From Actinomycetes bacterium (GTDB lineage Bacteria; Actinomycetota; Actinomycetes; Actinomycetales; Dermatophilaceae), in assembly GCA_029552065.1 (NCBI GenBank), contig JAKPEG010000001.1:41168-105167 (forward strand): 64,000 nucleotides of DNA, given 5' to 3'. A program made the position numbers and the translations under genes. Below are positions 1 to 64,000 of this stretch, one piece after another; positions within the stretch are counted from its first letter, which is position 1, and every line of letters begins with the position of its first letter. A model generated the notes under the pieces. It was given only the letters and a program-made list of their open reading frames with translations, was not told the origin of the DNA and did not search any database.

Positions 1-548
1 GTCGGTGGGGCTTCGTGGGTAAGCACCGGCTCGTCGACCTCGACGACGGCGTCGAAGGTGTCCAGTGGCAGCTCGCCGTCGCCGAAGGTGTAGGGCATCT
101 GCGGGTTCACCTGGGCGATGACGACCCCGCCGGCCTTGCGGCAGGCCGCGATTGCCGCCGGCAGCACGTTGACTTCGAGTCCCAGCGAGACGCTGCCCCC
201 GTGTGGCACGGAGGTGTGGGCCACGACGATGTCGACGCCCAGCCGCCGTTCGTAGAGCATCGGGACCTGCGAGAGGCGCATGGGGAAGTAGACGAGTCGC
301 TCGTTGTGCCGCATGCCCGCACCGACGAAGCAGGTCTCGAGCATCACGCCGGGCCGCTCGGGTATGCCGTGTGGCGCGTTGAGCAGGTGCAGTCGCCAGG
401 AACCGAGCAACTCGTCGAGCGCGCCGAGCACCCGCAGCGGGGCGCAGCAGTTGCCGCTCGTGACGACCCGCAGGTCGTGTCGACGGATGTCGATGAGCGA
501 GCCGAGCTGGTCGAGGTCGAGAGTGCGCACACCCTCACTCTTGCGCAT
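1..548 (-). CDS. Acetyl-CoA hydrolase/CoA-transferase family protein (N-terminal part; runs off the left edge)
   Basis: Reverse-strand translation MRKSEGVRTLDLDQLGSLIDIRRHDLRVVTSGNCCAPLRVLGALDELLG...LLNAPHGIPERPGVMLETCFVGAGMR...YFPMRLSQVPMLY...GGSVSLGLEVNVLPAAIAACRKAGGVVIAQVNPQMPYTFGDGELP; resembles acetyl-CoA hydrolase/transferase N-domain. Missing from the ORF track because it has no stop inside the window. Confidence 0.75.
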   Translation of the reverse strand, partial: MRKSEGVRTLDLDQLGSLIDIRRHDLRVVTSGNCCAPLRVLGALDELLGSWRLHLLNAPHGIPERPGVMLETCFVGAGMRHNERLVYFPMRLSQVPMLYERRLGVDIVVAHTSVPHGGSVSLGLEVNVLPAAIAACRKAGGVVIAQVNPQMPYTFGDGELPLDTFDAVVEVDEPVLTHEAPP

Positions 549-570
549 CGCGCTGCCCTCGAGCCGGTCC

Positions 571-634
571 CTCGCGAGGGATGGGTTGTTGTCGCCATTT
601 CGGCGCTTGACGACAACAACCCATCCCTCACGAG
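571..634. repeat. Long inverted repeat: 24-nt arms with one mismatch, 16-nt loop
   Basis: CTCGCGAGGGATGGGTTGTTGTCG - ccatttcggcgcttga - CGACAACAACCCATCCCTCACGAG, between divergent genes. Confidence 0.9.
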
Positions 635-758
635 AAGAGGGCGTGGCCACCGGCCGGCGGCCAGGGCGGTGGTGGCCCCGGCGACCACCACGTCCGCGGG
701 GTGAGAGGGTCGGCCACGGGTGGGGTATGCCGTGCCCGCCAGCCCCTAGGGTGGTCGC

Positions 759-1151
759 GTGGAACAACGCGTCTCGTTCAAGGTCTACTACGAGGACACG
801 GACAGCTTGGGCGTCGTCTACTACGCGAACTACTTCAAGTTCATGGAGCGCGGGCGCTCGGAGTTCCTCTCGGGGGAGGGGCGCTCGATCGCCGATTGGA
901 ACGCCGCCGGCTTTGCCCTGGTCGTGCACTCGGTGCAGGCGACCTTCAAGCGCCCGGCCGTGCTCGGCGACACGGTCGACGTCGTGACGACGCTGCGCAT
1001 GCAGTCGGTCTATCGCGGCCGCTTCCACCAGCGGATCGAACGGGCCGGCGAGGTCCTCGTCGAGGGCGATGTGGACGTCGTGTGCCTCAACCAGGACAAC
1101 AGCCTCATCGAGTTCCCGCCGGAGATCGCCGACTTTGCCGAGCGCCCCTGA
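759..1151 (+). CDS. YbgC/FadM-like 4-hydroxybenzoyl-CoA thioesterase family acyl-CoA thioesterase
   Basis: MEQRVSFKVYYEDTDSLGVVYYANYFKFMERGRSEFL: hotdog YEDTDxxGVVYxANY motif. Confidence 0.9.
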   Translation: MEQRVSFKVYYEDTDSLGVVYYANYFKFMERGRSEFLSGEGRSIADWNAAGFALVVHSVQATFKRPAVLGDTVDVVTTLRMQSVYRGRFHQRIERAGEVLVEGDVDVVCLNQDNSLIEFPPEIADFAERP

Positions 1152-1182
1152 CGAGGTCCGTCGGTAGCGCGTCGGTAGCGCG

Positions 1183-2364
1183 TCAGTCGCGGGAGAGCAG
1201 CACCATCACCTCGAGGTGATCGGTCTGCGGGAACATGTCGAACACGCGTGCCTCCCGAGCCCGCAGCGAGGGCATCCGGGCCAGGTCCCGCGCGAGGGTA
1301 TCGAGGTGGCAGCTCGAGTAGACGACGTGCCGCACGGCCGAGCGCTCGAGCCGGTCGGTGAGCGCGGCGTCCAAGCCCCGGCGCGGTGGGTTGACGACGA
1401 CCAGATCGGGCAGGTATCCGGCTGCCGTGTGGTCGGCCGGCTCCCGGTCTGCTGTCGCGCTGCCGAGCGCGTATGCCGTGGCGTCGCCCGCCGTGAACTC
1501 GACCGGTCCGAGCTCGGGGTGTCGTGCACACAACTCCCCGGCGCTCGCCCGTGCGCCATCGACGGCCTCGGTGGAGAGCTCGACGCCCCTCACCTCTCGG
1601 CCCGGCCCCGCGGTGAAGAGCGCGAATCCGCCTGCGCCGCAATAGAGGTCGAGGATCGAGGCCGGTTCGACGAGGTCGGCCCACGCGCGCGCCTGCTGGT
1701 AGAGCGCGTGGGCGACAGCGGTATTGGTCTGAAAGAAGCTGCCGGGGCGCAGCCGCAGGGTGACCTCGCCGAGCGGCATACGCAGCGTCTGCGATTCGGT
1801 GAGGGGGATCTCGGTCGGGCCTTCGAGGACGGCCTTGTGCTCGGGCTGGAGGTTGACCGAGACGACGGCGAGCCCGGGCAGCGCGGCGCGCAGGCGGGGG
1901 AGTCCCTCGCGGATGCGGGCGAGCTGGTGCGTGCCGCGCAGGACGAAGCGGAGCATGAGCGCGCCGTCGGGGGTGCCGGTGAGCAGGACGTGCTTGAGCT
2001 CGCCGCGCCGGCGGGGGACGTCGTAGGGGAGCAGGCGCCAACCGGCGATCGCGTCGGCGACGACCGGGATGGCCGCGGCCACCGCAGGCTCGTGCAGTGC
2101 GCAGGCACGCAGGTCGACGCCGTGCCCGTCCGGGCCGAGGATGCCCAGCGTGGGCGCGCTCGGGGAGCCGCCGACGACGAGCTTGGCCTTGTTGCGGAAG
2201 CCCCGCTCGGCGCTCGTCACGGGGTCGAGCCAGCCCAGGCCCGGTGCGGCGGGGGAGAGGGCCTCGCGGGCGCGGGCCGCCTTGGTGGCCACCTGCTCGG
2301 GATAGGCGACGCTCAACCGGGTGCACGAGCGGCATACCCCCGCCTCGGCGTAGTCGCATCGCAC
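1183..2364 (-). CDS. rlmC: 23S rRNA (uracil-C5)-methyltransferase, RlmC/RumA family
   Basis: N-terminal Cys cluster MRCDYAEAGVCRSCTRL; SAM methyltransferase motifs ILDLYCGAGGFALF, VVNPPRRGLD, VYSSCHLDTLARD. Confidence 0.85.
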   Translation of the reverse strand: MRCDYAEAGVCRSCTRLSVAYPEQVATKAARAREALSPAAPGLGWLDPVTSAERGFRNKAKLVVGGSPSAPTLGILGPDGHGVDLRACALHEPAVAAAIPVVADAIAGWRLLPYDVPRRRGELKHVLLTGTPDGALMLRFVLRGTHQLARIREGLPRLRAALPGLAVVSVNLQPEHKAVLEGPTEIPLTESQTLRMPLGEVTLRLRPGSFFQTNTAVAHALYQQARAWADLVEPASILDLYCGAGGFALFTAGPGREVRGVELSTEAVDGARASAGELCARHPELGPVEFTAGDATAYALGSATADREPADHTAAGYLPDLVVVNPPRRGLDAALTDRLERSAVRHVVYSSCHLDTLARDLARMPSLRAREARVFDMFPQTDHLEVMVLLSRD

Positions 2365-2373
2365 CCCGACAGG

Positions 2374-3567
2374 CTAGCCGGAGTCTGCGGGACCGTCCGG
2401 CGGACTCCGCGTCGGGTGCGCCGGCCGCGCCGGTTGCCACCTGCGGATCCACTCGCCGTGCGGATGGCAGGTCCCCCAGACGAGCGGCGGACGCTCGGCG
2501 CCCTCACGCCAGGCGCGCACGCCTAGCACCGTCCCGCTGTCGTCGGCCGACCAGCCCCCGACCAGCGGCATGCCGGGCGCTGCCCCGGCCGGCTCCGCCG
2601 TCGCCCATGACACCGGTATGCCGCTGCGAGAGGCGAATTCCGCCATCGTGGTTACCAGCTCCGGGCGCCGCGCACGTTCCACGTAGGTCAACGCCCACGA
2701 CGAGAAGACGACCACGTGCAGCTGCTCGGGGTCCAGGCCGTCGGTCGCGTCCTTGAGGAGCTGGGGCAGCCCGTCGACGAGGTCGCCGGTCACCACGACC
2801 GGGGGATCGTCGGCGACGAGCCGGGCCGCGGCGGCGAAGCGCTCTACGCGGGCCGGTTGGTCGGGCCACAGGCAGGCCTCGAGCCAGCGCACTGCGCTCG
2901 GGTCCCGCAGCGAGGGCGGGTCGGCATCGATGCCTCGATGCGCGCGGACACGGGGGAGTTGCGCCGAACCGAGCGGCGCGGAGTCCGCGGTCAACCGGCC
3001 CGCGCAGCGGACCGGCGACGCTGGATCGCCGTAGGTGACGGTGCGACCCGAGGGGTCGGTGAGCTGGACGGCATACCGGTCGAGCGCGAGCAGAAGGCCT
3101 GCGCTGCACCCCAACTCGACGAGCACCAGGTCGCGATCCGGCAGGTCGGCGGCGACGTCGGCCAGCAGGGGAGCGAGGTATGCCGCGCGGTTGACCTCGT
3201 TGGTCTGGGTATTGCGGGTGGCGACCACCTGTTCGAGCTGCTCGCGGTGGTCGAGAACGGCCGCCCTGATCTCCGGCCAGGGGTCGCCCGTGGTTGGGAC
3301 GTTGGGGGCGCCGACGACGCTGGAATACCACCGTGCAGCCGGCAGGTCCGGGCGGGAGAGCATCAGGTCGTGGATGGCGGCGAGCAGGAGGACCGCTCGG
3401 GCCTGCCCTGGCCGGGCGTGGGTGAGGATGGCCGCCACCAGCTCGTCGTCCGCGGCGGCGGACGCGATCCGGTGGTAGAGCGGGAGGTGGGCGTAGTCCG
3501 CGGCAAATCGGCGCAGTCCGTCGCGAATGCCGGCCAGCCCCACAACCCGTGCGTCCCGATCAGCCAC
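2374..3567 (-). CDS. DUF2332 family protein
   Basis: FAADYAHLPLYHRIASAAADDELVAAIL...VLLLAAIHDLML, ELGCSAGLLLALDRY; typical DUF2332. Start taken at an internal GTG (VADRDARV). Confidence 0.75.
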   Translation of the reverse strand: MADRDARVVGLAGIRDGLRRFAADYAHLPLYHRIASAAADDELVAAILTHARPGQARAVLLLAAIHDLMLSRPDLPAARWYSSVVGAPNVPTTGDPWPEIRAAVLDHREQLEQVVATRNTQTNEVNRAAYLAPLLADVAADLPDRDLVLVELGCSAGLLLALDRYAVQLTDPSGRTVTYGDPASPVRCAGRLTADSAPLGSAQLPRVRAHRGIDADPPSLRDPSAVRWLEACLWPDQPARVERFAAAARLVADDPPVVVTGDLVDGLPQLLKDATDGLDPEQLHVVVFSSWALTYVERARRPELVTTMAEFASRSGIPVSWATAEPAGAAPGMPLVGGWSADDSGTVLGVRAWREGAERPPLVWGTCHPHGEWIRRWQPARPAHPTRSPPDGPADSG

Positions 3568-3665
3568 GCGGTCATCGTGCCAGGTATCAGGCGGGCCGGC
3601 CGTAGCTCCTCCGGCGTACCGAGAGCCTCTCCCCAGGCCCTCCCACACGGAAACGAGAACCACAC

Positions 3666-4109
3666 ATGCGCACGAAGAAGACCCTCGCCACCGCTCTCGC
3701 CCTCGCGGCCTCGGCGGCAATGTCCGTTGCCGTCGCCGGTTCGGCGTCGGCGAACACCAGCAGCGGATGCACGGTCGTTCCGCTCAAGCCCATCTTCGCC
3801 GGATTCAACAGTTCGGGGGTGAAGCTGGTCAACTACCGGATCAGCGTCTCCTGCTCGTCCGGCCGCACGGTGAGCATCCAGCAGGAGCGCTACGAGGAGG
3901 ACAGCTGGCCGAACGGCGATGACTTCCTGGGCGCCACCTCGTTCAGCAGCTCGGGCGTCACCACGCTGAACAACGTCCGCACCCTCGTCGACGGCGAACT
4001 CGGCGACGAGGAGGTTTACCACAACGTGCGCTTCCGCGTCTCGAGCAACGGCGTGACCTCGCCGTGGACGTCGTGGCAGAAGAGCGCCGTGCTCACGATC
4101 CCGAACTGA
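3666..4109 (+). CDS. Small secreted protein with Sec signal peptide, unknown function
   Basis: MRTKKTLATALALAASAAMSVAVAGSASA|N signal peptide with AxA site; no recognised domain. Confidence 0.75.
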   Translation: MRTKKTLATALALAASAAMSVAVAGSASANTSSGCTVVPLKPIFAGFNSSGVKLVNYRISVSCSSGRTVSIQQERYEEDSWPNGDDFLGATSFSSSGVTTLNNVRTLVDGELGDEEVYHNVRFRVSSNGVTSPWTSWQKSAVLTIPN

Positions 4110-4134
4110 CCGCATCTCACTGCACCTGCGCATC

Positions 4135-4167
4135 GTGGGCGGGTCGAGCGCTGCTCGGCCCGCCCAC
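4135..4167. terminator. Terminator-like hairpin
   Basis: GTGGGCGGGtCGAGC gct GCTCGgCCCGCCCAC, 26 bp downstream of the secreted protein stop. Confidence 0.7.
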
Positions 4168-4302
4168 GCCGGTCTGCCGGTGCCGGCTTGCGGGGATCCT
4201 CTTCCCCCGTAATTCCGACATAATGTCGATTATCGGCGAACTGGGTGTGGAGTGGCGCAGCTGGATGAGGCTCGGTGAGCCCGCGTCGACCCGGAACGCG
4301 CC

Positions 4303-4387
4303 TGCGCGGCATACGGTATGCCGTTGCTTCGACGTATGCCGGGATCGTCACCATTTCGGACCGCACCCGGCGGACCAATGGCATTCC
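4303..4387. repeat. Intergenic repeat element, copy 1 (contains the CGGCATACGGTATGCCG palindrome)
   Basis: Palindrome at 4307-4323 and CCAATGGCATTC at 4375-4386; same layout as copy 2. Confidence 0.8.
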
Positions 4388-4526
4388 GTGTGGCCGCGAG
4401 CGAGCCGGCCCGCGCGAGCATGGCAGGAGGCGTGCGAGTGCGTGGTCAACGAGCGCGACGCGAGCTCCGGAGTGACGGCAGCGACCCCGGCCAGGCCTTC
4501 GTCGTGAGGCACGAAGCGGTCGCGGC

Positions 4527-4611
4527 TGCGCGGCATACGGTATGCCGTTGCTCCGACGGAAGCCGGAAACATCCGGGTTTGGTGCTCTCGGTCCGGAACC
4601 AATGGCATTCG
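4527..4611. repeat. Intergenic repeat element, copy 2
   Basis: Palindrome at 4531-4547 and CCAATGGCATTC starting at 4599; identical 68-bp offset with an ungapped divergent middle. Confidence 0.8.
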
Positions 4612-4651
4612 GTATGTCGCGGCATGCCCTCGACGCCCGCCCCGAGGTCGC

Positions 4652-8628
<3,977 letters not shown>

Positions 8629-8756
8629 ACCCCCACGATGACCCAGCGGGTTCCCTCGTGCGGCTCGGGCGTGGGCGCCGCCCCCGGCCGGGTGCACGGC
8701 GTGGCGCGCGGCATACCGGTGTCGTCGAACCCGGCCCTGTGCCACCCTTGGGCGCC

Positions 8757-10145
8757 ATGAGCACTCCTGGGGCGATCTCCTCCGCTCCCGCCCCGAAGTT
8801 CGTCGAGACCCGCGAGCAGAAGACCTGGTACTGGTACGACTGGGCCAACTCCGCCTATGTCACCACGACTGCGACGGTGCTCTTCGCGCCCTACCTCACC
8901 TCGATCGCCACCAATGCCGCCTGCCCCGGACTGCCCGAGGGCCAGACCTGCGCGACCACCCTGAATGTCCTGGGCGTGGGAATCGTGCCCGGGTCCCTCG
9001 CCTCGTTCACCGTGACCGCGACGACGATCGTGTCGGCCGTCTTCCTCATCTTCGTCGGCGGGATCGCCGACCGCAGCGCCCATCCGACGGCCCTGCTCGG
9101 CGGCTTCGCGTGGGTCGGTGCCCTTGCCGCGAGCCTCATGTTCTTCGTCACCGGCACGAACTGGCAGCTGGGGGTCGGGCTGCTGTTCGTCGCCAACATC
9201 TGCCTGGGCTCCTCGCTCGTCGTCTACGACGCACTGCTCGTGCGGATCGCCCGGCCCGACGACCGGGACCGGGTGTCGTCCAAGGGATGGGCCTTCGGTT
9301 ACCTCGGCGGCGGCCTGCTGCTCGCCCTCAACTTCGTGCTCGTCGCCAAGCCGAGCCTCGTGGGCCTGGACACCGGCGGGGCGGTCCGGGTGAGCCTGCT
9401 CATGGCGGGCCTGTGGTGGGGCCTGTTCACGCTCATCCCGTTCCGGGGGCTGCGCCATGTCACCCGCGTCGTCGACGAATCGGTTGCCCCGGCCGGCAGC
9501 CTCTCAGGTGGTTTCCGCCAGCTCGGGGCCACGCTGCGCGACCTGCGCAACTACCCGCAGACGCTGCTCTTCCTGCTCGCCTACCTGTTCTTCAACGACG
9601 GCATCCAGACCGTGATCAGCTCGTCCTCGCTCTATGGAGTCCGGGAACTGCAGTTCAGCGAGTCGGTCATGCTCGGGCTCTTCCTCTTCGTCCAGTTCGT
9701 CGCGTTCGGCGGGGCGCTCCTGTTCGGCCGGATCGCCTCCCGGATCGGGGCGTGGCGCACCGTCCTGTCCTCGCTCGGAGTCTGGACGGTCATCGTCGTC
9801 GTCGCCTTCTTCATCCCGGCCAAGGCGATGGCCGGACTGTTCGCCCTCGGCCTGGGGATCGGCCTGGTCCTCGGTGGCTCCCAGGCGCTGTCCCGTTCGC
9901 TCTACAGTCAACTGGTGCCGCGGGGTCGGGAGGCGGAGTACTTCAGCTTCTACCAGGCGATGGAACGCGGGACGAGTTGGTTCGGGACGGCGATCTTCGG
10001 CCTCGTCTACCAGCTCACCCTCTCCTACCGCACGGCCATCGTCGCCCTCATCGTCTTCTTCGTCCTCGGCGGGATCCTGCTTTCTCGGGTCCGGATGCGC
10101 GAAGGCATCCTTCAGGCCGGCAATGAGGTCCCCGCCGTCGTCTGA
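8757..10145 (+). CDS. MFS transporter, UMF1/Atg22-like family
   Basis: EQKTWYWYDWANSAYVTTTATVLFAPYL...; many TM segments; ATG at 8757 inside the longer ORF. Confidence 0.85.
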   Translation: MSTPGAISSAPAPKFVETREQKTWYWYDWANSAYVTTTATVLFAPYLTSIATNAACPGLPEGQTCATTLNVLGVGIVPGSLASFTVTATTIVSAVFLIFVGGIADRSAHPTALLGGFAWVGALAASLMFFVTGTNWQLGVGLLFVANICLGSSLVVYDALLVRIARPDDRDRVSSKGWAFGYLGGGLLLALNFVLVAKPSLVGLDTGGAVRVSLLMAGLWWGLFTLIPFRGLRHVTRVVDESVAPAGSLSGGFRQLGATLRDLRNYPQTLLFLLAYLFFNDGIQTVISSSSLYGVRELQFSESVMLGLFLFVQFVAFGGALLFGRIASRIGAWRTVLSSLGVWTVIVVVAFFIPAKAMAGLFALGLGIGLVLGGSQALSRSLYSQLVPRGREAEYFSFYQAMERGTSWFGTAIFGLVYQLTLSYRTAIVALIVFFVLGGILLSRVRMREGILQAGNEVPAVV

Positions 10146-10180
10146 AACCCCTCCCGGGAAAGTCCGCCGGAAAGTTCACG

Positions 10181-10206
10181 GGAACAAGGCAACCCTTTCG
10201 GGCGTT
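10181..10206 (+). promoter_or_regulatory. SigR/SigH/SigE-like promoter of rbpA
   Basis: GGAAC-N17-CGTT (GGAAC at 10181-10185, CGTT at 10203-10206) upstream of rbpA. Confidence 0.6.
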
Positions 10207-10285
10207 CAACCGTCTGACCGTACGTGGACCAGGGGGGTCCGTCGTCGACTCCCTCCCCCGCGTCCACGTCGAAGGAGGGAATGAC

Positions 10286-10639
10286 ATGGCCGACCGCGCG
10301 CTCCGCGGCACCCGACTGGGCGCCTTCAGCATGGAGTCCGACGCCAACGTGGTCCCCAGCGAACGCCGGATCACCGTCTACGTGTGCCCACAGGGACATC
10401 GCAGCGAGCTCCCGTTCAGCATCGAGGCGGACATCCCGCCGTCCTGGGAGTGTCGCTGTGGTGCCGTCGCGCGACTGCTCGACGGCGGTGAGATCGAGAC
10501 CAAGCCCACCCGCCCCCAGCGGACGCACTGGGACATGTTGCTCGAACGCCGCTCGATCCCCGAGCTCGAGGAACTGCTCCAGGAGCGCCTCCAGCTCCTG
10601 CGCGCCTCGCGCGGCGAGGGCAGCCGACAGAGCGCCTGA
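10286..10639 (+). CDS. rbpA: RNA polymerase-binding protein RbpA
   Basis: MADRALRGTRLGAFSMESDANVVPSERRITVYVCPQGHRSELPFSIEADIPPSWECRCGAVA...RTHWDMLLERRS; near-canonical RbpA. Confidence 0.97.
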   Translation: MADRALRGTRLGAFSMESDANVVPSERRITVYVCPQGHRSELPFSIEADIPPSWECRCGAVARLLDGGEIETKPTRPQRTHWDMLLERRSIPELEELLQERLQLLRASRGEGSRQSA

Positions 10640-10657
10640 CGCACGCCGATCCACCGG

Positions 10658-10694
10658 TCGGCCCGGCATCTTCCGTGCGAAGGTGCCGGGCCGA
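10658..10694. terminator. Bidirectional terminator-like hairpin between convergent rbpA and fxsA
   Basis: TCGGCCCGGCATCTTC cgtgc GAAGGTGCCGGGCCGA, 16-bp stem with one wobble pair. Confidence 0.8.
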
Positions 10695-10700
10695 TCGCTG

Positions 10701-11237
10701 TCACGGGTCGATGATCTCGCCCTCGATCACCTCGCCGGAGTCACCGCCGGGCCGATCTCCTCCCCCGCGGCCGGGACGGCCGGCCCCACCGGGGGCGGCC
10801 CTGCCGGGGGCGGCCCCACCGGGGGCGGCCCAGCCGCTGCCGGCCAGCAACCGGCGGGCAACGGCGACCTCGAGGACGCCGCGGGCCAGCGGCCGAGTGA
10901 CCGGCAGGATGAAGGCGAAACCGACAAGGTCCGTGAGGAAGCCCGGGGTGAGCAGGAGAACTCCTCCGACGAGCACGAGGGCGGCGTCGGCGAGCTGGCG
11001 CGACGGCATACGCCCGGACCGCAGTGCCGCGGCGAGCGCCGACCAGGTCCGGCTCCCCTCGCGCCGCACGAGCCACGCCCCGAGCGCGGACTCGGCGAGC
11101 AACAGCCCCAACGTCGGCCAGCCGCCGATCTGCGACCCGACCCACACGATGACAGCGATCTCGATCGAGGGGACGACGAGCAGGGCGAGCGCGAACCACC
11201 AGCCCCAGCGGCGTCCTCCCCGGGGCTGCGCAGTCAC
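10701..11237 (-). CDS. fxsA: FxsA family membrane protein with AAPGG repeat tail
   Basis: WWFALALLVVPSIEIAVIVWVGSQIGGWPTLGLLLAESALGAWLVRREG...LLLTPGFLTDLVGFAFILPVTR. Confidence 0.85.
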   Translation of the reverse strand: MTAQPRGGRRWGWWFALALLVVPSIEIAVIVWVGSQIGGWPTLGLLLAESALGAWLVRREGSRTWSALAAALRSGRMPSRQLADAALVLVGGVLLLTPGFLTDLVGFAFILPVTRPLARGVLEVAVARRLLAGSGWAAPGGAAPGRAAPGGAGRPGRGGGDRPGGDSGEVIEGEIIDP

Positions 11238-12052
11238 AGCCGGTGCCAGCGCTCGCGCCGGCCGGCGAGGCGGCGGGCGGCTCCTCGCAGCTGACCGGAC
11301 CGATGGACCAGTCCCGCGCGCCCGACATTGACGAAGGCCTCCTGGATGATGTTCCCGCTCATCTTCGACTCGCCGATCTCGCGCTCGACGAATTCGATCG
11401 GCACCTCGACGGCCCGCAGACCCGCCCGGTCGACGAGCACGGTCATGTCGACCTGGAAGCCGTAGCCCGCCGAGCTCACCGAACTGAGGTCCATCCGCCG
11501 CAGCGCCGAGGTCCGATAGACCCGGAAGCCAGCGGTGGCGTCGTTCACGTGCAGCCCGAGCATGAGCTTGGTGTAGATGTTCGCGCCGACGCTCAACGCC
11601 TTGCGGTGCAGGGGCCAGTTGACGACCGACCCGCCCCGCACCCAGCGCGCGCCGATGACCAGGTCGGCGTCGGCGGCTGCGGCAAGCAGCCGGGGCAGCT
11701 GTTCGGGCTGGTGGGAGCCGTCGGCGTCCATCTCGCAGGCCGCGTCGTAGCCCTGCTCGATCGCCCACTGGAAGCCCGCGAGGTATGCCGCCCCGAGACC
11801 CTGCTTGCCGGGCCGGTGCAGGACCCGGACCTGCGGGTCGGCGGCGGCCAGGTCGTCAGCGACCTGGCCGGTGCCGTCCGGGGAGTTGTCCTCGAGCACG
11901 AGGACGTCAGCGGCCGGCACCGCCGCACGCAGCCGCGCGACGATCCGAGGGAGGTTCTCCCGCTCGTTGTAGGTCGGGATGAGCACGACAACGCGCGCCA
12001 ACGGCCGACGGTCGCGGATTGCGGTCGTAGCCGGTTGCGATGTGGTCGTCAT
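11234..12052 (-). CDS. ppm1: Polyprenol monophosphomannose synthase (GT2)
   Basis: VVVLIPTYNERENLPRIVARLRAAVPAADVLVLEDNSPDGTGQVAD...CEMDADGSHQPEQLPRLL; overlaps fxsA by 4 bp. Confidence 0.88.
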   Translation of the reverse strand: MTTTSQPATTAIRDRRPLARVVVLIPTYNERENLPRIVARLRAAVPAADVLVLEDNSPDGTGQVADDLAAADPQVRVLHRPGKQGLGAAYLAGFQWAIEQGYDAACEMDADGSHQPEQLPRLLAAAADADLVIGARWVRGGSVVNWPLHRKALSVGANIYTKLMLGLHVNDATAGFRVYRTSALRRMDLSSVSSAGYGFQVDMTVLVDRAGLRAVEVPIEFVEREIGESKMSGNIIQEAFVNVGRAGLVHRSGQLRGAARRLAGRRERWHRL

Positions 12053-12172
12053 GAACTGGTCATTCCTTTCGCCGCCCTCTCACCGCCCCCGGCGGATGGC
12101 GGGTCGCCGGACGGGCACCTCGAAGTATGCCGGGTTCCCGTCCTGCCGCCGCAGGGCGGCGCACCCGACGGG

Positions 12173-12505
12173 TCAGCTGGAGAAGAAGAGCCGGGAGAGC
12201 CCGCCCTTGCGGTAGTGGTAACCGCCGTGCTGACCCCACCCTGGACCGTTGTAGTAGCCGGGCTGGGGCATCTGCTGGGGCGGGGGGGCGGCCGGCACCG
12301 CGTGAGACATCCGGCCCTCCAACTGGACCAGGTGCTCGAGCTCGCCGAAGTCCAGGAAGATCCCCCGGCAGGTCTCGCACTGGTCGATGTGCAGGCCGTT
12401 GCGCTCGTAGGTCCGCATGGCCCCGCGGCACTTCGGGCAGGTGAGTGGGGCGGTGCTCCCGGTGGGCATGCCCGGATAGGGAGCCGGGCCGTCCTGGGGG
12501 GTCAT
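12173..12505 (-). CDS. Zinc-ribbon (zf-TFIIB) protein
   Basis: LTCPKCRGAMRTYERNGLHIDQCETCRGIFLDFGELEHLVQLE. Confidence 0.85.
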   Translation of the reverse strand: MTPQDGPAPYPGMPTGSTAPLTCPKCRGAMRTYERNGLHIDQCETCRGIFLDFGELEHLVQLEGRMSHAVPAAPPPQQMPQPGYYNGPGWGQHGGYHYRKGGLSRLFFSS

Positions 12506-12590
12506 GGTGTCTCCTTCTGGCTGGTCACGTGTCGGTGGTGGAACCTCCGGCGGGCACCCGAAGGTTCCCGCCAGCGTCACCGAGCGTGGG

Positions 12591-13526
12591 TCAGATGTGT
12601 GTGAGCATTCTGTGAGAGGCCTGAACGAGAGCCCAGTCCCCCTCGTCGGCCGGCTTCCCGGTGGCCTCGACCAGCACGCCGGCGGCCGCAACCACGACCG
12701 CGGCTCGGGCGTGCACCTCGAGCGCCGGCCACGGGTCACCGTCGGCGGGGATCGCCGGCCCACCGGCCCTGCGGTAGCCCTCGACGAACGCCGCCCAACA
12801 CGAGTCCGCCAGCAGTCCGGCCGCCCAGAACCCCGCGGGGCGCGCGAGGTCCGTAGCCGGGCAGCCGACGCCCAGGTCGTCGACGTCCATGAGTCGCCAG
12901 GGACCGCCTGGACGACGGCCCAGCTGTCCCAGATGCAGGTCGCCGTGGACCAGGGTTGACCCCGGGCAGCCGACCAGGGCGTCCCGCGCCAGGCGCCCCG
13001 CCGTCAGGACCGCCCCGACGTCGTCGTCGATCACTCCCCCCGCTGCGCCAAGCCGCGCGAGCGCTCGGTCGAGCCGCGCGAGGTCGCCGGCCGGCGGGGT
13101 CCCGGCCGGGACCGGCAGCCGGTGCAGCTCGGCGGCCAGGGCACCGATCCGACGCCACGTGTCCCGGCCCGGCGAGCGGCCCACCTCGAGCACCTCGAGG
13201 CGGGGCCACACGCTGGCCCATTCCCAGGGGCCTCCCCACGCGTCGGCCACCTCGGCCGGCACCCGCAGCGGGACAGCGATCGACGGGGCCACGAGCACCC
13301 CTGCCGCTGCGGGCGAACCGGCGAGTTCGAGGCGCCTGGCCAGCGCCCCGGAGTCCGTGCCCGCGGGATGGAGCTTCACGACACGGGCGAGGTCGCTTGC
13401 TCCCGGTGGCGGAGTCAGGCCGAGCACGATCACCGCCCCCGAACGACTTCGGCGAATCTCACCGATCGGTGCATCGAGGGCGGCGAACCAGTCCCGCACT
13501 CCCTTCGGGAGGCGCTGCTCAGCCAT
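12591..13526 (-). CDS. Aminoglycoside/choline phosphotransferase-like protein
   Basis: LVHGDLHLGQLGRRPGGPWRLMDVDDLGVGCPATDLARPAGFW: APH catalytic HGDxHxxQ and D motifs. Confidence 0.75.
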   Translation of the reverse strand: MAEQRLPKGVRDWFAALDAPIGEIRRSRSGAVIVLGLTPPPGASDLARVVKLHPAGTDSGALARRLELAGSPAAAGVLVAPSIAVPLRVPAEVADAWGGPWEWASVWPRLEVLEVGRSPGRDTWRRIGALAAELHRLPVPAGTPPAGDLARLDRALARLGAAGGVIDDDVGAVLTAGRLARDALVGCPGSTLVHGDLHLGQLGRRPGGPWRLMDVDDLGVGCPATDLARPAGFWAAGLLADSCWAAFVEGYRRAGGPAIPADGDPWPALEVHARAAVVVAAAGVLVEATGKPADEGDWALVQASHRMLTHI

Positions 13527-15030
13527 CGGATCCGGGCGCCCTGCGACCGGAAAGGGCCCGGTGCGCGAGCAGCGCGAGGAGCGCGAGGAGCGCGGCATAC
13601 TCCGGAGTCGAGGCTAGGACAGTCGCGAGGGTGCGGGTCGCGCGCAGCGGCATTTCCCCGTCGAGGGCGGCCGTTTCGAAGAGCCCACTCGAGGCCTGCA
13701 GGCTGCCGTCCGGACGGATGAGCGCGCTCACTCCCACGGTGGAGACGTGGACGACCGAGCGCCCGTGCTCGATCGCGCGCAGCCGTGAGATCGCCAGCTG
13801 CTGCACCGACTCGGCGGTGAAACCGAAGGTGGCGTTGTTCGTCTGCACGAGCAGCAGGTTGGCGCCCCGCTCGACATTGGTGCGGACCAGGTCGTCGTAG
13901 GCCACCTCGAAGCAGATGCTCGGGCCGGCGGCGATCGGAGTGCCCGATGCGGAGGGCACCTGGAAGATCACCGGCCCCGGGCCCGCGACGATGTCGGCGG
14001 CGACGAGGTCAACCTGCGTGGAGAAGTTCCGGAAGAAGGCCCGGTCGGGGATCCACTCGGCAAAGGGCACCGGATGCTGCTTGACGTAGCGCTCGACGAA
14101 GCCCCGCCCCGGCAACGACAGCAGCGAGACGTTCGAGGCATGCCCCGGAGGCTCTTCGAGCAGCCCGCCGACGACGATCGGCGCAGCGGCGGTGTCGGTC
14201 ACCGCCTGGATCTCGGCCGAGGCGTCGGCGTTGCGGATCGGGTCGATGTCCGAGGCGTTCTCCGGCCAGACCACGAGGTCGGGGTCGGGTCGACCGGCCG
14301 CACGCAGCCGCTCGAGCGCCTCGACCGTCGCCTGGACGTGGTTGTCCAGGACCGCGCGGCGTTCGGCGTTGAAGTCCAGGCCCGGTCGCGGCACGTTGCC
14401 CTGGACCGCGAGCACCCGCGCCGCCGGCCCGTCGGTCGGCAGCGGGACGAGCAGCCCGCACAGGGCCACCGCGACGCCGGCCAGCACGGGCGTGGCCGCT
14501 CGCGCCCACCCCACCCTCCGGTATGCCGCGTGCGCCCCGGCCGCGAGTAGGCCGCCGCACAGCGCGACGGCGAAGGTCACCCCGGGGGCGCCGGTGAGGG
14601 CGGCGAGCCGGACAAACGGCCCGTCTGACTGACCGAAGGCCAACCGCACCCAGGGGAATCCGCCGTAGGGGGTGCGGTCGCGGGCCGCCTCCTGGGCCAC
14701 CCAGACGAGGGCGACGACCAACGGATGCACCCGCCCGTCGCGCTGGACCCACCCGGTGAGCAGGCCGAGCCCGCCGAAGTAGCACGCCTGGCAGATCGCG
14801 AGAGCCGCCCACGGGAGCAGGCCGAGGTAGCTGCCCGACCAACCGAGGGTCGGGATGAAGAAGGCGAGGCCCGCCGCGAAGGCCAATCCGGCGCCTCGCC
14901 ACGCCCCCGCGCCGCGGGTGGCCAGCGCGAGCATCGCCACGGCGATCGGCGCGACCCACCAGAGGGCGTAGCCGGGGAAGGCGAGACAGAGCAGGCCGCC
15001 GGCGGCGAGCGAGAGCAGGAGGCGGCGCAC
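13519..15030 (-). CDS. lnt: Apolipoprotein N-acyltransferase
   Basis: N-terminal TM region plus nitrilase-like domain VLAVQGNVPRPGLDFNAERRAVLDNHVQAT...LVVWPENASDIDP...ICFEVAYDDLVR...LLLVQTNNATFG. Confidence 0.9.
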   Translation of the reverse strand: MRRLLLSLAAGGLLCLAFPGYALWWVAPIAVAMLALATRGAGAWRGAGLAFAAGLAFFIPTLGWSGSYLGLLPWAALAICQACYFGGLGLLTGWVQRDGRVHPLVVALVWVAQEAARDRTPYGGFPWVRLAFGQSDGPFVRLAALTGAPGVTFAVALCGGLLAAGAHAAYRRVGWARAATPVLAGVAVALCGLLVPLPTDGPAARVLAVQGNVPRPGLDFNAERRAVLDNHVQATVEALERLRAAGRPDPDLVVWPENASDIDPIRNADASAEIQAVTDTAAAPIVVGGLLEEPPGHASNVSLLSLPGRGFVERYVKQHPVPFAEWIPDRAFFRNFSTQVDLVAADIVAGPGPVIFQVPSASGTPIAAGPSICFEVAYDDLVRTNVERGANLLLVQTNNATFGFTAESVQQLAISRLRAIEHGRSVVHVSTVGVSALIRPDGSLQASSGLFETAALDGEMPLRATRTLATVLASTPEYAALLALLALLAHRALSGRRAPGSDG

Positions 15031-15031
15031 G

Positions 15032-15176
15032 GGGACACGCTAGCTCGGCCGAGCGTGTCCCACCGCCACCGGGAACAACTGCGCACATGACGACGCCCGG
15101 GTCGCCGTTGGGACCAACGAACCCGCCCCAGGCTGGGGCCGGCTCCGCTGTTGTCTACTGAGCGACTCGGGCGTCG
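15032..15176. other. Structured region immediately upstream of lnt; candidate leader or ncRNA
   Basis: 15032-15061 hairpin GGGACACGCT/AGCGTGTCCC; 15091-15105 pairs with 15162-15176 (15 bp, one G.U), enclosing hairpins CGTTGggacCAACG-like and GCCCCAggcTGGGGC. Confidence 0.45.
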
Positions 15177-15443
15177 TGGTCGTGCGCCACCGTCGCCACG
15201 AGGGGTCGGACCCGAGCGGAATGGGAAGGCCTGGTATCCCGGCGGCCGCGCGCGCAGGCCACCGTCGACCCCCTGTCCGTTCGTCTCCGGCCTCCGTGAC
15301 CACGGCCACCCGGCGAACTTCCGAGTGTCAACCTACTCGCCCCCGCGACCCTGTCAACCCGGCTCCGACCTGCGCAAACGGGTATCGGCGCAGGTCAACG
15401 CGCGAAGGGAATCACGCGTGCGGACAAGGATTTTCCTCGATCA

Positions 15444-15469
15444 CCGGCGTGTCGCGCGGGACACGCCGG
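15444..15469. terminator. Terminator-like hairpin downstream of kal
   Basis: CCGGCGTGTC gcgcgg GACACGCCGG, 12 bp past the stop codon of the minus-strand kal operon. Confidence 0.65.
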
Positions 15470-15480
15470 ACGCCGGGAAG

Positions 15481-15873
15481 TCAAGGGACGACGACGACAC
15501 CTCGCGCGCTCGTCGCGAGCAGCGCAGGGTCGAGCTGCCGGGCCGCGGAGGCCCCGTGCTCCGGGGTGCCGCGGCATACCACCCGCACGGCGAACTCGAT
15601 CTCGCGCGAGCGGCGACCGACCCGCACGAGCCGCGCCTCGATCTCCAGCACGTCCCCCGCGCGCACCGGCGCGAGGAACTGGACGTCGGAATAGGACGCG
15701 AACAGGCCCTCGTCGCCGTCGGTGCGGATGCACAGCTCGGTCGCGACGTCGCCGAAGGCGGCCAGCGAGTAGGCCCCGTCGACGAGGTTGCCCGCGTAGT
15801 GGGCATGGCTGTAGGGGACGTAACGCCGGTGGACCACGGTGAGCCCGACCTCGGCGGCGGATCCAGTGCTCAT
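15481..15873 (-). CDS. kal: 3-aminobutyryl-CoA ammonia-lyase-like hotdog protein
   Basis: LTVVHRRYVPYSHAHYAGNLVDGAYSLAAFGDVATELCIRTDGDEGLFASYSDVQFLAPVRAGDVLEIEARLVRVGRRSREIEFAV; coupled to kamE. Confidence 0.85.
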   Translation of the reverse strand: MSTGSAAEVGLTVVHRRYVPYSHAHYAGNLVDGAYSLAAFGDVATELCIRTDGDEGLFASYSDVQFLAPVRAGDVLEIEARLVRVGRRSREIEFAVRVVCRGTPEHGASAARQLDPALLATSARGVVVVP

Positions 15874-16673
15874 GAGGCCTTCCTTCCGGAGGGAGTGGCG
15901 GGAGCAGGTGCGAGGGCGTGGACGAGGTAACTGGCGACTTCGCCCGGGGTGGTCCCACGCCCGAAGATCCGGTCCACCCCGAGCCGCCCTTCGGAGCCGT
16001 CCTCGAAGCGCGGTCCGCCTGCCACCAACAGGGGCACCGTCCCGGCCGGGTAGGCCTCGCGGAAGGCTGCGGTCATCTGGGTGGTGTTGTGGATGTGGGC
16101 GTCCTTCTGGGTGACGACCTGGCTGACCAGCACCGCGTCGGCGTGCTCCTCGCGCGCACGGGCCACCAGCTCGGGCACCATGACCTGCGCGCCGAGGTTG
16201 ACCACGCGCAGCTCGGAGTAGCACTCCAGCCCCTTCTCCCCCGCGAAGCCCTTGATGTTGAGGATCGCGTCGATGCCCACGGTGTGCGCGTCGGTGCCGA
16301 TGCACGCGCCGACGACGACGAGCTTGCGGCGCAAGCGTTGCCGGATCGCCTGGTTGACCTCGTATGCCGTGAGCAACGGGTATTCGCGCTCGACGACGCG
16401 CACCTGGGACGGGTCCACGAGGTGGTTGGAGGAGCCGTAGACGACGAAGAAGGTGAAGTCCGGGCCGATCGCCTTGGCGTGGACGACGAGGGCCGGGTCC
16501 ATGCCCATCTTCTTGGCCAGCTGAAGCGCCGCGCCCTCGGCCCGCTTGTCGTGCGGCAGCGGCAGCGTGAAGGAGACCTGGATCATCCCGTCGCCGGTCG
16601 TGTCGCCATAGGGCCGGACGATCTTCGGGGTGAGCTTGCGGGGGGAATCGGTGAGGTGTGTGCGGTTGCTCAT
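15870..16673 (-). CDS. kamE: D-lysine 5,6-aminomutase beta subunit (B12-binding)
   Basis: KIVRPYGDTTGDGMIQVSFTLPLPHDKRAEGAALQLAKKMGM...VVVGACIGTDAHTVGIDAILNIKGFAGEKGLE. Confidence 0.95.
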   Translation of the reverse strand: MSNRTHLTDSPRKLTPKIVRPYGDTTGDGMIQVSFTLPLPHDKRAEGAALQLAKKMGMDPALVVHAKAIGPDFTFFVVYGSSNHLVDPSQVRVVEREYPLLTAYEVNQAIRQRLRRKLVVVGACIGTDAHTVGIDAILNIKGFAGEKGLECYSELRVVNLGAQVMVPELVARAREEHADAVLVSQVVTQKDAHIHNTTQMTAAFREAYPAGTVPLLVAGGPRFEDGSEGRLGVDRIFGRGTTPGEVASYLVHALAPAPATPSGRKAS

Positions 16674-18265
16674 CGCGGCATACCCTCCTGCTGGCCTTCC
16701 TCGAGCAGCGTGATCGCCGGATTGTCGTAGTCGTCGCTGCGGCGCACCACCCCGTCGAGCCCCTTGCCGTGGTCGGCCGGGCGCTTCATCAGACCGAAGG
16801 TGCCCTCGGCGATGGCGTCGAGCAACCCGTCGGTGGCGATCCGGTCGAGCAGGTCGACCGCCTCGCCGAGCACGTGGCGCGCGCGGGTTTGGATGAAGCC
16901 GTCGCGCGGCGGGTGGAAGTCCTCGCGTAGCCCACCCGCGGCGTCGAGCACGTAGCGGACGTTCTGCAGGGCGAGGTCGCGGTCGGACAGGAACGGGGTG
17001 ACGACGGCCTCGGTCATCATCCCGACGAGCAGGATCCCTTGCCCGGTCATGGTGCCGGCGAGGTTGAAGAAGCCGTCGAGCAGATAGCCGCGGAAGACGT
17101 CGCCGGTCATGTGCTTGGTCGGCGGCATCCACTTGAGCGGGGCGTCGGGGAAGAGGGTACGCGCGAGCAGCGCGTGAGCCAGCTCGAGCCGGAAGCTCTC
17201 CGGCACCGACGGGTTGATCTCGAAGGCGTGGCCGAGGCCGAGCTGCCAGTCGGCCAGCCCGGCCTCCTTGGCGAAGTATTCGTTGAGCAACTGGCTGACC
17301 GTCACCGTGTGGGCGGCCTCGATCGCGTCGGCAGTCGTGAGGTAGTTGTCCTCGCCGGTGTTGATGATGATCCCGGCGCGGGCGTGGATCTGGCGACTGA
17401 AGCGCTGGTCGACGAAGGTGCGGATCGGGTTGATGTCGCGGAAGAGGATGCCGTACATCGAGTCGTTGAGCATCATGTCGAGCCGCTCGAGCCCGGCCAG
17501 GGTGGCGATCTCGGGCATGCACAGCCCGGAGGCGTAGTTGGTCAGCCGGATGTAGCGGCCCACCTCGCGGCTGGTCTCGTCGAGCGCGGCCCGCATGAGC
17601 CGGAAGTTCTCCTGGGTGGCGTAGGTGCCGGCGAAGCCCTCGTGGGTGGCGCCCTCGGGCACGAAGTCGAGCAGGCTCTGCCCGGTCGAGCGGATCACCG
17701 CGATGACGTCGGCGCCCTCGCGCGCGGCGGCCTGCGCCTGCGGGATGTCCTCGTCGATGTCGCCGGTCGCGACGATGAGGTAGATCCACGGGGTCTGCTT
17801 CGGGTCACCGTGGCGGCGGATCAACCGCTCGCGGGCGGCTCGCTGCCGGTCGATGGCGCGTATGCCGCGTGCGACGGCCGTGCGCGCGTCGCGGCGGGCC
17901 GCGGCGAGGGGCTTGCCGGACGGCATACCGAAGGCGGTGGAGCCCGCGGCTGCGGCCTGAGCGAGGGTGAGCAGATCGGGGGCGACCCCGCGGCGCAGGG
18001 CGTCGAAGACCGGGGTGGTCACCCCCTGTTCGAGGCCGACCTGGTCGCGGACGGCATCGACGAGGTGGTTGACCCAGGGGTGGCCCTCGTGGTCTGCTCC
18101 GGTGAGCCCCGCCAGGCGAAGCGTGGCTCGCTCCACCGAGACGGTGGTGTGGGCCTGGGCCAGCCGCACGACTGGTGCCCCGGCGCGACGGGCCAAGGTC
18201 CTGGCGCGGCGGACCTGCGCCGGGTCCAGGTGGATGCGGGGGTGGGTGGGCGAGTATGTAGCCAC
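16670..18265 (-). CDS. kamD: D-lysine 5,6-aminomutase alpha subunit
   Basis: (V)ATYSPTHPRIHLDPAQVRRARTLARRAGAPV...TPWIYLIVATGDIDEDIPQAQAAAREGADVIAVIRSTGQSLLDFVPEGATHEGFAGTYATQENFRLMR. Confidence 0.95.
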   Translation of the reverse strand: MATYSPTHPRIHLDPAQVRRARTLARRAGAPVVRLAQAHTTVSVERATLRLAGLTGADHEGHPWVNHLVDAVRDQVGLEQGVTTPVFDALRRGVAPDLLTLAQAAAAGSTAFGMPSGKPLAAARRDARTAVARGIRAIDRQRAARERLIRRHGDPKQTPWIYLIVATGDIDEDIPQAQAAAREGADVIAVIRSTGQSLLDFVPEGATHEGFAGTYATQENFRLMRAALDETSREVGRYIRLTNYASGLCMPEIATLAGLERLDMMLNDSMYGILFRDINPIRTFVDQRFSRQIHARAGIIINTGEDNYLTTADAIEAAHTVTVSQLLNEYFAKEAGLADWQLGLGHAFEINPSVPESFRLELAHALLARTLFPDAPLKWMPPTKHMTGDVFRGYLLDGFFNLAGTMTGQGILLVGMMTEAVVTPFLSDRDLALQNVRYVLDAAGGLREDFHPPRDGFIQTRARHVLGEAVDLLDRIATDGLLDAIAEGTFGLMKRPADHGKGLDGVVRRSDDYDNPAITLLEEGQQEGMPR

Positions 18266-18552
18266 CCTCCGAGCCTAGCAGAAACCGCTGATATTCCCGT
18301 CGAATTGCTCTGCGACGAGAAGATCAGCGGTGATGGCGCGGCGTTCTGCCAGAATCTACTCGATGAAGGCCGGTGGTGCCGGCTCGGCGACCGGGGCGGC
18401 GCGACGGTGGTGCTCGGCGTGCCGACGGGCACAGGCCCAGATCCGCGGGGCGCATGCCTGAAGGCGCCTCCAGCTGCGCCCGGGTGCCCCGCTCGTCGTC
18501 GCTCATGCCCCGCAGTGTCGCCGACCCGGCGAGGATCACGCCGGGGTGGCGA

Positions 18553-19698
18553 TCATCCCTCCAGGCGCGACTCGAAGAGCCCGCGCACGGCGTCGTCGCG
18601 TCGGATGAGCTCCATCGCGTATGCCGCGTGGCCAGGGACATAGCCGTTGCCGACGAGCATCCGCACGTCCGCGGCAAGGCCCTCTGCGCCGAGGGCCGCC
18701 GCGGCGAAGGAGGTCGCCATCGAGAAGAAGATGATGGTGCCGCCCTGGGCCGTCGCCAGGACGGCCGGCTGCTCGCAGCCGGGCACGTCGACGCACACGA
18801 TGGTGACGTCGCACGGCCCTCCCGCCGACTCGACCGCCTCGGCCAGCCCCATGGGAGAGCGGGCGTCGGCGATCACCACGTGATCGGCCAGCCCGGTCGG
18901 TGCCAGCAGCGCTGCCTCGCGCTCGAAGGGCACGACGGCCACGAGCCGGCCGGCGCCGGCTTCCCGGGCCGCGGCCAGCGACAACGAGCCGGACTTGCCG
19001 GCCCCGCCCAGGACGAGCACCGAGGGGGCACCACCCTCGGATGCTGCGCGTGCGGCGGCATACTCCCCCACCACCCGAGCCACGAGCGCGGGTGCGCCGC
19101 ACACGTCCATCACCATGAGCGAGAGCCGCGGATCGAGGTCGTCGGGGATCACCGCGGCGATCGAGCGGGCGAAGAGGATCGCGTGTCCGGTGGCCGGCAC
19201 CTGCTCGGCGAGACCGTCCCAGCGGGCGAGCCCGTCGGTGATGCGCAGCGGGGTGAGCGAGAGGGACACGAGGGTCGCGACCCGGTCGCCCACGGCCAGA
19301 CCGAGTGGGCTCTGCGGACCGACCTCGGCCACCGTGCCCAGGAGCATCCCACCGGAACCGGTCACCGGGTTCTGCATCTTGCCCCGCTCCGCGACGATGG
19401 CGAGCACCTCGGCGCGCACCGCGTCGCCGTCGACCGAGCCCGCGTCGGGGCCCTCGGAGCGGCGGTGCTTCTCCGCGAGCTGGCGATAGGAGGCCGCGTC
19501 GAGGTTGAGCGTGTCGACCTCGATCCGCACCTCTCCCGGCCACAGCTGCGCACGAGTGTCCAACCGGCGGGCGGCCTGCGGCAGGGTGATCTGGGAGCCA
19601 CTCGGCTCGAGCACGCGGTGCAGCCCGACGGCGGACTCCGGGCCCGGGGGAACGTGGCCGGCGGGGTCCGCGTCGCTCGGTGTTACCGACTGGTACAT
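18553..19698 (-). CDS. kdd: L-erythro-3,5-diaminohexanoate dehydrogenase
   Basis: Zinc-less MDR-like dehydrogenase with GSQITLPQAARRLDTRAQLWPGEVRIEVDTLNLDAASYRQL and VLVLGGAGKSGSLSLAAAREAGA; next to kamDE. Confidence 0.9.
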   Translation of the reverse strand: MYQSVTPSDADPAGHVPPGPESAVGLHRVLEPSGSQITLPQAARRLDTRAQLWPGEVRIEVDTLNLDAASYRQLAEKHRRSEGPDAGSVDGDAVRAEVLAIVAERGKMQNPVTGSGGMLLGTVAEVGPQSPLGLAVGDRVATLVSLSLTPLRITDGLARWDGLAEQVPATGHAILFARSIAAVIPDDLDPRLSLMVMDVCGAPALVARVVGEYAAARAASEGGAPSVLVLGGAGKSGSLSLAAAREAGAGRLVAVVPFEREAALLAPTGLADHVVIADARSPMGLAEAVESAGGPCDVTIVCVDVPGCEQPAVLATAQGGTIIFFSMATSFAAAALGAEGLAADVRMLVGNGYVPGHAAYAMELIRRDDAVRGLFESRLEG

Positions 19699-19782
19699 GA
19701 ACTGCTCCTCTGACCGTGATCGACCGCAGGATTTCGTGTGGTTAGTTTACATGACAGGAGATCTTCCGGTATTCTCTCGTTC

Positions 19783-21237
19783 ATGACGCCTGCTCTGGAC
19801 CAGCCCTACGTCTACCGGATGCGCGAGCTCGTCGAGCCCGACTGGACCCGGATGCCCGGCTTTGCCGACGTCACCGCGGCCCAGTGGGCCGACGCCCAGT
19901 GGCAGCGCAGCCACTGCGTGAAGAACGTCCGTCAGTTGCGTGAGGTCATGGGCGACCTGCTCACCGACGACTTCTACGCCGACCTCGAGCGCGACCAGAC
20001 CGAGCGGGCGACGATGTCGATGCTCGTCCCACCGCAGATGCTCAACACCATGGTCCCGGCCACGGGCGAAGGCGAGGCCGGTATGCCGCGTGCCGGCACG
20101 GCATACACGGAGGCCTTCTACGACGACCCGGTGCGGCGCTACATGCTGCCGGTCTTCTCCGACCGCCGCACCGACTGGCCGAGCCACCCGCACGCCACCC
20201 GCGACAGCCTCCACGAGCACGAGATGTGGGCCGTCGAGGGACTCACCCACCGCTACCCGACGAAGGTGCTCGCCGAGCTGCTGCCCACGTGCCCGCAGTA
20301 CTGCGGACACTGCACCCGGATGGACCTGGTCGGCAACTCGACCCCCCAGGTGACCAAGCTGAAGTTCCTCGCGAAGCCAGCCGATCGTCACCAGCAGATG
20401 CTCGACTACCTCGCGGCGACCCCGACCGTCCGCGACGTCGTCGTGAGCGGCGGCGACGTGGCCAACCTGCCGTGGAAGAACCTCGAGGTCTTCCTCGACA
20501 AGCTGCTCGAGATCGAGAACATCCGCGACATCCGGCTCGCGACCAAGGCCCTCATGGCGCTCCCCCAGCACTGGGCGGCGCCCGAGGTCGTCGAGGGGAT
20601 CGGACGGATCACCGCGAAGGCACACGCGCGTGGCGTGCAGGTGGCCATCCACACGCACGTCAACCACGTCAACTCGGTCACCCCGATCGTCGCCGAGACG
20701 GCGCGTAACCTGCTCGATGCGGGGCTGTTCAACATCCGCAACCAGGGTGTCCTCCTCCACGGGGTCAACGACACGCCGGCCGACCTGCTCGACCTGTGCT
20801 TCGCACTGCAGGACAACGCATCGATCACGCCCTACTACTTCTACATGTGCGACATGATCCCGTTCAGCGAGCACTGGCGGCTGTCGCTGGGCCAGGCCCA
20901 GGAGCTGCAGCACGCGATCATGGGCTATCTGCCCGGCTTTGCCACTCCGCGGATCGTCTGTGACGTCCCGTTCGTCGGCAAGCGCTGGGTTCACCAGGTC
21001 GAGGAATACGACCGTGAGCACGGGATCTCCTACTGGCGCAAGAACTACCGCACGTCGATCGAAGCGGCGGACGTCGACGCACTCTCCCGCGAATACGTCT
21101 ACTACGACCCGATCCACACCCTGCCGCTGTCCGGTCAGCGCTGGTGGCCCGGCCAGGTGGACCTCGACTCGGCCCACGAACTCGCGGTGGAGGCCGCTGC
21201 GCTCAGCAGGCTCGCCTCGGTCGGTTCGAAGGCCTGA
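19783..21237 (+). CDS. kamA: Lysine 2,3-aminomutase (radical SAM)
   Basis: CPQYCGHCTRMD radical SAM CxxxCxxC motif; THVNHVNSVTPIVAETARNLLDAGLFNIRNQGVLLHGVND; divergent from kdd. Confidence 0.93.
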   Translation: MTPALDQPYVYRMRELVEPDWTRMPGFADVTAAQWADAQWQRSHCVKNVRQLREVMGDLLTDDFYADLERDQTERATMSMLVPPQMLNTMVPATGEGEAGMPRAGTAYTEAFYDDPVRRYMLPVFSDRRTDWPSHPHATRDSLHEHEMWAVEGLTHRYPTKVLAELLPTCPQYCGHCTRMDLVGNSTPQVTKLKFLAKPADRHQQMLDYLAATPTVRDVVVSGGDVANLPWKNLEVFLDKLLEIENIRDIRLATKALMALPQHWAAPEVVEGIGRITAKAHARGVQVAIHTHVNHVNSVTPIVAETARNLLDAGLFNIRNQGVLLHGVNDTPADLLDLCFALQDNASITPYYFYMCDMIPFSEHWRLSLGQAQELQHAIMGYLPGFATPRIVCDVPFVGKRWVHQVEEYDREHGISYWRKNYRTSIEAADVDALSREYVYYDPIHTLPLSGQRWWPGQVDLDSAHELAVEAAALSRLASVGSKA

Positions 21238-21339
21238 GGCCGGGCGGCCGCGGGTGGAGGGCCCACTCCCCTCCCCCGCCGCAAAACCGCACATCTGAGC
21301 ACGTTTCTCGTGACGTAACCCCTTCGTCACAGGAAAAGT

Positions 21340-21439
21340 GCACAGTCAAGCGGTTACTCCGGGCCAGTAGTGACGCGGCTACTCCGGGCCAGCAGTCAAG
21401 CGGTTACTCCGGGCCAGTAGTGACGCGGTTACTCCGGGC
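21340..21439. repeat. Four 25-bp tandem direct repeats in an alternating A-B-A-B pattern
   Basis: gcacagtcaagcggttactccgggc / cagtagtgacgcggctactccgggc / cagcagtcaagcggttactccgggc / cagtagtgacgcggttactccgggc; ends at the base before the downstream stop codon. Confidence 0.92.
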
Positions 21440-22882
21440 TCAGGAGGCCGGCTCGTAGTCGCGGGGGTCGACCTTCCGGGTGCGCCACCGGTAACGGACC
21501 GTCGAGGCGGGCCAGATCGCCTTGTTGACCCCGCGTTCGTCGAGGTACCAGCTCTGACACCCAGAGGTCCACACCGTGTGCCGGTCCCGCCGACGCAGCC
21601 ATCGGCCGAAGCGCTCCTGCGCCGCGGCGGTGACGACCTGGGGACCCAGTTCGTCGGCCCTCCGCAGGGCATCGATGACGTAGTCCACCGCCGCCTCGAT
21701 CATCACGAGCACCGACGTGTGCCCGAGCGCCGTATTGGGCCCGAGCAGGAGGTAGAGCTCCGGGAACCCGGCGACACTGATCCCCAGGTGGGTGCCCCGG
21801 CCGCGCGACCACGCCTGCGCGAGCGTCCGTCCGTCCTGCCCGGTGATCTGCATCCGGGCCAGGCTCCCGTCGAGGTCGAAACCGGTCGCCAGCACGAGGG
21901 CGTCCAACTCGTGCTCGGTCCCCTCCCCCGTCACCACTCCGCGCGGCACCACTTCGCGGATCGGCTCGGTCACGAGTTGGACATGCGGACGGGCAAAGGT
22001 GGGCCAGTAGTCGTCGGACAGCAGGACCCGCTTGCAGCCCAGCTCGTATGCCGGGGTGAGCGCCGCGCGCACGACCGGGTCGGACACGGCCGAGGCCAGG
22101 TGCTCGAGCGAGCGTCGCCCAACCCACTCCCGCAGCCGCGCGTTGCGTCCGAAGCCCAGGACGTTGAGCTCGTTGCGGACGTAGGTCCGAGCGCGGGATG
22201 CCTTCTGCACCAGAGGGATCCGAGCATTCGCGCGCTGTCGCCACCGCGAAACCGGCACGTCGCCCCGGGGGAGCACCCACGCCGGCGTGCGCTGGAAGAC
22301 GACGAGCTGGGAGACCCGCGCAGCCAGCTCCGGCACCAGCTGGACCGCCGAGGCGCCGGTGCCCACGACCCCCACCCGCAGCCCGTCGAGTCCGTCGTCG
22401 TCGGGCCAGTCCGCCGTGTGCATGACCGGGCCGCCGAAGGTCCCCAGGCCGGGCAGATCCGGGCGCCGGGGCATGTGCAGCCCGCCGACCCCGAGGACGA
22501 GCGCATCGCTCGTCCACTCCCGTCCATCGGCCACCCGGACCCGCCACCGGTCCCCCTCCCAAGTGGCTCCCGTGACGTCGGCGTCGAGCGCGAGGTGGGG
22601 CCCCAGGCCAAGGCGGTCGACACAGTCGCGCAGGTACTGCCAGATCTCGGCCGACGGCGCGTATGCCCGGCTCCAGTCCGCCTTGGGTGCGAAGCTCAGG
22701 CTGTAGAGCGGGCTGGGCACGTCGCACGCGCAACCGGGATAGCGATTGTCCCGCCAGGTCCCTCCCACCTCGGAGCCCTTTTCGAGCACGAGGAAGTCGC
22801 GGATCCCGGCGTCGAGCAGGCGAGCCCCCATCGCGACACCCGAGAATCCGCTCCCCACGACGATCACGCGCCGATGCGACAC
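21440..22882 (-). CDS. Flavin-containing/Baeyer-Villiger-type monooxygenase
   Basis: (V)SHRRVIVVGSGFSGVAMGARLLDAGIRDFLVLEKGSEVGGTWRDNRYPGCACDVPSPLYSLSF; GxGxxG plus the GGTWxxNRYPGCxCDVPS signature. Confidence 0.92.
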   Translation of the reverse strand: MSHRRVIVVGSGFSGVAMGARLLDAGIRDFLVLEKGSEVGGTWRDNRYPGCACDVPSPLYSLSFAPKADWSRAYAPSAEIWQYLRDCVDRLGLGPHLALDADVTGATWEGDRWRVRVADGREWTSDALVLGVGGLHMPRRPDLPGLGTFGGPVMHTADWPDDDGLDGLRVGVVGTGASAVQLVPELAARVSQLVVFQRTPAWVLPRGDVPVSRWRQRANARIPLVQKASRARTYVRNELNVLGFGRNARLREWVGRRSLEHLASAVSDPVVRAALTPAYELGCKRVLLSDDYWPTFARPHVQLVTEPIREVVPRGVVTGEGTEHELDALVLATGFDLDGSLARMQITGQDGRTLAQAWSRGRGTHLGISVAGFPELYLLLGPNTALGHTSVLVMIEAAVDYVIDALRRADELGPQVVTAAAQERFGRWLRRRDRHTVWTSGCQSWYLDERGVNKAIWPASTVRYRWRTRKVDPRDYEPAS

Positions 22883-22923
22883 AGCCGACAAGTATGCCGC
22901 GTGGCACGGCATACTGCGTCCTC

Positions 22924-23409
22924 GTGGCCAAGGGCAGCGGCACCCCGGCGACCACCGCGCTCACCCGGGCCGGGGTCGCCTTCACCCTGCACCCCTACGC
23001 GCACGACCAGGCGGCACCCTCCTACGGGCTCGAGGCCGCCGCAGCGCTCGGGGTGGCGCCCGAGCGTGTCTTCAAGACACTGCTCGTCGACACCGACGCC
23101 GGGCTGGCCGTGGGGATCGTGCCGGTGGATCGACAACTCGACCTCAAGGCCGTCGCGAGCGCGCTGAGGGTCAAGCGGGCCGTCATGGCCGAACCGGCCG
23201 TCGCGGAACGAAGCACCGGCTACGTGGTCGGCGGGATCTCACCGATCGGGCAGAAGCGTCGGCTGCCGACCGTCCTCGACGCGAGCGCGAACACACACGC
23301 GACGGTCTTCGTCTCCGGCGGGCGGCGCGGGCTCGACGTCGAGCTGGCACCGGAGGACCTGGCCCGGGCCTGCGCCGCCGCGCTGGCTCCCATCTCGCGG
23401 ACGCGCTGA
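22924..23409 (+). CDS. ybaK: YbaK/EbsC family Cys-tRNA(Pro) deacylase
   Basis: TPATTALTRAGVAFTLHPYAHDQAAPSYGLEAAAALGVAPERVFKTLLV...STGYVVGGISPIGQKRRLPTVLD. Confidence 0.9.
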   Translation: MAKGSGTPATTALTRAGVAFTLHPYAHDQAAPSYGLEAAAALGVAPERVFKTLLVDTDAGLAVGIVPVDRQLDLKAVASALRVKRAVMAEPAVAERSTGYVVGGISPIGQKRRLPTVLDASANTHATVFVSGGRRGLDVELAPEDLARACAAALAPISRTR

Positions 23410-23442
23410 CCGGGCCGGCCCGGGGCGGCGTACCCTGCCGAG

Positions 23443-24699
23443 GTGACCACCGAGGCCAGGCGGGACGAGGGCCCACGGCACGGGTTGGTCTTCCTCCTCG
23501 CCGCGCTCACCATGATCGGCCCGTTCGCGGTCGACACGATCTTCCCGGGCTTCCCGCAGGTGGGAGCGGAACTCGGGGCCGATCCGGTGGCCCTTCAGCA
23601 GATCCTCTCGGTTTACCTGGTGAGCTTCGCGGTGATGAGCCTCGTCCACGGACCGCTCTCCGACGCGATGGGCCGACGGCCGGTGATCCTGGGCGGTCTG
23701 GGCCTTTTCGCCCTCACCTCCGTCTGGTGTGCGGTCGCTCCGTCGATGCCGCTGCTGCTCGTCGGCCGTGCCCTGCAGGGCCTGGTCGCCGGCGGGGGGA
23801 TGATCGTCGCTCGCACCGTCGTGCGCGACGTCTTCTCCGGCGACCGGGCCCAGCGAGCGATGTCCCAGATGTCGATGATCTTCGGGGTCGCCCCGGCCCT
23901 CGCACCGATCGTCGGCGGCTGGTTGCTCGGCTGGAGCACCTGGCGCAGCGTCTTCTGGTTCCTCGCCGTGTTCGCCGTGGTGCTCTTCCTCGCCCTGCTG
24001 TTCCTGCTTCCCGAGACGCATCCGCCGGCCCGACGCACCCCGTTGCAGGTGCGCGCCCTCGCCGGCGCTCTCCGCGATGCGGTACGTGACCCGGGGGTGC
24101 GGCGCCTGCTCGGGGTGTCCTCGTTCAACTTCGCCGCGCTCTTCACCTACATCAGCGCCGCGCCCGCGATCGTCGTGACGATCCTGCACCTCGGCCCGGG
24201 CGACTTCGGCTGGCTCTTCGTGCCGGTGGTCACCGCGATGATCTTCGGCTCGTGGCTCACCGGCCGGTTGGCCGGCCGGATCTCCTCGGCCACGTTCATC
24301 GCGCTCGGCTTCGGCTGTGCCGTCGTGGGCGCCGTGATCGGGCTCGCCCTCGACGCGTGGGGGGTCGTCGGGCTGCCGTGGGCGCTCGTTGCCCCGACGA
24401 CGGCCGGGCTCGGCATCGCGCTCGTCTTCCCGATCGTCACCCTCGCCCTGCTCGACCTACGTCCGCGCCATCGCGGCACCCTGTCCTCGGCTCAGTCGTG
24501 CGCGAACACCCTGCTCAACGCCGTCATCGCAGGTGCGATCGTGCCACTCGTGAACGGCTCGCTCGTGACGCTCACGCTCACCGCGCTCGCCTTCAGCCTG
24601 CTCGGCTGGGCGGTGTGGGAGTGGCATCGCCGGGTCGCCCACCCTCGGTTGGAGACCCCGCCGGACCCGGGGTCATACGAACCCACCGACCGGATGTGA
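23443..24699 (+). CDS. Bcr/CflA family MFS multidrug transporter
   Basis: FAVDTIFPGFPQVGAELGADPVALQQILSVYLVSFAVMSLVHGPLSDAMGRRPVILGGL...ARTVVRDVFSGDRAQRAMSQMSMIFGVAPALAPIVGGWL. Confidence 0.9.
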   Translation: MTTEARRDEGPRHGLVFLLAALTMIGPFAVDTIFPGFPQVGAELGADPVALQQILSVYLVSFAVMSLVHGPLSDAMGRRPVILGGLGLFALTSVWCAVAPSMPLLLVGRALQGLVAGGGMIVARTVVRDVFSGDRAQRAMSQMSMIFGVAPALAPIVGGWLLGWSTWRSVFWFLAVFAVVLFLALLFLLPETHPPARRTPLQVRALAGALRDAVRDPGVRRLLGVSSFNFAALFTYISAAPAIVVTILHLGPGDFGWLFVPVVTAMIFGSWLTGRLAGRISSATFIALGFGCAVVGAVIGLALDAWGVVGLPWALVAPTTAGLGIALVFPIVTLALLDLRPRHRGTLSSAQSCANTLLNAVIAGAIVPLVNGSLVTLTLTALAFSLLGWAVWEWHRRVAHPRLETPPDPGSYEPTDRM

Positions 24700-24740
24700 C
24701 CGCAGCGCCGCCGAGCTACCGCGAGGCGGCGCGGCAGCGT

Positions 24741-25202
24741 TCAGCTCGCGGACTCCGGCTCGAGGCCGATGACCGGACGACCCTCCCAGGCCGTGGAGAG
24801 CACCACGGTGGTACGGGTCTGCACGTGTGCGGCGGCCCGCAACCGGGTGAGAAGTTCCTCGAGGTCCAGCGGCGTGGCCACCCGGACCTTCGTGATGTAG
24901 TTGAAGTCGCCGGCGACCGAATGGCAGGACTCGATCTCGGGGAAGTGCCGGATCCGGTCGGGGATGTCGTCCGGTGCGGCCGGGTCCAGCGGCGACAACG
25001 AAATGTATGCCGTGAGCGGCAGGCCCACCTCGACCGGGTCGACGACCGCCTGGTAGCCCTTGACGACCCCACGTTCCTCGAGCCGGCGGACCCGCTGGTG
25101 GACGGCCGAGGTCGACAGGCCGGTCGCCTTGCCCAGATCGGTGTAGCTCATCCGACCCTCGGAGGCCAGCAACGCCACGAGGCGCCGGTCGAGTCGTTCC
25201 AT
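24741..25202 (-). CDS. Lrp/AsnC family regulator
   Basis: MERLDRRLVALLASEGRMSYTDLGKATGLSTSAVHQRVRRLEERGVVKGYQAVVDPVEVGLPLTAYISL. Confidence 0.92.
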   Translation of the reverse strand: MERLDRRLVALLASEGRMSYTDLGKATGLSTSAVHQRVRRLEERGVVKGYQAVVDPVEVGLPLTAYISLSPLDPAAPDDIPDRIRHFPEIESCHSVAGDFNYITKVRVATPLDLEELLTRLRAAAHVQTRTTVVLSTAWEGRPVIGLEPESAS

Positions 25203-25287
25203 GGCGCCAGCCTACGCACACTGGCGCTCCCGCCCCCAGGGCATTCCACGGACGGGGACCTGGCGGCAGCGCATAGGCTGCTGAGCC

Positions 25288-26262
25288 ATGCCCAGTCCCG
25301 CCGGCCGGCTCATGCTCCTGGACTCCGCCTCGCTCTACTTCCGGGCGTTCTACGGTGTCCCCGACGAGCGGCCGACGCCCTCCGATCCGCCGACCAACGC
25401 GGTGCGCGGCTTCCTCGACATGATCGCCACGCTCGTCGACCGGCACCGGCCCACCGAGTTGGCCGCGTGCTGGGACGAGGACTGGCGCCCGGCCTTCCGG
25501 GTCGAGGCGATCCCCTCCTACAAGACGCATCGGGTCGCGGGCGTCGCCGCCGGCACCGTGAGCGCGGCGCAGGCGTCCGGCACCGTCGAGGCCGCCGAGG
25601 AGGTGCCCGACGACCTCTCTCCACAGGTGCCGCTCATCTCGGCGGCCCTCGCAGCGCTGGGGCTGCAGCGGGTCGGTGCGGCCGGTTTCGAGGCCGACGA
25701 CGTCATCGGCGCCCTTGCCCACCGCCATCGCGGACGGCTGCCGGTCGACATCGTCACCGGTGACCGGGACCTGTTTCAACTCGTGGACGACGCCGCCGGG
25801 ATCCGCGTCCTCTACACCGCTCGGGGCGGGGTGCGCGACGCCGACGTGGTCACCGAGGACTATCTCCAACAGAGGTATGCCGTGCCGACCGGTGACGCCT
25901 ACGCCGACCTGGCCATCCTGCGTGGCGACAGCTCCGACGGGCTGCCGGGGGTGGCCGGCATCGGAGAGAAGACCGCTGCCACGCTCCTGGCCACCTTCGG
26001 CTCCCTCGCCGGCATCCGCGCGGCCGTCGACGGTGGAGACCCGCGGATCAAGGGCGCCCAGCGCACGCGACTCGAGGCCGGGGCGGCATACCTCGACGTG
26101 GCGCCGCGCGTCGTGCGGGTGGCGATCGACGCACCCGTCCCCAAGGTCGACCTCCGGCTGCCCCGCGAAGTGCACGACGCGGCGACGCTCTCCCGGCTCG
26201 CGGTCGACTACCGCCTCACGAACCCGATCAACCGCGTCCTCGCCGCGCTCGACCTGGGCTGA
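25288..26262 (+). CDS. 5'-3' exonuclease (Pol I N-domain/FEN-like)
   Basis: MLLDSASLYFRAFYGVPDE...GFEADDVIGALAHRHRGRLPVDIVTGDRDLFQLVDD...LRGDSSDGLPGVAGIGEKTAATLLATFGSL. Confidence 0.92.
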   Translation: MPSPAGRLMLLDSASLYFRAFYGVPDERPTPSDPPTNAVRGFLDMIATLVDRHRPTELAACWDEDWRPAFRVEAIPSYKTHRVAGVAAGTVSAAQASGTVEAAEEVPDDLSPQVPLISAALAALGLQRVGAAGFEADDVIGALAHRHRGRLPVDIVTGDRDLFQLVDDAAGIRVLYTARGGVRDADVVTEDYLQQRYAVPTGDAYADLAILRGDSSDGLPGVAGIGEKTAATLLATFGSLAGIRAAVDGGDPRIKGAQRTRLEAGAAYLDVAPRVVRVAIDAPVPKVDLRLPREVHDAATLSRLAVDYRLTNPINRVLAALDLG

Positions 26263-26342
26263 GCGCGGCGAGCCTCACGGGGCAGCTGCTCAGGTGGGCA
26301 GTTGCCGGGCACCCCGGACCGGAACGCACCCGGACAGCGCGA

Positions 26343-27809
26343 TCAGACGAGGGCGAGCAACTCGTTCTTGGCGTCCTCGAGCAAGGTCGGCAGCTTCTCG
26401 TAGCCGACGACGATGTCCGTGCACACCGTCGCCGTGACCGCCATGTTGTCACCCAGGCTCTGTCCGCCCAGGAGCAGGCCGGTCCCCGGAGACAGGAAGC
26501 CGAAGACGAGGTAGTCGGTCATCGACCGCCCGCCGTGCACCGGGATCTCGCGCGGGCCTCGGACGTTGGACAGCGAGGCGTTGAACATCTTGGGCGTGAG
26601 GCGCGCAGGCATCCGGGCCATCAACTTGGCTCCGGGGCCCATGACCATGCTCGGCATGAGGGCGCTCGCCCGGCGCAACAGATGCCCGGGCACCCGCTCC
26701 CAGTTGGCCTTGGCCGTCGAGGACGCCTCGTGGGCGTAGCGAAGCCTGGCGAGCGGGTCGCCCAGGTGCGTGGGCAGCGGCAGGAAGAGCATCCACACCT
26801 GGTTGGCCCAGCGCTCGGTCTCCTTGCCGGTCCGCCAGGACACCGGGGTCGACACGATGAGCGGACGGTTGGGGATGCCTCCGTGGCTGGTCATGTAGCG
26901 ACGCAGGGCGGCCGCCATGATCGCGAGCAGGGCGTCGTTGATCGTCCCGTTGACGAGCTTGCCGATCGCGCGGAGCTCGGCGACCGTGAAGGTCGTGTGG
27001 ACCATGCTCTGGTTGGCCGTCGTCGTCCCGTTGAAGGGCGAGTCCGGCGGCATGAGCGAGGGAAAGAGCGAGGCGACCTCGGCGTCCTCGACCGGGCGCA
27101 GCTTGTTGGCGATGAGGGCCACCGGCTTGCTCAGCTCGCCCGGCGTGACCCGCGCGATGAGGTTGGGAATCGCGCGCAGCTTCTCGTCGGCGAGCCGGCC
27201 GCCGGCCCACGAGGCCGCGTCCTTGGCCAGGCCGGCGACGACGACCGGGGTCTTGGCGGCCCGGACGATCCCGCGCCCGAGCACGCCCATCGACCCGCCC
27301 TTGGGGCGCTGGTTGGGGATCCGCTCGAGCTTCTCCGTCGGGTGGTCGGACAGCTGGTCGTAGATCGCCCAGAGCGCGCTGCCGTCGGCCAGGCCGTGGG
27401 TGACCTTGATGACGTAGGCGTAACCACCGTCGGCGAGGCCGGTGATGACGAGCATCTTCCACATCGGCCGCTCGCGGTCGAGCAGCTGGGACATCTCGGC
27501 GTCGATGACGGCCTGGAACTGCTTCTGGGTGCCCGGCTTTGGCAGGGTGACGCCTACGACGTGCGCGTCGATGTCGACCTCGTCCATCTCCACCCAGTAA
27601 CGCTGGTCGACACCCAGCGGGGCCCGGTGCAGCCGCCAACGCAGCAGGGGAAGGTAAGGCAGCCGCTCGCGGACCCGCTGGCGCAGCCAGGCCAGTTCGT
27701 CGCGCGGCGTCTCGGGGGCCGGGAAGAGCGCAATGCCAGCGACGTGTCCGGTCGTGGGCCCGGTGTCCAGGCTGAGGAACATCTCGTCCAGGCCGGTGAG
27801 CTGCTGCAT
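26343..27809 (-). CDS. Wax ester synthase/diacylglycerol acyltransferase (WS/DGAT) family
   Basis: MQQLTGLDEMFLSLDTGPTTGHVAGIALF...KVTHGLADGSALWAI...LSNVRGPREIP: WS/DGAT motifs with a variant active-site box. Confidence 0.88.
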   Translation of the reverse strand: MQQLTGLDEMFLSLDTGPTTGHVAGIALFPAPETPRDELAWLRQRVRERLPYLPLLRWRLHRAPLGVDQRYWVEMDEVDIDAHVVGVTLPKPGTQKQFQAVIDAEMSQLLDRERPMWKMLVITGLADGGYAYVIKVTHGLADGSALWAIYDQLSDHPTEKLERIPNQRPKGGSMGVLGRGIVRAAKTPVVVAGLAKDAASWAGGRLADEKLRAIPNLIARVTPGELSKPVALIANKLRPVEDAEVASLFPSLMPPDSPFNGTTTANQSMVHTTFTVAELRAIGKLVNGTINDALLAIMAAALRRYMTSHGGIPNRPLIVSTPVSWRTGKETERWANQVWMLFLPLPTHLGDPLARLRYAHEASSTAKANWERVPGHLLRRASALMPSMVMGPGAKLMARMPARLTPKMFNASLSNVRGPREIPVHGGRSMTDYLVFGFLSPGTGLLLGGQSLGDNMAVTATVCTDIVVGYEKLPTLLEDAKNELLALV

Positions 27810-28037
27810 CGCAGTCCTTTCGTGGATGTCTCGAAGTCGAGTAGTCAACTATCTGACAATAGAGCGGTCACCCGCGGTGTCCGTGCCACCGTGTCGGAGA
27901 ACACGCCCGCTCGCAAGGGATACCCGCGAGTATGCCGCTGCCCGGCATACGTGCGCTGGGTCACCTGGGTGCCACCGCGGTGAGCCGCACCCCCTGCACC
28001 CGCCTGCACCCGCCTGCAGACGCGGTGACGTCCCTCG

Positions 28038-30818
28038 TCAGTCGAGCCGATCGGCGGCGACGACCCCGCGTAGGACGGCGTCGACGGCGGCTCGGGCCTT
28101 GCCCGCCATCGCCGGGTGCGGCGCGAGGTCGGCGATCTGACCGAGCAGGTCCGCGACCTGCTTGCAGCGCCGCACGAAGTCGCCCGCCGCGAGGTCGCCG
28201 CCGCGCAGGACCTCCTCGAGCCGACGCCCCCGGGCCCACCGGTGGATCATCCAGGCGATCCCCGGGTCGGGTGGGTCGCTCGAGGGCACGCCGTGCGCGC
28301 GCTCGGCCTGCTCGAGTTGCGCCCACACCGCGTCCATCTCGGTGAGGGCGGCCGCGACGTCGTCCGTGGGCGCGCGGGGCGCCGCGTCGAGTTCGTCGCG
28401 GCGGGGCTCGTGCACGAGCGCCGAGACGACCGCGGCGAGTCCGGCCGGATCCAACCGCCGCCAGACTCCGCGGCGCAGACATTCGGCCGTGAGCAGGTCA
28501 CGCTCGGTGTAGAGCCGGCGCAGCGTTTCACCCGGCTCGGCGACCCGTTCGCCGTCGGCCTCGAGGTAGCCGAGCGAGGTGAGCAGGCCACAGATCCGGT
28601 CGAAGCTGCGGGCCACCGTGTGCGTGCGCCCCTGCACCTGCTGCACGAGCGCGTCGGTCTCGCGTCGAAGTCGCCACCACCGTTGGGCCCACCGGGCGTG
28701 CTCCTCGCGGTCGGGGCAGGCATGACAGGGATGGGCGCGCAGCTCTCGGCGCACCTCGGCGAGCCGCTCCTCGAGCTCCCCTCCCCCGGCGGTGGGCCGC
28801 CCGGCCCGCCGCGGCGGCCTTTCGTGGGCCACCGCCGCGCGCAGCGCCGCCGCGAGGTCGCGCCGCGCCGCCGGGTTCTTGGGCGTGAAGGACTTGGCGA
28901 TGCGCAACCGGGTGACCGGCTCGACCGGGGTCGGGACGTCGACGAGGGTGAGCCGGCGCAGCTGCCGGTCCTCGGTCACCACGGACGGGCCCAGGACACC
29001 GGCCCGGCGGGCGGTCGCGACGACGACAGCCCAGCCGGCCCGCCGGCCGGCCGGCACCCGGATGACGTCGCCGACCGCGAGCCGCTCGAGCGAGGCGGCC
29101 GCGAGTGCCCGCGCCTCCTCCTGCCGGTCACGGGAGGATTCCTTCTCGAGGTCGCGCTGGCGGGCGCGCAGGGCGGCATACTCGGCGAAGTCGCCGAGGT
29201 GACAGTGCATCTGCTCGGCGAGCTCGGCGAGGCTCGCCTCGTTGCGTCGGATCGAACGTGCCAGGCCCACGACGGCGCGGTCGGCCTGGAACTGGGCGAA
29301 CGAGGTCTCCAAGACCTCGCGCGCCCTCGCCCGACCCACCTGCGCGACGAGGTTGACCGCCATGTTGTTCGTCGGGCGGAAGCTCGAGCGCAGCGGATAG
29401 GTCCGGGTCGAGGCCAAGCCGGCCACGGCCCGCGGATCCAGGGACTGCGACCACAGGACGACGGCGTGCCCCTCGACGTCGATGCCCCGGCGGCCGGCCC
29501 GGCCGGTGAGCTGGGTGTATTCGGCCGGCGTGAGCTCGGCGTGCGTCTCGCCGTTGAACTTCACCAGCCGTTCGAGGACAACCGTCCGGGCGGGCATGTT
29601 GATGCCCAGGGCGAGGGTCTCGGTGGCGAAGACGACCCGGACGAGCCCGGCGGTGAACAACTCCTCGACGATCTCCCGGAAGGTCGGGAGCATGCCCGCG
29701 TGGTGGGCGGCATAGCCGCGGGTGAGCCCGTCGACGAAGTCCCAGTAGCCCAGCACGCCCAGGTCCTCGTCGGGCAGACCGGCCACCCGTTCCTCGACCA
29801 TCCGGCGGATGCGCAACGCCTGATCGTCCAGCACGAGGCGCACCCCCCGCGCGAGCAGTTGACCGACGGCGGCGTCGCAGCCCACCCGGCTGAAGACGAA
29901 GACGATCGCGGGCAGCAGCGCCGCCCGGTCGAGGGACTCGACGACCTCGGCGCGCCCGGGACCCCGGGGCCGCGCTCCCCCGCCACGCCCGTGCGCGCCA
30001 CGGTCGGCCCCCCGTTCGCCACCGCGCCGCCCATGCCCACCGCCATGCCCGCCGCCATGCCCGTATGCCGTGTCCCGCTCCTGCGCACGGATCCGCTGGA
30101 CGAGCTCCGGATTCACCCGCACGCCGACGGCCACGTCGGATCGCGTCACCGTGTTCCGCTCCGCGGAGGCGGCGTCCGGCTCCGGTGCCTGCTCGTCGAG
30201 GAAGAGGTCGTAGAGCTGGCGCCCCACCATCACGTGCTGCCAGAGCGGCACCGGCCGGTGCTCGGACACGACCACATCGACGCCCCCGCGGACCTCGCTC
30301 AACCACTCGCCGAACTCCTCGGCGTTGGAGACGGTCGCGGAGAGCGAGACGACGACGACCTCGGGGGGCAGGTGGATGATCACCTCCTCCCAGACGGCGC
30401 CGCGGAAGCGGTCGGCGAGGTAGTGGACCTCGTCCATGACGACGTAGCCGAGCCCTGCGAGGGTCGGCGAGGCGGCATACATCATGTTGCGTAGCACCTC
30501 GGTCGTCATCACGACGACGGGTGCCTCGCCGTTGACCGAACTGTCGCCGGTGAGCAGTCCCACCCGGTCGGCGCCGTGCCGACGGACCAGGTCGAGGTAC
30601 TTCTGGTTGGACAGGGCCTTGATCGGGGTCGTGTAGAAGGCCTTGCGCCCGGTCGCGAGCGCGAGGTGGACGGCGAACTCGCCGACGACGGTCTTGCCGG
30701 CACCCGTGGGGGCCGCGACGAGCACGCCGCGTCCGGCCTCCACTGCGGCGCAACCGCGCTGTTGGAAGTCGTCGAGGGCGAACGGGTATGCCGCGGCGAA
30801 CCGGTCGAACTCGCTCAC
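28038..30818 (-). CDS. helY: Ski2-like DEAD/DEAH RNA helicase (HelY-like)
   Basis: (V)SEFDRFAAAYPFALDDFQQRGCAAVEAGRGVLVAAPTGAGKTVVGEFAVHLAL...VMDEVHYLADRFRGAVWEEVIIHLP...LTGRAGRRGID. Confidence 0.93.
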   Translation of the reverse strand: MSEFDRFAAAYPFALDDFQQRGCAAVEAGRGVLVAAPTGAGKTVVGEFAVHLALATGRKAFYTTPIKALSNQKYLDLVRRHGADRVGLLTGDSSVNGEAPVVVMTTEVLRNMMYAASPTLAGLGYVVMDEVHYLADRFRGAVWEEVIIHLPPEVVVVSLSATVSNAEEFGEWLSEVRGGVDVVVSEHRPVPLWQHVMVGRQLYDLFLDEQAPEPDAASAERNTVTRSDVAVGVRVNPELVQRIRAQERDTAYGHGGGHGGGHGRRGGERGADRGAHGRGGGARPRGPGRAEVVESLDRAALLPAIVFVFSRVGCDAAVGQLLARGVRLVLDDQALRIRRMVEERVAGLPDEDLGVLGYWDFVDGLTRGYAAHHAGMLPTFREIVEELFTAGLVRVVFATETLALGINMPARTVVLERLVKFNGETHAELTPAEYTQLTGRAGRRGIDVEGHAVVLWSQSLDPRAVAGLASTRTYPLRSSFRPTNNMAVNLVAQVGRARAREVLETSFAQFQADRAVVGLARSIRRNEASLAELAEQMHCHLGDFAEYAALRARQRDLEKESSRDRQEEARALAAASLERLAVGDVIRVPAGRRAGWAVVVATARRAGVLGPSVVTEDRQLRRLTLVDVPTPVEPVTRLRIAKSFTPKNPAARRDLAAALRAAVAHERPPRRAGRPTAGGGELEERLAEVRRELRAHPCHACPDREEHARWAQRWWRLRRETDALVQQVQGRTHTVARSFDRICGLLTSLGYLEADGERVAEPGETLRRLYTERDLLTAECLRRGVWRRLDPAGLAAVVSALVHEPRRDELDAAPRAPTDDVAAALTEMDAVWAQLEQAERAHGVPSSDPPDPGIAWMIHRWARGRRLEEVLRGGDLAAGDFVRRCKQVADLLGQIADLAPHPAMAGKARAAVDAVLRGVVAADRLD

Positions 30819-31726
30819 GGCGCGACGACCGCGAGGGCGCCGGGGACCACCTCGAGCTCGACCGGCAGCGGCAGGAAGTCCTCGCCGTCGGCCTGCGTCG
30901 TGCGCACCCCCTCGGCATCGAGTCGCACCCGGCGACCACGACGGATCTCGACCGCCGGGTGGTGGACGTGGCTGCCGGAGAACACTTTGGGGAAGATCCG
31001 CAGGAACTCGCCCCGGCCGACCCGGTGCAGGATGAGCACGTCGAGCAGGCCGTCGCGCAGCGACGCGTCGGGGCAGACCTTCATCCCACCGCCGAAGGAG
31101 CTCCCGTTGCCGACTGCGACGAGCATGGCGGTGGTGTCGGTGCGTTCGTCGTCGACCTGGACGGTGTAGGGAATGCCGCGGAAGGTGCGCAGTTCGACGG
31201 CCACGGCGACGAGGTAGCGCAGCGGCCCGTGCAGCCGGGTGAGGGTGCGGCCACGGTCGTTCACTCGAGTGTCGAAGCCCCCGCCGAGCACGCCGAGCCA
31301 CCAGCGTGACCCCTCCTCGGTCGCCGCGTGCCCGGCGTCGATCCGGCGCACCGATCCTGCGGTGACGAGGTCGACGATGTCCTCGGGCCGGTTGCGCGGC
31401 AGCCCCAGGGCGCGGGCGTTGTCGTTGCCGGTGCCGCCAGGGACGAGCACGAGCGGCACGTCGGTGCCCGCGCAGGCGTTGGCTCCCAGGTGCGCGGTGC
31501 CGTCGCCGCCGATGACCGCGAGCGCGTCGAGTCGACCGGTGCGCACGGCCTCGGTCGTGCGCACCCGGCCTTCGTCCGCAGAATCGGCCTCGATGAGCAG
31601 GACGTCGTGCCCGTTCGCACGCAACCGCCTGACGACCCGGTCGCGCAGGACCCCGGCACGGTGCCGGCCGGCCGCGGCGTTGGCATAGACCCCGACGCGC
31701 GCGAGAGCGGGCTCGGTGGGAGGCAC
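30815..31726 (-). CDS. Diacylglycerol/lipid kinase family protein
   Basis: VIGGDGTAHLGANACAGTDVPLVLVPGGTGNDNARALGLPRNRPEDIVDLV; GTGND kinase motif. Confidence 0.9.
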   Translation of the reverse strand: MPPTEPALARVGVYANAAAGRHRAGVLRDRVVRRLRANGHDVLLIEADSADEGRVRTTEAVRTGRLDALAVIGGDGTAHLGANACAGTDVPLVLVPGGTGNDNARALGLPRNRPEDIVDLVTAGSVRRIDAGHAATEEGSRWWLGVLGGGFDTRVNDRGRTLTRLHGPLRYLVAVAVELRTFRGIPYTVQVDDERTDTTAMLVAVGNGSSFGGGMKVCPDASLRDGLLDVLILHRVGRGEFLRIFPKVFSGSHVHHPAVEIRRGRRVRLDAEGVRTTQADGEDFLPLPVELEVVPGALAVVAP

Positions 31727-31752
31727 GTGCGCGAGGCTACCGCTCGCGCGGC

Positions 31753-32583
31753 TCAGAGGGCAGATGCCTGATCGTCGGGCAGGTCGAGCCACTCGGCCGT
31801 CGGGTCGCGCTTGGCCCGGCGACGATCCAGCAGGGTGGAGATGCCCACGGCGAGGAAGAACAGCGCGACGAGGGGCAGGGCCAGGACGATCATCGTCCAC
31901 GGACTCGGGTCGGGCGTCATCACCGCGGTGAAGAGAAAGCAGAGGAACACGGCACCACGCCAGCCCTTGCGCATGACCCGGGCGGGCAGGACGTGTGCGA
32001 CGTTGAGTCCGACGAGCAGCACCGGCAGGAGGAAGCCGATCCCGAAGGTGAGGATGAACTTGAGGACGAAGCTCAGGTAGTCGGGGGCGTAGATGATGTT
32101 GGAGCCCTGCGCGGGAGTGAAGCTCAGCAGCGTCTGCACGGCCCGAGGGAGCACGGCAAAGGCGAGGGCGCAGCCGGCGAGGAAGAGCGGCACCGCGGCC
32201 GCGAAGAAGGCCATCGAGACCCGCTTCTCGCGGGTGGTGAGGCCGGGCAGGACGAACGCCCAGAGCTCCCACAGCCACACCGGCGAGGAGATGACGACGC
32301 CGACGAACAGACCGACCACGAGCAGGATCGTGAACGAGTCGGTGAGGTTGCCGAAGGAGGTCGTGACGATGGCGCCCGCGGCCTTCTTCTCGTTGGCGAC
32401 GGCGGCGATGGGAGCGACGAGGGCGTCGTAGATCTCCTGCCACCGGACCCAGCCGACGATCGAACCGAGCAGGATGGCCAGGATCGCGATGAGCGTCCGG
32501 TTGCGCAGCTCCCGCAGGTGGTCGCCGAGGGACATCCGACCCTCGGGGTCGCGGTGGCGGCGAAGTCGACGGAATCGGCCCAT
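31753..32583 (-). CDS. tatC: Sec-independent protein translocase TatC
   Basis: MSLGDHLRELRNRTLIAILAILLGSIVGWV... and six predicted TM helices. Confidence 0.95.
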   Translation of the reverse strand: MGRFRRLRRHRDPEGRMSLGDHLRELRNRTLIAILAILLGSIVGWVRWQEIYDALVAPIAAVANEKKAAGAIVTTSFGNLTDSFTILLVVGLFVGVVISSPVWLWELWAFVLPGLTTREKRVSMAFFAAAVPLFLAGCALAFAVLPRAVQTLLSFTPAQGSNIIYAPDYLSFVLKFILTFGIGFLLPVLLVGLNVAHVLPARVMRKGWRGAVFLCFLFTAVMTPDPSPWTMIVLALPLVALFFLAVGISTLLDRRRAKRDPTAEWLDLPDDQASAL

Positions 32584-32646
32584 CAGCTGGTCGGCGGGGT
32601 CGGCGTTGGTCGCGGGACGAGCGGCGGTATGCCGGGTATCCGGCGG

Positions 32647-32910
32647 TCAGTCGGTCGAGCGCTCGTCGCCCGACCCGGACGCATTCGCGCTCGACGAGTG
32701 CGGCGGCACGACGTCGCCGGGGACGGTGTCCGACGCGGCCGGGCTCGGCCGGCCTTGGGTGCCGTCGTTGCGCATCTCGTTGACCTCGGACTTGAAAATC
32801 CGCATCGAACGACCCACGCTGCGGGCCACGTCGGGCAGCCGCTTCCAACCGAAGAGGACGGCCACGACGAGGATGAGCACGACGAAGTGCCACGGTTCGC
32901 GGAACAGCAT
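32647..32910 (-). CDS. tatA: Twin-arginine translocase TatA
   Basis: [46 protein letters not shown]. Confidence 0.93.
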
Positions 32911-32946
32911 GAGTGGTGTCTCTCCTCGGTTCGGGTGCGGTCGATT

Positions 32947-33399
32947 CTACCCGGCCCGATCCGACGCCCGGCCCGGACGCCCGGAGCCGTCCCTCCGCTC
33001 GACGACATCAAGGCCCCGCGGGCGGGGCAGTTCCTCGGCCGCGTCGAGGATCGGACGGAAGTCACGTCGTCGACGAGCCCAGCCGGGCAGCCGCTCGGCC
33101 CGCCGCCGCGCACGCTGCGCCTCGCTCGCGGCACGCACCTGGGCCCGCTCGCGTGCCACGTCCACCACGCTCCTGAACACCGCGAGTTCCGCAGCGGGTT
33201 CCGCGGCCCACTCGCGGCGCAGCGCCTCGGTGTGCTGCTCGACGACGAGCCCGGTCGCCTCGAGCAGGCGTTCGGTGTCGGCGAGGGTGTCGCCGAGTTC
33301 CTGGGATCGGCCCCACAGCCAGCGCAGCCGGCGCCAGAGATACCAGCCGGCCCCCACCACGAGCAGCAGCCAGAGGAGGGTCCACGCGAGCACGCGCAT
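32947..33399 (-). CDS. Single-TM coiled-coil hypothetical protein
   Basis: MRVLAWTLLWLLLVVGAGWYLWRRLRWLWGRSQELGDTLADTERLLEATG; start overlaps the pafBC stop (TGATG). Confidence 0.65.
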   Translation of the reverse strand: MRVLAWTLLWLLLVVGAGWYLWRRLRWLWGRSQELGDTLADTERLLEATGLVVEQHTEALRREWAAEPAAELAVFRSVVDVARERAQVRAASEAQRARRRAERLPGWARRRRDFRPILDAAEELPRPRGLDVVERRDGSGRPGRASDRAG

Positions 33400-35501
33400 C
33401 AGGCGCCGCCGCGCGGCATACGACGGTCGTCGTCCGTCAGGCCGTATGCCGCGACCGCGGCGGCAGCGCCCTCGCGCACCGCGGTGGCGAGGGCGACCGG
33501 CTCGCGGACGGTCACGAGCCCCCCGAGCCGCCAGGCGAGCCGGACCACCCATCCGGTGTCGGCGGCGCGCAGGCGGACCAGGCGCCGGCCTTCCCCGAGC
33601 TCGTCCACCGACTCGACCGGGTAGTAGTCGGCTACCCAGGCGGCCTCGCGCTCGGTGACGAGTTCGACGAGGGCGTCACCGGCACCGGGCAGGTATGCCG
33701 CCCCGGCGAGGTCGCGACCCCGCGCCTGCTCCGGCGGGACACCGGGGACGTCGAGGACCTCGAGCCCGACGATCCGGTCGAGTCGGAACAGCCGGACGTC
33801 CTCGGCCCGGTGGCACCAGCCCTCGAGATACCAGTGGGCCTCGAGGTTGACCAGGCGCATGGGGTCGACCTCGCGCTCGGTCACCTCGTCCCGGCCGGCG
33901 GACTGGTAGCGCAACCGCAGTCGGCGGGTGTCCTCCAAGGCGCCTCGCAGTCGCGCGACGAGCGCCTCCTGGGCTCCGTCGTCGAGGGTGACGTGCACCC
34001 GGGCCGCGACCCCGGCCGCCTCACCGGTCGCCGCTTCGAGTTTGGCCAGCGCCCCGACGACCGCGTCGCGCTCGGCGATGCCCGGGGTGGCGGCGAGGGC
34101 ACGCAGCCCGACCATGAGAGTGACCGCCTCGTCGATCGTGAGGCGCAGCGGTCGAGCGATCGCGTCGGCGTTGCCGACGTAGACCCGCCCGTCCTCCCAG
34201 TCGGCCTCGATGAGGTCGTCGGGCAGGTGCCCGGGGGTCCCGCAGACGAACAGGAGCAGCAGGTCGGATTCGAGCTGCGCCGGGGTGATGCCGAACTGGT
34301 GGGCCGCGACGTCGAGAGCGACCCCCTGATGGCCGAGCAGCCACGGCACGAGAGCGAGCAGCCGGGAGAGCCGGGCGCTCGCGGACTCCGGGTGCGGCCG
34401 GCTGGGCCGGGCAGCGGACCTCGCCGCCGGTAGGGTCTGCCCGGCCGGCGCCGTCCCGCCTGGCTGCGCGGCACCGTTGCCGGTCGATTGCGGCATACCG
34501 GGTTCCGCTTGCGGCATACCGGGCCGGTGGCGGTCACCCGCCGCCGACAACCGCGCGACGACGGCGTCGCGCACCCGCTCGGGAGCCTCGACGAGCACGT
34601 CGGGGCCGAAGCCGGCCACCTCCTGGGAGAGCGACTCGACGTCGCGGTAGTCGACGTCGACGAGCGACCATTCCTCGTCGATCTCGCCGACGGTGCGAGC
34701 CCGGCGGCGCAGGGTGTTGCCCGCCCCGGCCCGGATGCGCAGGATCGCCGGCGGCTGGTCGACGAACCCCGGCTCCGACGCCCCCACGAGCACCCGGGGC
34801 ACGTGGTCGGCGGGGATCTCGTATGCCGCGGGCCCGCCCCGGAGCGCGACCGGCCCGGCCACCCGGCTGAGCCGGAAGACCCGCTCGGCCCCGCGGTCGA
34901 CGTCCCAGCCGGTGACATACCACCGGCCGCGCCACATCGCCATTCCCCACGGCCGCACGGTCCGGGTGCCCCGCTCGCCGTCGGCGCGAACGTAGTCGAA
35001 GCGGACCTCCTGGCGGTCCTGGACCGACCGACGCATCGGCTCGAAGGCCGGCTCGCTCGTGCGCACCCGTGGCTCGATCCGCACGAGCGAGGTGTCGTCG
35101 AGCTCGACCCCGGCCGAGGCGAGTTTGGCCATCGCGGCGGCGGCGGGGGCGGCCAGGCTCGCCTGGGTCCAACTGCGGGCAGCGAGGGCCAGCGCAGCGA
35201 CCTCGGCGGGGGCGAAGTCGATCGCCGGCAGGGAGTATTCCCGCTTGTCGATCCGATAGCCGGGCTCGTCGTCGGCGCTCGGGTCGACCTGCTGGGTGCT
35301 CAGCGGGATGCCCAGGTCGCGCAGTTCGTCCTTGTCCCGCTCGAACATCCGATCGAAGGCCTCGTCGCCGGCTGTCTGCTGGTACTGCGGGACAGCCGCG
35401 CGCAGCTGGGCCTTGGTGAGGGGGCGGCGGGTCGAGAGCAGCGCGATGACGAGGTTGAGCAGGCGCTCGGTCTTCGCGGCCACCGCCGGCTGGGCGTTCA
35501 C
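33399..35501 (-). CDS. pafBC: Fused PafB-PafC WYL-domain transcriptional regulator
   Basis: Two HTH-WYL modules in one ORF: KTERLLNLVIALLSTRRPLTKAQLR...YQQTAGDEAFDRMFERDKDELRDLGIPL and ASARLSRLLALVPWLLGHQGVALDVAAHQFGITPAQLESDLLLLFVCG. Confidence 0.92.
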   Translation of the reverse strand: MNAQPAVAAKTERLLNLVIALLSTRRPLTKAQLRAAVPQYQQTAGDEAFDRMFERDKDELRDLGIPLSTQQVDPSADDEPGYRIDKREYSLPAIDFAPAEVAALALAARSWTQASLAAPAAAAMAKLASAGVELDDTSLVRIEPRVRTSEPAFEPMRRSVQDRQEVRFDYVRADGERGTRTVRPWGMAMWRGRWYVTGWDVDRGAERVFRLSRVAGPVALRGGPAAYEIPADHVPRVLVGASEPGFVDQPPAILRIRAGAGNTLRRRARTVGEIDEEWSLVDVDYRDVESLSQEVAGFGPDVLVEAPERVRDAVVARLSAAGDRHRPGMPQAEPGMPQSTGNGAAQPGGTAPAGQTLPAARSAARPSRPHPESASARLSRLLALVPWLLGHQGVALDVAAHQFGITPAQLESDLLLLFVCGTPGHLPDDLIEADWEDGRVYVGNADAIARPLRLTIDEAVTLMVGLRALAATPGIAERDAVVGALAKLEAATGEAAGVAARVHVTLDDGAQEALVARLRGALEDTRRLRLRYQSAGRDEVTEREVDPMRLVNLEAHWYLEGWCHRAEDVRLFRLDRIVGLEVLDVPGVPPEQARGRDLAGAAYLPGAGDALVELVTEREAAWVADYYPVESVDELGEGRRLVRLRAADTGWVVRLAWRLGGLVTVREPVALATAVREGAAAAVAAYGLTDDDRRMPRGGA

Positions 35502-35593
35502 TCCCCCGACGCTACCCGGCCGGACCCGGGACACGCCGAGCACGACGGCTTGCGTGTCGCAGGCTCGGGCAGGGTCGCGGAGCCGAAGAACGA

Positions 35594-35625
35594 CGGCGGG
35601 GCCGCCCCGAAGGACGGCCCCGCCG
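35594..35625. terminator. Terminator-like hairpin
   Basis: CGGCGGGGCCG ccccgaagga CGGCCCCGCCG, just past the stop of the minus-strand MFS gene. Confidence 0.7.
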
Positions 35626-35639
35626 ACGTGCACCGATCG

Positions 35640-37013
35640 TCAGCGACCGGCGTCGAGCTTCTCCATCTCGAGGGCCTCGATCTGCATCGCGTCGAGCGAG
35701 TCGTCGCCCGAGTAGGTGCGGTGCAGGAGCCACACGGCGAGCGCCGACACTGCGAGGACGACGCCGTAGACCTGGTAGACGTTGGGCGCGGTGAAACCGC
35801 GGGCCAACAGGAAGGCTGCGATGTTGGGGGCGAGGAAGGCGACCACCCGGCCGAAGCCCATCATGAGTCCGACCGCGCCGGCCCGGATCTGAGTCGGGTA
35901 GATCGGCGGGCTGATGGCGTAGTAGGCCAGGACGCCTCCGTTGGCCGCGATGCCGATGGCCACGGCGAGGACCAGGACGATCGAGGTCACCGAGAAGAAC
36001 TGGGCGAACGCGAAGTAGGCGATCGTGCCGAAACCGACCAGGATCATCGTGACGATCCGCGTGTTGAGGCGCGTGGCAAGGACGGCGAAGAGCAGGCCAC
36101 CGATGATGCCACCCACCGAGACCAGGGCCTGGGCCACGATGCCGATGTTGTTGTCACCGGTGGACTGGGTGACCAGGCGCGCCGTGAAGCTGTTGGCGAA
36201 GTAGAAGGCGGCGATGAGGGTCGCGTAGGCCAGCCACAGGTAGACCGTGCGGATGGCCATCTTGCCGGTGAACATGCCCTTGAGGAGCGTCCCGAACAGC
36301 GACTTCTGCGTGTCGTGGTGGGTGGGTGGGGGCAGTTCTTTGTCCGGGGGCAGACCGAGCTTGGCACCGATCTTGTTGTAGGCCTCCAGCGCGCCGGCCG
36401 GTCGGCGTTCGACGAGGAAGCCCACCGACTCGGGCAGGGCGGCGAAGGCCCAGACGGTGAGCAACGCGGTCACGATCGCCGAGAAGAAGAACGGACCACG
36501 CCAGCCGAAGTTGCCGATGAGCCAGATGGACAGGAAGCCGCCCAGGGCCGAGCCGATCGGGAAACCCATGCCGTAGATGCCCATGACGCTGCCGCGCCGA
36601 GCGTCCGAGGCGTATTCGGAGACGAGCACGTTGAGGCTCGGGACGATCCCGCCGAGGAACAGCCCGGCGAAGAACCGGAAGACGAGGAAGATGCCGAAAC
36701 TCGGCGCCAGACCGCTGAGGGTCATCCCCACGACGATGAGCAGGAGGGAAGCGAGGATGTGGGCGCGGCGACCGAACCGGTCGGCCAGCGGCGCGAGGAA
36801 TGCTGCGCCGATGCCCATACCGAGCGTGCCGATGGAGGCCACAAGACCCTGCTGGCCGACATCGAGGCCCCACTCCTTGGTGAGCGAGCTGAGCGTGAAC
36901 GACGTGACGAGGATTTCGTACCCGTCGATGATGGTGAGGCAGATGCAGAGCACGACGACGGCCCACTGGAACCCGCGCATCGGACCGCGTCGGATGACGT
37001 CTCTCAGTTCCAC
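35640..37013 (-). CDS. MFS transporter, aromatic acid:H+ symporter (AAHS)-like
   Basis: MRGFQWAVVVLCICLTIIDGYEILVTSFTLSSLTKEWGLDVGQQGLVASIGTLGMGIGAAFLAPLADRFGRR. Confidence 0.88.
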   Translation of the reverse strand: MELRDVIRRGPMRGFQWAVVVLCICLTIIDGYEILVTSFTLSSLTKEWGLDVGQQGLVASIGTLGMGIGAAFLAPLADRFGRRAHILASLLLIVVGMTLSGLAPSFGIFLVFRFFAGLFLGGIVPSLNVLVSEYASDARRGSVMGIYGMGFPIGSALGGFLSIWLIGNFGWRGPFFFSAIVTALLTVWAFAALPESVGFLVERRPAGALEAYNKIGAKLGLPPDKELPPPTHHDTQKSLFGTLLKGMFTGKMAIRTVYLWLAYATLIAAFYFANSFTARLVTQSTGDNNIGIVAQALVSVGGIIGGLLFAVLATRLNTRIVTMILVGFGTIAYFAFAQFFSVTSIVLVLAVAIGIAANGGVLAYYAISPPIYPTQIRAGAVGLMMGFGRVVAFLAPNIAAFLLARGFTAPNVYQVYGVVLAVSALAVWLLHRTYSGDDSLDAMQIEALEMEKLDAGR

Positions 37014-37241
37014 GCCTGGTCCTTCCTTTCCGGAGCATATGAGATGCGCCGACCCGTTTCCCCGAGCGGCGCCTAGAGGGACCGTAGCGGCACCGCCCGG
37101 ATAGTCAAGGGTGCGACTGGCTTCGTTGCGGATTCTTTCCCCTGTGCGGAAGCCCGTCGGCGCGGTGGGTGACCGAATGTCGCAGCTTGTCCGCTACGCG
37201 GCATACATCGCGGTATGCCGCCCGCGCGCGGCGGGAGAGCG

Positions 37242-38363
37242 TCAGTCGGCGGCGAGGATGTCGACGACGAAGACGAGGGTGTCGGTGCCGGAGATCTTCG
37301 GCGGGGACCCGGCTGTGCCGTAGCCGTCGGCGGGCGGGACGACGAGCAGCACCCGCGAGCCGACCGGCTTGCCGACCAACCCGGAGTCCCAGCCCTTGAT
37401 GACGTTGCCGGCACCGAGGATGAAGCTGAAGGAGCGCTGCCGGGTCCACGAGGAGTCGAAGACCGAGCCGTCCTTCCAGAGCACACCCGTGTAGTGGACG
37501 GTGAGCTTCTGACCGGCGGCCACCGGCGCGCCGGCGCCCTGGACGAGCAGCTGGCTCACCGTCGTCGTGGGCGCGGCGGTGCCACTCGGCACCGAGATCG
37601 TGGGTCCGCCGGCCGGGTCGAAGCTCGTCACCGTCGGCAGGCCCGCAACCGGGTCGACAGCCGTGCCCTGGGCCTGGGTGAGCGGTGCCGGTGGCGCCAC
37701 CTGGATCTTCGTGATGTCGGCGACGAGCACGAGCTGCTCGGTGCCGGAGATCCCCATCTCGGGACGTCCCGCGGAACCGAAGGACTCGGCCGGGGGGACG
37801 ACCAGGAGGATCCGCGAACCGACCTGCACGCCGGACAACCCCCGGACCAGACCCGCGATCGTCTGGGCCGGGTCGAGGTCGAGCGTGGTGGACGTGTCTC
37901 CGTCGAAGTCGCTGTCCAGCAGGGTCCCGTCCGAGCCCTTGAACAGGGCGGTCACCGCGGTGACCCGGCTGCCGACGACGCTCACGTCGCCCGAACCAGG
38001 GGTGAGCACCGTGCGGGTCGTCGCGCTCACCGTGACGGGCTTGCTGGCGAAGCTCACCGTGGGGGTCTTCCCGGTGCCGGACGGCGCCGAGACCGTGATC
38101 CCGCCGAGGACCGCCAGGTCGGCGCTCGTGCCGAACGGGCCGACCGGCATCGACGCCAACCCCGTGGCACTGCCCGTGGCGGTGGCCATCGGGGCCGCGC
38201 CGGTCGAGCTGCCGGCCGACGCAGGGGAACTCTGGCCGTCGGTGGAGTTGAGGGTGCTCGACGCGCAGGCGCCGGCGAGGAGCACCACGCCGACGCCCGC
38301 GAGTGCGGACCGACCGGCCCGCGCCAGACGGGAGGTGGGACGCACGGCATATGGTGTGGACAC
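37242..38363 (-). CDS. FKBP-type peptidyl-prolyl isomerase lipoprotein
   Basis: Lipobox VVLLAGACAS; C-terminal VHYTGVLWKDGSVFDSSWTRQRSFSFILGAGNVIKGWDSGLVGKPVGSRVLLVVPPADGYG, and a degenerate upstream FKBP-like half. Confidence 0.88.
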   Translation of the reverse strand: MSTPYAVRPTSRLARAGRSALAGVGVVLLAGACASSTLNSTDGQSSPASAGSSTGAAPMATATGSATGLASMPVGPFGTSADLAVLGGITVSAPSGTGKTPTVSFASKPVTVSATTRTVLTPGSGDVSVVGSRVTAVTALFKGSDGTLLDSDFDGDTSTTLDLDPAQTIAGLVRGLSGVQVGSRILLVVPPAESFGSAGRPEMGISGTEQLVLVADITKIQVAPPAPLTQAQGTAVDPVAGLPTVTSFDPAGGPTISVPSGTAAPTTTVSQLLVQGAGAPVAAGQKLTVHYTGVLWKDGSVFDSSWTRQRSFSFILGAGNVIKGWDSGLVGKPVGSRVLLVVPPADGYGTAGSPPKISGTDTLVFVVDILAAD

Positions 38364-38432
38364 GGCTGACAACCTCACGGGTGGGCGACGCAAACCCCGG
38401 CACTCTACCGCCGGGTGCTGTGTCGCCGCCCT

Positions 38433-39809
38433 TCACATCGCGTCGATCAGCCGCTGCACCCGGGCGTCGACCGCCGTGAACGGGTCCTTGCACAGAACGG
38501 TCCGTTGCGCCTGATCGTTGAGCTTGAGGTGCACCCAGTCGACACTGAAGTCGCGCCGTTTGGCCTGCGCTGCCCGCACGAACTCGCCGCGCAGCCGCGC
38601 CCGGGTCGTCTGTGGTGGCACCGTCTTGGCCCGGAAGATCTCCAGGTCCGTGCACTCGCGGGTGACCAGGCCGCGGCGCTGGAGGAGGTGGAAGAGCCCT
38701 CGCCGACGGTCGATGTCGTGGTAGGCGAGGTCCAGCTGGAGCAGCCGGGGGTCCTCGAGGGTGAGGCCGTGCCGCGCGCCATACCGCTCGAGCATCCGCC
38801 ACTTCACCACCCAGTCGATCTCCCGCTCGACGAGCGAGAGGTCGTCGGACTCGACCGCGCGCAGGGTCCGTTCCCAGAGCTCGACGACCCGGGTGGCGGT
38901 GGGGTCGGGGTTGCTCCCGCCGAGGATGCCCTCCCGCTCGGCGAACGCCCGCACGCGGGTGAGGAACTCCGACTGCATCTCCAGGGCCGACATCGTGCGG
39001 CCGTCGGCCAGTCGGACCGGCCGTCGGCCCGTGAGGTCGTGGCTCATCTCCCGGATCGCCCGGATGGGGTTCTCCAGGGCGACGTCCCGCATGACGACGC
39101 CCGACTCGATCATCCGCAGGACGAGGTCCGCCGACCCCACCTTGAGCAGGGTGGTCGTCTCCGACATGTTGGAGTCCCCGACGATGACGTGCAGCCGGCG
39201 ATAGCGCTCGGCGTCGGCGTGCGGTTCGTCGCGGGTGTTGATGATCGGGCGACTGCGGGTCGTCGCGGACGAGACCCCCTCCCAGATGTGGTCGGCACGC
39301 TGGCTCAGGCAGTAGGTCGCTCCCCGGCTGCCGACCACGAGCTTGCCTGCGCCGGCGATGAGTTGGCGGCTGATGAGGAACGGGATGAGCACGTCGGAGA
39401 CGGCGGCGAAGTCGCCCGTGCGCCCGATGAGGTAATTCTCGTGGCAACCGTAGGAGTTGCCGGCGGAGTCGGTGTTGTTCTTGAAGACGTAGATGTCGCC
39501 CTCGACGCCCTCCTCGGCCAGGCGCTGTGCGGCCTCCTCGGCCAGGCCCTCGAGGATGCGCTCCCCCGCCTTGTCGTGGACGACCACCTCGCGGACCGCG
39601 TCACACTCGGGGGTGGCGTATTCGGGATGGCTGCCCACGTCGAGGTAGAGCCGCGCGCCGTTGCCCAGGAAGACATTGCTGCTGCGCCCCCAAGCCACGA
39701 CCCGGCGGAACAAGTAGCGGGACACCTCGTCGGGAGTGAGCCGACGCTGTCCCTCGTGCGTGCAGGTGACACCGAACTCGGTCTCCACGCCGAAGATCCG
39801 CCGATCCAT
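38433..39809 (-). CDS. pafA: Pup--protein ligase PafA
   Basis: [70 protein letters not shown]. Confidence 0.98.
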
Positions 39810-39813
39810 GGCC

Positions 39814-40641
39814 TCACCCTACGCAGGGAGACGGTGCTGCGCCCCCAGCGACGGGCTTGCCTGGCTGTCCGACCCCCTCGCGCAGGGCCGCCGTCTCCCA
39901 CACCAGATCGAGTAATCCTGGGGCCAGCCCCGGATCCTCGGCCCGCGACAGACACGCCTGTCGCAGTCGGCCCGAGAGTGCCTCCGGCCGGCGGTCGCAC
40001 TGCGCGAGATGGAACAGCAGGCGTTTCTCCCCCGGGTGGTAACGGCGGTTCAGGGCGAGGACCAGGCTGGCGACGACGTCGACCAGGCCGGCCCGTCGCC
40101 GCAGCACCATCGGCCAATCCCCCCGGCTCTGTGCCTTCACGAGCTGCGCGGCGAATTCGGCCGCCAGCTGGGGGAGTTCGGTGAACTGGCGCTCGCGGGT
40201 GGCTTCCGGATAGGTCGCCAGGGCCGCCCTCAGGCGGGCCAACTCCCCGTGCGGGTCGACGACCGGAATGCCCACGTATGCCGTGTGCAGGAAGGCCGTC
40301 GCGCACACCTCTGCGGCGAGACCGTCGAGACCGGCCCGCTCCACCTGTTCGTCGATGGTCGCCAGGTCGAGGTAGACCACCTCGACCGGCCGACCGCGCA
40401 CGGCGAAATGGTCCTCCGGCCCGAACACGTCGAACGACTCGACCGCCCCGTCGGCGAGTGGCCCGAGCATGCGGCGACGAGTCCCCGCCCCGACGAGCGG
40501 CCCCCGGAACCACGCATAGAGATCCGTGTCGGACCCGGCATCGTCGACACCGACGGCCCGGGAGCCGCCGAGCGAGAGCGCTGCGATCCCATCCAGACCG
40601 ATGAGCGCCGAGGCGACCGCGCGGTCGTCGTCGGTCAACAT
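39814..40641 (-). CDS. Nucleotidyltransferase-fold protein
   Basis: [26 protein letters not shown]: GGSxxxG...DxD motif; 4 bp upstream of pafA. Confidence 0.75.
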
Positions 40642-40726
40642 GTCTGGATCGTAGGGTGCGGGATCGCGAGCGAGAACGGCATCGCTGGCGTCCGATCCAC
40701 GTCGGGAATCTGCGATCATTACCCCC

Positions 40727-42289
40727 ATGTCCGACGGGCTCAATCGCCTCGATCCGTCGGCCGCCGGGATCGGGGTCGGCGACGTGACGCGCCGCGCGCT
40801 GGAGATCCTCGAGCGCGCGCAGACCCACGCCGACACCCTGCGCACGGAGGCCGAACGGGTGCTCTCCGCTGCCCGCGCCGAGGCGACCGCCCTGCGCGAC
40901 GAGGCGCAGCGTCTGCACCGGGAGGCACTCGAGGCACACGCGAGGGCCGCGGCCGAGCGTGACCAGGCGGCCGCCCGGCTGGCCGAGGTCCACGCCGACG
41001 CACTCGCCCTGCTCGACGATGCGGCAGCTCAGGCCTCGCTCGTCGCCGATGCCGCCGCACGCACGGGCCAGGACGAGATCGACAGCGCACGGGTCGAGGC
41101 AGCCGAGATCCGTCGCACGGCCGAGGCCGAGGCCGCCGCACTGCGCGCGGGGGCGCAGGCCGACTACGACGAGGCCGTGACGCGGTATGCCGCCCACGAG
41201 GCCCATCGTTCGGCACTGCTCGCCGAACAGGAGCAAACGGTGGCGGATCGGACCCGGCGAGCACTCGCCGACGCGTCGGTCACCGCGCAGCGCACCCTCG
41301 ACGACGCCGCAGCCCTCGCCCATCACACCCGCGCCGAGGCCGAGGCCGAGGCGACCACGATCCGTGCGGCCACGGACGAGCTGCGCTCCCGCACGATCCA
41401 CGAGACGGCCGCCCAGCGTCAGGCGGCCCGCGACACTGCCGAGGCCATGGTGATCCGGGCCAACCTCGACGCGGAGCAGACGCTCGCCAACGCCGAGGCG
41501 CACCTTGCCTGGGCGCGCCGCACCGTCGAGGCCCTGCTCGCCAGCGCCGACGCCGAAGCCGAGCGGACCCGGGTCACGACCGCCCGGACCCTCGCCGATC
41601 ACACCCGGCGTCGACGGCAGCAGATCCAGGGCGTCCTCGCCCGGGTGACCCACGAGTCACGCACCCGACTCGACGACTCGGCCGCCGAATCGGCCCGAGT
41701 GCGCGCGCAGGCCCAAGCCATGCTCGACGCGGCCGCGGCGGACGCACGGCATACCGGTGAGACGGCCCACGCGGAGGCGAGCCGCCGGGTCGCCGCAGCG
41801 CAGGAGACGGCAGCGGCCACCACGCAGCGGGCCGAGCACCGGCTCGCCGAAGCCGAGCACGGGGCTCGGATCGTGCGCGAACGCACGGCCGCCGAAGTGG
41901 AGAAGCTGCACCGCGAGGCCCACGCCGATCGCCGCACCGCCCGGGCCGAGCTCGTCCGCACGCTCGCCGAGGCACGGTCCGAGGCCGACCAGTTGCGCGC
42001 CGAGGCGCGCGCCGCCGTCGACGCGGCCCGGACCGAGGTCGCTGCCCTGGCCGCCCGGCGCGACGACATCACGACCCAGCTCAGCCACCTCTCCGGGGTG
42101 ATCGAGGCCCTCGCCGTGCCCGAGCGCGCGGCGGGCGACGACCATGTGGGCGCGGTGGCGGGCCTCGTCGGGGTCGACGCCCTCGACGCCCACGACACCC
42201 CGGACCCCACCGACCTGGGACCCGGCCAACCAGCCCCCCTGGCCACCTCCCTGTGGCCCACCACTAGCGAGACGATGGGACACCGATGA
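40727..42289 (+). CDS. Long Ala/Glu/Arg-rich coiled-coil protein (Scy/FilP/DivIVA-like)
   Basis: Uninterrupted heptad-like A/E/R-rich sequence; coupled by ATGA to a DivIVA-domain ORF. Confidence 0.75.
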   Translation: MSDGLNRLDPSAAGIGVGDVTRRALEILERAQTHADTLRTEAERVLSAARAEATALRDEAQRLHREALEAHARAAAERDQAAARLAEVHADALALLDDAAAQASLVADAAARTGQDEIDSARVEAAEIRRTAEAEAAALRAGAQADYDEAVTRYAAHEAHRSALLAEQEQTVADRTRRALADASVTAQRTLDDAAALAHHTRAEAEAEATTIRAATDELRSRTIHETAAQRQAARDTAEAMVIRANLDAEQTLANAEAHLAWARRTVEALLASADAEAERTRVTTARTLADHTRRRRQQIQGVLARVTHESRTRLDDSAAESARVRAQAQAMLDAAAADARHTGETAHAEASRRVAAAQETAAATTQRAEHRLAEAEHGARIVRERTAAEVEKLHREAHADRRTARAELVRTLAEARSEADQLRAEARAAVDAARTEVAALAARRDDITTQLSHLSGVIEALAVPERAAGDDHVGAVAGLVGVDALDAHDTPDPTDLGPGQPAPLATSLWPTTSETMGHR

Positions 42290-43467
42290 CCGACACCAGC
42301 CAGATCCGGACCGTGCTGCGGGGCTATGACCCGACGCAGGTCGACCAGATCGTCGCCGAGCTCGCTGCGGCCACCGAGGCCGCACGACAGGAGGCGGCGC
42401 AGCATGCCGTCTCGGTGAGCAAGCTCGAGTCCGGCCACGCCGAGTTGCGCGAGTTGCTCGCCCAGCGCGACAGCCGGATCGCCGGCCTGCTCGAGGCCCA
42501 GCGCAAGGCCGCCGCGCCCACCTTCGCGGACCTCGGCGAACGGATCGGCAGCATCCTCACTCTCGCCGACGAGGAGGCGGAGGCGATCCGCTCGAGCGCC
42601 CACGAGGAGGCCAACGGCGCCCGCCTCGCCGCCGCCACCGCCGCCACCGCCGCCAAGGCCGACGCCGACCGCTATGCCGAGGACGTCCGCTCCCGCGCCG
42701 AGGCCGAGGCCGCCCGGATCCTCGAGGACGCCCGCCGGCAGAGCGACGACATCCTCGGCGACGCCGACCGCGCCGCGTCGGCCCGTCGAGAGGAGGCCGA
42801 GGCCGTCTACGAGCACCAGCGGGCGAAGGCCGCCGCTGCCGCCGCCGACTTCGAGACCACGCTGGCCGCACGGCGCGACAAGGCGGCGGCCGACTTCGCC
42901 GCCCAGATGTCGCACCACGAGTCCGCGCTCGCCGCCGTCCAGGAGCGCGCCTCCACCCTCGCCGCCGAGTCCGACCGCTCTCACCAGCAGGCCCGCGGCG
43001 AGGCGGCGACGCTGCTCGAGCAGGCCCGCTCCGAGGCCTCGGCGCTCGTGTCCGCGGCCCGCGAGCACGCGGAGCGGATCAAGCGCGACTCCGACCGCGA
43101 GCTCGCCGCCGCCACCGCCCGCCGCGACTCGATCACCGCGCAGCTCACCAACGTCCGCCAGATGCTCGCGACGCTGGGTGGTGCGGCGATGGTCAACCCG
43201 CTCGCGGAGTTCCCCGAGCCGCCGGCCCCGGCGGTGCCAGACGTGCCCGCCGTGGTCGCCGAGTCCACCGAGACCGGCCCGGTCGACCTGGCCACCGAGG
43301 TCGGCGAGGTCACCGAGGTCGGCGAGATTGCCAAGGCCGGCGAGGCCGGCGACGACGCCGATGCGGTCGACGGGATCGACGCGCTGGAGTCCTCGCTCGA
43401 GGAGTCTGCCGAGTCCGGCGACTCTGCCGACGCCGCCGCGCTCGTGAGCGGGCGCCGGCGCCGCTGA
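42286..43467 (+). CDS. DivIVA domain coiled-coil protein
   Basis: MTDTSQIRTVLRGYDPTQVDQIVAELAAATEAARQEA: RGYDxxxVD signature plus long coiled coil. Confidence 0.82.
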   Translation: MTDTSQIRTVLRGYDPTQVDQIVAELAAATEAARQEAAQHAVSVSKLESGHAELRELLAQRDSRIAGLLEAQRKAAAPTFADLGERIGSILTLADEEAEAIRSSAHEEANGARLAAATAATAAKADADRYAEDVRSRAEAEAARILEDARRQSDDILGDADRAASARREEAEAVYEHQRAKAAAAAADFETTLAARRDKAAADFAAQMSHHESALAAVQERASTLAAESDRSHQQARGEAATLLEQARSEASALVSAAREHAERIKRDSDRELAAATARRDSITAQLTNVRQMLATLGGAAMVNPLAEFPEPPAPAVPDVPAVVAESTETGPVDLATEVGEVTEVGEIAKAGEAGDDADAVDGIDALESSLEESAESGDSADAAALVSGRRRR

Positions 43468-43487
43468 CGCCCCTCTGCCCGTAGCGC

Positions 43488-43520
43488 AGGAGTCTGCACC
43501 GCACGCCGGTGCGGACTCCT
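43488..43520. terminator. Bidirectional terminator-like hairpin between the divIVA-like gene and prcA
   Basis: AGGAGTCtGCACCG cacgc CGGTGCgGACTCCT, 14-bp stem. Confidence 0.8.
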
Positions 43521-43552
43521 CGCGCGTTCGGGGTATGCCGCCGGGTCGCCGG

Positions 43553-44356
43553 TCAGCCCTGGGCGTCGCCCTCGGCGGTGTCGGGGCTCGGCCGCTCGCC
43601 GGTGAGGATGTCGTGGTGCCCGGGCACCCCGTCGTCGACCTCGGGGGCGTGCACCGTCGCGCTCTCGGCGTTGAGCAGGTCGGCGAGCAGCCCACCGGCG
43701 ATCCGGCGGAAGGTGCGACGGGGACGGTTGCGGTCGAGCACGGCGACTTCGAGCTGGGTGGGCGCGAGCGTGCGCGGCTCGCCTCCGGCCGGGTCGAGGC
43801 CCAGTGCAGCCACCGCGAGGCGCAGGGCGTCGGCCAGCGGCATACCGGGTTGCCAATGGCCCCGCAGGTGCTCCTCGGCGACGGCATTCTGCCCGCCCAT
43901 GACGACGAAGCCGTGCTGGTCGGAGACCGAGCCGTCGTAGGTGAGCCGGTAGATCTGGTCGTGCTCGGCGCTGTGTCCCACCTCCGCGACACACAGCTCG
44001 ATCTCGTAGGGCTTGGGCTCCTGGGTGAAGACGGTGCCGAGGGTCTGGGCGTAGGCGTTGGCCAGACCGCGCGCGGTGACGTCGGAGCGGTCGTAGGAGT
44101 AGCCGCGCAGGTCGGCATAACGGATGCCGGCCACCCGGAGGTTCTCGAACTCGTAGTACATCCCGACCGCGGCGAAGGCGATCCGGTCGTAGATCTCGGA
44201 GATCTTGCGCAGGCTTTGCGGGTTCTCCGCGACGAACGCGATCCCCCGGTCGAACTGCAGGACGACGACCGACCGGCCGCGCGCGATCCCCTTGCGCGCG
44301 TAGTCGGCCTTGTCCTTCATGAGTTGCTCGGGCGAGACATAGAAGGGCATGCTCAT
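43553..44356 (-). CDS. prcA: Proteasome alpha subunit
   Basis: [82 protein letters not shown]. Confidence 0.97.
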
Positions 44357-45222
44357 CGGGCACCTCCCGACTTCAGGTCGCCGCGCAGGTCGGCGCGCAG
44401 GTCGCCGCGCCGCTCGGCGATGATCGCCTCGACGACGACGGCGAGGTCGTCGTCGCTGCGGAAGCGCGCCCCGTCGATGTCGACGACCGCGAGGGTCGGC
44501 CAGATCCGACGCCCCACGTCGGGGCCGCCCGTGGCCGAGTCGTCGTCGGCGGCGTCGTAGAGCGCCTCGAGACACACGCGCACGGCCCCCGCCTCGTCGA
44601 GCCCGGGCCGCCAGAGCTTCTTGAGCGAGCCCCGGGCGAACATCGACCCCGAGCCGATCGAGTGGTGCTCGCGCTCGGGATAGCAGCCACCGGTGACGTC
44701 ATAGGAGTAGATCCGGCCACGGCGCTCGTCGACGTCGAAGCCCGCGAACATCGGCACGACGGTGAGCCCCTGCATGGCCAGGCCGAGGTTGGCCCGGATC
44801 ATCGAGGCGAGCCGGTTGGCCTTGCCCTCGATCGACATGAGGGCTCCCTCGATTTTCTCGTAGTGCTCGAGTTCGACCTGGTAGAGCTTGACCACCTCGA
44901 CGGCGATCCCCGCCGTCCCCGCGATGCCGACGAGGCTGTATTCGTCCGCGGCATAGACCTTGTCCATGTCGCGGTTGGCGATGAGATTGCCCATGGTCGC
45001 CCGTCGGTCGCCCGCCATCGCCACCCCACCGGCATACTCGACCGCCACGATGGTCGTGCCGTGCGGCGCCTCGAGGGTCATGCCGGCCGGCAGCGGCCGC
45101 CGTCCGGGCAGGACCTCGGGGGCCACCTGGGCGACGAAGTCCGCGAACGAGGCGCTGCCCGGCACGAGGTATGCCGCGGGCAGCCGTCCGTGGTCGAGGC
45201 CGTCACGAGGCACGGGGCTCAC
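44353..45222 (-). CDS. prcB: Proteasome beta subunit
   Basis: Propeptide then [55 protein letters not shown]. Confidence 0.97.
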
Positions 45223-45416
45223 TGCCCGCCCTTCTGGACGAAGCTGCGGACGAACTCCTCGGCATTGGTCTCCAGGACGTCGTCGATCTCGTCGAGGACG
45301 CTGTCGATGTCGGCCTCGGAGACGTTCGTCTGCGCTCCGCCGGGGGGTGCCGCCGGCGGGGCTGCGTCGGGGTCGCCCTCGCGCCGCTGCGGTCGGCTCT
45401 GCTCCTGGCTGGCCAT
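45219..45416 (-). CDS. pup: Prokaryotic ubiquitin-like protein Pup (C-terminal GGQ)
   Basis: [65 protein letters not shown]. Confidence 0.97.
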
Positions 45417-45475
45417 CCTCGTCCTCCACCTGCCTCGGCCGCCCGCCTCGTGCGAGCCGCCGGCTAGCCCCCAAC

Positions 45476-47014
45476 CTAGTCGGCCGAGGCGGCCAGTTCA
45501 CGCAGCAGGGAGCGAACGTCCGGACTGCGGTCGAGCAGCGCCCCGAGCTGGGCCCGGGTGCCCCGCAGCGGTTCGAGCATCGGCACCCGCTGGAGGGACT
45601 GCTGGCCCGGCACCTCGAAGATCACCGAATCCCAGGACGCCGAGACGACCGAGGCGGCATACCGGGAGAGACATTGCCCGCGGAACCAGGCGCGGGTGTC
45701 CTCCGGCGGGCTGGTCACCGCCTCGCGGGCAGCCGCGTCGGTGACGAGCTCGGTGACCCGGCCGGCCCGACGCAGCGTGTGGAAGACGCTCTTGGTCGGT
45801 CGCAGGTCGCTCCACTGGATGTCCAGGGCCGCGAGCCGCGGCTCGGTCCACGCCAGCCCGTTGCGCTCCCGGTAGGCCTGCAACAGCTGCAGCTTGGCCA
45901 CCCAATCGAGCTCGCGCGCACAACTGCCCGGGTCGTTGCCCAGTCGGGTGAGGACGTCGGCCCAGGTCGTCATCACCTCGGCGGTGGCCGGGTCGCCCTC
46001 GGTGCCGCGGTCGGCGAGGTATGCCGCACACGCGTCGTGGTAGACCCAGAGCAGTTCGAGGGCGGTGAGTCTGCGGCCGTCACGCAGCTGTACCTGCTGG
46101 CGCAGGGTCGGATCATGGCTCACCTGGTGCAGGGTGCCGACCGGGTTGACCAGGGTGAGATCGCCTGGCATCGCCCGGTCCTCGATGAGGGCGAGGACCA
46201 GGCTCGTCGTGCCGAGCTTGAGCAGCCCGGCGACGTCGCACTGGTTGGCGTCGCCGACGATCACGTGCAACCGGCGGTAGAGGTCGGCGACCGCGTGCGG
46301 CTCGTCGCGGGTGTTGATGATCGGTCGCTTGAGGGTGGTCTCCAGCCCCACCTCGGTCTCGAAGAAGTCGGCCCGCTGGCTGATCTGGAATCCGCTCGTG
46401 TGCGAGTCCTGCCCGATCCCCACCCGCCCCGCTCCGCAGATGAGCTGACGGACGACGAAGAAGGGCATGAGATGGCGCACGACGTCGGCGAACGGGGTCT
46501 CCCGGCGCATGAGGTAGTTCTCGTGCGTGCCGTAGGAGGCACCCTTGCCGTCGGTGTTGTTCTTGTAGAGGGCGACCGTGGGGCGGGCCGGGTCGGGGTT
46601 GAGCAGGTCGGCGGCATCGCGCATGACCAGGTCACCGGCCCGGTCCCAGACGAGCGCGTCCCGCGGTGTCGTCACCTCGGGGCCGGAGTACTCGGGGTGG
46701 GCGTGGTCGACGTAGAACCGCGCGCCGTTGGTGAGCACGACGTTGGCCATCGTGGGGTCCTCGAGTTCGCCCCGGCCCCAGGCGTCGGTGAGCTGGCTCG
46801 GGTCGGCCCACGTCCGGCCTAGCTCCCACCCGCGCGCATCGCGCAGCGGCGCCTCGTCGGCGTAGTCCCACGCGCCCCGCCCGGTGAGCAGACCCCTCGC
46901 CCGCGCGTATGCCGTGACCACCGTCCCCGAGAGCACCATCGGGTTCGCGTGCGGGTCACCGGGTGCGCAGATGCCGTATTCGGTCTCGATCCCCATGACC
47001 CGGCGCACCGTCAT
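45476..47014 (-). CDS. dop: Deamidase of Pup / depupylase
   Basis: [39 protein letters not shown]...[34 protein letters not shown]. Confidence 0.97.
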
Positions 47015-47159
47015 GCCAGCCACCCTATGGGGCGCGTGCGCCGCGGCCGTGCGCCGGTCCCGCGTCCGAGGGCCCTTCGGACCGGGTGCGCCCGGGCCCG
47101 AGCGCGCGGCCCGGCAATCGTCATCCGAAGTTCACCTGGAGGGGACCCAGGGGCCGTTG

Positions 47160-47173
47160 TGTAAGCGCTTTCA
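47160..47173. promoter_or_regulatory. LacI/CcpA-like (cre-type) operator upstream of the phosphoketolase
   Basis: TGTAAGCGCTTTCA, 11 bp upstream of the ATG and abutting the RBS. Confidence 0.55.
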
Positions 47174-47184
47174 TCGGGAGGAGT

Positions 47185-49680
47185 ATGGATGTCGTGAGCA
47201 CCGCAACCGGACCCCGACACAGGGCAGACAGCACCCCCCACCACACGGCCGTCACGACACCCGACCCGACCTTAGAGGCCCTCGGCCGACTCGACGGCCC
47301 CGAGCTCGCGAGCCTCGACGCGTGGTGGCGGGCCGCCAACTACCTCACCGTCGGCCAGATCTACCTCCAGGCCAATCCCCTGCTGCGTCGGCCGCTTACC
47401 GCCGAGGACATCAAGCCTCGGCTGCTCGGCCACTGGGGCACCTCCCCCGGCCTGTCCTTCGTCTACGCGCACGCGGCGCGGCTCGCGCGGCATACCGGGC
47501 AGGACATCGTCTATTTCGCCGGCCCCGGCCACGGCGGCCCCGCGCTCGTCGCGGCGGCCTACCTCGAGGGCACCTACACCGAATGCTTCCCCCAGGTGAC
47601 CCTCGACGAGGCCGGACTCGTCCGGCTGTTCCGCCAGTTCTCGGCCCCCGGGGGCATCCCCAGCCACGCCTCGGTCACGACGCCCGGGAGCATCCACGAG
47701 GGCGGGGAGCTCGGCTACGTGCTCATCCACGCCTTCGGCGCGGTCATGGACAACCCCGACCTGCTCGCCCTTGCCGTCGTCGGTGACGGCGAAGCGGAGA
47801 CCGGACCGCTCGAGGGCTCGTGGAAGGGGATCTCCTTCCTCAACCCCGCCCGTGACGGGGCGGTGCTCCCGGTGCTCCACCTCAACGGCGGCAAGATTGC
47901 CGGCCCCACGGTGCTCTCCCGCAAGGACCCCGCCGAGGTGCGAGCGCTCTTCGAGGGCCACGGTTACGAGGTCTTCGAGGTCGAGGGCCAGGACCTGCCC
48001 GGCATGCACGAGCGGTATGCCGCGACCCTCGCCGCGGCATACCGGCGGATCCGCGAGATCCAGGCGCTCTGGCGCGGTCCCGACCGGCCCGACCCGGCAC
48101 CCGGCGAGCACGTGCGACCGCGCTGGCCGATGATCGTCCTCCGGTCGCCCAAGGGCTGGACCGGGCCGCACGAGGTCGACGGGACGGTCGTCGAGGGCAC
48201 CTGGCGGGCCCACCAGGTGCCGCTCGCCGGCGTGCGGGAGAACCCCGCCCACCTGGCGATCCTGGAGCAGTGGCTGCGCAGCTACCACCCGGAGGAGCTC
48301 TTCGACGCCGCCGGGGCGCCCACCCCGCTGGTCACCGCCGCCAACCCGGTCGGCGACACCCGGATGTCGGCCACCCCCTATGCCAACGGCGGACTGCTCA
48401 CCCACGACCTCGACCTGCCCGACCTCGCGGCATACGAGATCGGCGTGCCCGCGCCGGCGACCGTGCGCGCGGAGTCGACCCGCGCCCTCGGTGCCCTGTG
48501 CCGCGATCTCTACCGGCGCAATCCGGAGAACTTCCGGCTGTTCTGCCCGGACGAGACCAACTCCAACCGGCTGGGCGCGGTCTTCGAGGTGAGCGAGCGG
48601 GCGTGGATGGAGTCGCTGCACGCCGACGACGTCGCCCTCGGCCCCGACGGCCGGGTGATGGAGGTGCTCTCCGAGCACAACTGCCACGGCTGGCTCGAGG
48701 CCTACACCCTCACCGGGCGGCACGGGCTGTTCGCGACCTACGAGGCCTTCGCCATGGTGAGCGCGAGCCAGACCATCCAGCACGCGAAGTGGCTCGAGGA
48801 GGCGCTGCACCTGCCCTGGCGGGCCAAGGTCCCCAGCCTCAACGTCCTGCTCACCTCGACCGCGTGGCGCAACGACCACAACGGCTTCTCCCACCAGGGC
48901 CCCGGCCTCATCACCACGGTCCTGCAGCACCGTGGCGACGTCGCCCGGATCTACCTGCCCCCGGACGGCAACTGCCTGCTCTCGGTCGCCGACCATGCCC
49001 TGCGCAGCCGCAGCCATGTCAACGTCATCGTCATCGACAAGCAACCCCAACCCCAGTGGCTCACCCTCGAACAGGCCCGCGAGCACTGCCGCCGGGGCGC
49101 CTCGATCTGGGACTGGGCCGGCAGCGAGACCGCCGCGGACGAGCAGGCCGGGCTCCGGCCGGACATCGTCCTGGGCTGCGCGGGAGACGTCGTGACGATG
49201 GAGACCGTCGCGGCCGCGCAGATCCTGCGCGAGCGGCTGCCCGGCCTGCGGGTGCGGGTCGTCAACGTGGTCAACCTCATGACGATGGCCCGGCCCAAGG
49301 ACCACCCCAACGGGATGTCCGACGTCGCCTTCAGCGAGCTGTTCACCGACAGCCAGGACGTGATCTTCAGCTTCCACGGCTATCCCGGGGCGATCCACCA
49401 GCTGGTCCACGGGCGGTCCGACGCCGACCGCTTCCACTGCCGCGGCTTCGTCGAGCAGGGGACGACGACGACCCCGTTCGACATGGTCGTGCGCAACAAG
49501 GCGAGTCGCTTCGACCTGGTCATCGACGCGATCAACAACAGCACACGTCACCCCCGCGGCAGCGCCGAGCTCAAGGCGTGGTGCGAGGAGCAGCTGCGGC
49601 GGCACACGGCATACATCGAGGAGCACCTCGAGGACCTGCCCGAGGTGCGCGACTGGGTGCTGCCCTCCCCCACCCGCTGA
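47185..49680 (+). CDS. xfp: Xylulose-5-phosphate/fructose-6-phosphate phosphoketolase
   Basis: WWRAANYLTVGQIYLQANPLLRRPLTAEDIKPRLLGHWGTSPGLSFVYAH...AGPGHGGPALVAAAYLEGTY...VVGDGEAETGPLEGSWKG; RBS gggagga. Confidence 0.97.
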   Translation: MDVVSTATGPRHRADSTPHHTAVTTPDPTLEALGRLDGPELASLDAWWRAANYLTVGQIYLQANPLLRRPLTAEDIKPRLLGHWGTSPGLSFVYAHAARLARHTGQDIVYFAGPGHGGPALVAAAYLEGTYTECFPQVTLDEAGLVRLFRQFSAPGGIPSHASVTTPGSIHEGGELGYVLIHAFGAVMDNPDLLALAVVGDGEAETGPLEGSWKGISFLNPARDGAVLPVLHLNGGKIAGPTVLSRKDPAEVRALFEGHGYEVFEVEGQDLPGMHERYAATLAAAYRRIREIQALWRGPDRPDPAPGEHVRPRWPMIVLRSPKGWTGPHEVDGTVVEGTWRAHQVPLAGVRENPAHLAILEQWLRSYHPEELFDAAGAPTPLVTAANPVGDTRMSATPYANGGLLTHDLDLPDLAAYEIGVPAPATVRAESTRALGALCRDLYRRNPENFRLFCPDETNSNRLGAVFEVSERAWMESLHADDVALGPDGRVMEVLSEHNCHGWLEAYTLTGRHGLFATYEAFAMVSASQTIQHAKWLEEALHLPWRAKVPSLNVLLTSTAWRNDHNGFSHQGPGLITTVLQHRGDVARIYLPPDGNCLLSVADHALRSRSHVNVIVIDKQPQPQWLTLEQAREHCRRGASIWDWAGSETAADEQAGLRPDIVLGCAGDVVTMETVAAAQILRERLPGLRVRVVNVVNLMTMARPKDHPNGMSDVAFSELFTDSQDVIFSFHGYPGAIHQLVHGRSDADRFHCRGFVEQGTTTTPFDMVVRNKASRFDLVIDAINNSTRHPRGSAELKAWCEEQLRRHTAYIEEHLEDLPEVRDWVLPSPTR

Positions 49681-49779
49681 AGACAGAGCACAAGCGGCAT
49701 CGGCCGGGGTCGGCTCGGAGCAGACTGCGGCCCGCCATCGCCACCCCGGGGGCGCGCCGGTGCCGCCTGTCTTGCCACA

Positions 49780-50775
49780 ATGAGCCCCATGCCACGTATG
49801 CCGCTACGCACCCGGCTGCTCACGACCTTCCTCGACCACGGTCCCCGTGACGTCACCAAGCTCACGCCCGAGGAGATCCCCGCGGCCCGGGCCTGGGTGG
49901 CCCCGGCCCGGGCGCCGTTCACCTGGGTGACCGGGGCGGTGCCGCCGCAGGTGCGCATCCACGAGGTGTCCTTCCCCTGCCGGGACGGCTCCCCGCGCCA
50001 GATCCGCGCCTACCATCCCCCCACCCCGGGTCCGCACCCGGTCGTCGTCTTCTTCCACGGGGGCGGCTGGGTGATGGGCAATACCCGGATGTACGACCCG
50101 TTGTGCGCCGACCTCGCCGCCTCGATCCCCGCCCTCGTGCTGTCGGTCGACTATCGGCTGGCTCCCGAGTGGCGCGCGCCCCAGGCGGTGCTCGACTGCA
50201 TCGACGCGACGCGTTGGGTGGCCGGTCATGCGGGCGACCTCGGCGGGGACCCGACCCGGCTGGCGGTGTGCGGGGACAGCGCCGGCGGCAACCTCGCGGC
50301 CCTCGTCTGCCATACCGCGCACGACGACGGCGGGCCGGGGATCGCCCACCAGGCGCTCATCTACCCGGGCACCGACCTGTCCAAGTCCTTCCCCTCGATC
50401 CGCGAGCACGCGAACGCACCCGTCCTCACCGAGCAGATGATGGACGTCTTCCTCGCCCACTACCTCGGGCCGGACCCTGCCATCGCCGACCTGCGCGACC
50501 CGCGCCTGTCCCCCTATTGGCGCGAGGACCTGCGCGGCCTACCCCCCGCCCTCGTCCAGACCGCCGAACTCGACCCGCTGCGCGACGAAGGCCAGGCGTA
50601 TGCCGCGCGACTCGCCGAAGCGGGCGTGCAGGTCCGCGCGACCAACTACCTCGGGACGGTCCACGGCTTCGCGAGCTTCCCCGGTGCCACGGTGATCGGG
50701 CGTCAGGCCCGGCTCGAGCTCGTCACCGAACTGCGCAGCCATCTCGCGCCTGCCGCCTCGCCGAGCGTCGACTAA
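49780..50775 (+). CDS. Alpha/beta hydrolase, HSL-like lipase/esterase
   Basis: VVVFFHGGGWVMGNTRMYD (oxyanion HGGGW) and CGDSAGGNLAALV nucleophile motif. Confidence 0.9.
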   Translation: MSPMPRMPLRTRLLTTFLDHGPRDVTKLTPEEIPAARAWVAPARAPFTWVTGAVPPQVRIHEVSFPCRDGSPRQIRAYHPPTPGPHPVVVFFHGGGWVMGNTRMYDPLCADLAASIPALVLSVDYRLAPEWRAPQAVLDCIDATRWVAGHAGDLGGDPTRLAVCGDSAGGNLAALVCHTAHDDGGPGIAHQALIYPGTDLSKSFPSIREHANAPVLTEQMMDVFLAHYLGPDPAIADLRDPRLSPYWREDLRGLPPALVQTAELDPLRDEGQAYAARLAEAGVQVRATNYLGTVHGFASFPGATVIGRQARLELVTELRSHLAPAASPSVD

Positions 50776-50814
50776 AGTGGGTTCCGACCGCGCAGCCTGA
50801 CCGGAGGGGAATCC

Positions 50815-51819
50815 GTGTCCGACGTCGTCGTCTTCACCGGGAATGCACATCCGGTGTTGGCGGGCCGCATCGCCTCGCACCTCGGGGTCAAACTCTCCGG
50901 GGTCGACATCAGCCGCTTCTCCAACGACTGCCTCCAGGCCCAGCTGCTGGCCAACTGCCGCCAACGCGACGTCTACATCATCCAGCCGCTCATCCCCCCG
51001 ACCCAGGAGCACCTCATGGAGCTGCTCCTCATGATCGACGCGGCGCGCGGCGCGTCCGCGGCGTCGATCACCGCGGTCATGCCGCACTATGCCTATGCCC
51101 GCTCGGACAAGAAGGACGCCTCGCGGATCTCCATCGGCGGGCGACTCGTCGCCGACCTGCTCAAGACGGCCGGGGTGACCCGGGTGCTCACGATGGCCCT
51201 GCACGCCCCCCAGGTGCACGGCTTCTTCTCCGTGCCGGTCGACCACCTCACGGCCATCGGGGTGCTCGCCGAACACTTCCGGGCCCAGGACCTGCGCAAC
51301 TGCATCGTCGTCTCCCCCGACCTGGGCAACGCCAAGACCGCCACCCTCTTCGCTCGCCTGCTCAACCTGCCCGTGGCCGCCGGCTCCAAGCAGCGCAAGG
51401 CCGACGACAAGGTCGTCATCGACGCGATCGTCGGTGACGTCAACGGCAAACGTGCGATCGTCCTCGACGACGAGATCGCCACCGGGGGTTCGATCGTCGA
51501 ACTGCTCGACCGGCTCAAGGACTTCGGCTGCCTCGAGGCCGCGGTCGCCTGCACACACGGGCTGTTCACCGGCAACGCCGTCGCCCGGCTGAGCGAGCAC
51601 CCGATGATCCGCGAGGTGGTGACCACCGACACGGTTCCTCCGCCCGAAAACTGGCCCCAGTTGCAGGTCCGTTCGATCGCCGAACTCTTCGCCGAGGCCA
51701 TCGCACGGATCCACGCCGGCCGCTCGATCTCCAAGCTCTTCGAGGGGGTCGACCCCACACACGCACCCCCGCAGGCACGCCTGCCCTTCGGGGTCATGCC
51801 CACTCTGCCGACGCTGTGA
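50815..51819 (+). CDS. prs: Ribose-phosphate pyrophosphokinase
   Basis: VVFTGNAHPVLAGRIASHLGVKLSGVDISRFSN...AVMPHYAYARSDKKDASRISIGGRLVADLL...VLDDEIATGGSIVELLDRL. Confidence 0.95.
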   Translation: MSDVVVFTGNAHPVLAGRIASHLGVKLSGVDISRFSNDCLQAQLLANCRQRDVYIIQPLIPPTQEHLMELLLMIDAARGASAASITAVMPHYAYARSDKKDASRISIGGRLVADLLKTAGVTRVLTMALHAPQVHGFFSVPVDHLTAIGVLAEHFRAQDLRNCIVVSPDLGNAKTATLFARLLNLPVAAGSKQRKADDKVVIDAIVGDVNGKRAIVLDDEIATGGSIVELLDRLKDFGCLEAAVACTHGLFTGNAVARLSEHPMIREVVTTDTVPPPENWPQLQVRSIAELFAEAIARIHAGRSISKLFEGVDPTHAPPQARLPFGVMPTLPTL

Positions 51820-51837
51820 TCGCGCGGTGACCGCACG

Positions 51838-52233
51838 GTGACCTCCCAAGCCCCCGCCCCCGACGAGCGCGGTCGACGGTTGCCCGGCGCCCGGGTGTTC
51901 GCTGGGCTCGATGTCCTGCTCGTCGTCGTCTTCGCGGCCCTCGGCCGGGCCAGTCACGCCGAAGAGAACGCCTTCGTCGGTGCCCTGGGCACCGCCTGGC
52001 CCTTCCTCGTGGGGCTCGCGCTCGGCTGGGCACTCGTCCGGTGGCGGTCGGGACACTGGCCGCGCACGGTGGGCAACGGCATACCCGTGTGGGCCTGCAC
52101 GCTGCTCGGGGGGATGCTCCTGCGCGCGGTGACCGGGCAGGGCACCGCCCCCTCGTTCGTCCTCGTCGCGGGGTCTGTCCTCGCGCTCTTCCTGCTCGTC
52201 CCCCGTTGGTTGCTGGCCCGCCGCGCCCGATGA
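51838..52233 (+). CDS. DUF3054 family membrane protein
   Basis: VFAGLDVLLVVVFAALGRASHAEEN...PFLVGLALGWALVRW...GIPVWACTLLGGMLLRAVTGQGTAPSFVLVA. Confidence 0.85.
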   Translation: MTSQAPAPDERGRRLPGARVFAGLDVLLVVVFAALGRASHAEENAFVGALGTAWPFLVGLALGWALVRWRSGHWPRTVGNGIPVWACTLLGGMLLRAVTGQGTAPSFVLVAGSVLALFLLVPRWLLARRAR

Positions 52234-53366
52234 CCGCGTTCGTCGTCCGCCCGGCAACCCCCGCCGATGCCCCGGGGATCGCCGCGATCTACGACGCCGC
52301 CGTGCGCGAGAGCATCACGACCTTCGAGGAGGAACCGCCCGGACCGGCGCGATGGCTCGACCGGCTGGCCTCCCCGGCTCGGCCCGGCGATCACCTGCTC
52401 GTCGCGGTGGACGGTGGGCGGGTCCTCGGCTACGCGGGGTCGAGTGACTTCCGGCCGCGGCGTGGCTATCGGTTCACCCGCGAGGTCTGCGTCTACGTCG
52501 CCGCGGACGCGCGCCGCCGTGGGATGGCCAGCGCCATGTATGCCGCCCTCGTGGCCGCCTGTCGGGCCGACGGGATCCGGGTGCTTGTCGGGGTCGTCGC
52601 CCAACCCAACGAGGACTCCAACGCCCTGCACGAGCGGCTCGGCTTCGAGGCGATCGGCCAACTGTCCGATGTCGGGTTCACGTTCGACCGCTGGCTCGGG
52701 CTGCGGTTCTACCAACGGGTGCTCGCCGCGCCGGCTGCCGCCGTCGAACACGCGGCCGCCCCCGTCCTCGCGGCAGGGCAGGCGCTCGTCGACCTGGCCG
52801 CGCAGGTGCCGGCGGACTCGTGGGACGCCCCGGGGCTCGGCAGCTGGGACGTCCGCGCGCTCGTCGGGCATGCCGGGCGGGGCCTCACCACGCTCGCGGA
52901 GTATGCCGCGCAGCCCACCTCGGAGCCGGCCGAGATCGCCGACGCGTCGGCCTACTACGCCGCAGCCCGCCGGCTCGCCGACACCGCCGGGCTCAACGAG
53001 ACCGTGCGGGCCCGCGGCGTCGAGGCGGGCGTCGCACTCGGCGCCGACCCGCCGACCACTCTGCGTACCTGGCTGGCGGCGGCCCGCGCGGCGTTGGCCG
53101 AGGTCGAGGGCGACCCGGTCGTGCCGACGGCGCTCGGCCGGATGCGGCTGTCGACTTACCTGCCCACCCGGGTCGTCGAACTCACCGTCCACACCCTCGA
53201 CCTCGCGGTCGCCCTCGGCGTGCCGCCCGCGGTGCCCGCCGAGTCGCTGGCGGCGACCGCAGCGGTGGCGGCCCAGGTAGGAGTCGCCCTCGGCCGCGGA
53301 CCTGAGCTGCTCCTCGGCCTCACCGGACGCCGTCCGCTGCCGGGCGGCTTCTCGGTCGTGCCCTGA
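52230..53366 (+). CDS. Fusion: GNAT N-acetyltransferase + MDMPI/DinB-like mycothiol-dependent domain
   Basis: N-half FVVRPATPADAPGIAAIYDAAVRESITTFEEEPP (Pat/Bar-like GNAT); C-half SWDVRALVGHAGRGLTTLAEY...TRVVELTVHTLDLAVALG (MDMPI-N-like). Confidence 0.85.
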   Translation: MTAFVVRPATPADAPGIAAIYDAAVRESITTFEEEPPGPARWLDRLASPARPGDHLLVAVDGGRVLGYAGSSDFRPRRGYRFTREVCVYVAADARRRGMASAMYAALVAACRADGIRVLVGVVAQPNEDSNALHERLGFEAIGQLSDVGFTFDRWLGLRFYQRVLAAPAAAVEHAAAPVLAAGQALVDLAAQVPADSWDAPGLGSWDVRALVGHAGRGLTTLAEYAAQPTSEPAEIADASAYYAAARRLADTAGLNETVRARGVEAGVALGADPPTTLRTWLAAARAALAEVEGDPVVPTALGRMRLSTYLPTRVVELTVHTLDLAVALGVPPAVPAESLAATAAVAAQVGVALGRGPELLLGLTGRRPLPGGFSVVP

Positions 53367-53394
53367 ACAGGGCCTGCGCGGCCCCGGCGCGACC

Positions 53395-53655
53395 TCAGCC
53401 GCGCTCCGCCTCCTGCAGCTCGGCCACCTTTGCGACGTAGTCGGCTCGGGCCTCCTCGGGGGAGATGCCTCGCAGGCGCGCCCAGGCGTCGTACTTGGAC
53501 TTGCCGACGAAGTCGGCGAAACCCGGCCGCTTTCCGTGGACGTCGCCCTCGGTCGCCTGCTTGTAGAGGGCGTAGAGCGCGAGCTTCACCTGCGTGCCCG
53601 GGTCCCTGGTGAGCGAGGGGACCGCGGCGACGGCGGCCTCGAAGTCGTCGGTCAT
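53395..53655 (-). CDS. Acyl-CoA-binding protein
   Basis: LYALYKQATEGDVHGKRPGFADFVGKSKYDAWARLRGISPEEARADYVAKV: ACBP signature. Confidence 0.93.
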   Translation of the reverse strand: MTDDFEAAVAAVPSLTRDPGTQVKLALYALYKQATEGDVHGKRPGFADFVGKSKYDAWARLRGISPEEARADYVAKVAELQEAERG

Positions 53656-53689
53656 GGCGACAGGCTAACGGTCCGGACCGGCGGGGCAC

Positions 53690-53729
53690 AGGCACGGAGC
53701 CGACCCGTTTCCTGGCCGGCTCCATGCCT
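53690..53729. terminator. Terminator-like hairpin downstream of the NCS2 permease
   Basis: AGGCAcGGAGCCG...CGGCTCCaTGCCT, 13-bp arms with one mismatch. Confidence 0.6.
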
Positions 53730-53739
53730 GCCTGGAGCC

Positions 53740-55221
53740 TCAGGCCTCGCCGAGTTTGGCCGCCGCGACGGCCGCGCTCGGATCGGTCTCCTTGGCGCCG
53801 TTGAAGAAGAGGTTGAGCACGACCGCGACGACGGCGGCGAGCAGGATGCCTGAGTCGAGCATCGGTTGGATGCTCGTGGGCATGAACTGCCACCAGCGCG
53901 GGGCGATGAGCGGGATGAGTCCGAAGCCGACCGCGACGGCGACGATGTAGAGATTGTGCCGCCGGGTCACGTAGTCCACCGTCGACAGGATGCGTATGCC
54001 GGTCGCGGCCACCATCCCGAACATCACGAGCCCGGCCCCGCCGAGGACGACCTGCGGGATCGACTCGACGAGCGAGGCCATCTTGGGGATCACCCCGAGC
54101 ACGAGCAGGATGACCGATCCGGCGACTGCGACGTAGCGGCTGCGGATGCCCGTTACGCCGACCAGCCCGACGTTCTGCGAGAAGCTCGTGTAGGGGAAGG
54201 TGTTGAAGATGCCACCGATGAGCGTCCCCAGCCCGTCGGTCCGCAGGCCGGCCGACAGATGGGGCTGATCGAGCTTCTTGCCGGTCATCTCCGAGAGCGC
54301 GAGGAACATGCCGGTCGACTCGATCATCACGACGATCATGACGATGGACATCGTGAGGATCATGACGAAGTCGAAGGTCGGAGCCCCGAAGGCGAACGGC
54401 GTGACCACCCGGAACCAGCTCGCGTTGCCGACCTTGTCGAAGTTCATCTGACCGAGCACCGTGGCCAGCACGCACCCGGCCACCAGGCCGAGGAGCACGG
54501 CGATGTTCTGGACGAAACCGTGGGTGAACTTCACGAGCAGGAGGATCACGACGAGCACGAAGAGCGCGATGCCCAGGCCGCCGAGGGCGGCATACGCCGG
54601 GTTGTTCACCATCGGCACCGACGTGATGGTCACCGGGCCGCCGCCCGCCGCCGCCTTGGCCGCGTCCACGGCCTTGACGAGGGCTGCGCTGTCGATGGTC
54701 TGTGCGGTCGAGGCAGCCCCGTTCGTGGCCCAGCCCACGCCGATCCGCATGAGGCTCACGCCGATCACCGTGATGATCGACCCGGTGACGATCGGCGGGA
54801 AGAAGCGCAACATCCGACTCACGACCGGCGCGATGAGCATGGCCACGATGCCGGCGCCGATGATGGCCCCGAAGATCGCCCGGGCCCCGTCGTTGCCGGA
54901 TTTCGTGTTCGCGAAAGCGACCATCGGGCTCACGGCGGCGAAGGTGACCCCCATCATCACCGGCAGCCGGACCCCGAACCAGCGGGTGACGCCGAAGGAT
55001 TGGACGAAGGTGGCGATCCCGCACGCGAAAAGGTCCGCGCTGATGAGCAGCGCCACCTGGTCGGAGCTGAGCTTGAGCGCCCGCCCCACGATGAGCGGGA
55101 CCGCGACGGCACCGGCATACATGACAAGGACGTGCTGAAGACCGAGGGCGACCAATCTGCCGGCGGGGAGAACCTCGTCCACCGGATCGACAGTGGGGGC
55201 GGCAGTGGCCGGGGATGCCAT
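53740..55221 (-). CDS. NCS2 family nucleobase (xanthine/uracil-type) permease
   Basis: GRLVALGLQHVLVMYAGAVAVPLIVGRALKLSSDQVALLISADLFACGIATFVQS; next to xdh genes. Confidence 0.92.
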   Translation of the reverse strand: MASPATAAPTVDPVDEVLPAGRLVALGLQHVLVMYAGAVAVPLIVGRALKLSSDQVALLISADLFACGIATFVQSFGVTRWFGVRLPVMMGVTFAAVSPMVAFANTKSGNDGARAIFGAIIGAGIVAMLIAPVVSRMLRFFPPIVTGSIITVIGVSLMRIGVGWATNGAASTAQTIDSAALVKAVDAAKAAAGGGPVTITSVPMVNNPAYAALGGLGIALFVLVVILLLVKFTHGFVQNIAVLLGLVAGCVLATVLGQMNFDKVGNASWFRVVTPFAFGAPTFDFVMILTMSIVMIVVMIESTGMFLALSEMTGKKLDQPHLSAGLRTDGLGTLIGGIFNTFPYTSFSQNVGLVGVTGIRSRYVAVAGSVILLVLGVIPKMASLVESIPQVVLGGAGLVMFGMVAATGIRILSTVDYVTRRHNLYIVAVAVGFGLIPLIAPRWWQFMPTSIQPMLDSGILLAAVVAVVLNLFFNGAKETDPSAAVAAAKLGEA

Positions 55222-55307
55222 GGAATCGACTCCTTGTGCGCAGGTGTCCGCAGGCGTCGTCCCGGGAGGAGAGCCGGGAACGTTCGCAGAATATTGCCCG
55301 GTGCGAC

Positions 55308-55339
55308 CCGACGTCACGGGGGGCGCGGCGTGACGTCGG
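55308..55339. promoter_or_regulatory. Candidate operator between divergent permease and xdhA
   Basis: Perfect 11-bp inverted repeat CCGACGTCACG-N10-CGTGACGTCGG, 21-bp half-site spacing. Confidence 0.65.
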
Positions 55340-55443
55340 ACTCCGTCGGTGGGGTGCCTCGTGGACGCACGCGCGGGTCCGTAGCATTGCCCCACGGGGC
55401 TGCGGCGGACGGGTCGCCGCAGCGCGGGAGCGAGGAGGCCCCC

Positions 55444-56907
55444 ATGACGGTGCCGTTCGCGACCGCCGACGTCGCCCGCACGGCGAGCGTCAACGGCAGG
55501 TCGCTCGCTCTCGGCTCGGCGGCGCCGCACGACAGCCTGCTCGACTGGCTCCGTTCCCAGGGCCTCACGGGGGCCAAGGAGGGCTGCGCCGAGGGCGAAT
55601 GCGGAGCCTGTGCCGTGCTCGTCGCACGGCCGCGCGCCGACGGTGCCGAGGGCAGCCAGTGGGTGGCTCTCAACGCCTGCCTCGCGCCCGCCCACGCCTT
55701 CGCCGGACAGGAGATCGTCACGACCGAAGGGCTCGGCACCCCCACCGACCTGCATCCGGTCCAGGCCGCGATGGCCGCCGACGGTGGCTCCCAATGTGGT
55801 TACTGCACACCGGGATTCGTCTGCAGCATGGCCGCGGAATACTACCGGCCCGGCCGGGGAGCGACCCCCGCCGAGGCTGCCCCCGACGCCCAGGCAGGCG
55901 AGCACGACGAGCACGCCCTGAGCGGGAACCTATGTCGGTGCACCGGCTATCGGCCCATCCTCGAAGCGATGGCGGCAGTGGGCTCACCCGCCGACGCCGA
56001 CCCGTTCGTGGCCCGGGGCGCGCAACCGCCACCCACGGCCATCGCCGTCGACGTCCAGGCAGCCGGGCAGCGCTTCGTGCGCCCGGCCTCGCTCGACGAG
56101 GCGCTCGCCCTCCTCTCCGAGCACCCGGACGCCGTCCCGGTCGCCGGGGCGACCGACCTCGGCGTGCAGGTCAACCTCGCGTTCTCCCGCCCTCCCCTGC
56201 TCGTGGCCCTCGACCGGCTCGCCGAACTGCGCACCCTGCAGGTGGGTGACACCGAACTCGTTCTCGGTGCCGGGCTCACCCTCACCGAGATCGAGCAGCG
56301 CACCGCCGGACGCATCCCGCTGCTCGACTTGCTGTGGCCGCAGTTCGCCTCGCGACTCATCCGCAACGCCGCCACCCTCGGGGGCAATCTGGGCACCGCC
56401 TCGCCGATCGGCGACTCCGCACCCGCCCTGCTCGCCCTCGACGCCGTCCTCGTGCTCGCCAGCTCCCACGGCACCCGCGAGGTCGCGCTCACCGACTACT
56501 TCACCGGCTACCGCCGCACCGTCCGCCGGCCCGACGAACTCATCGCGGCCGTCCGCATCCCCGTGCCCGCCCCGGGCGTCGCAGCCTTCCACAAGATCGC
56601 CAAGCGCCGCCTCGACGACATCTCCGGGGTCGCGGTCGCCTTCCGGCTCGACCTCGTCGACGGCGTCGTCACGGGCGCGGGCATCGGCCTCGGCGGCGTG
56701 GCCGCCACGCCGATCCGCGCACGCGCGACCGAGGCCGCCCTCGTCGGCCGCCCGTGGAACGAGCGGACGGCGGCCGAGGCCGGCGCGGTCCTGGCCACCG
56801 AGGGGACCCCGATGAGTGACCAACGGGCCAGCGCGGCATACCGTGCGGCGGTCCTGGCCACCGCCCTGCCGCGCCTGCACCACGAGAGCACCGAGGGCCG
56901 GTCATGA
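55444..56907 (+). CDS. xdhA: Xanthine dehydrogenase small subunit (2Fe-2S + FAD)
   Basis: GAKEGCAEGECGACAVLVARP...GSQCGYCTPGFVCSMAAEYY...LSGNLCRCTGYRPILEAM then FAD domain. Confidence 0.94.
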   Translation: MTVPFATADVARTASVNGRSLALGSAAPHDSLLDWLRSQGLTGAKEGCAEGECGACAVLVARPRADGAEGSQWVALNACLAPAHAFAGQEIVTTEGLGTPTDLHPVQAAMAADGGSQCGYCTPGFVCSMAAEYYRPGRGATPAEAAPDAQAGEHDEHALSGNLCRCTGYRPILEAMAAVGSPADADPFVARGAQPPPTAIAVDVQAAGQRFVRPASLDEALALLSEHPDAVPVAGATDLGVQVNLAFSRPPLLVALDRLAELRTLQVGDTELVLGAGLTLTEIEQRTAGRIPLLDLLWPQFASRLIRNAATLGGNLGTASPIGDSAPALLALDAVLVLASSHGTREVALTDYFTGYRRTVRRPDELIAAVRIPVPAPGVAAFHKIAKRRLDDISGVAVAFRLDLVDGVVTGAGIGLGGVAATPIRARATEAALVGRPWNERTAAEAGAVLATEGTPMSDQRASAAYRAAVLATALPRLHHESTEGRS

Positions 56908-59291
56908 CCGCCCTCGCCGAGCGCCCCGAAGGCGCGGTCGTCGGCCTGAGCGTCGCCCACGAGTCCGCGGTCGCACACGTGACCGGACGGGCGCTCTACA
57001 CCGACGACCTCGCCGGTCGCTTCCCCGGTCTCCTGCATGCGTGGCCGGTCCAGTCGCCGCACGCCCACGCCCGGGTCCTGCGGGTCGACGCCACCGCCGC
57101 GCTCGCCCTTCCCGGGGTCACGCGTGTGCTGTGCGCCCAGGACGTGCCCGGCGTCGCCGACTCGGGCATCAAGGGCGACGAGCCGCTCTTCCCCACCGAG
57201 GTGATGTTCCACGGCCACGCGGTGACCTGGGTCCTCGCCGAGACCCTCGAGGCCGCGCGCCACGGGGCGGCCGCGGTGCAGGTCGACTACGAGCCGCTAC
57301 CCGCCCTCGTGAGCATCGCCGACGCGATCGCCGCCGAGTCCTTCCAGGGCGGTCAACGCACCGTCGAGCGCGGCTCGGTCGAGCAGGGCCTTGCCGCGGC
57401 GACGACCGTCCTCACCGGCGAGACGCTCATGTCCGGCCAGGAGCACTTCTACCTCGAGACCCACGCGTCGATCGCCTTCGTCGACGAGTCCGGTCAGGTG
57501 TTCGTCCACAGCAGCACCCAGCACCCGACCGAGACGCAGGAGATCGTCGCCCACGTCCTCGCCCTCCCCTCGCACGCCGTCACCGTCCAGTGCCTGCGGA
57601 TGGGGGGCGGTTTCGGGGGCAAGGAGATGCAACCCCACGGGTATGCCGCGATCGCGGCCCTCGGTGCGACGGTCACCGGCCGTCCGGTGCGAGTCCGGCT
57701 CAACCGGGCGCTCGATCTCACGATGTCCGGCAAACGGCATGGCTACCACGCGACGTGGCGCGCCGGCTTCGACCCCGACGGACACCTACTCGCCCTCGAG
57801 GCCACCCTCACCGCCGACGGCGGCTGGAGCCTCGACCTGTCCGAGCCGGTCCTGGCCCGGGCCCTCTGCCACATCGACAACGCCTACTGGATCCCCGGCA
57901 TCCGCGTCCACGGCCGGATCGCCCGCACGCACAAGACCTCGCAGACCGCCTTCCGGGGCTTCGGCGGGCCGCAGGGGATGCTCGTCGTGGAGGACGTCCT
58001 CGGCCGGGCCGCGCCCGTGTTGGGGATCGACCCGGTCGAGTTGCGCGCCCGCAACTTCTACTCCCCCGGTCAGGACACTCCCTACGGCCAGCCGGTCCGG
58101 CAGGCCGAGCGGATGCCCCGCGTGTGGTCGCAGCTGCTCGACTCGGCCGACGTCGTCGCCCGCCGGGCGGAGATCGCACGCTGGAACGCGACCCACCGGC
58201 ATACCAAGCGGGCCTTGGCCGTCACCCCGGTGAAGTTCGGGATCTCGTTCAACCTCACGGCCTTCAACCAGGCCGGCGCCCTCGCGCTGGTCTACAAGGA
58301 CGGCTCGGTCCTGGTCACCCACGGCGGCACCGAGATGGGCCAGGGCCTGCACACGAAGGTCGCCCAGGTCGCCGCCACCGCGCTCGGCGTGCCGCTTTCG
58401 GCCATCCGCGTCGCGCCTACGCGCACCGACAAGGTCCCCAACACCTCGGCGACCGCGGCCAGCTCCGGTGCCGATCTCAACGGCGCGGCGACCAAGGACG
58501 CCTGCGAACAGATCCGCGGCCGCCTCGTCGACCTGGCCGCGAAGCTGCTCGGCACGACTCCCGAGGCGGTGCGGATCGTCGACGGCGTCGTCTCGACCCG
58601 GGCAGCCACGTCGTCCCCGATGACCTGGAAGGAGCTTGTCGGCGCGGCATACTTCGCGCGGATCTCGTTGTCCGCCATGGGTTTCTATCGCACCGAGGGA
58701 CTCCACTGGGACCCGGTCGCGGTGCGCGGCCAACCCTTCAAGTACTTCGTCTATGCCGCAGCGGCCACCGAGGTCGAGGTCGAGGACTTCACCGGCTCCT
58801 CCCGTATGCGCCGGGTCGACATCGTCTACGACGTGGGCGACTCGCTCTCCCCGCTCATCGACCTCGGCCAGATCGAGGGTGGCTTCGTCCAGGGAGCCGG
58901 GTGGATGACGATCGAGGACCTGCGCTGGGACGAGAGCGACGGTCCTGGGCGTGGGCGGCTTGTCACACCGTCGGCGAGCACCTACAAGCTCCCGAGTGTC
59001 GGCGAGCTTCCTGCGGTGATCAACGTGTCGCTCCTGCACGACGCCACCGAGGACGGTGCCGTCTATGGGAGCAAGGCGGTCGGCGAGCCGCCGCTCATGC
59101 TCGCGATGTCTGTCCGCGAAGCCATCCGCGAGGCGGTGGCCGCCTTCGGACCGGGGACGGCCGGCGTCGAACTCGGTCTCCCCGCAACGCCGGAGGCCGT
59201 CTTCTGGGCCATCGAGGCGGTGCGGGCCCGCGGTGATCGCCTCGAAGGCGCCGCAGCAGCGCCCCCGCCCGCGACCTCGGCGGGGCGATAG
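56904..59291 (+). CDS. xdhB: Xanthine dehydrogenase molybdopterin-binding subunit
   Basis: VTGRALYTDDLAGRFPGLLHAWPVQSPHAHARV...MGGGFGGKEMQPHGYAAIAAL...TAFRGFGGPQGMLVVED. Confidence 0.95.
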   Translation: MTALAERPEGAVVGLSVAHESAVAHVTGRALYTDDLAGRFPGLLHAWPVQSPHAHARVLRVDATAALALPGVTRVLCAQDVPGVADSGIKGDEPLFPTEVMFHGHAVTWVLAETLEAARHGAAAVQVDYEPLPALVSIADAIAAESFQGGQRTVERGSVEQGLAAATTVLTGETLMSGQEHFYLETHASIAFVDESGQVFVHSSTQHPTETQEIVAHVLALPSHAVTVQCLRMGGGFGGKEMQPHGYAAIAALGATVTGRPVRVRLNRALDLTMSGKRHGYHATWRAGFDPDGHLLALEATLTADGGWSLDLSEPVLARALCHIDNAYWIPGIRVHGRIARTHKTSQTAFRGFGGPQGMLVVEDVLGRAAPVLGIDPVELRARNFYSPGQDTPYGQPVRQAERMPRVWSQLLDSADVVARRAEIARWNATHRHTKRALAVTPVKFGISFNLTAFNQAGALALVYKDGSVLVTHGGTEMGQGLHTKVAQVAATALGVPLSAIRVAPTRTDKVPNTSATAASSGADLNGAATKDACEQIRGRLVDLAAKLLGTTPEAVRIVDGVVSTRAATSSPMTWKELVGAAYFARISLSAMGFYRTEGLHWDPVAVRGQPFKYFVYAAAATEVEVEDFTGSSRMRRVDIVYDVGDSLSPLIDLGQIEGGFVQGAGWMTIEDLRWDESDGPGRGRLVTPSASTYKLPSVGELPAVINVSLLHDATEDGAVYGSKAVGEPPLMLAMSVREAIREAVAAFGPGTAGVELGLPATPEAVFWAIEAVRARGDRLEGAAAAPPPATSAGR

Positions 59292-59294
59292 GCC

Positions 59295-60151
59295 GTGAAC
59301 TGGCTCGATGCCGCGACCAGGCTCCGGGAGCAACGACGACCCGGCATCCTCGTCACGCTCGTCGACGTGCGCGGGCACGCGCCGCGTGCGGCTGGCGCCA
59401 AGATGGTCGTCGCCGCAACCGAGGCCTGGGGCACCATCGGGGGCGGCAATCTCGAGGCGACCGCGATCTCCCGCGCCCGCGACCTGCTCGCCGACGGGGC
59501 CTTCACGCCGACGATGATCCATCAGGACCTCACCGAGCACGCCGCGGGCGAGTTCGGGCGCCAGTGTTGTGGTGGCAGCAGCACCGTCCTGCTCGAACCG
59601 TTGCCGGTGCCCGCGAGCGTCGCGATCTTCGGGATGGGTCACGTCGGCCGCGAGCTCGCGCGGCTGCTGTCCCGGCACGACCTCGACCTGCATCTCGTCG
59701 ACGGCGGCCCGGTTTCGCCGTACCCTCCGCCCTGCCTGCGCTCGACGACGCGCTCGCGCACATCCGATGGCACGAGGGGCCCTGGCCCGATCCCGTCCTC
59801 GCCCACCTGCCCGGCGGCACCCACGTCCTGGTGATGACCCACGACCACGCCGAGGACGCGGCCCTCTGTGACGCGGCCCTCCGGGCGCCGGTGCGGTCGA
59901 GACCCGCTTCGGTCGGGCTCATCGGCTCGCGGGCCAAGTGGCGCCGGATCGAGAAAGCCTTGCGCGAGCTCGGACATCCGCCGGAGTCGACCGCGCGCAT
60001 CACCTGCCCGATCGGCGACCCGGGCGTCCCCGGCAAGGATCCGGCCTCGATCGCCCTGTCCGTCGCGGTCGACCTGCTCCGGCGGATCGCCGAGCCGCCG
60101 ACGGTGCCCGATCCGAGGGGACTGCCCCTGCGGCACGGTGACCGCCCGTGA
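59295..60151 (+). pseudogene. xdhC: XdhC accessory protein, interrupted by an apparent -1 frameshift near 59705
   Basis: Frame 1 (59295-59834) gives AGAKMVVAATEAWGTIGGGNLEATAI...FGRQCCGGSSTVLLEP...LDLHLVDG, then nonsense; the second frame resumes RPGFAVPSALPALDDALAHIRWHEGP...VLVMTHDHAEDAALCDAAL...SVGLIGSRAKWRRIEKAL. Confidence 0.85.
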
Positions 60152-61428
60152 CGCTCGTCCGGGGCCACCTCGTCGACGTGCCCGAGGATCCGTTCGCCGG
60201 GGGCAGCCTGCGCAGCCACGTCGACGGCGCCCTGCTCGTGCGCGACGGCGTCATCCAGGCGCGTGGAGCCGCCGCCGAACTCGCGACCGCCCATCCCGAC
60301 GAACCTGTCCTCGACCTGCGGGGCGGACTCGTGCTGCCCGGGCTCGTCGACACCCACGTCCACTATCCGCAGGTCCGGATCGTCGGTGGCCTGGGCCGCC
60401 AGCTGCTCGAATGGCTCGACGAACGCGCCCTGCCCGAGGAGATGCGTCTGGCCGACCGGACCTATGCCCGCGCGGTGGCTGAGGAATTCGTCACGAGCCT
60501 CGTGTCGGCCGGCACGACGACGGCGCTCGTCTTCGGGGCACACTTCCCGGACGCGGTCGACGAGCTGTTCGCCGCGACCCACGACGCCGGGCTGCGCGTC
60601 GCCGCAGGGCTCGTCGTGAGTGACCGGTTCCTCCCTGCGCCGCTGCTCACGACCCCCGAGCGGGCGCTCGCCGAGGGGCTGCGCCTGGCCGAACAGTGGC
60701 ACGGGGTCGGTCGACTGCGGTATGCCGTCACCCCGCGCTTCTCGCTCTCCTGCACCGACACCATGCTCGCCTCGTGCGCCGAACTCCTCACGGCCGTCCC
60801 CGGCGCCCTGTTCACCTCGCATGTGAACGAGAACCCCGCCGAGGTGAGCCGGGTGCGCGACCTGTTCGGCACGGCATACGTCGACAGCTACGACCGGCAC
60901 GGGCTGCTCGGACCGCTGTCCGTGCTCGCGCACGACGTCCACGTCGGCGACGACGAGCTCGCCGTCCTCGCCCGCCGCGGCACCGGCATCGCCCACTGCC
61001 CCACGAGCAACACCGCGCTCGCGAGCGGGGCTTTCCCCTTGCGTCGACATCTCGCGGCGGGGGTGCGGGTCGCCCTCGGCACCGACGTGGGCGCGGGGAT
61101 GAGCTTCAGCATCCTGCGTGAGGGTCTGCACGCCTACCTCGTCCAGCGCGGGCTCGGCGAGCGGGGGCAGCCGTTGGGCGCCGCCGAACTGCTCTACCTC
61201 GCCACGACGGCCGGCGCCCGCATCCTCGGCCTGCCGCAGGTGGGTCATCTGTCGGTCGGGCAGCGGTTCGACGCGGTGTGGGTGCGCCCCGCCCCCGGCA
61301 GTCCGCTGGCCCTCTCCCTGCCGTATGCCGTCGACAACGCCGACGCAGTCGCCCGCACCTTCGCCCTCGCCGGCCACGGCGACCTCGCCGGCGTCTGGAT
61401 CGACGGCTCCCCCCTCTCCCGCAAGTAA
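60148..61428 (+). CDS. guaD: Guanine deaminase
   Basis: LPGLVDTHVHYPQVRIVGGLGRQLLEWLDERALPEEMRLAD...TTTALVFGAHFPDAVDELFAA...SHVNENPAEV...GTDVGAGMSFSILREGL. Confidence 0.93.
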   Translation: MTLVRGHLVDVPEDPFAGGSLRSHVDGALLVRDGVIQARGAAAELATAHPDEPVLDLRGGLVLPGLVDTHVHYPQVRIVGGLGRQLLEWLDERALPEEMRLADRTYARAVAEEFVTSLVSAGTTTALVFGAHFPDAVDELFAATHDAGLRVAAGLVVSDRFLPAPLLTTPERALAEGLRLAEQWHGVGRLRYAVTPRFSLSCTDTMLASCAELLTAVPGALFTSHVNENPAEVSRVRDLFGTAYVDSYDRHGLLGPLSVLAHDVHVGDDELAVLARRGTGIAHCPTSNTALASGAFPLRRHLAAGVRVALGTDVGAGMSFSILREGLHAYLVQRGLGERGQPLGAAELLYLATTAGARILGLPQVGHLSVGQRFDAVWVRPAPGSPLALSLPYAVDNADAVARTFALAGHGDLAGVWIDGSPLSRK

Positions 61429-61501
61429 GCGCTTGCATGTTGCCGAATTCAGCCCAAACGGCCCAGACGGCGTCGAGTAAGCGCTCGAGTGTTGCCGATT
61501 T
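61423..61501. repeat. Two direct repeats (27 bp) built on a TAAGCGCT core
   Basis: aagtaagcgcttgcatgttgccgaatt (61423-61449) and gagtaagcgctcgagtgttgccgattt (61475-61501). Confidence 0.8.
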
Positions 61502-61515
61502 GACGGTGGGTCTCG

Positions 61516-61577
61516 GTGCACCCTCGCTCGCGCTGGACGCACCCTCGCTCGCGCTGGACGCACCTCGCTAGCGCTGG
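61516..61577. repeat. Three ~21-bp tandem repeats running into a stop codon
   Basis: gtgcaccctcgctcgcgctgg / acgcaccctcgctcgcgctgg / acgcacctcgctagcgctgg. Confidence 0.9.
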
Positions 61578-62836
61578 ACCCCGGAGAAGAGCACCACGAC
61601 GGGCTCGTCCGCGCGCGCGGTCCCGAAACGGGCCTCCGCCACGAGCGCAGCCAAGCCGGCACTCCCGGTCGGACTCACCCGGGCGCCGACCTCCACCGTC
61701 ATCTCGTATGCTGCCACGACGTCCTGCTCGGCCACGACGATCGGCCGCCCGCCACTCGCACGCATGACCCCGACGTCGGCCTGCCAGTCGTAGGTCTCGT
61801 CGTCGAGGATCCCGTCGGCGAGCGAGTGCGGGTCCTCCCACGGCGTCATGAGTTCGCCCCAGTGCGCCCCGAGGTCCTGCGTCGCCATCCCGCCGGCTCG
61901 CGCCCACGCCCGGGCCAGCGGGGCCCCGCCCGCGGTCTGCACCGTGTCCAGCCGGTATGCCGTGCCCAGCCCCCACCCGACGCACGCCGCCAAGGCGCCG
62001 CCTCCGACCTGGACGAGCACCCGTGCGGGTGCCTCGACCGCCTCCGCGATCTCCCACCCGAGGGTGCGTCCGCCGTCGAGGCACAGCCCGTTCTCCGGGC
62101 CCTGGACGCTGAACGGGATCGCGCCCGCCTGCACCGCCGCGCGGAAGGCGAGCACGGCCGGGTCACCCGGCGGCAGGTCCGGGGACCGCGGGCACCGGTT
62201 CACCTGGGCGCCGAGCCCGTCGAGCAACGCGGCGACGGAGTCGCTCACCGTGTCGGGGACGAAGACCTGCAGCGGCCAGCCGGCCCGCTGGGCGAGGGTC
62301 GCCGCCGCGATGGCCGCGTTGCCGCACGAGGCGATCGCCAGCGGCGGCCGCGGCCCCGGGGCCAGGCCCACAGCCTCGGCCGCGCGCAGGTGCAGCAGGA
62401 TGCCGACCAGATGGCGGGCCTTGTGGCTGCCGCCGACATTGCCGGTCTCGTCCTTCACCCACACCTGGGCACCGACCCGAAGACTGACCTCGTCGTGTGG
62501 ACCGCCCGGCGTCACGTGGAAGCCGTCGGCCACCTCGCGGGTGAGCGCGATGCAGTCGTCCTCGCTCATCCCGTGGGATCGCGCGAACGCCCACCAGGCA
62601 AGGGAACGCCCATAGGAGACAAAGGGATTCGGGTCCTCGATGGGCTTCGGGTCTGGCCCCACGACGACCGGGTGGAGCACGTGGTGGGAGTCGCCGAGCG
62701 TCGCCGCGGGACACCGGAAGGGGTGCACGGCCTCGATCGTCACCTCGGTCGCACACGTGGCACACCGGTATGCCGCGACCGTGCCGCGGCGCGGCATACC
62801 TCCGGCAAGGCCGCCGAGCTCAAAGCGGGCCGTCAC
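61568..62836 (-). CDS. Threonine synthase-like fold type II PLP enzyme
   Basis: [21 protein letters not shown] zinc-ribbon-like N-terminus; [29 protein letters not shown] lysine motif; [21 protein letters not shown]. Confidence 0.82.
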
Positions 62837-64000
62837 GACGCGGCGACCCGGGCGTTGAAGTCCTCGATCATCGCGTCCCAACGCGCGACGTAGCCACGCA
62901 AGCCGCGCCAGAAGTCCTGCGAGCGGCGCTGCTGGAACAGCTCGAAGGGGGTGCCCTGCTGCTCGACCCACGTGTAGTAGCCGAGGTTGAAGATCCGATT
63001 GCGGTCCTTCTCGGTGAGCTCCACGGTCGCGCTCGTCGGCACGTCGGCGAGATGCCGACCCCAGACCTCGGCGGCGTCGAGCTCGGTGAACTCGCCACCG
63101 AAGTCCCGCGCGACGATCTTGGCGATCTCCGAGGGATACATCTGCGAGCCGTCGGTGGCGACGGTGACCACGACGTCGTCGGCACCGAGGTCGAGCACCT
63201 TGGCCGCCGAGATGGCCGAGAGCACGTTGCAGATCGAGGAGAGCCCGAAGTCGACGAGCTGGTCGACGACCTCGGTGGGCACCCCCTTGGTGGCCAGGAA
63301 ACGCTTGCCCACCTCAGTGGTGAAGAGCACCTCGAGCTGGTCGGTCGCGACGTCGCTGATCGCCGCGACGAGGTCGTGGTTCATGATGTTGTGGATGAGC
63401 GGGACGTGCTTGTCACCGATGCCTTGGATGTTGTGCTCGCCGAATCCGTTCTCCAGCAACGTCGGACACTCCAGCGCCTCGGCCGCGAGCACCTTCGTGC
63501 CGTAACGGTCCTTGAGGTACTCTCCCGCCGCGATCGTCCCGGCCGAGCCGGTGGCGCTGGTCATGAGGGCCAGCCGCAGCTCGCGGCCGCTGGCGGCCTT
63601 CACGTGTTCGAAGACGGTCGCCAGCGCCGCACCGGTCACCGTGTAGTGCGCGAGGTGGTTACCGAACTCGGCGAACTGGTTGAAGATGAAGTTGCCCGGG
63701 TCCTTGGCCAACTCGTTGCAGGCGTCGTAGATCTCCTTGACGTTGGACTCTGTGCCGACCGTCTTGATCACGTCTTCGGCCGGGTTCTCACACCACCGGT
63801 CGAGCCAGTCGAAGCGCTCCTTGCTCATCCCCTCGGGCAGGATCGCCACGCCGCGACAGCCCATGAGCCGGCTGATCGCCACCCCACCACGGGCGTAGTT
63901 GCCGGTCGAGGGCCAGATCGCGCGATGACGGGTCGGGTCGAACTGACCGGTCACCAATCGCGGTGCGAGGCAGGCGTATGCCGCGAGCACCTTGTGCGCG
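62833..64000 (-). CDS. Fold type II PLP-dependent (cysteine synthase/TrpB-like) enzyme, truncated by the right edge
   Basis: [39 protein letters not shown]...[37 protein letters not shown]; overlaps the next gene by GTGA. Confidence 0.75.

Follow-up and report, generated by a model that had tools for sequence, protein, structure and literature searches.

A densely iterated, non-palindromic octamer with one-letter dialects in the Dermatophilaceae, a candidate DNA uptake signal

What maintains a single eight-base word at roughly even density throughout the chromosome of an actinobacterium, in genes and between them? The window analysed here, a stretch of 64,000 bp with a GC content of 71.6%, contained 89 exact copies of GTATGCCG (reverse complement CGGCATAC), 47 on the forward and 42 on the reverse strand; the initial annotation, working by eye, had put these figures at ~85 copies and ~46 versus ~40. 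No other 8-mer of the window was as frequent as GTATGCCG, and 100 dinucleotide shuffles of the same sequence gave a mean of 0.96 copies with a maximum of 4. The copies were located as follows.

1..64000, both strands (47 +, 42 -): GTATGCCG / CGGCATAC copies by exact count, the first at 362-369 and the last at 63976-63983

Abundance and sharpness of the octamer

The source genome assembly (3.65 Mb, 239 contigs, 88% complete) contained 2026 + 2039 = 4065 copies of GTATGCCG, while the reversed word, used as a control in the same 3.65 Mb, occurred 83 + 69 = 152 times. Density was 0.9-1.9/kb in each readable genome piece sampled, three masked pieces (N) having been excluded from the readable set. 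The strong excess over chance that the initial annotation had claimed held under Markov correction: 374 copies were counted in 310 kb of the genome's own sequence, for which an order-3 Markov model predicts 3.1, a 121-fold enrichment. The 24 one-mismatch words pooled gave 207 copies against 164 expected in the same 310 kb under the same model, and CTATGCCG was the only one of them well above background (33 against 5.6 expected).

Downstream of the octamer, position +9 was C in 54%, T in 34% and A in 1% of copies and position +10 was G in 59%; G/C was weakly preferred at the fourth base past the Y. CCGGTATGCCG was over-represented (46 against 0.9), and the bases upstream of GTATGCCG carried little information. 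The best written form of the word is GTATGCCGYG, the extension already proposed from reading the window. Spacing was near random and, close pairs apart, somewhat even (CV 0.87). Copies were both intergenic and genic, the latter in all six reading frames, which bears out the earlier statement that they lie in genes as well as between them. In one relative, G016, the octamer was embedded in a longer conserved word, approximately CGTATGCCGCTGRGCY, which has more the look of a dispersed repeat than the octamer alone.

A word this short, non-palindromic and very frequent could be a polar segregation or repair signal of the KOPS or Chi kind. The two orientations were equal and interspersed in the window (47/42), and they were balanced genome-wide (2026/2039) and in 53 of 53 genus representatives. 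Interspersion within 64 kb excludes replichore polarity, for which genome-wide balance alone would be insufficient. A polar signal was therefore rejected, as the initial annotation had anticipated, and is considered very improbable.

Synonymous accommodation and close inverted pairs

The commonest coding frames of GTATGCCG are Tyr-Ala and Ala-Tyr, so the word might be a by-product of codon or dipeptide usage. Tyr-Ala was encoded by TATGCC in 98 of 102 cases where the flanks fitted the motif and in ~57 of 181 elsewhere (the tested table has 179). Ala-Tyr was encoded by GCATAC in 119 of 134 cases after xCG and in 2 of 148 elsewhere. Of 83 ATA codons, 40 (48%) lay within the motif. The dipeptides themselves occurred at merely 1.1-1.6 times their expected frequency. 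Gene calls were crude (GC3-based), which should blur such codon contrasts and not create them. Because disfavoured codons are chosen within the motif and the dipeptides are barely enriched, GTATGCCG is maintained at the DNA level, mainly through synonymous choice of disfavoured codons. The initial annotation had named Tyr-Ala/Ala-Tyr codon usage as an explanation that would refute its proposal; the octamer survives it, since TAT and GCA are minority codons that are preferred where they complete the motif.

Codon or dipeptide usage was rejected on these grounds, together with the occurrence of copies in six frames and between genes. An adapter or assembly artefact was considered alongside it, since the Illumina P7 adapter includes CGGCATAC. 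The longer adapter word that was tested does not occur, the sequence contexts of the copies vary, and the octamer is present in the isolate genomes of Flexivirga meconopsidis and Nostocoides japonicum; this source was likewise rejected. By-product or artefact can be given next to no weight as an explanation.

Close pairs of GTATGCCG (<=40 bp) numbered 24, of which 22 were inverted (p = 1.8e-5). Seven pairs of the window were subjected to RNA folding and gave stems of at least 7 base pairs each. Pairs in the window included the following, with hairpin energies where calculated.

4307..4341: inverted pair (-,+) at 4307-4323, with a third copy at 4334
4531..4547: intergenic inverted pair, ~110 bp 3' of the end of a katG-type catalase/peroxidase gene; hairpin -7.7 kcal/mol
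20081..20106: inverted pair within a lysine 2,3-aminomutase-like gene; hairpin -14.2 kcal/mol
22892..22914: flavin monooxygenase-like gene, inverted pair at its 5' edge; hairpin -14.3 kcal/mol
27930..27950: intergenic inverted pair, ~98 bp 3' of the end of the gene at 28038-31301 (-); hairpin -12.3 kcal/mol
33414..33451: inverted pair close to the 3' end of the gene at 33399-35633 (-)
37199..37220: intergenic inverted pair, ~32 bp 3' of the end of the gene at 37242-38393 (-); hairpin -11.2 kcal/mol
48015..48042: inverted pair within a phosphoketolase gene; hairpin -17.6 kcal/mol
62768..62799: inverted pair close to gene ends; hairpin -22.3 kcal/mol

Several of these pairs lie just 3' of gene ends, and T runs were absent downstream of the pairs; from their position a role in termination is possible.

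Family restriction and repeated dialect switches

The distribution of the word was surveyed in the family, taken to be Dermatophilaceae in the wide GTDB sense, using one representative of each of 53 genera. GTATGCCG was strong (>0.2/kb; range 0.22-1.13) in 30 of the 53 and below 0.09/kb in the other 23, with a gap between the two groups. It was not enriched in more than 230 genomes from 19 other families of the order, nor in a sample of the phylum, where the highest density was ~0.09/kb (G656). GTATGCCG is a Dermatophilaceae trait, with absences. A phage of a Tetrasphaera host, the one phage genome used as a control, carried 2 copies in 49 kb against 0.6 expected.

Several GTATGCCG-poor relatives contained another over-represented word, different by one letter and at similar density. 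Samples of 20-84 kb were searched for such dialects in the GTATGCCG-poor genomes, a depth too thin in many motif-less genera to exclude other words. Whole-genome counts of GTACGCCG were 3903 in G040, 2618 in G048, 2216 in G024, 1463 in G070 and 1359 in G025, with ~40-750 in the others; local counts showed this dialect to be better written GTACGNCG. GGATGCCG occurred 4480 times in G103, 3949 in G027, 3816 in G017, 2195 in G044 and, more weakly, 1336 in G002, with ~260-1030 in the others. The dialect of G004 was GTATGNCG by local counts, and the word of G021 may be GTATGCG. Two further genera (G037, G038) had a dissimilar word, CGAAGGGGG / CGAAGGGG(G), ~tenfold enriched and on both strands of genes, possibly a dialect of independent origin, possibly a signal of another type.

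Switches were found at short evolutionary range. Within one genus, G026 and G096 use GTATGCCG and G070 uses GTACGNCG. The genome of G044 is mixed, with 1217 copies of GTATGCCG and 2195 of GGATGCCG, and the corresponding counts in its congener G103 are 361 and 4480; judged from these counts the two are likely to represent a dialect transition. In a PafA tree of 30 genomes, a single-gene tree, well-supported branches force at least 5 changes of the GTAC state. When a word with thousands of copies changes repeatedly by one letter, a reading factor of changing specificity is implied.

Two local enrichments were seen during the dialect search. In the first 20 kb of G041, TCGCTACG, CCCTCCTA and similar words were enriched ~15- to 25-fold, which could reflect a local repeat or a further signal. 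The first 20 kb of G024 contained ~28 copies of units with CCGTCGAA and strong internal repetition, probably a repetitive surface-protein gene; this region was excluded from the word statistics.

One reader to be weighed against these patterns is a nucleoid-associated, recombination or repair protein requiring ~1 site/kb, the dialects then reflecting drift of its specificity. The even, strand-balanced and genome-wide spread of the word would suit such a protein. However, repeated re-specification of an essential protein with thousands of sites should be difficult, and here the word differs between members of one genus and is missing from entire genera; it would also be expected in the sister families, whose sampled genomes lack it. 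We regard a chromosomal protein as an unlikely explanation.

The main rival of an uptake signal is a bias of the kind proposed for cyanobacterial HIP1, in which a methyltransferase recognises the word, linked repair biases mutation and replacement of the enzyme produces a new dialect, so that the word might have no function of its own. HIP1 is, like GTATGCCG, a densely iterated octamer, and variant words replace it in some genomes (PMC4390886). Over-represented words of cyanobacteria switch with their methyltransferases, and a mismatch-repair bias has been proposed (PMC4390886); the dialect switches of the family would fit enzyme replacement. However, HIP words are palindromic and HIP1 is methyltransferase-associated, whereas GTATGCCG differs from its reverse complement. 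A simple palindromic enzyme site would not give the degenerate position of GTACGNCG, an 8-bp word this sharp or the Y-G extension, and a methyltransferase does not predict close inverted pairs. Probability is accordingly low for this explanation, although it is the one most to be set against an uptake signal.

The initial annotation had likened the octamer to HIP1 or to a DNA-uptake-type repeat. The likeness to HIP1 stands for density and fails for palindromy. The uptake type is the better fit because the octamer is no palindrome and has close inverted pairs and one-letter dialects, and because comEA/comEC and Tad ATPases are present. The annotation had listed mechanisms, none singled out, and its interpretation is supported overall. 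It knew of no described equivalent of the octamer, and none was found in the open-access literature, where matches to the word lay in unrelated sequences, among them primers and adapters.

Competence genes and a candidate uptake signal

Of 60 genomes, 57 carried ComEC, and ComEA adjoined it in 25 of 26 loci examined; both comEA and comEC have open reading frames in the source genome of the window. Tad-type ATPases were found in 29 of 30 genomes, their class being set by score and by the absence of other type IV pilus markers and not from a reading of the loci. ComEA, ComEC and Tad ATPases are the genes required for transformation of Micrococcus luteus (PMC4322843), a member of the same phylum with the same predicted machine. 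The difference is that the Micrococcus luteus papers PMC4322843 and PMC8467076 mention no uptake sequence. Natural transformation of the motif-bearing genera was not documented in the open-access papers searched.

PilM was found in only 2 of 60 genomes, and the N_methyl type IV pilin signature was above cut-off in 1 of 30. A type IVa pilus was therefore considered unlikely as the common reader. In G026, and in no other sampled genome, PilM occurred with the N-methyl pilin signature and a strong PilB-type ATPase, which has the appearance of a type IVa pilus cluster.

Presence or absence of ComEC or of a Tad ATPase is unsupported as the cause of motif presence, both being nearly universal. Among motif-less genomes, comEC of G049 lacks ~250 N-terminal residues and has no comEA, DegV or leuS beside it, which suggests that competence was lost in this small genome; G007 has no pilus ATPase above cut-off. 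These two cases support an uptake signal. It is weakened by the many motif-less genomes and genera that retain comEA, comEC and Tad ATPases, so that the machinery does not predict the word. Between G026 and G070, which use sister dialects, ComEC identity was 63% and that of most neighbours 78-85%. This divergence of ComEA/ComEC was considered as a clue to the receptor; another neighbour was equally diverged, so no conclusion was drawn.

An uptake signal was favoured because one-letter dialects, a switch within a genus and the mixed genome of G044 are as expected of a changing reading factor. The features of such a signal found here were over-representation on two strands, non-palindromy with hairpin-capable inverted pairs, dialects, and the co-occurrence of ComEC, ComEA and pilus genes. 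We conclude that GTATGCCG, as GTATGCCGYG, is probably an independently evolved DNA uptake signal of naturally transformable Dermatophilaceae. A surface DNA receptor would prefer DNA bearing the word in either orientation; it would probably belong to a Tad/Flp-type competence pilus that feeds ComEA/ComEC, as a pilin or an associated protein. Word-bearing fragments would be taken up and recombined more often, the word would accumulate, and it would be kept near perfect at ~1/kb wherever coding permits, mostly through synonymous change. A shift in receptor specificity would then lead to rewriting of the genome to a new dialect (GTACGNCG, GGATGCCG or GTATGNCG).

The closest known parallel is the DUS of Neisseriaceae, also a short non-palindromic word with thousands of copies on both strands, genic, with inverted pairs, restricted to a family and with one-letter dialects and mixed genomes (PMC3630211). 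The differences are that GTATGCCG occurs in an unrelated phylum, that its dialects switch even within a genus and that nearly all Dermatophilaceae genomes are without a type IVa pilus/PilM; a receptor of the ComP minor pilin type is thus unlikely. The CTG core of DUS is absent from GTATGCCG and from its reverse complement, and GTATGCCG is not to be classed as a strict neisserial DUS. One-mismatch words are also scarcer relative to perfect copies (207 vs 374) than in Neisseria, where raw ratios of 1:1.15 to 1:1.45 are given for motifs of other lengths than GTATGCCG (PMC3630211), and this weakens the case for an uptake signal. The USS of Pasteurellaceae is likewise abundant and strand-balanced and has two dialects with a constant core (PMC12616744). 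It differs in being another word, a longer and discontinuous motif, found in Gram-negative bacteria with a type IV minor pilin as proposed receptor. Among known iterated words, the signals of these two families resemble GTATGCCG in lacking a palindrome, in numbering hundreds to thousands of copies, in lying in either orientation and in having inverted pairs and dialects (PMC3630211, PMC12616744).

A more specific reading is that a monoderm actinobacterial family has independently evolved an uptake language with dialects that switch even between congeneric species, and that its reader is a new kind of sequence-specific receptor, located at ComEA or on a Tad/Flp competence pilus, and not a type IVa minor pilin. 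Our preference for this reading is slight. To our knowledge, the Gram-negative Neisseriaceae and Pasteurellaceae are the only families with a described uptake signal, and with two known cases the properties of one machine type are inseparable from a general principle. If an uptake signal is confirmed, the Dermatophilaceae would provide a third, unrelated and Gram-positive case, and self-preferring transformation would be seen to evolve repeatedly. With its dozens of genera, its several dialects, one mixed genome and the genera that lack the word, the family forms a natural experiment in which the receptor could be sought by co-variation and the rewriting of genomes followed after a change of specificity. 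Flexivirga, Nostocoides and similar genera would also be predicted to be naturally competent, which would be of practical use for their genetics.

Among its other contents, the window carries genes for Pup ligase (PafA) and Dop, which are actinobacterial markers; among named genomes, the closest PafA matches included ones from Dermatophilaceae, Phycicoccus and Flexivirga. At 16670-21237 a gene for the lysine 5,6-aminomutase alpha subunit lies near the lysine 2,3-aminomutase-like radical-SAM gene, a pairing that suggests lysine degradation genes.
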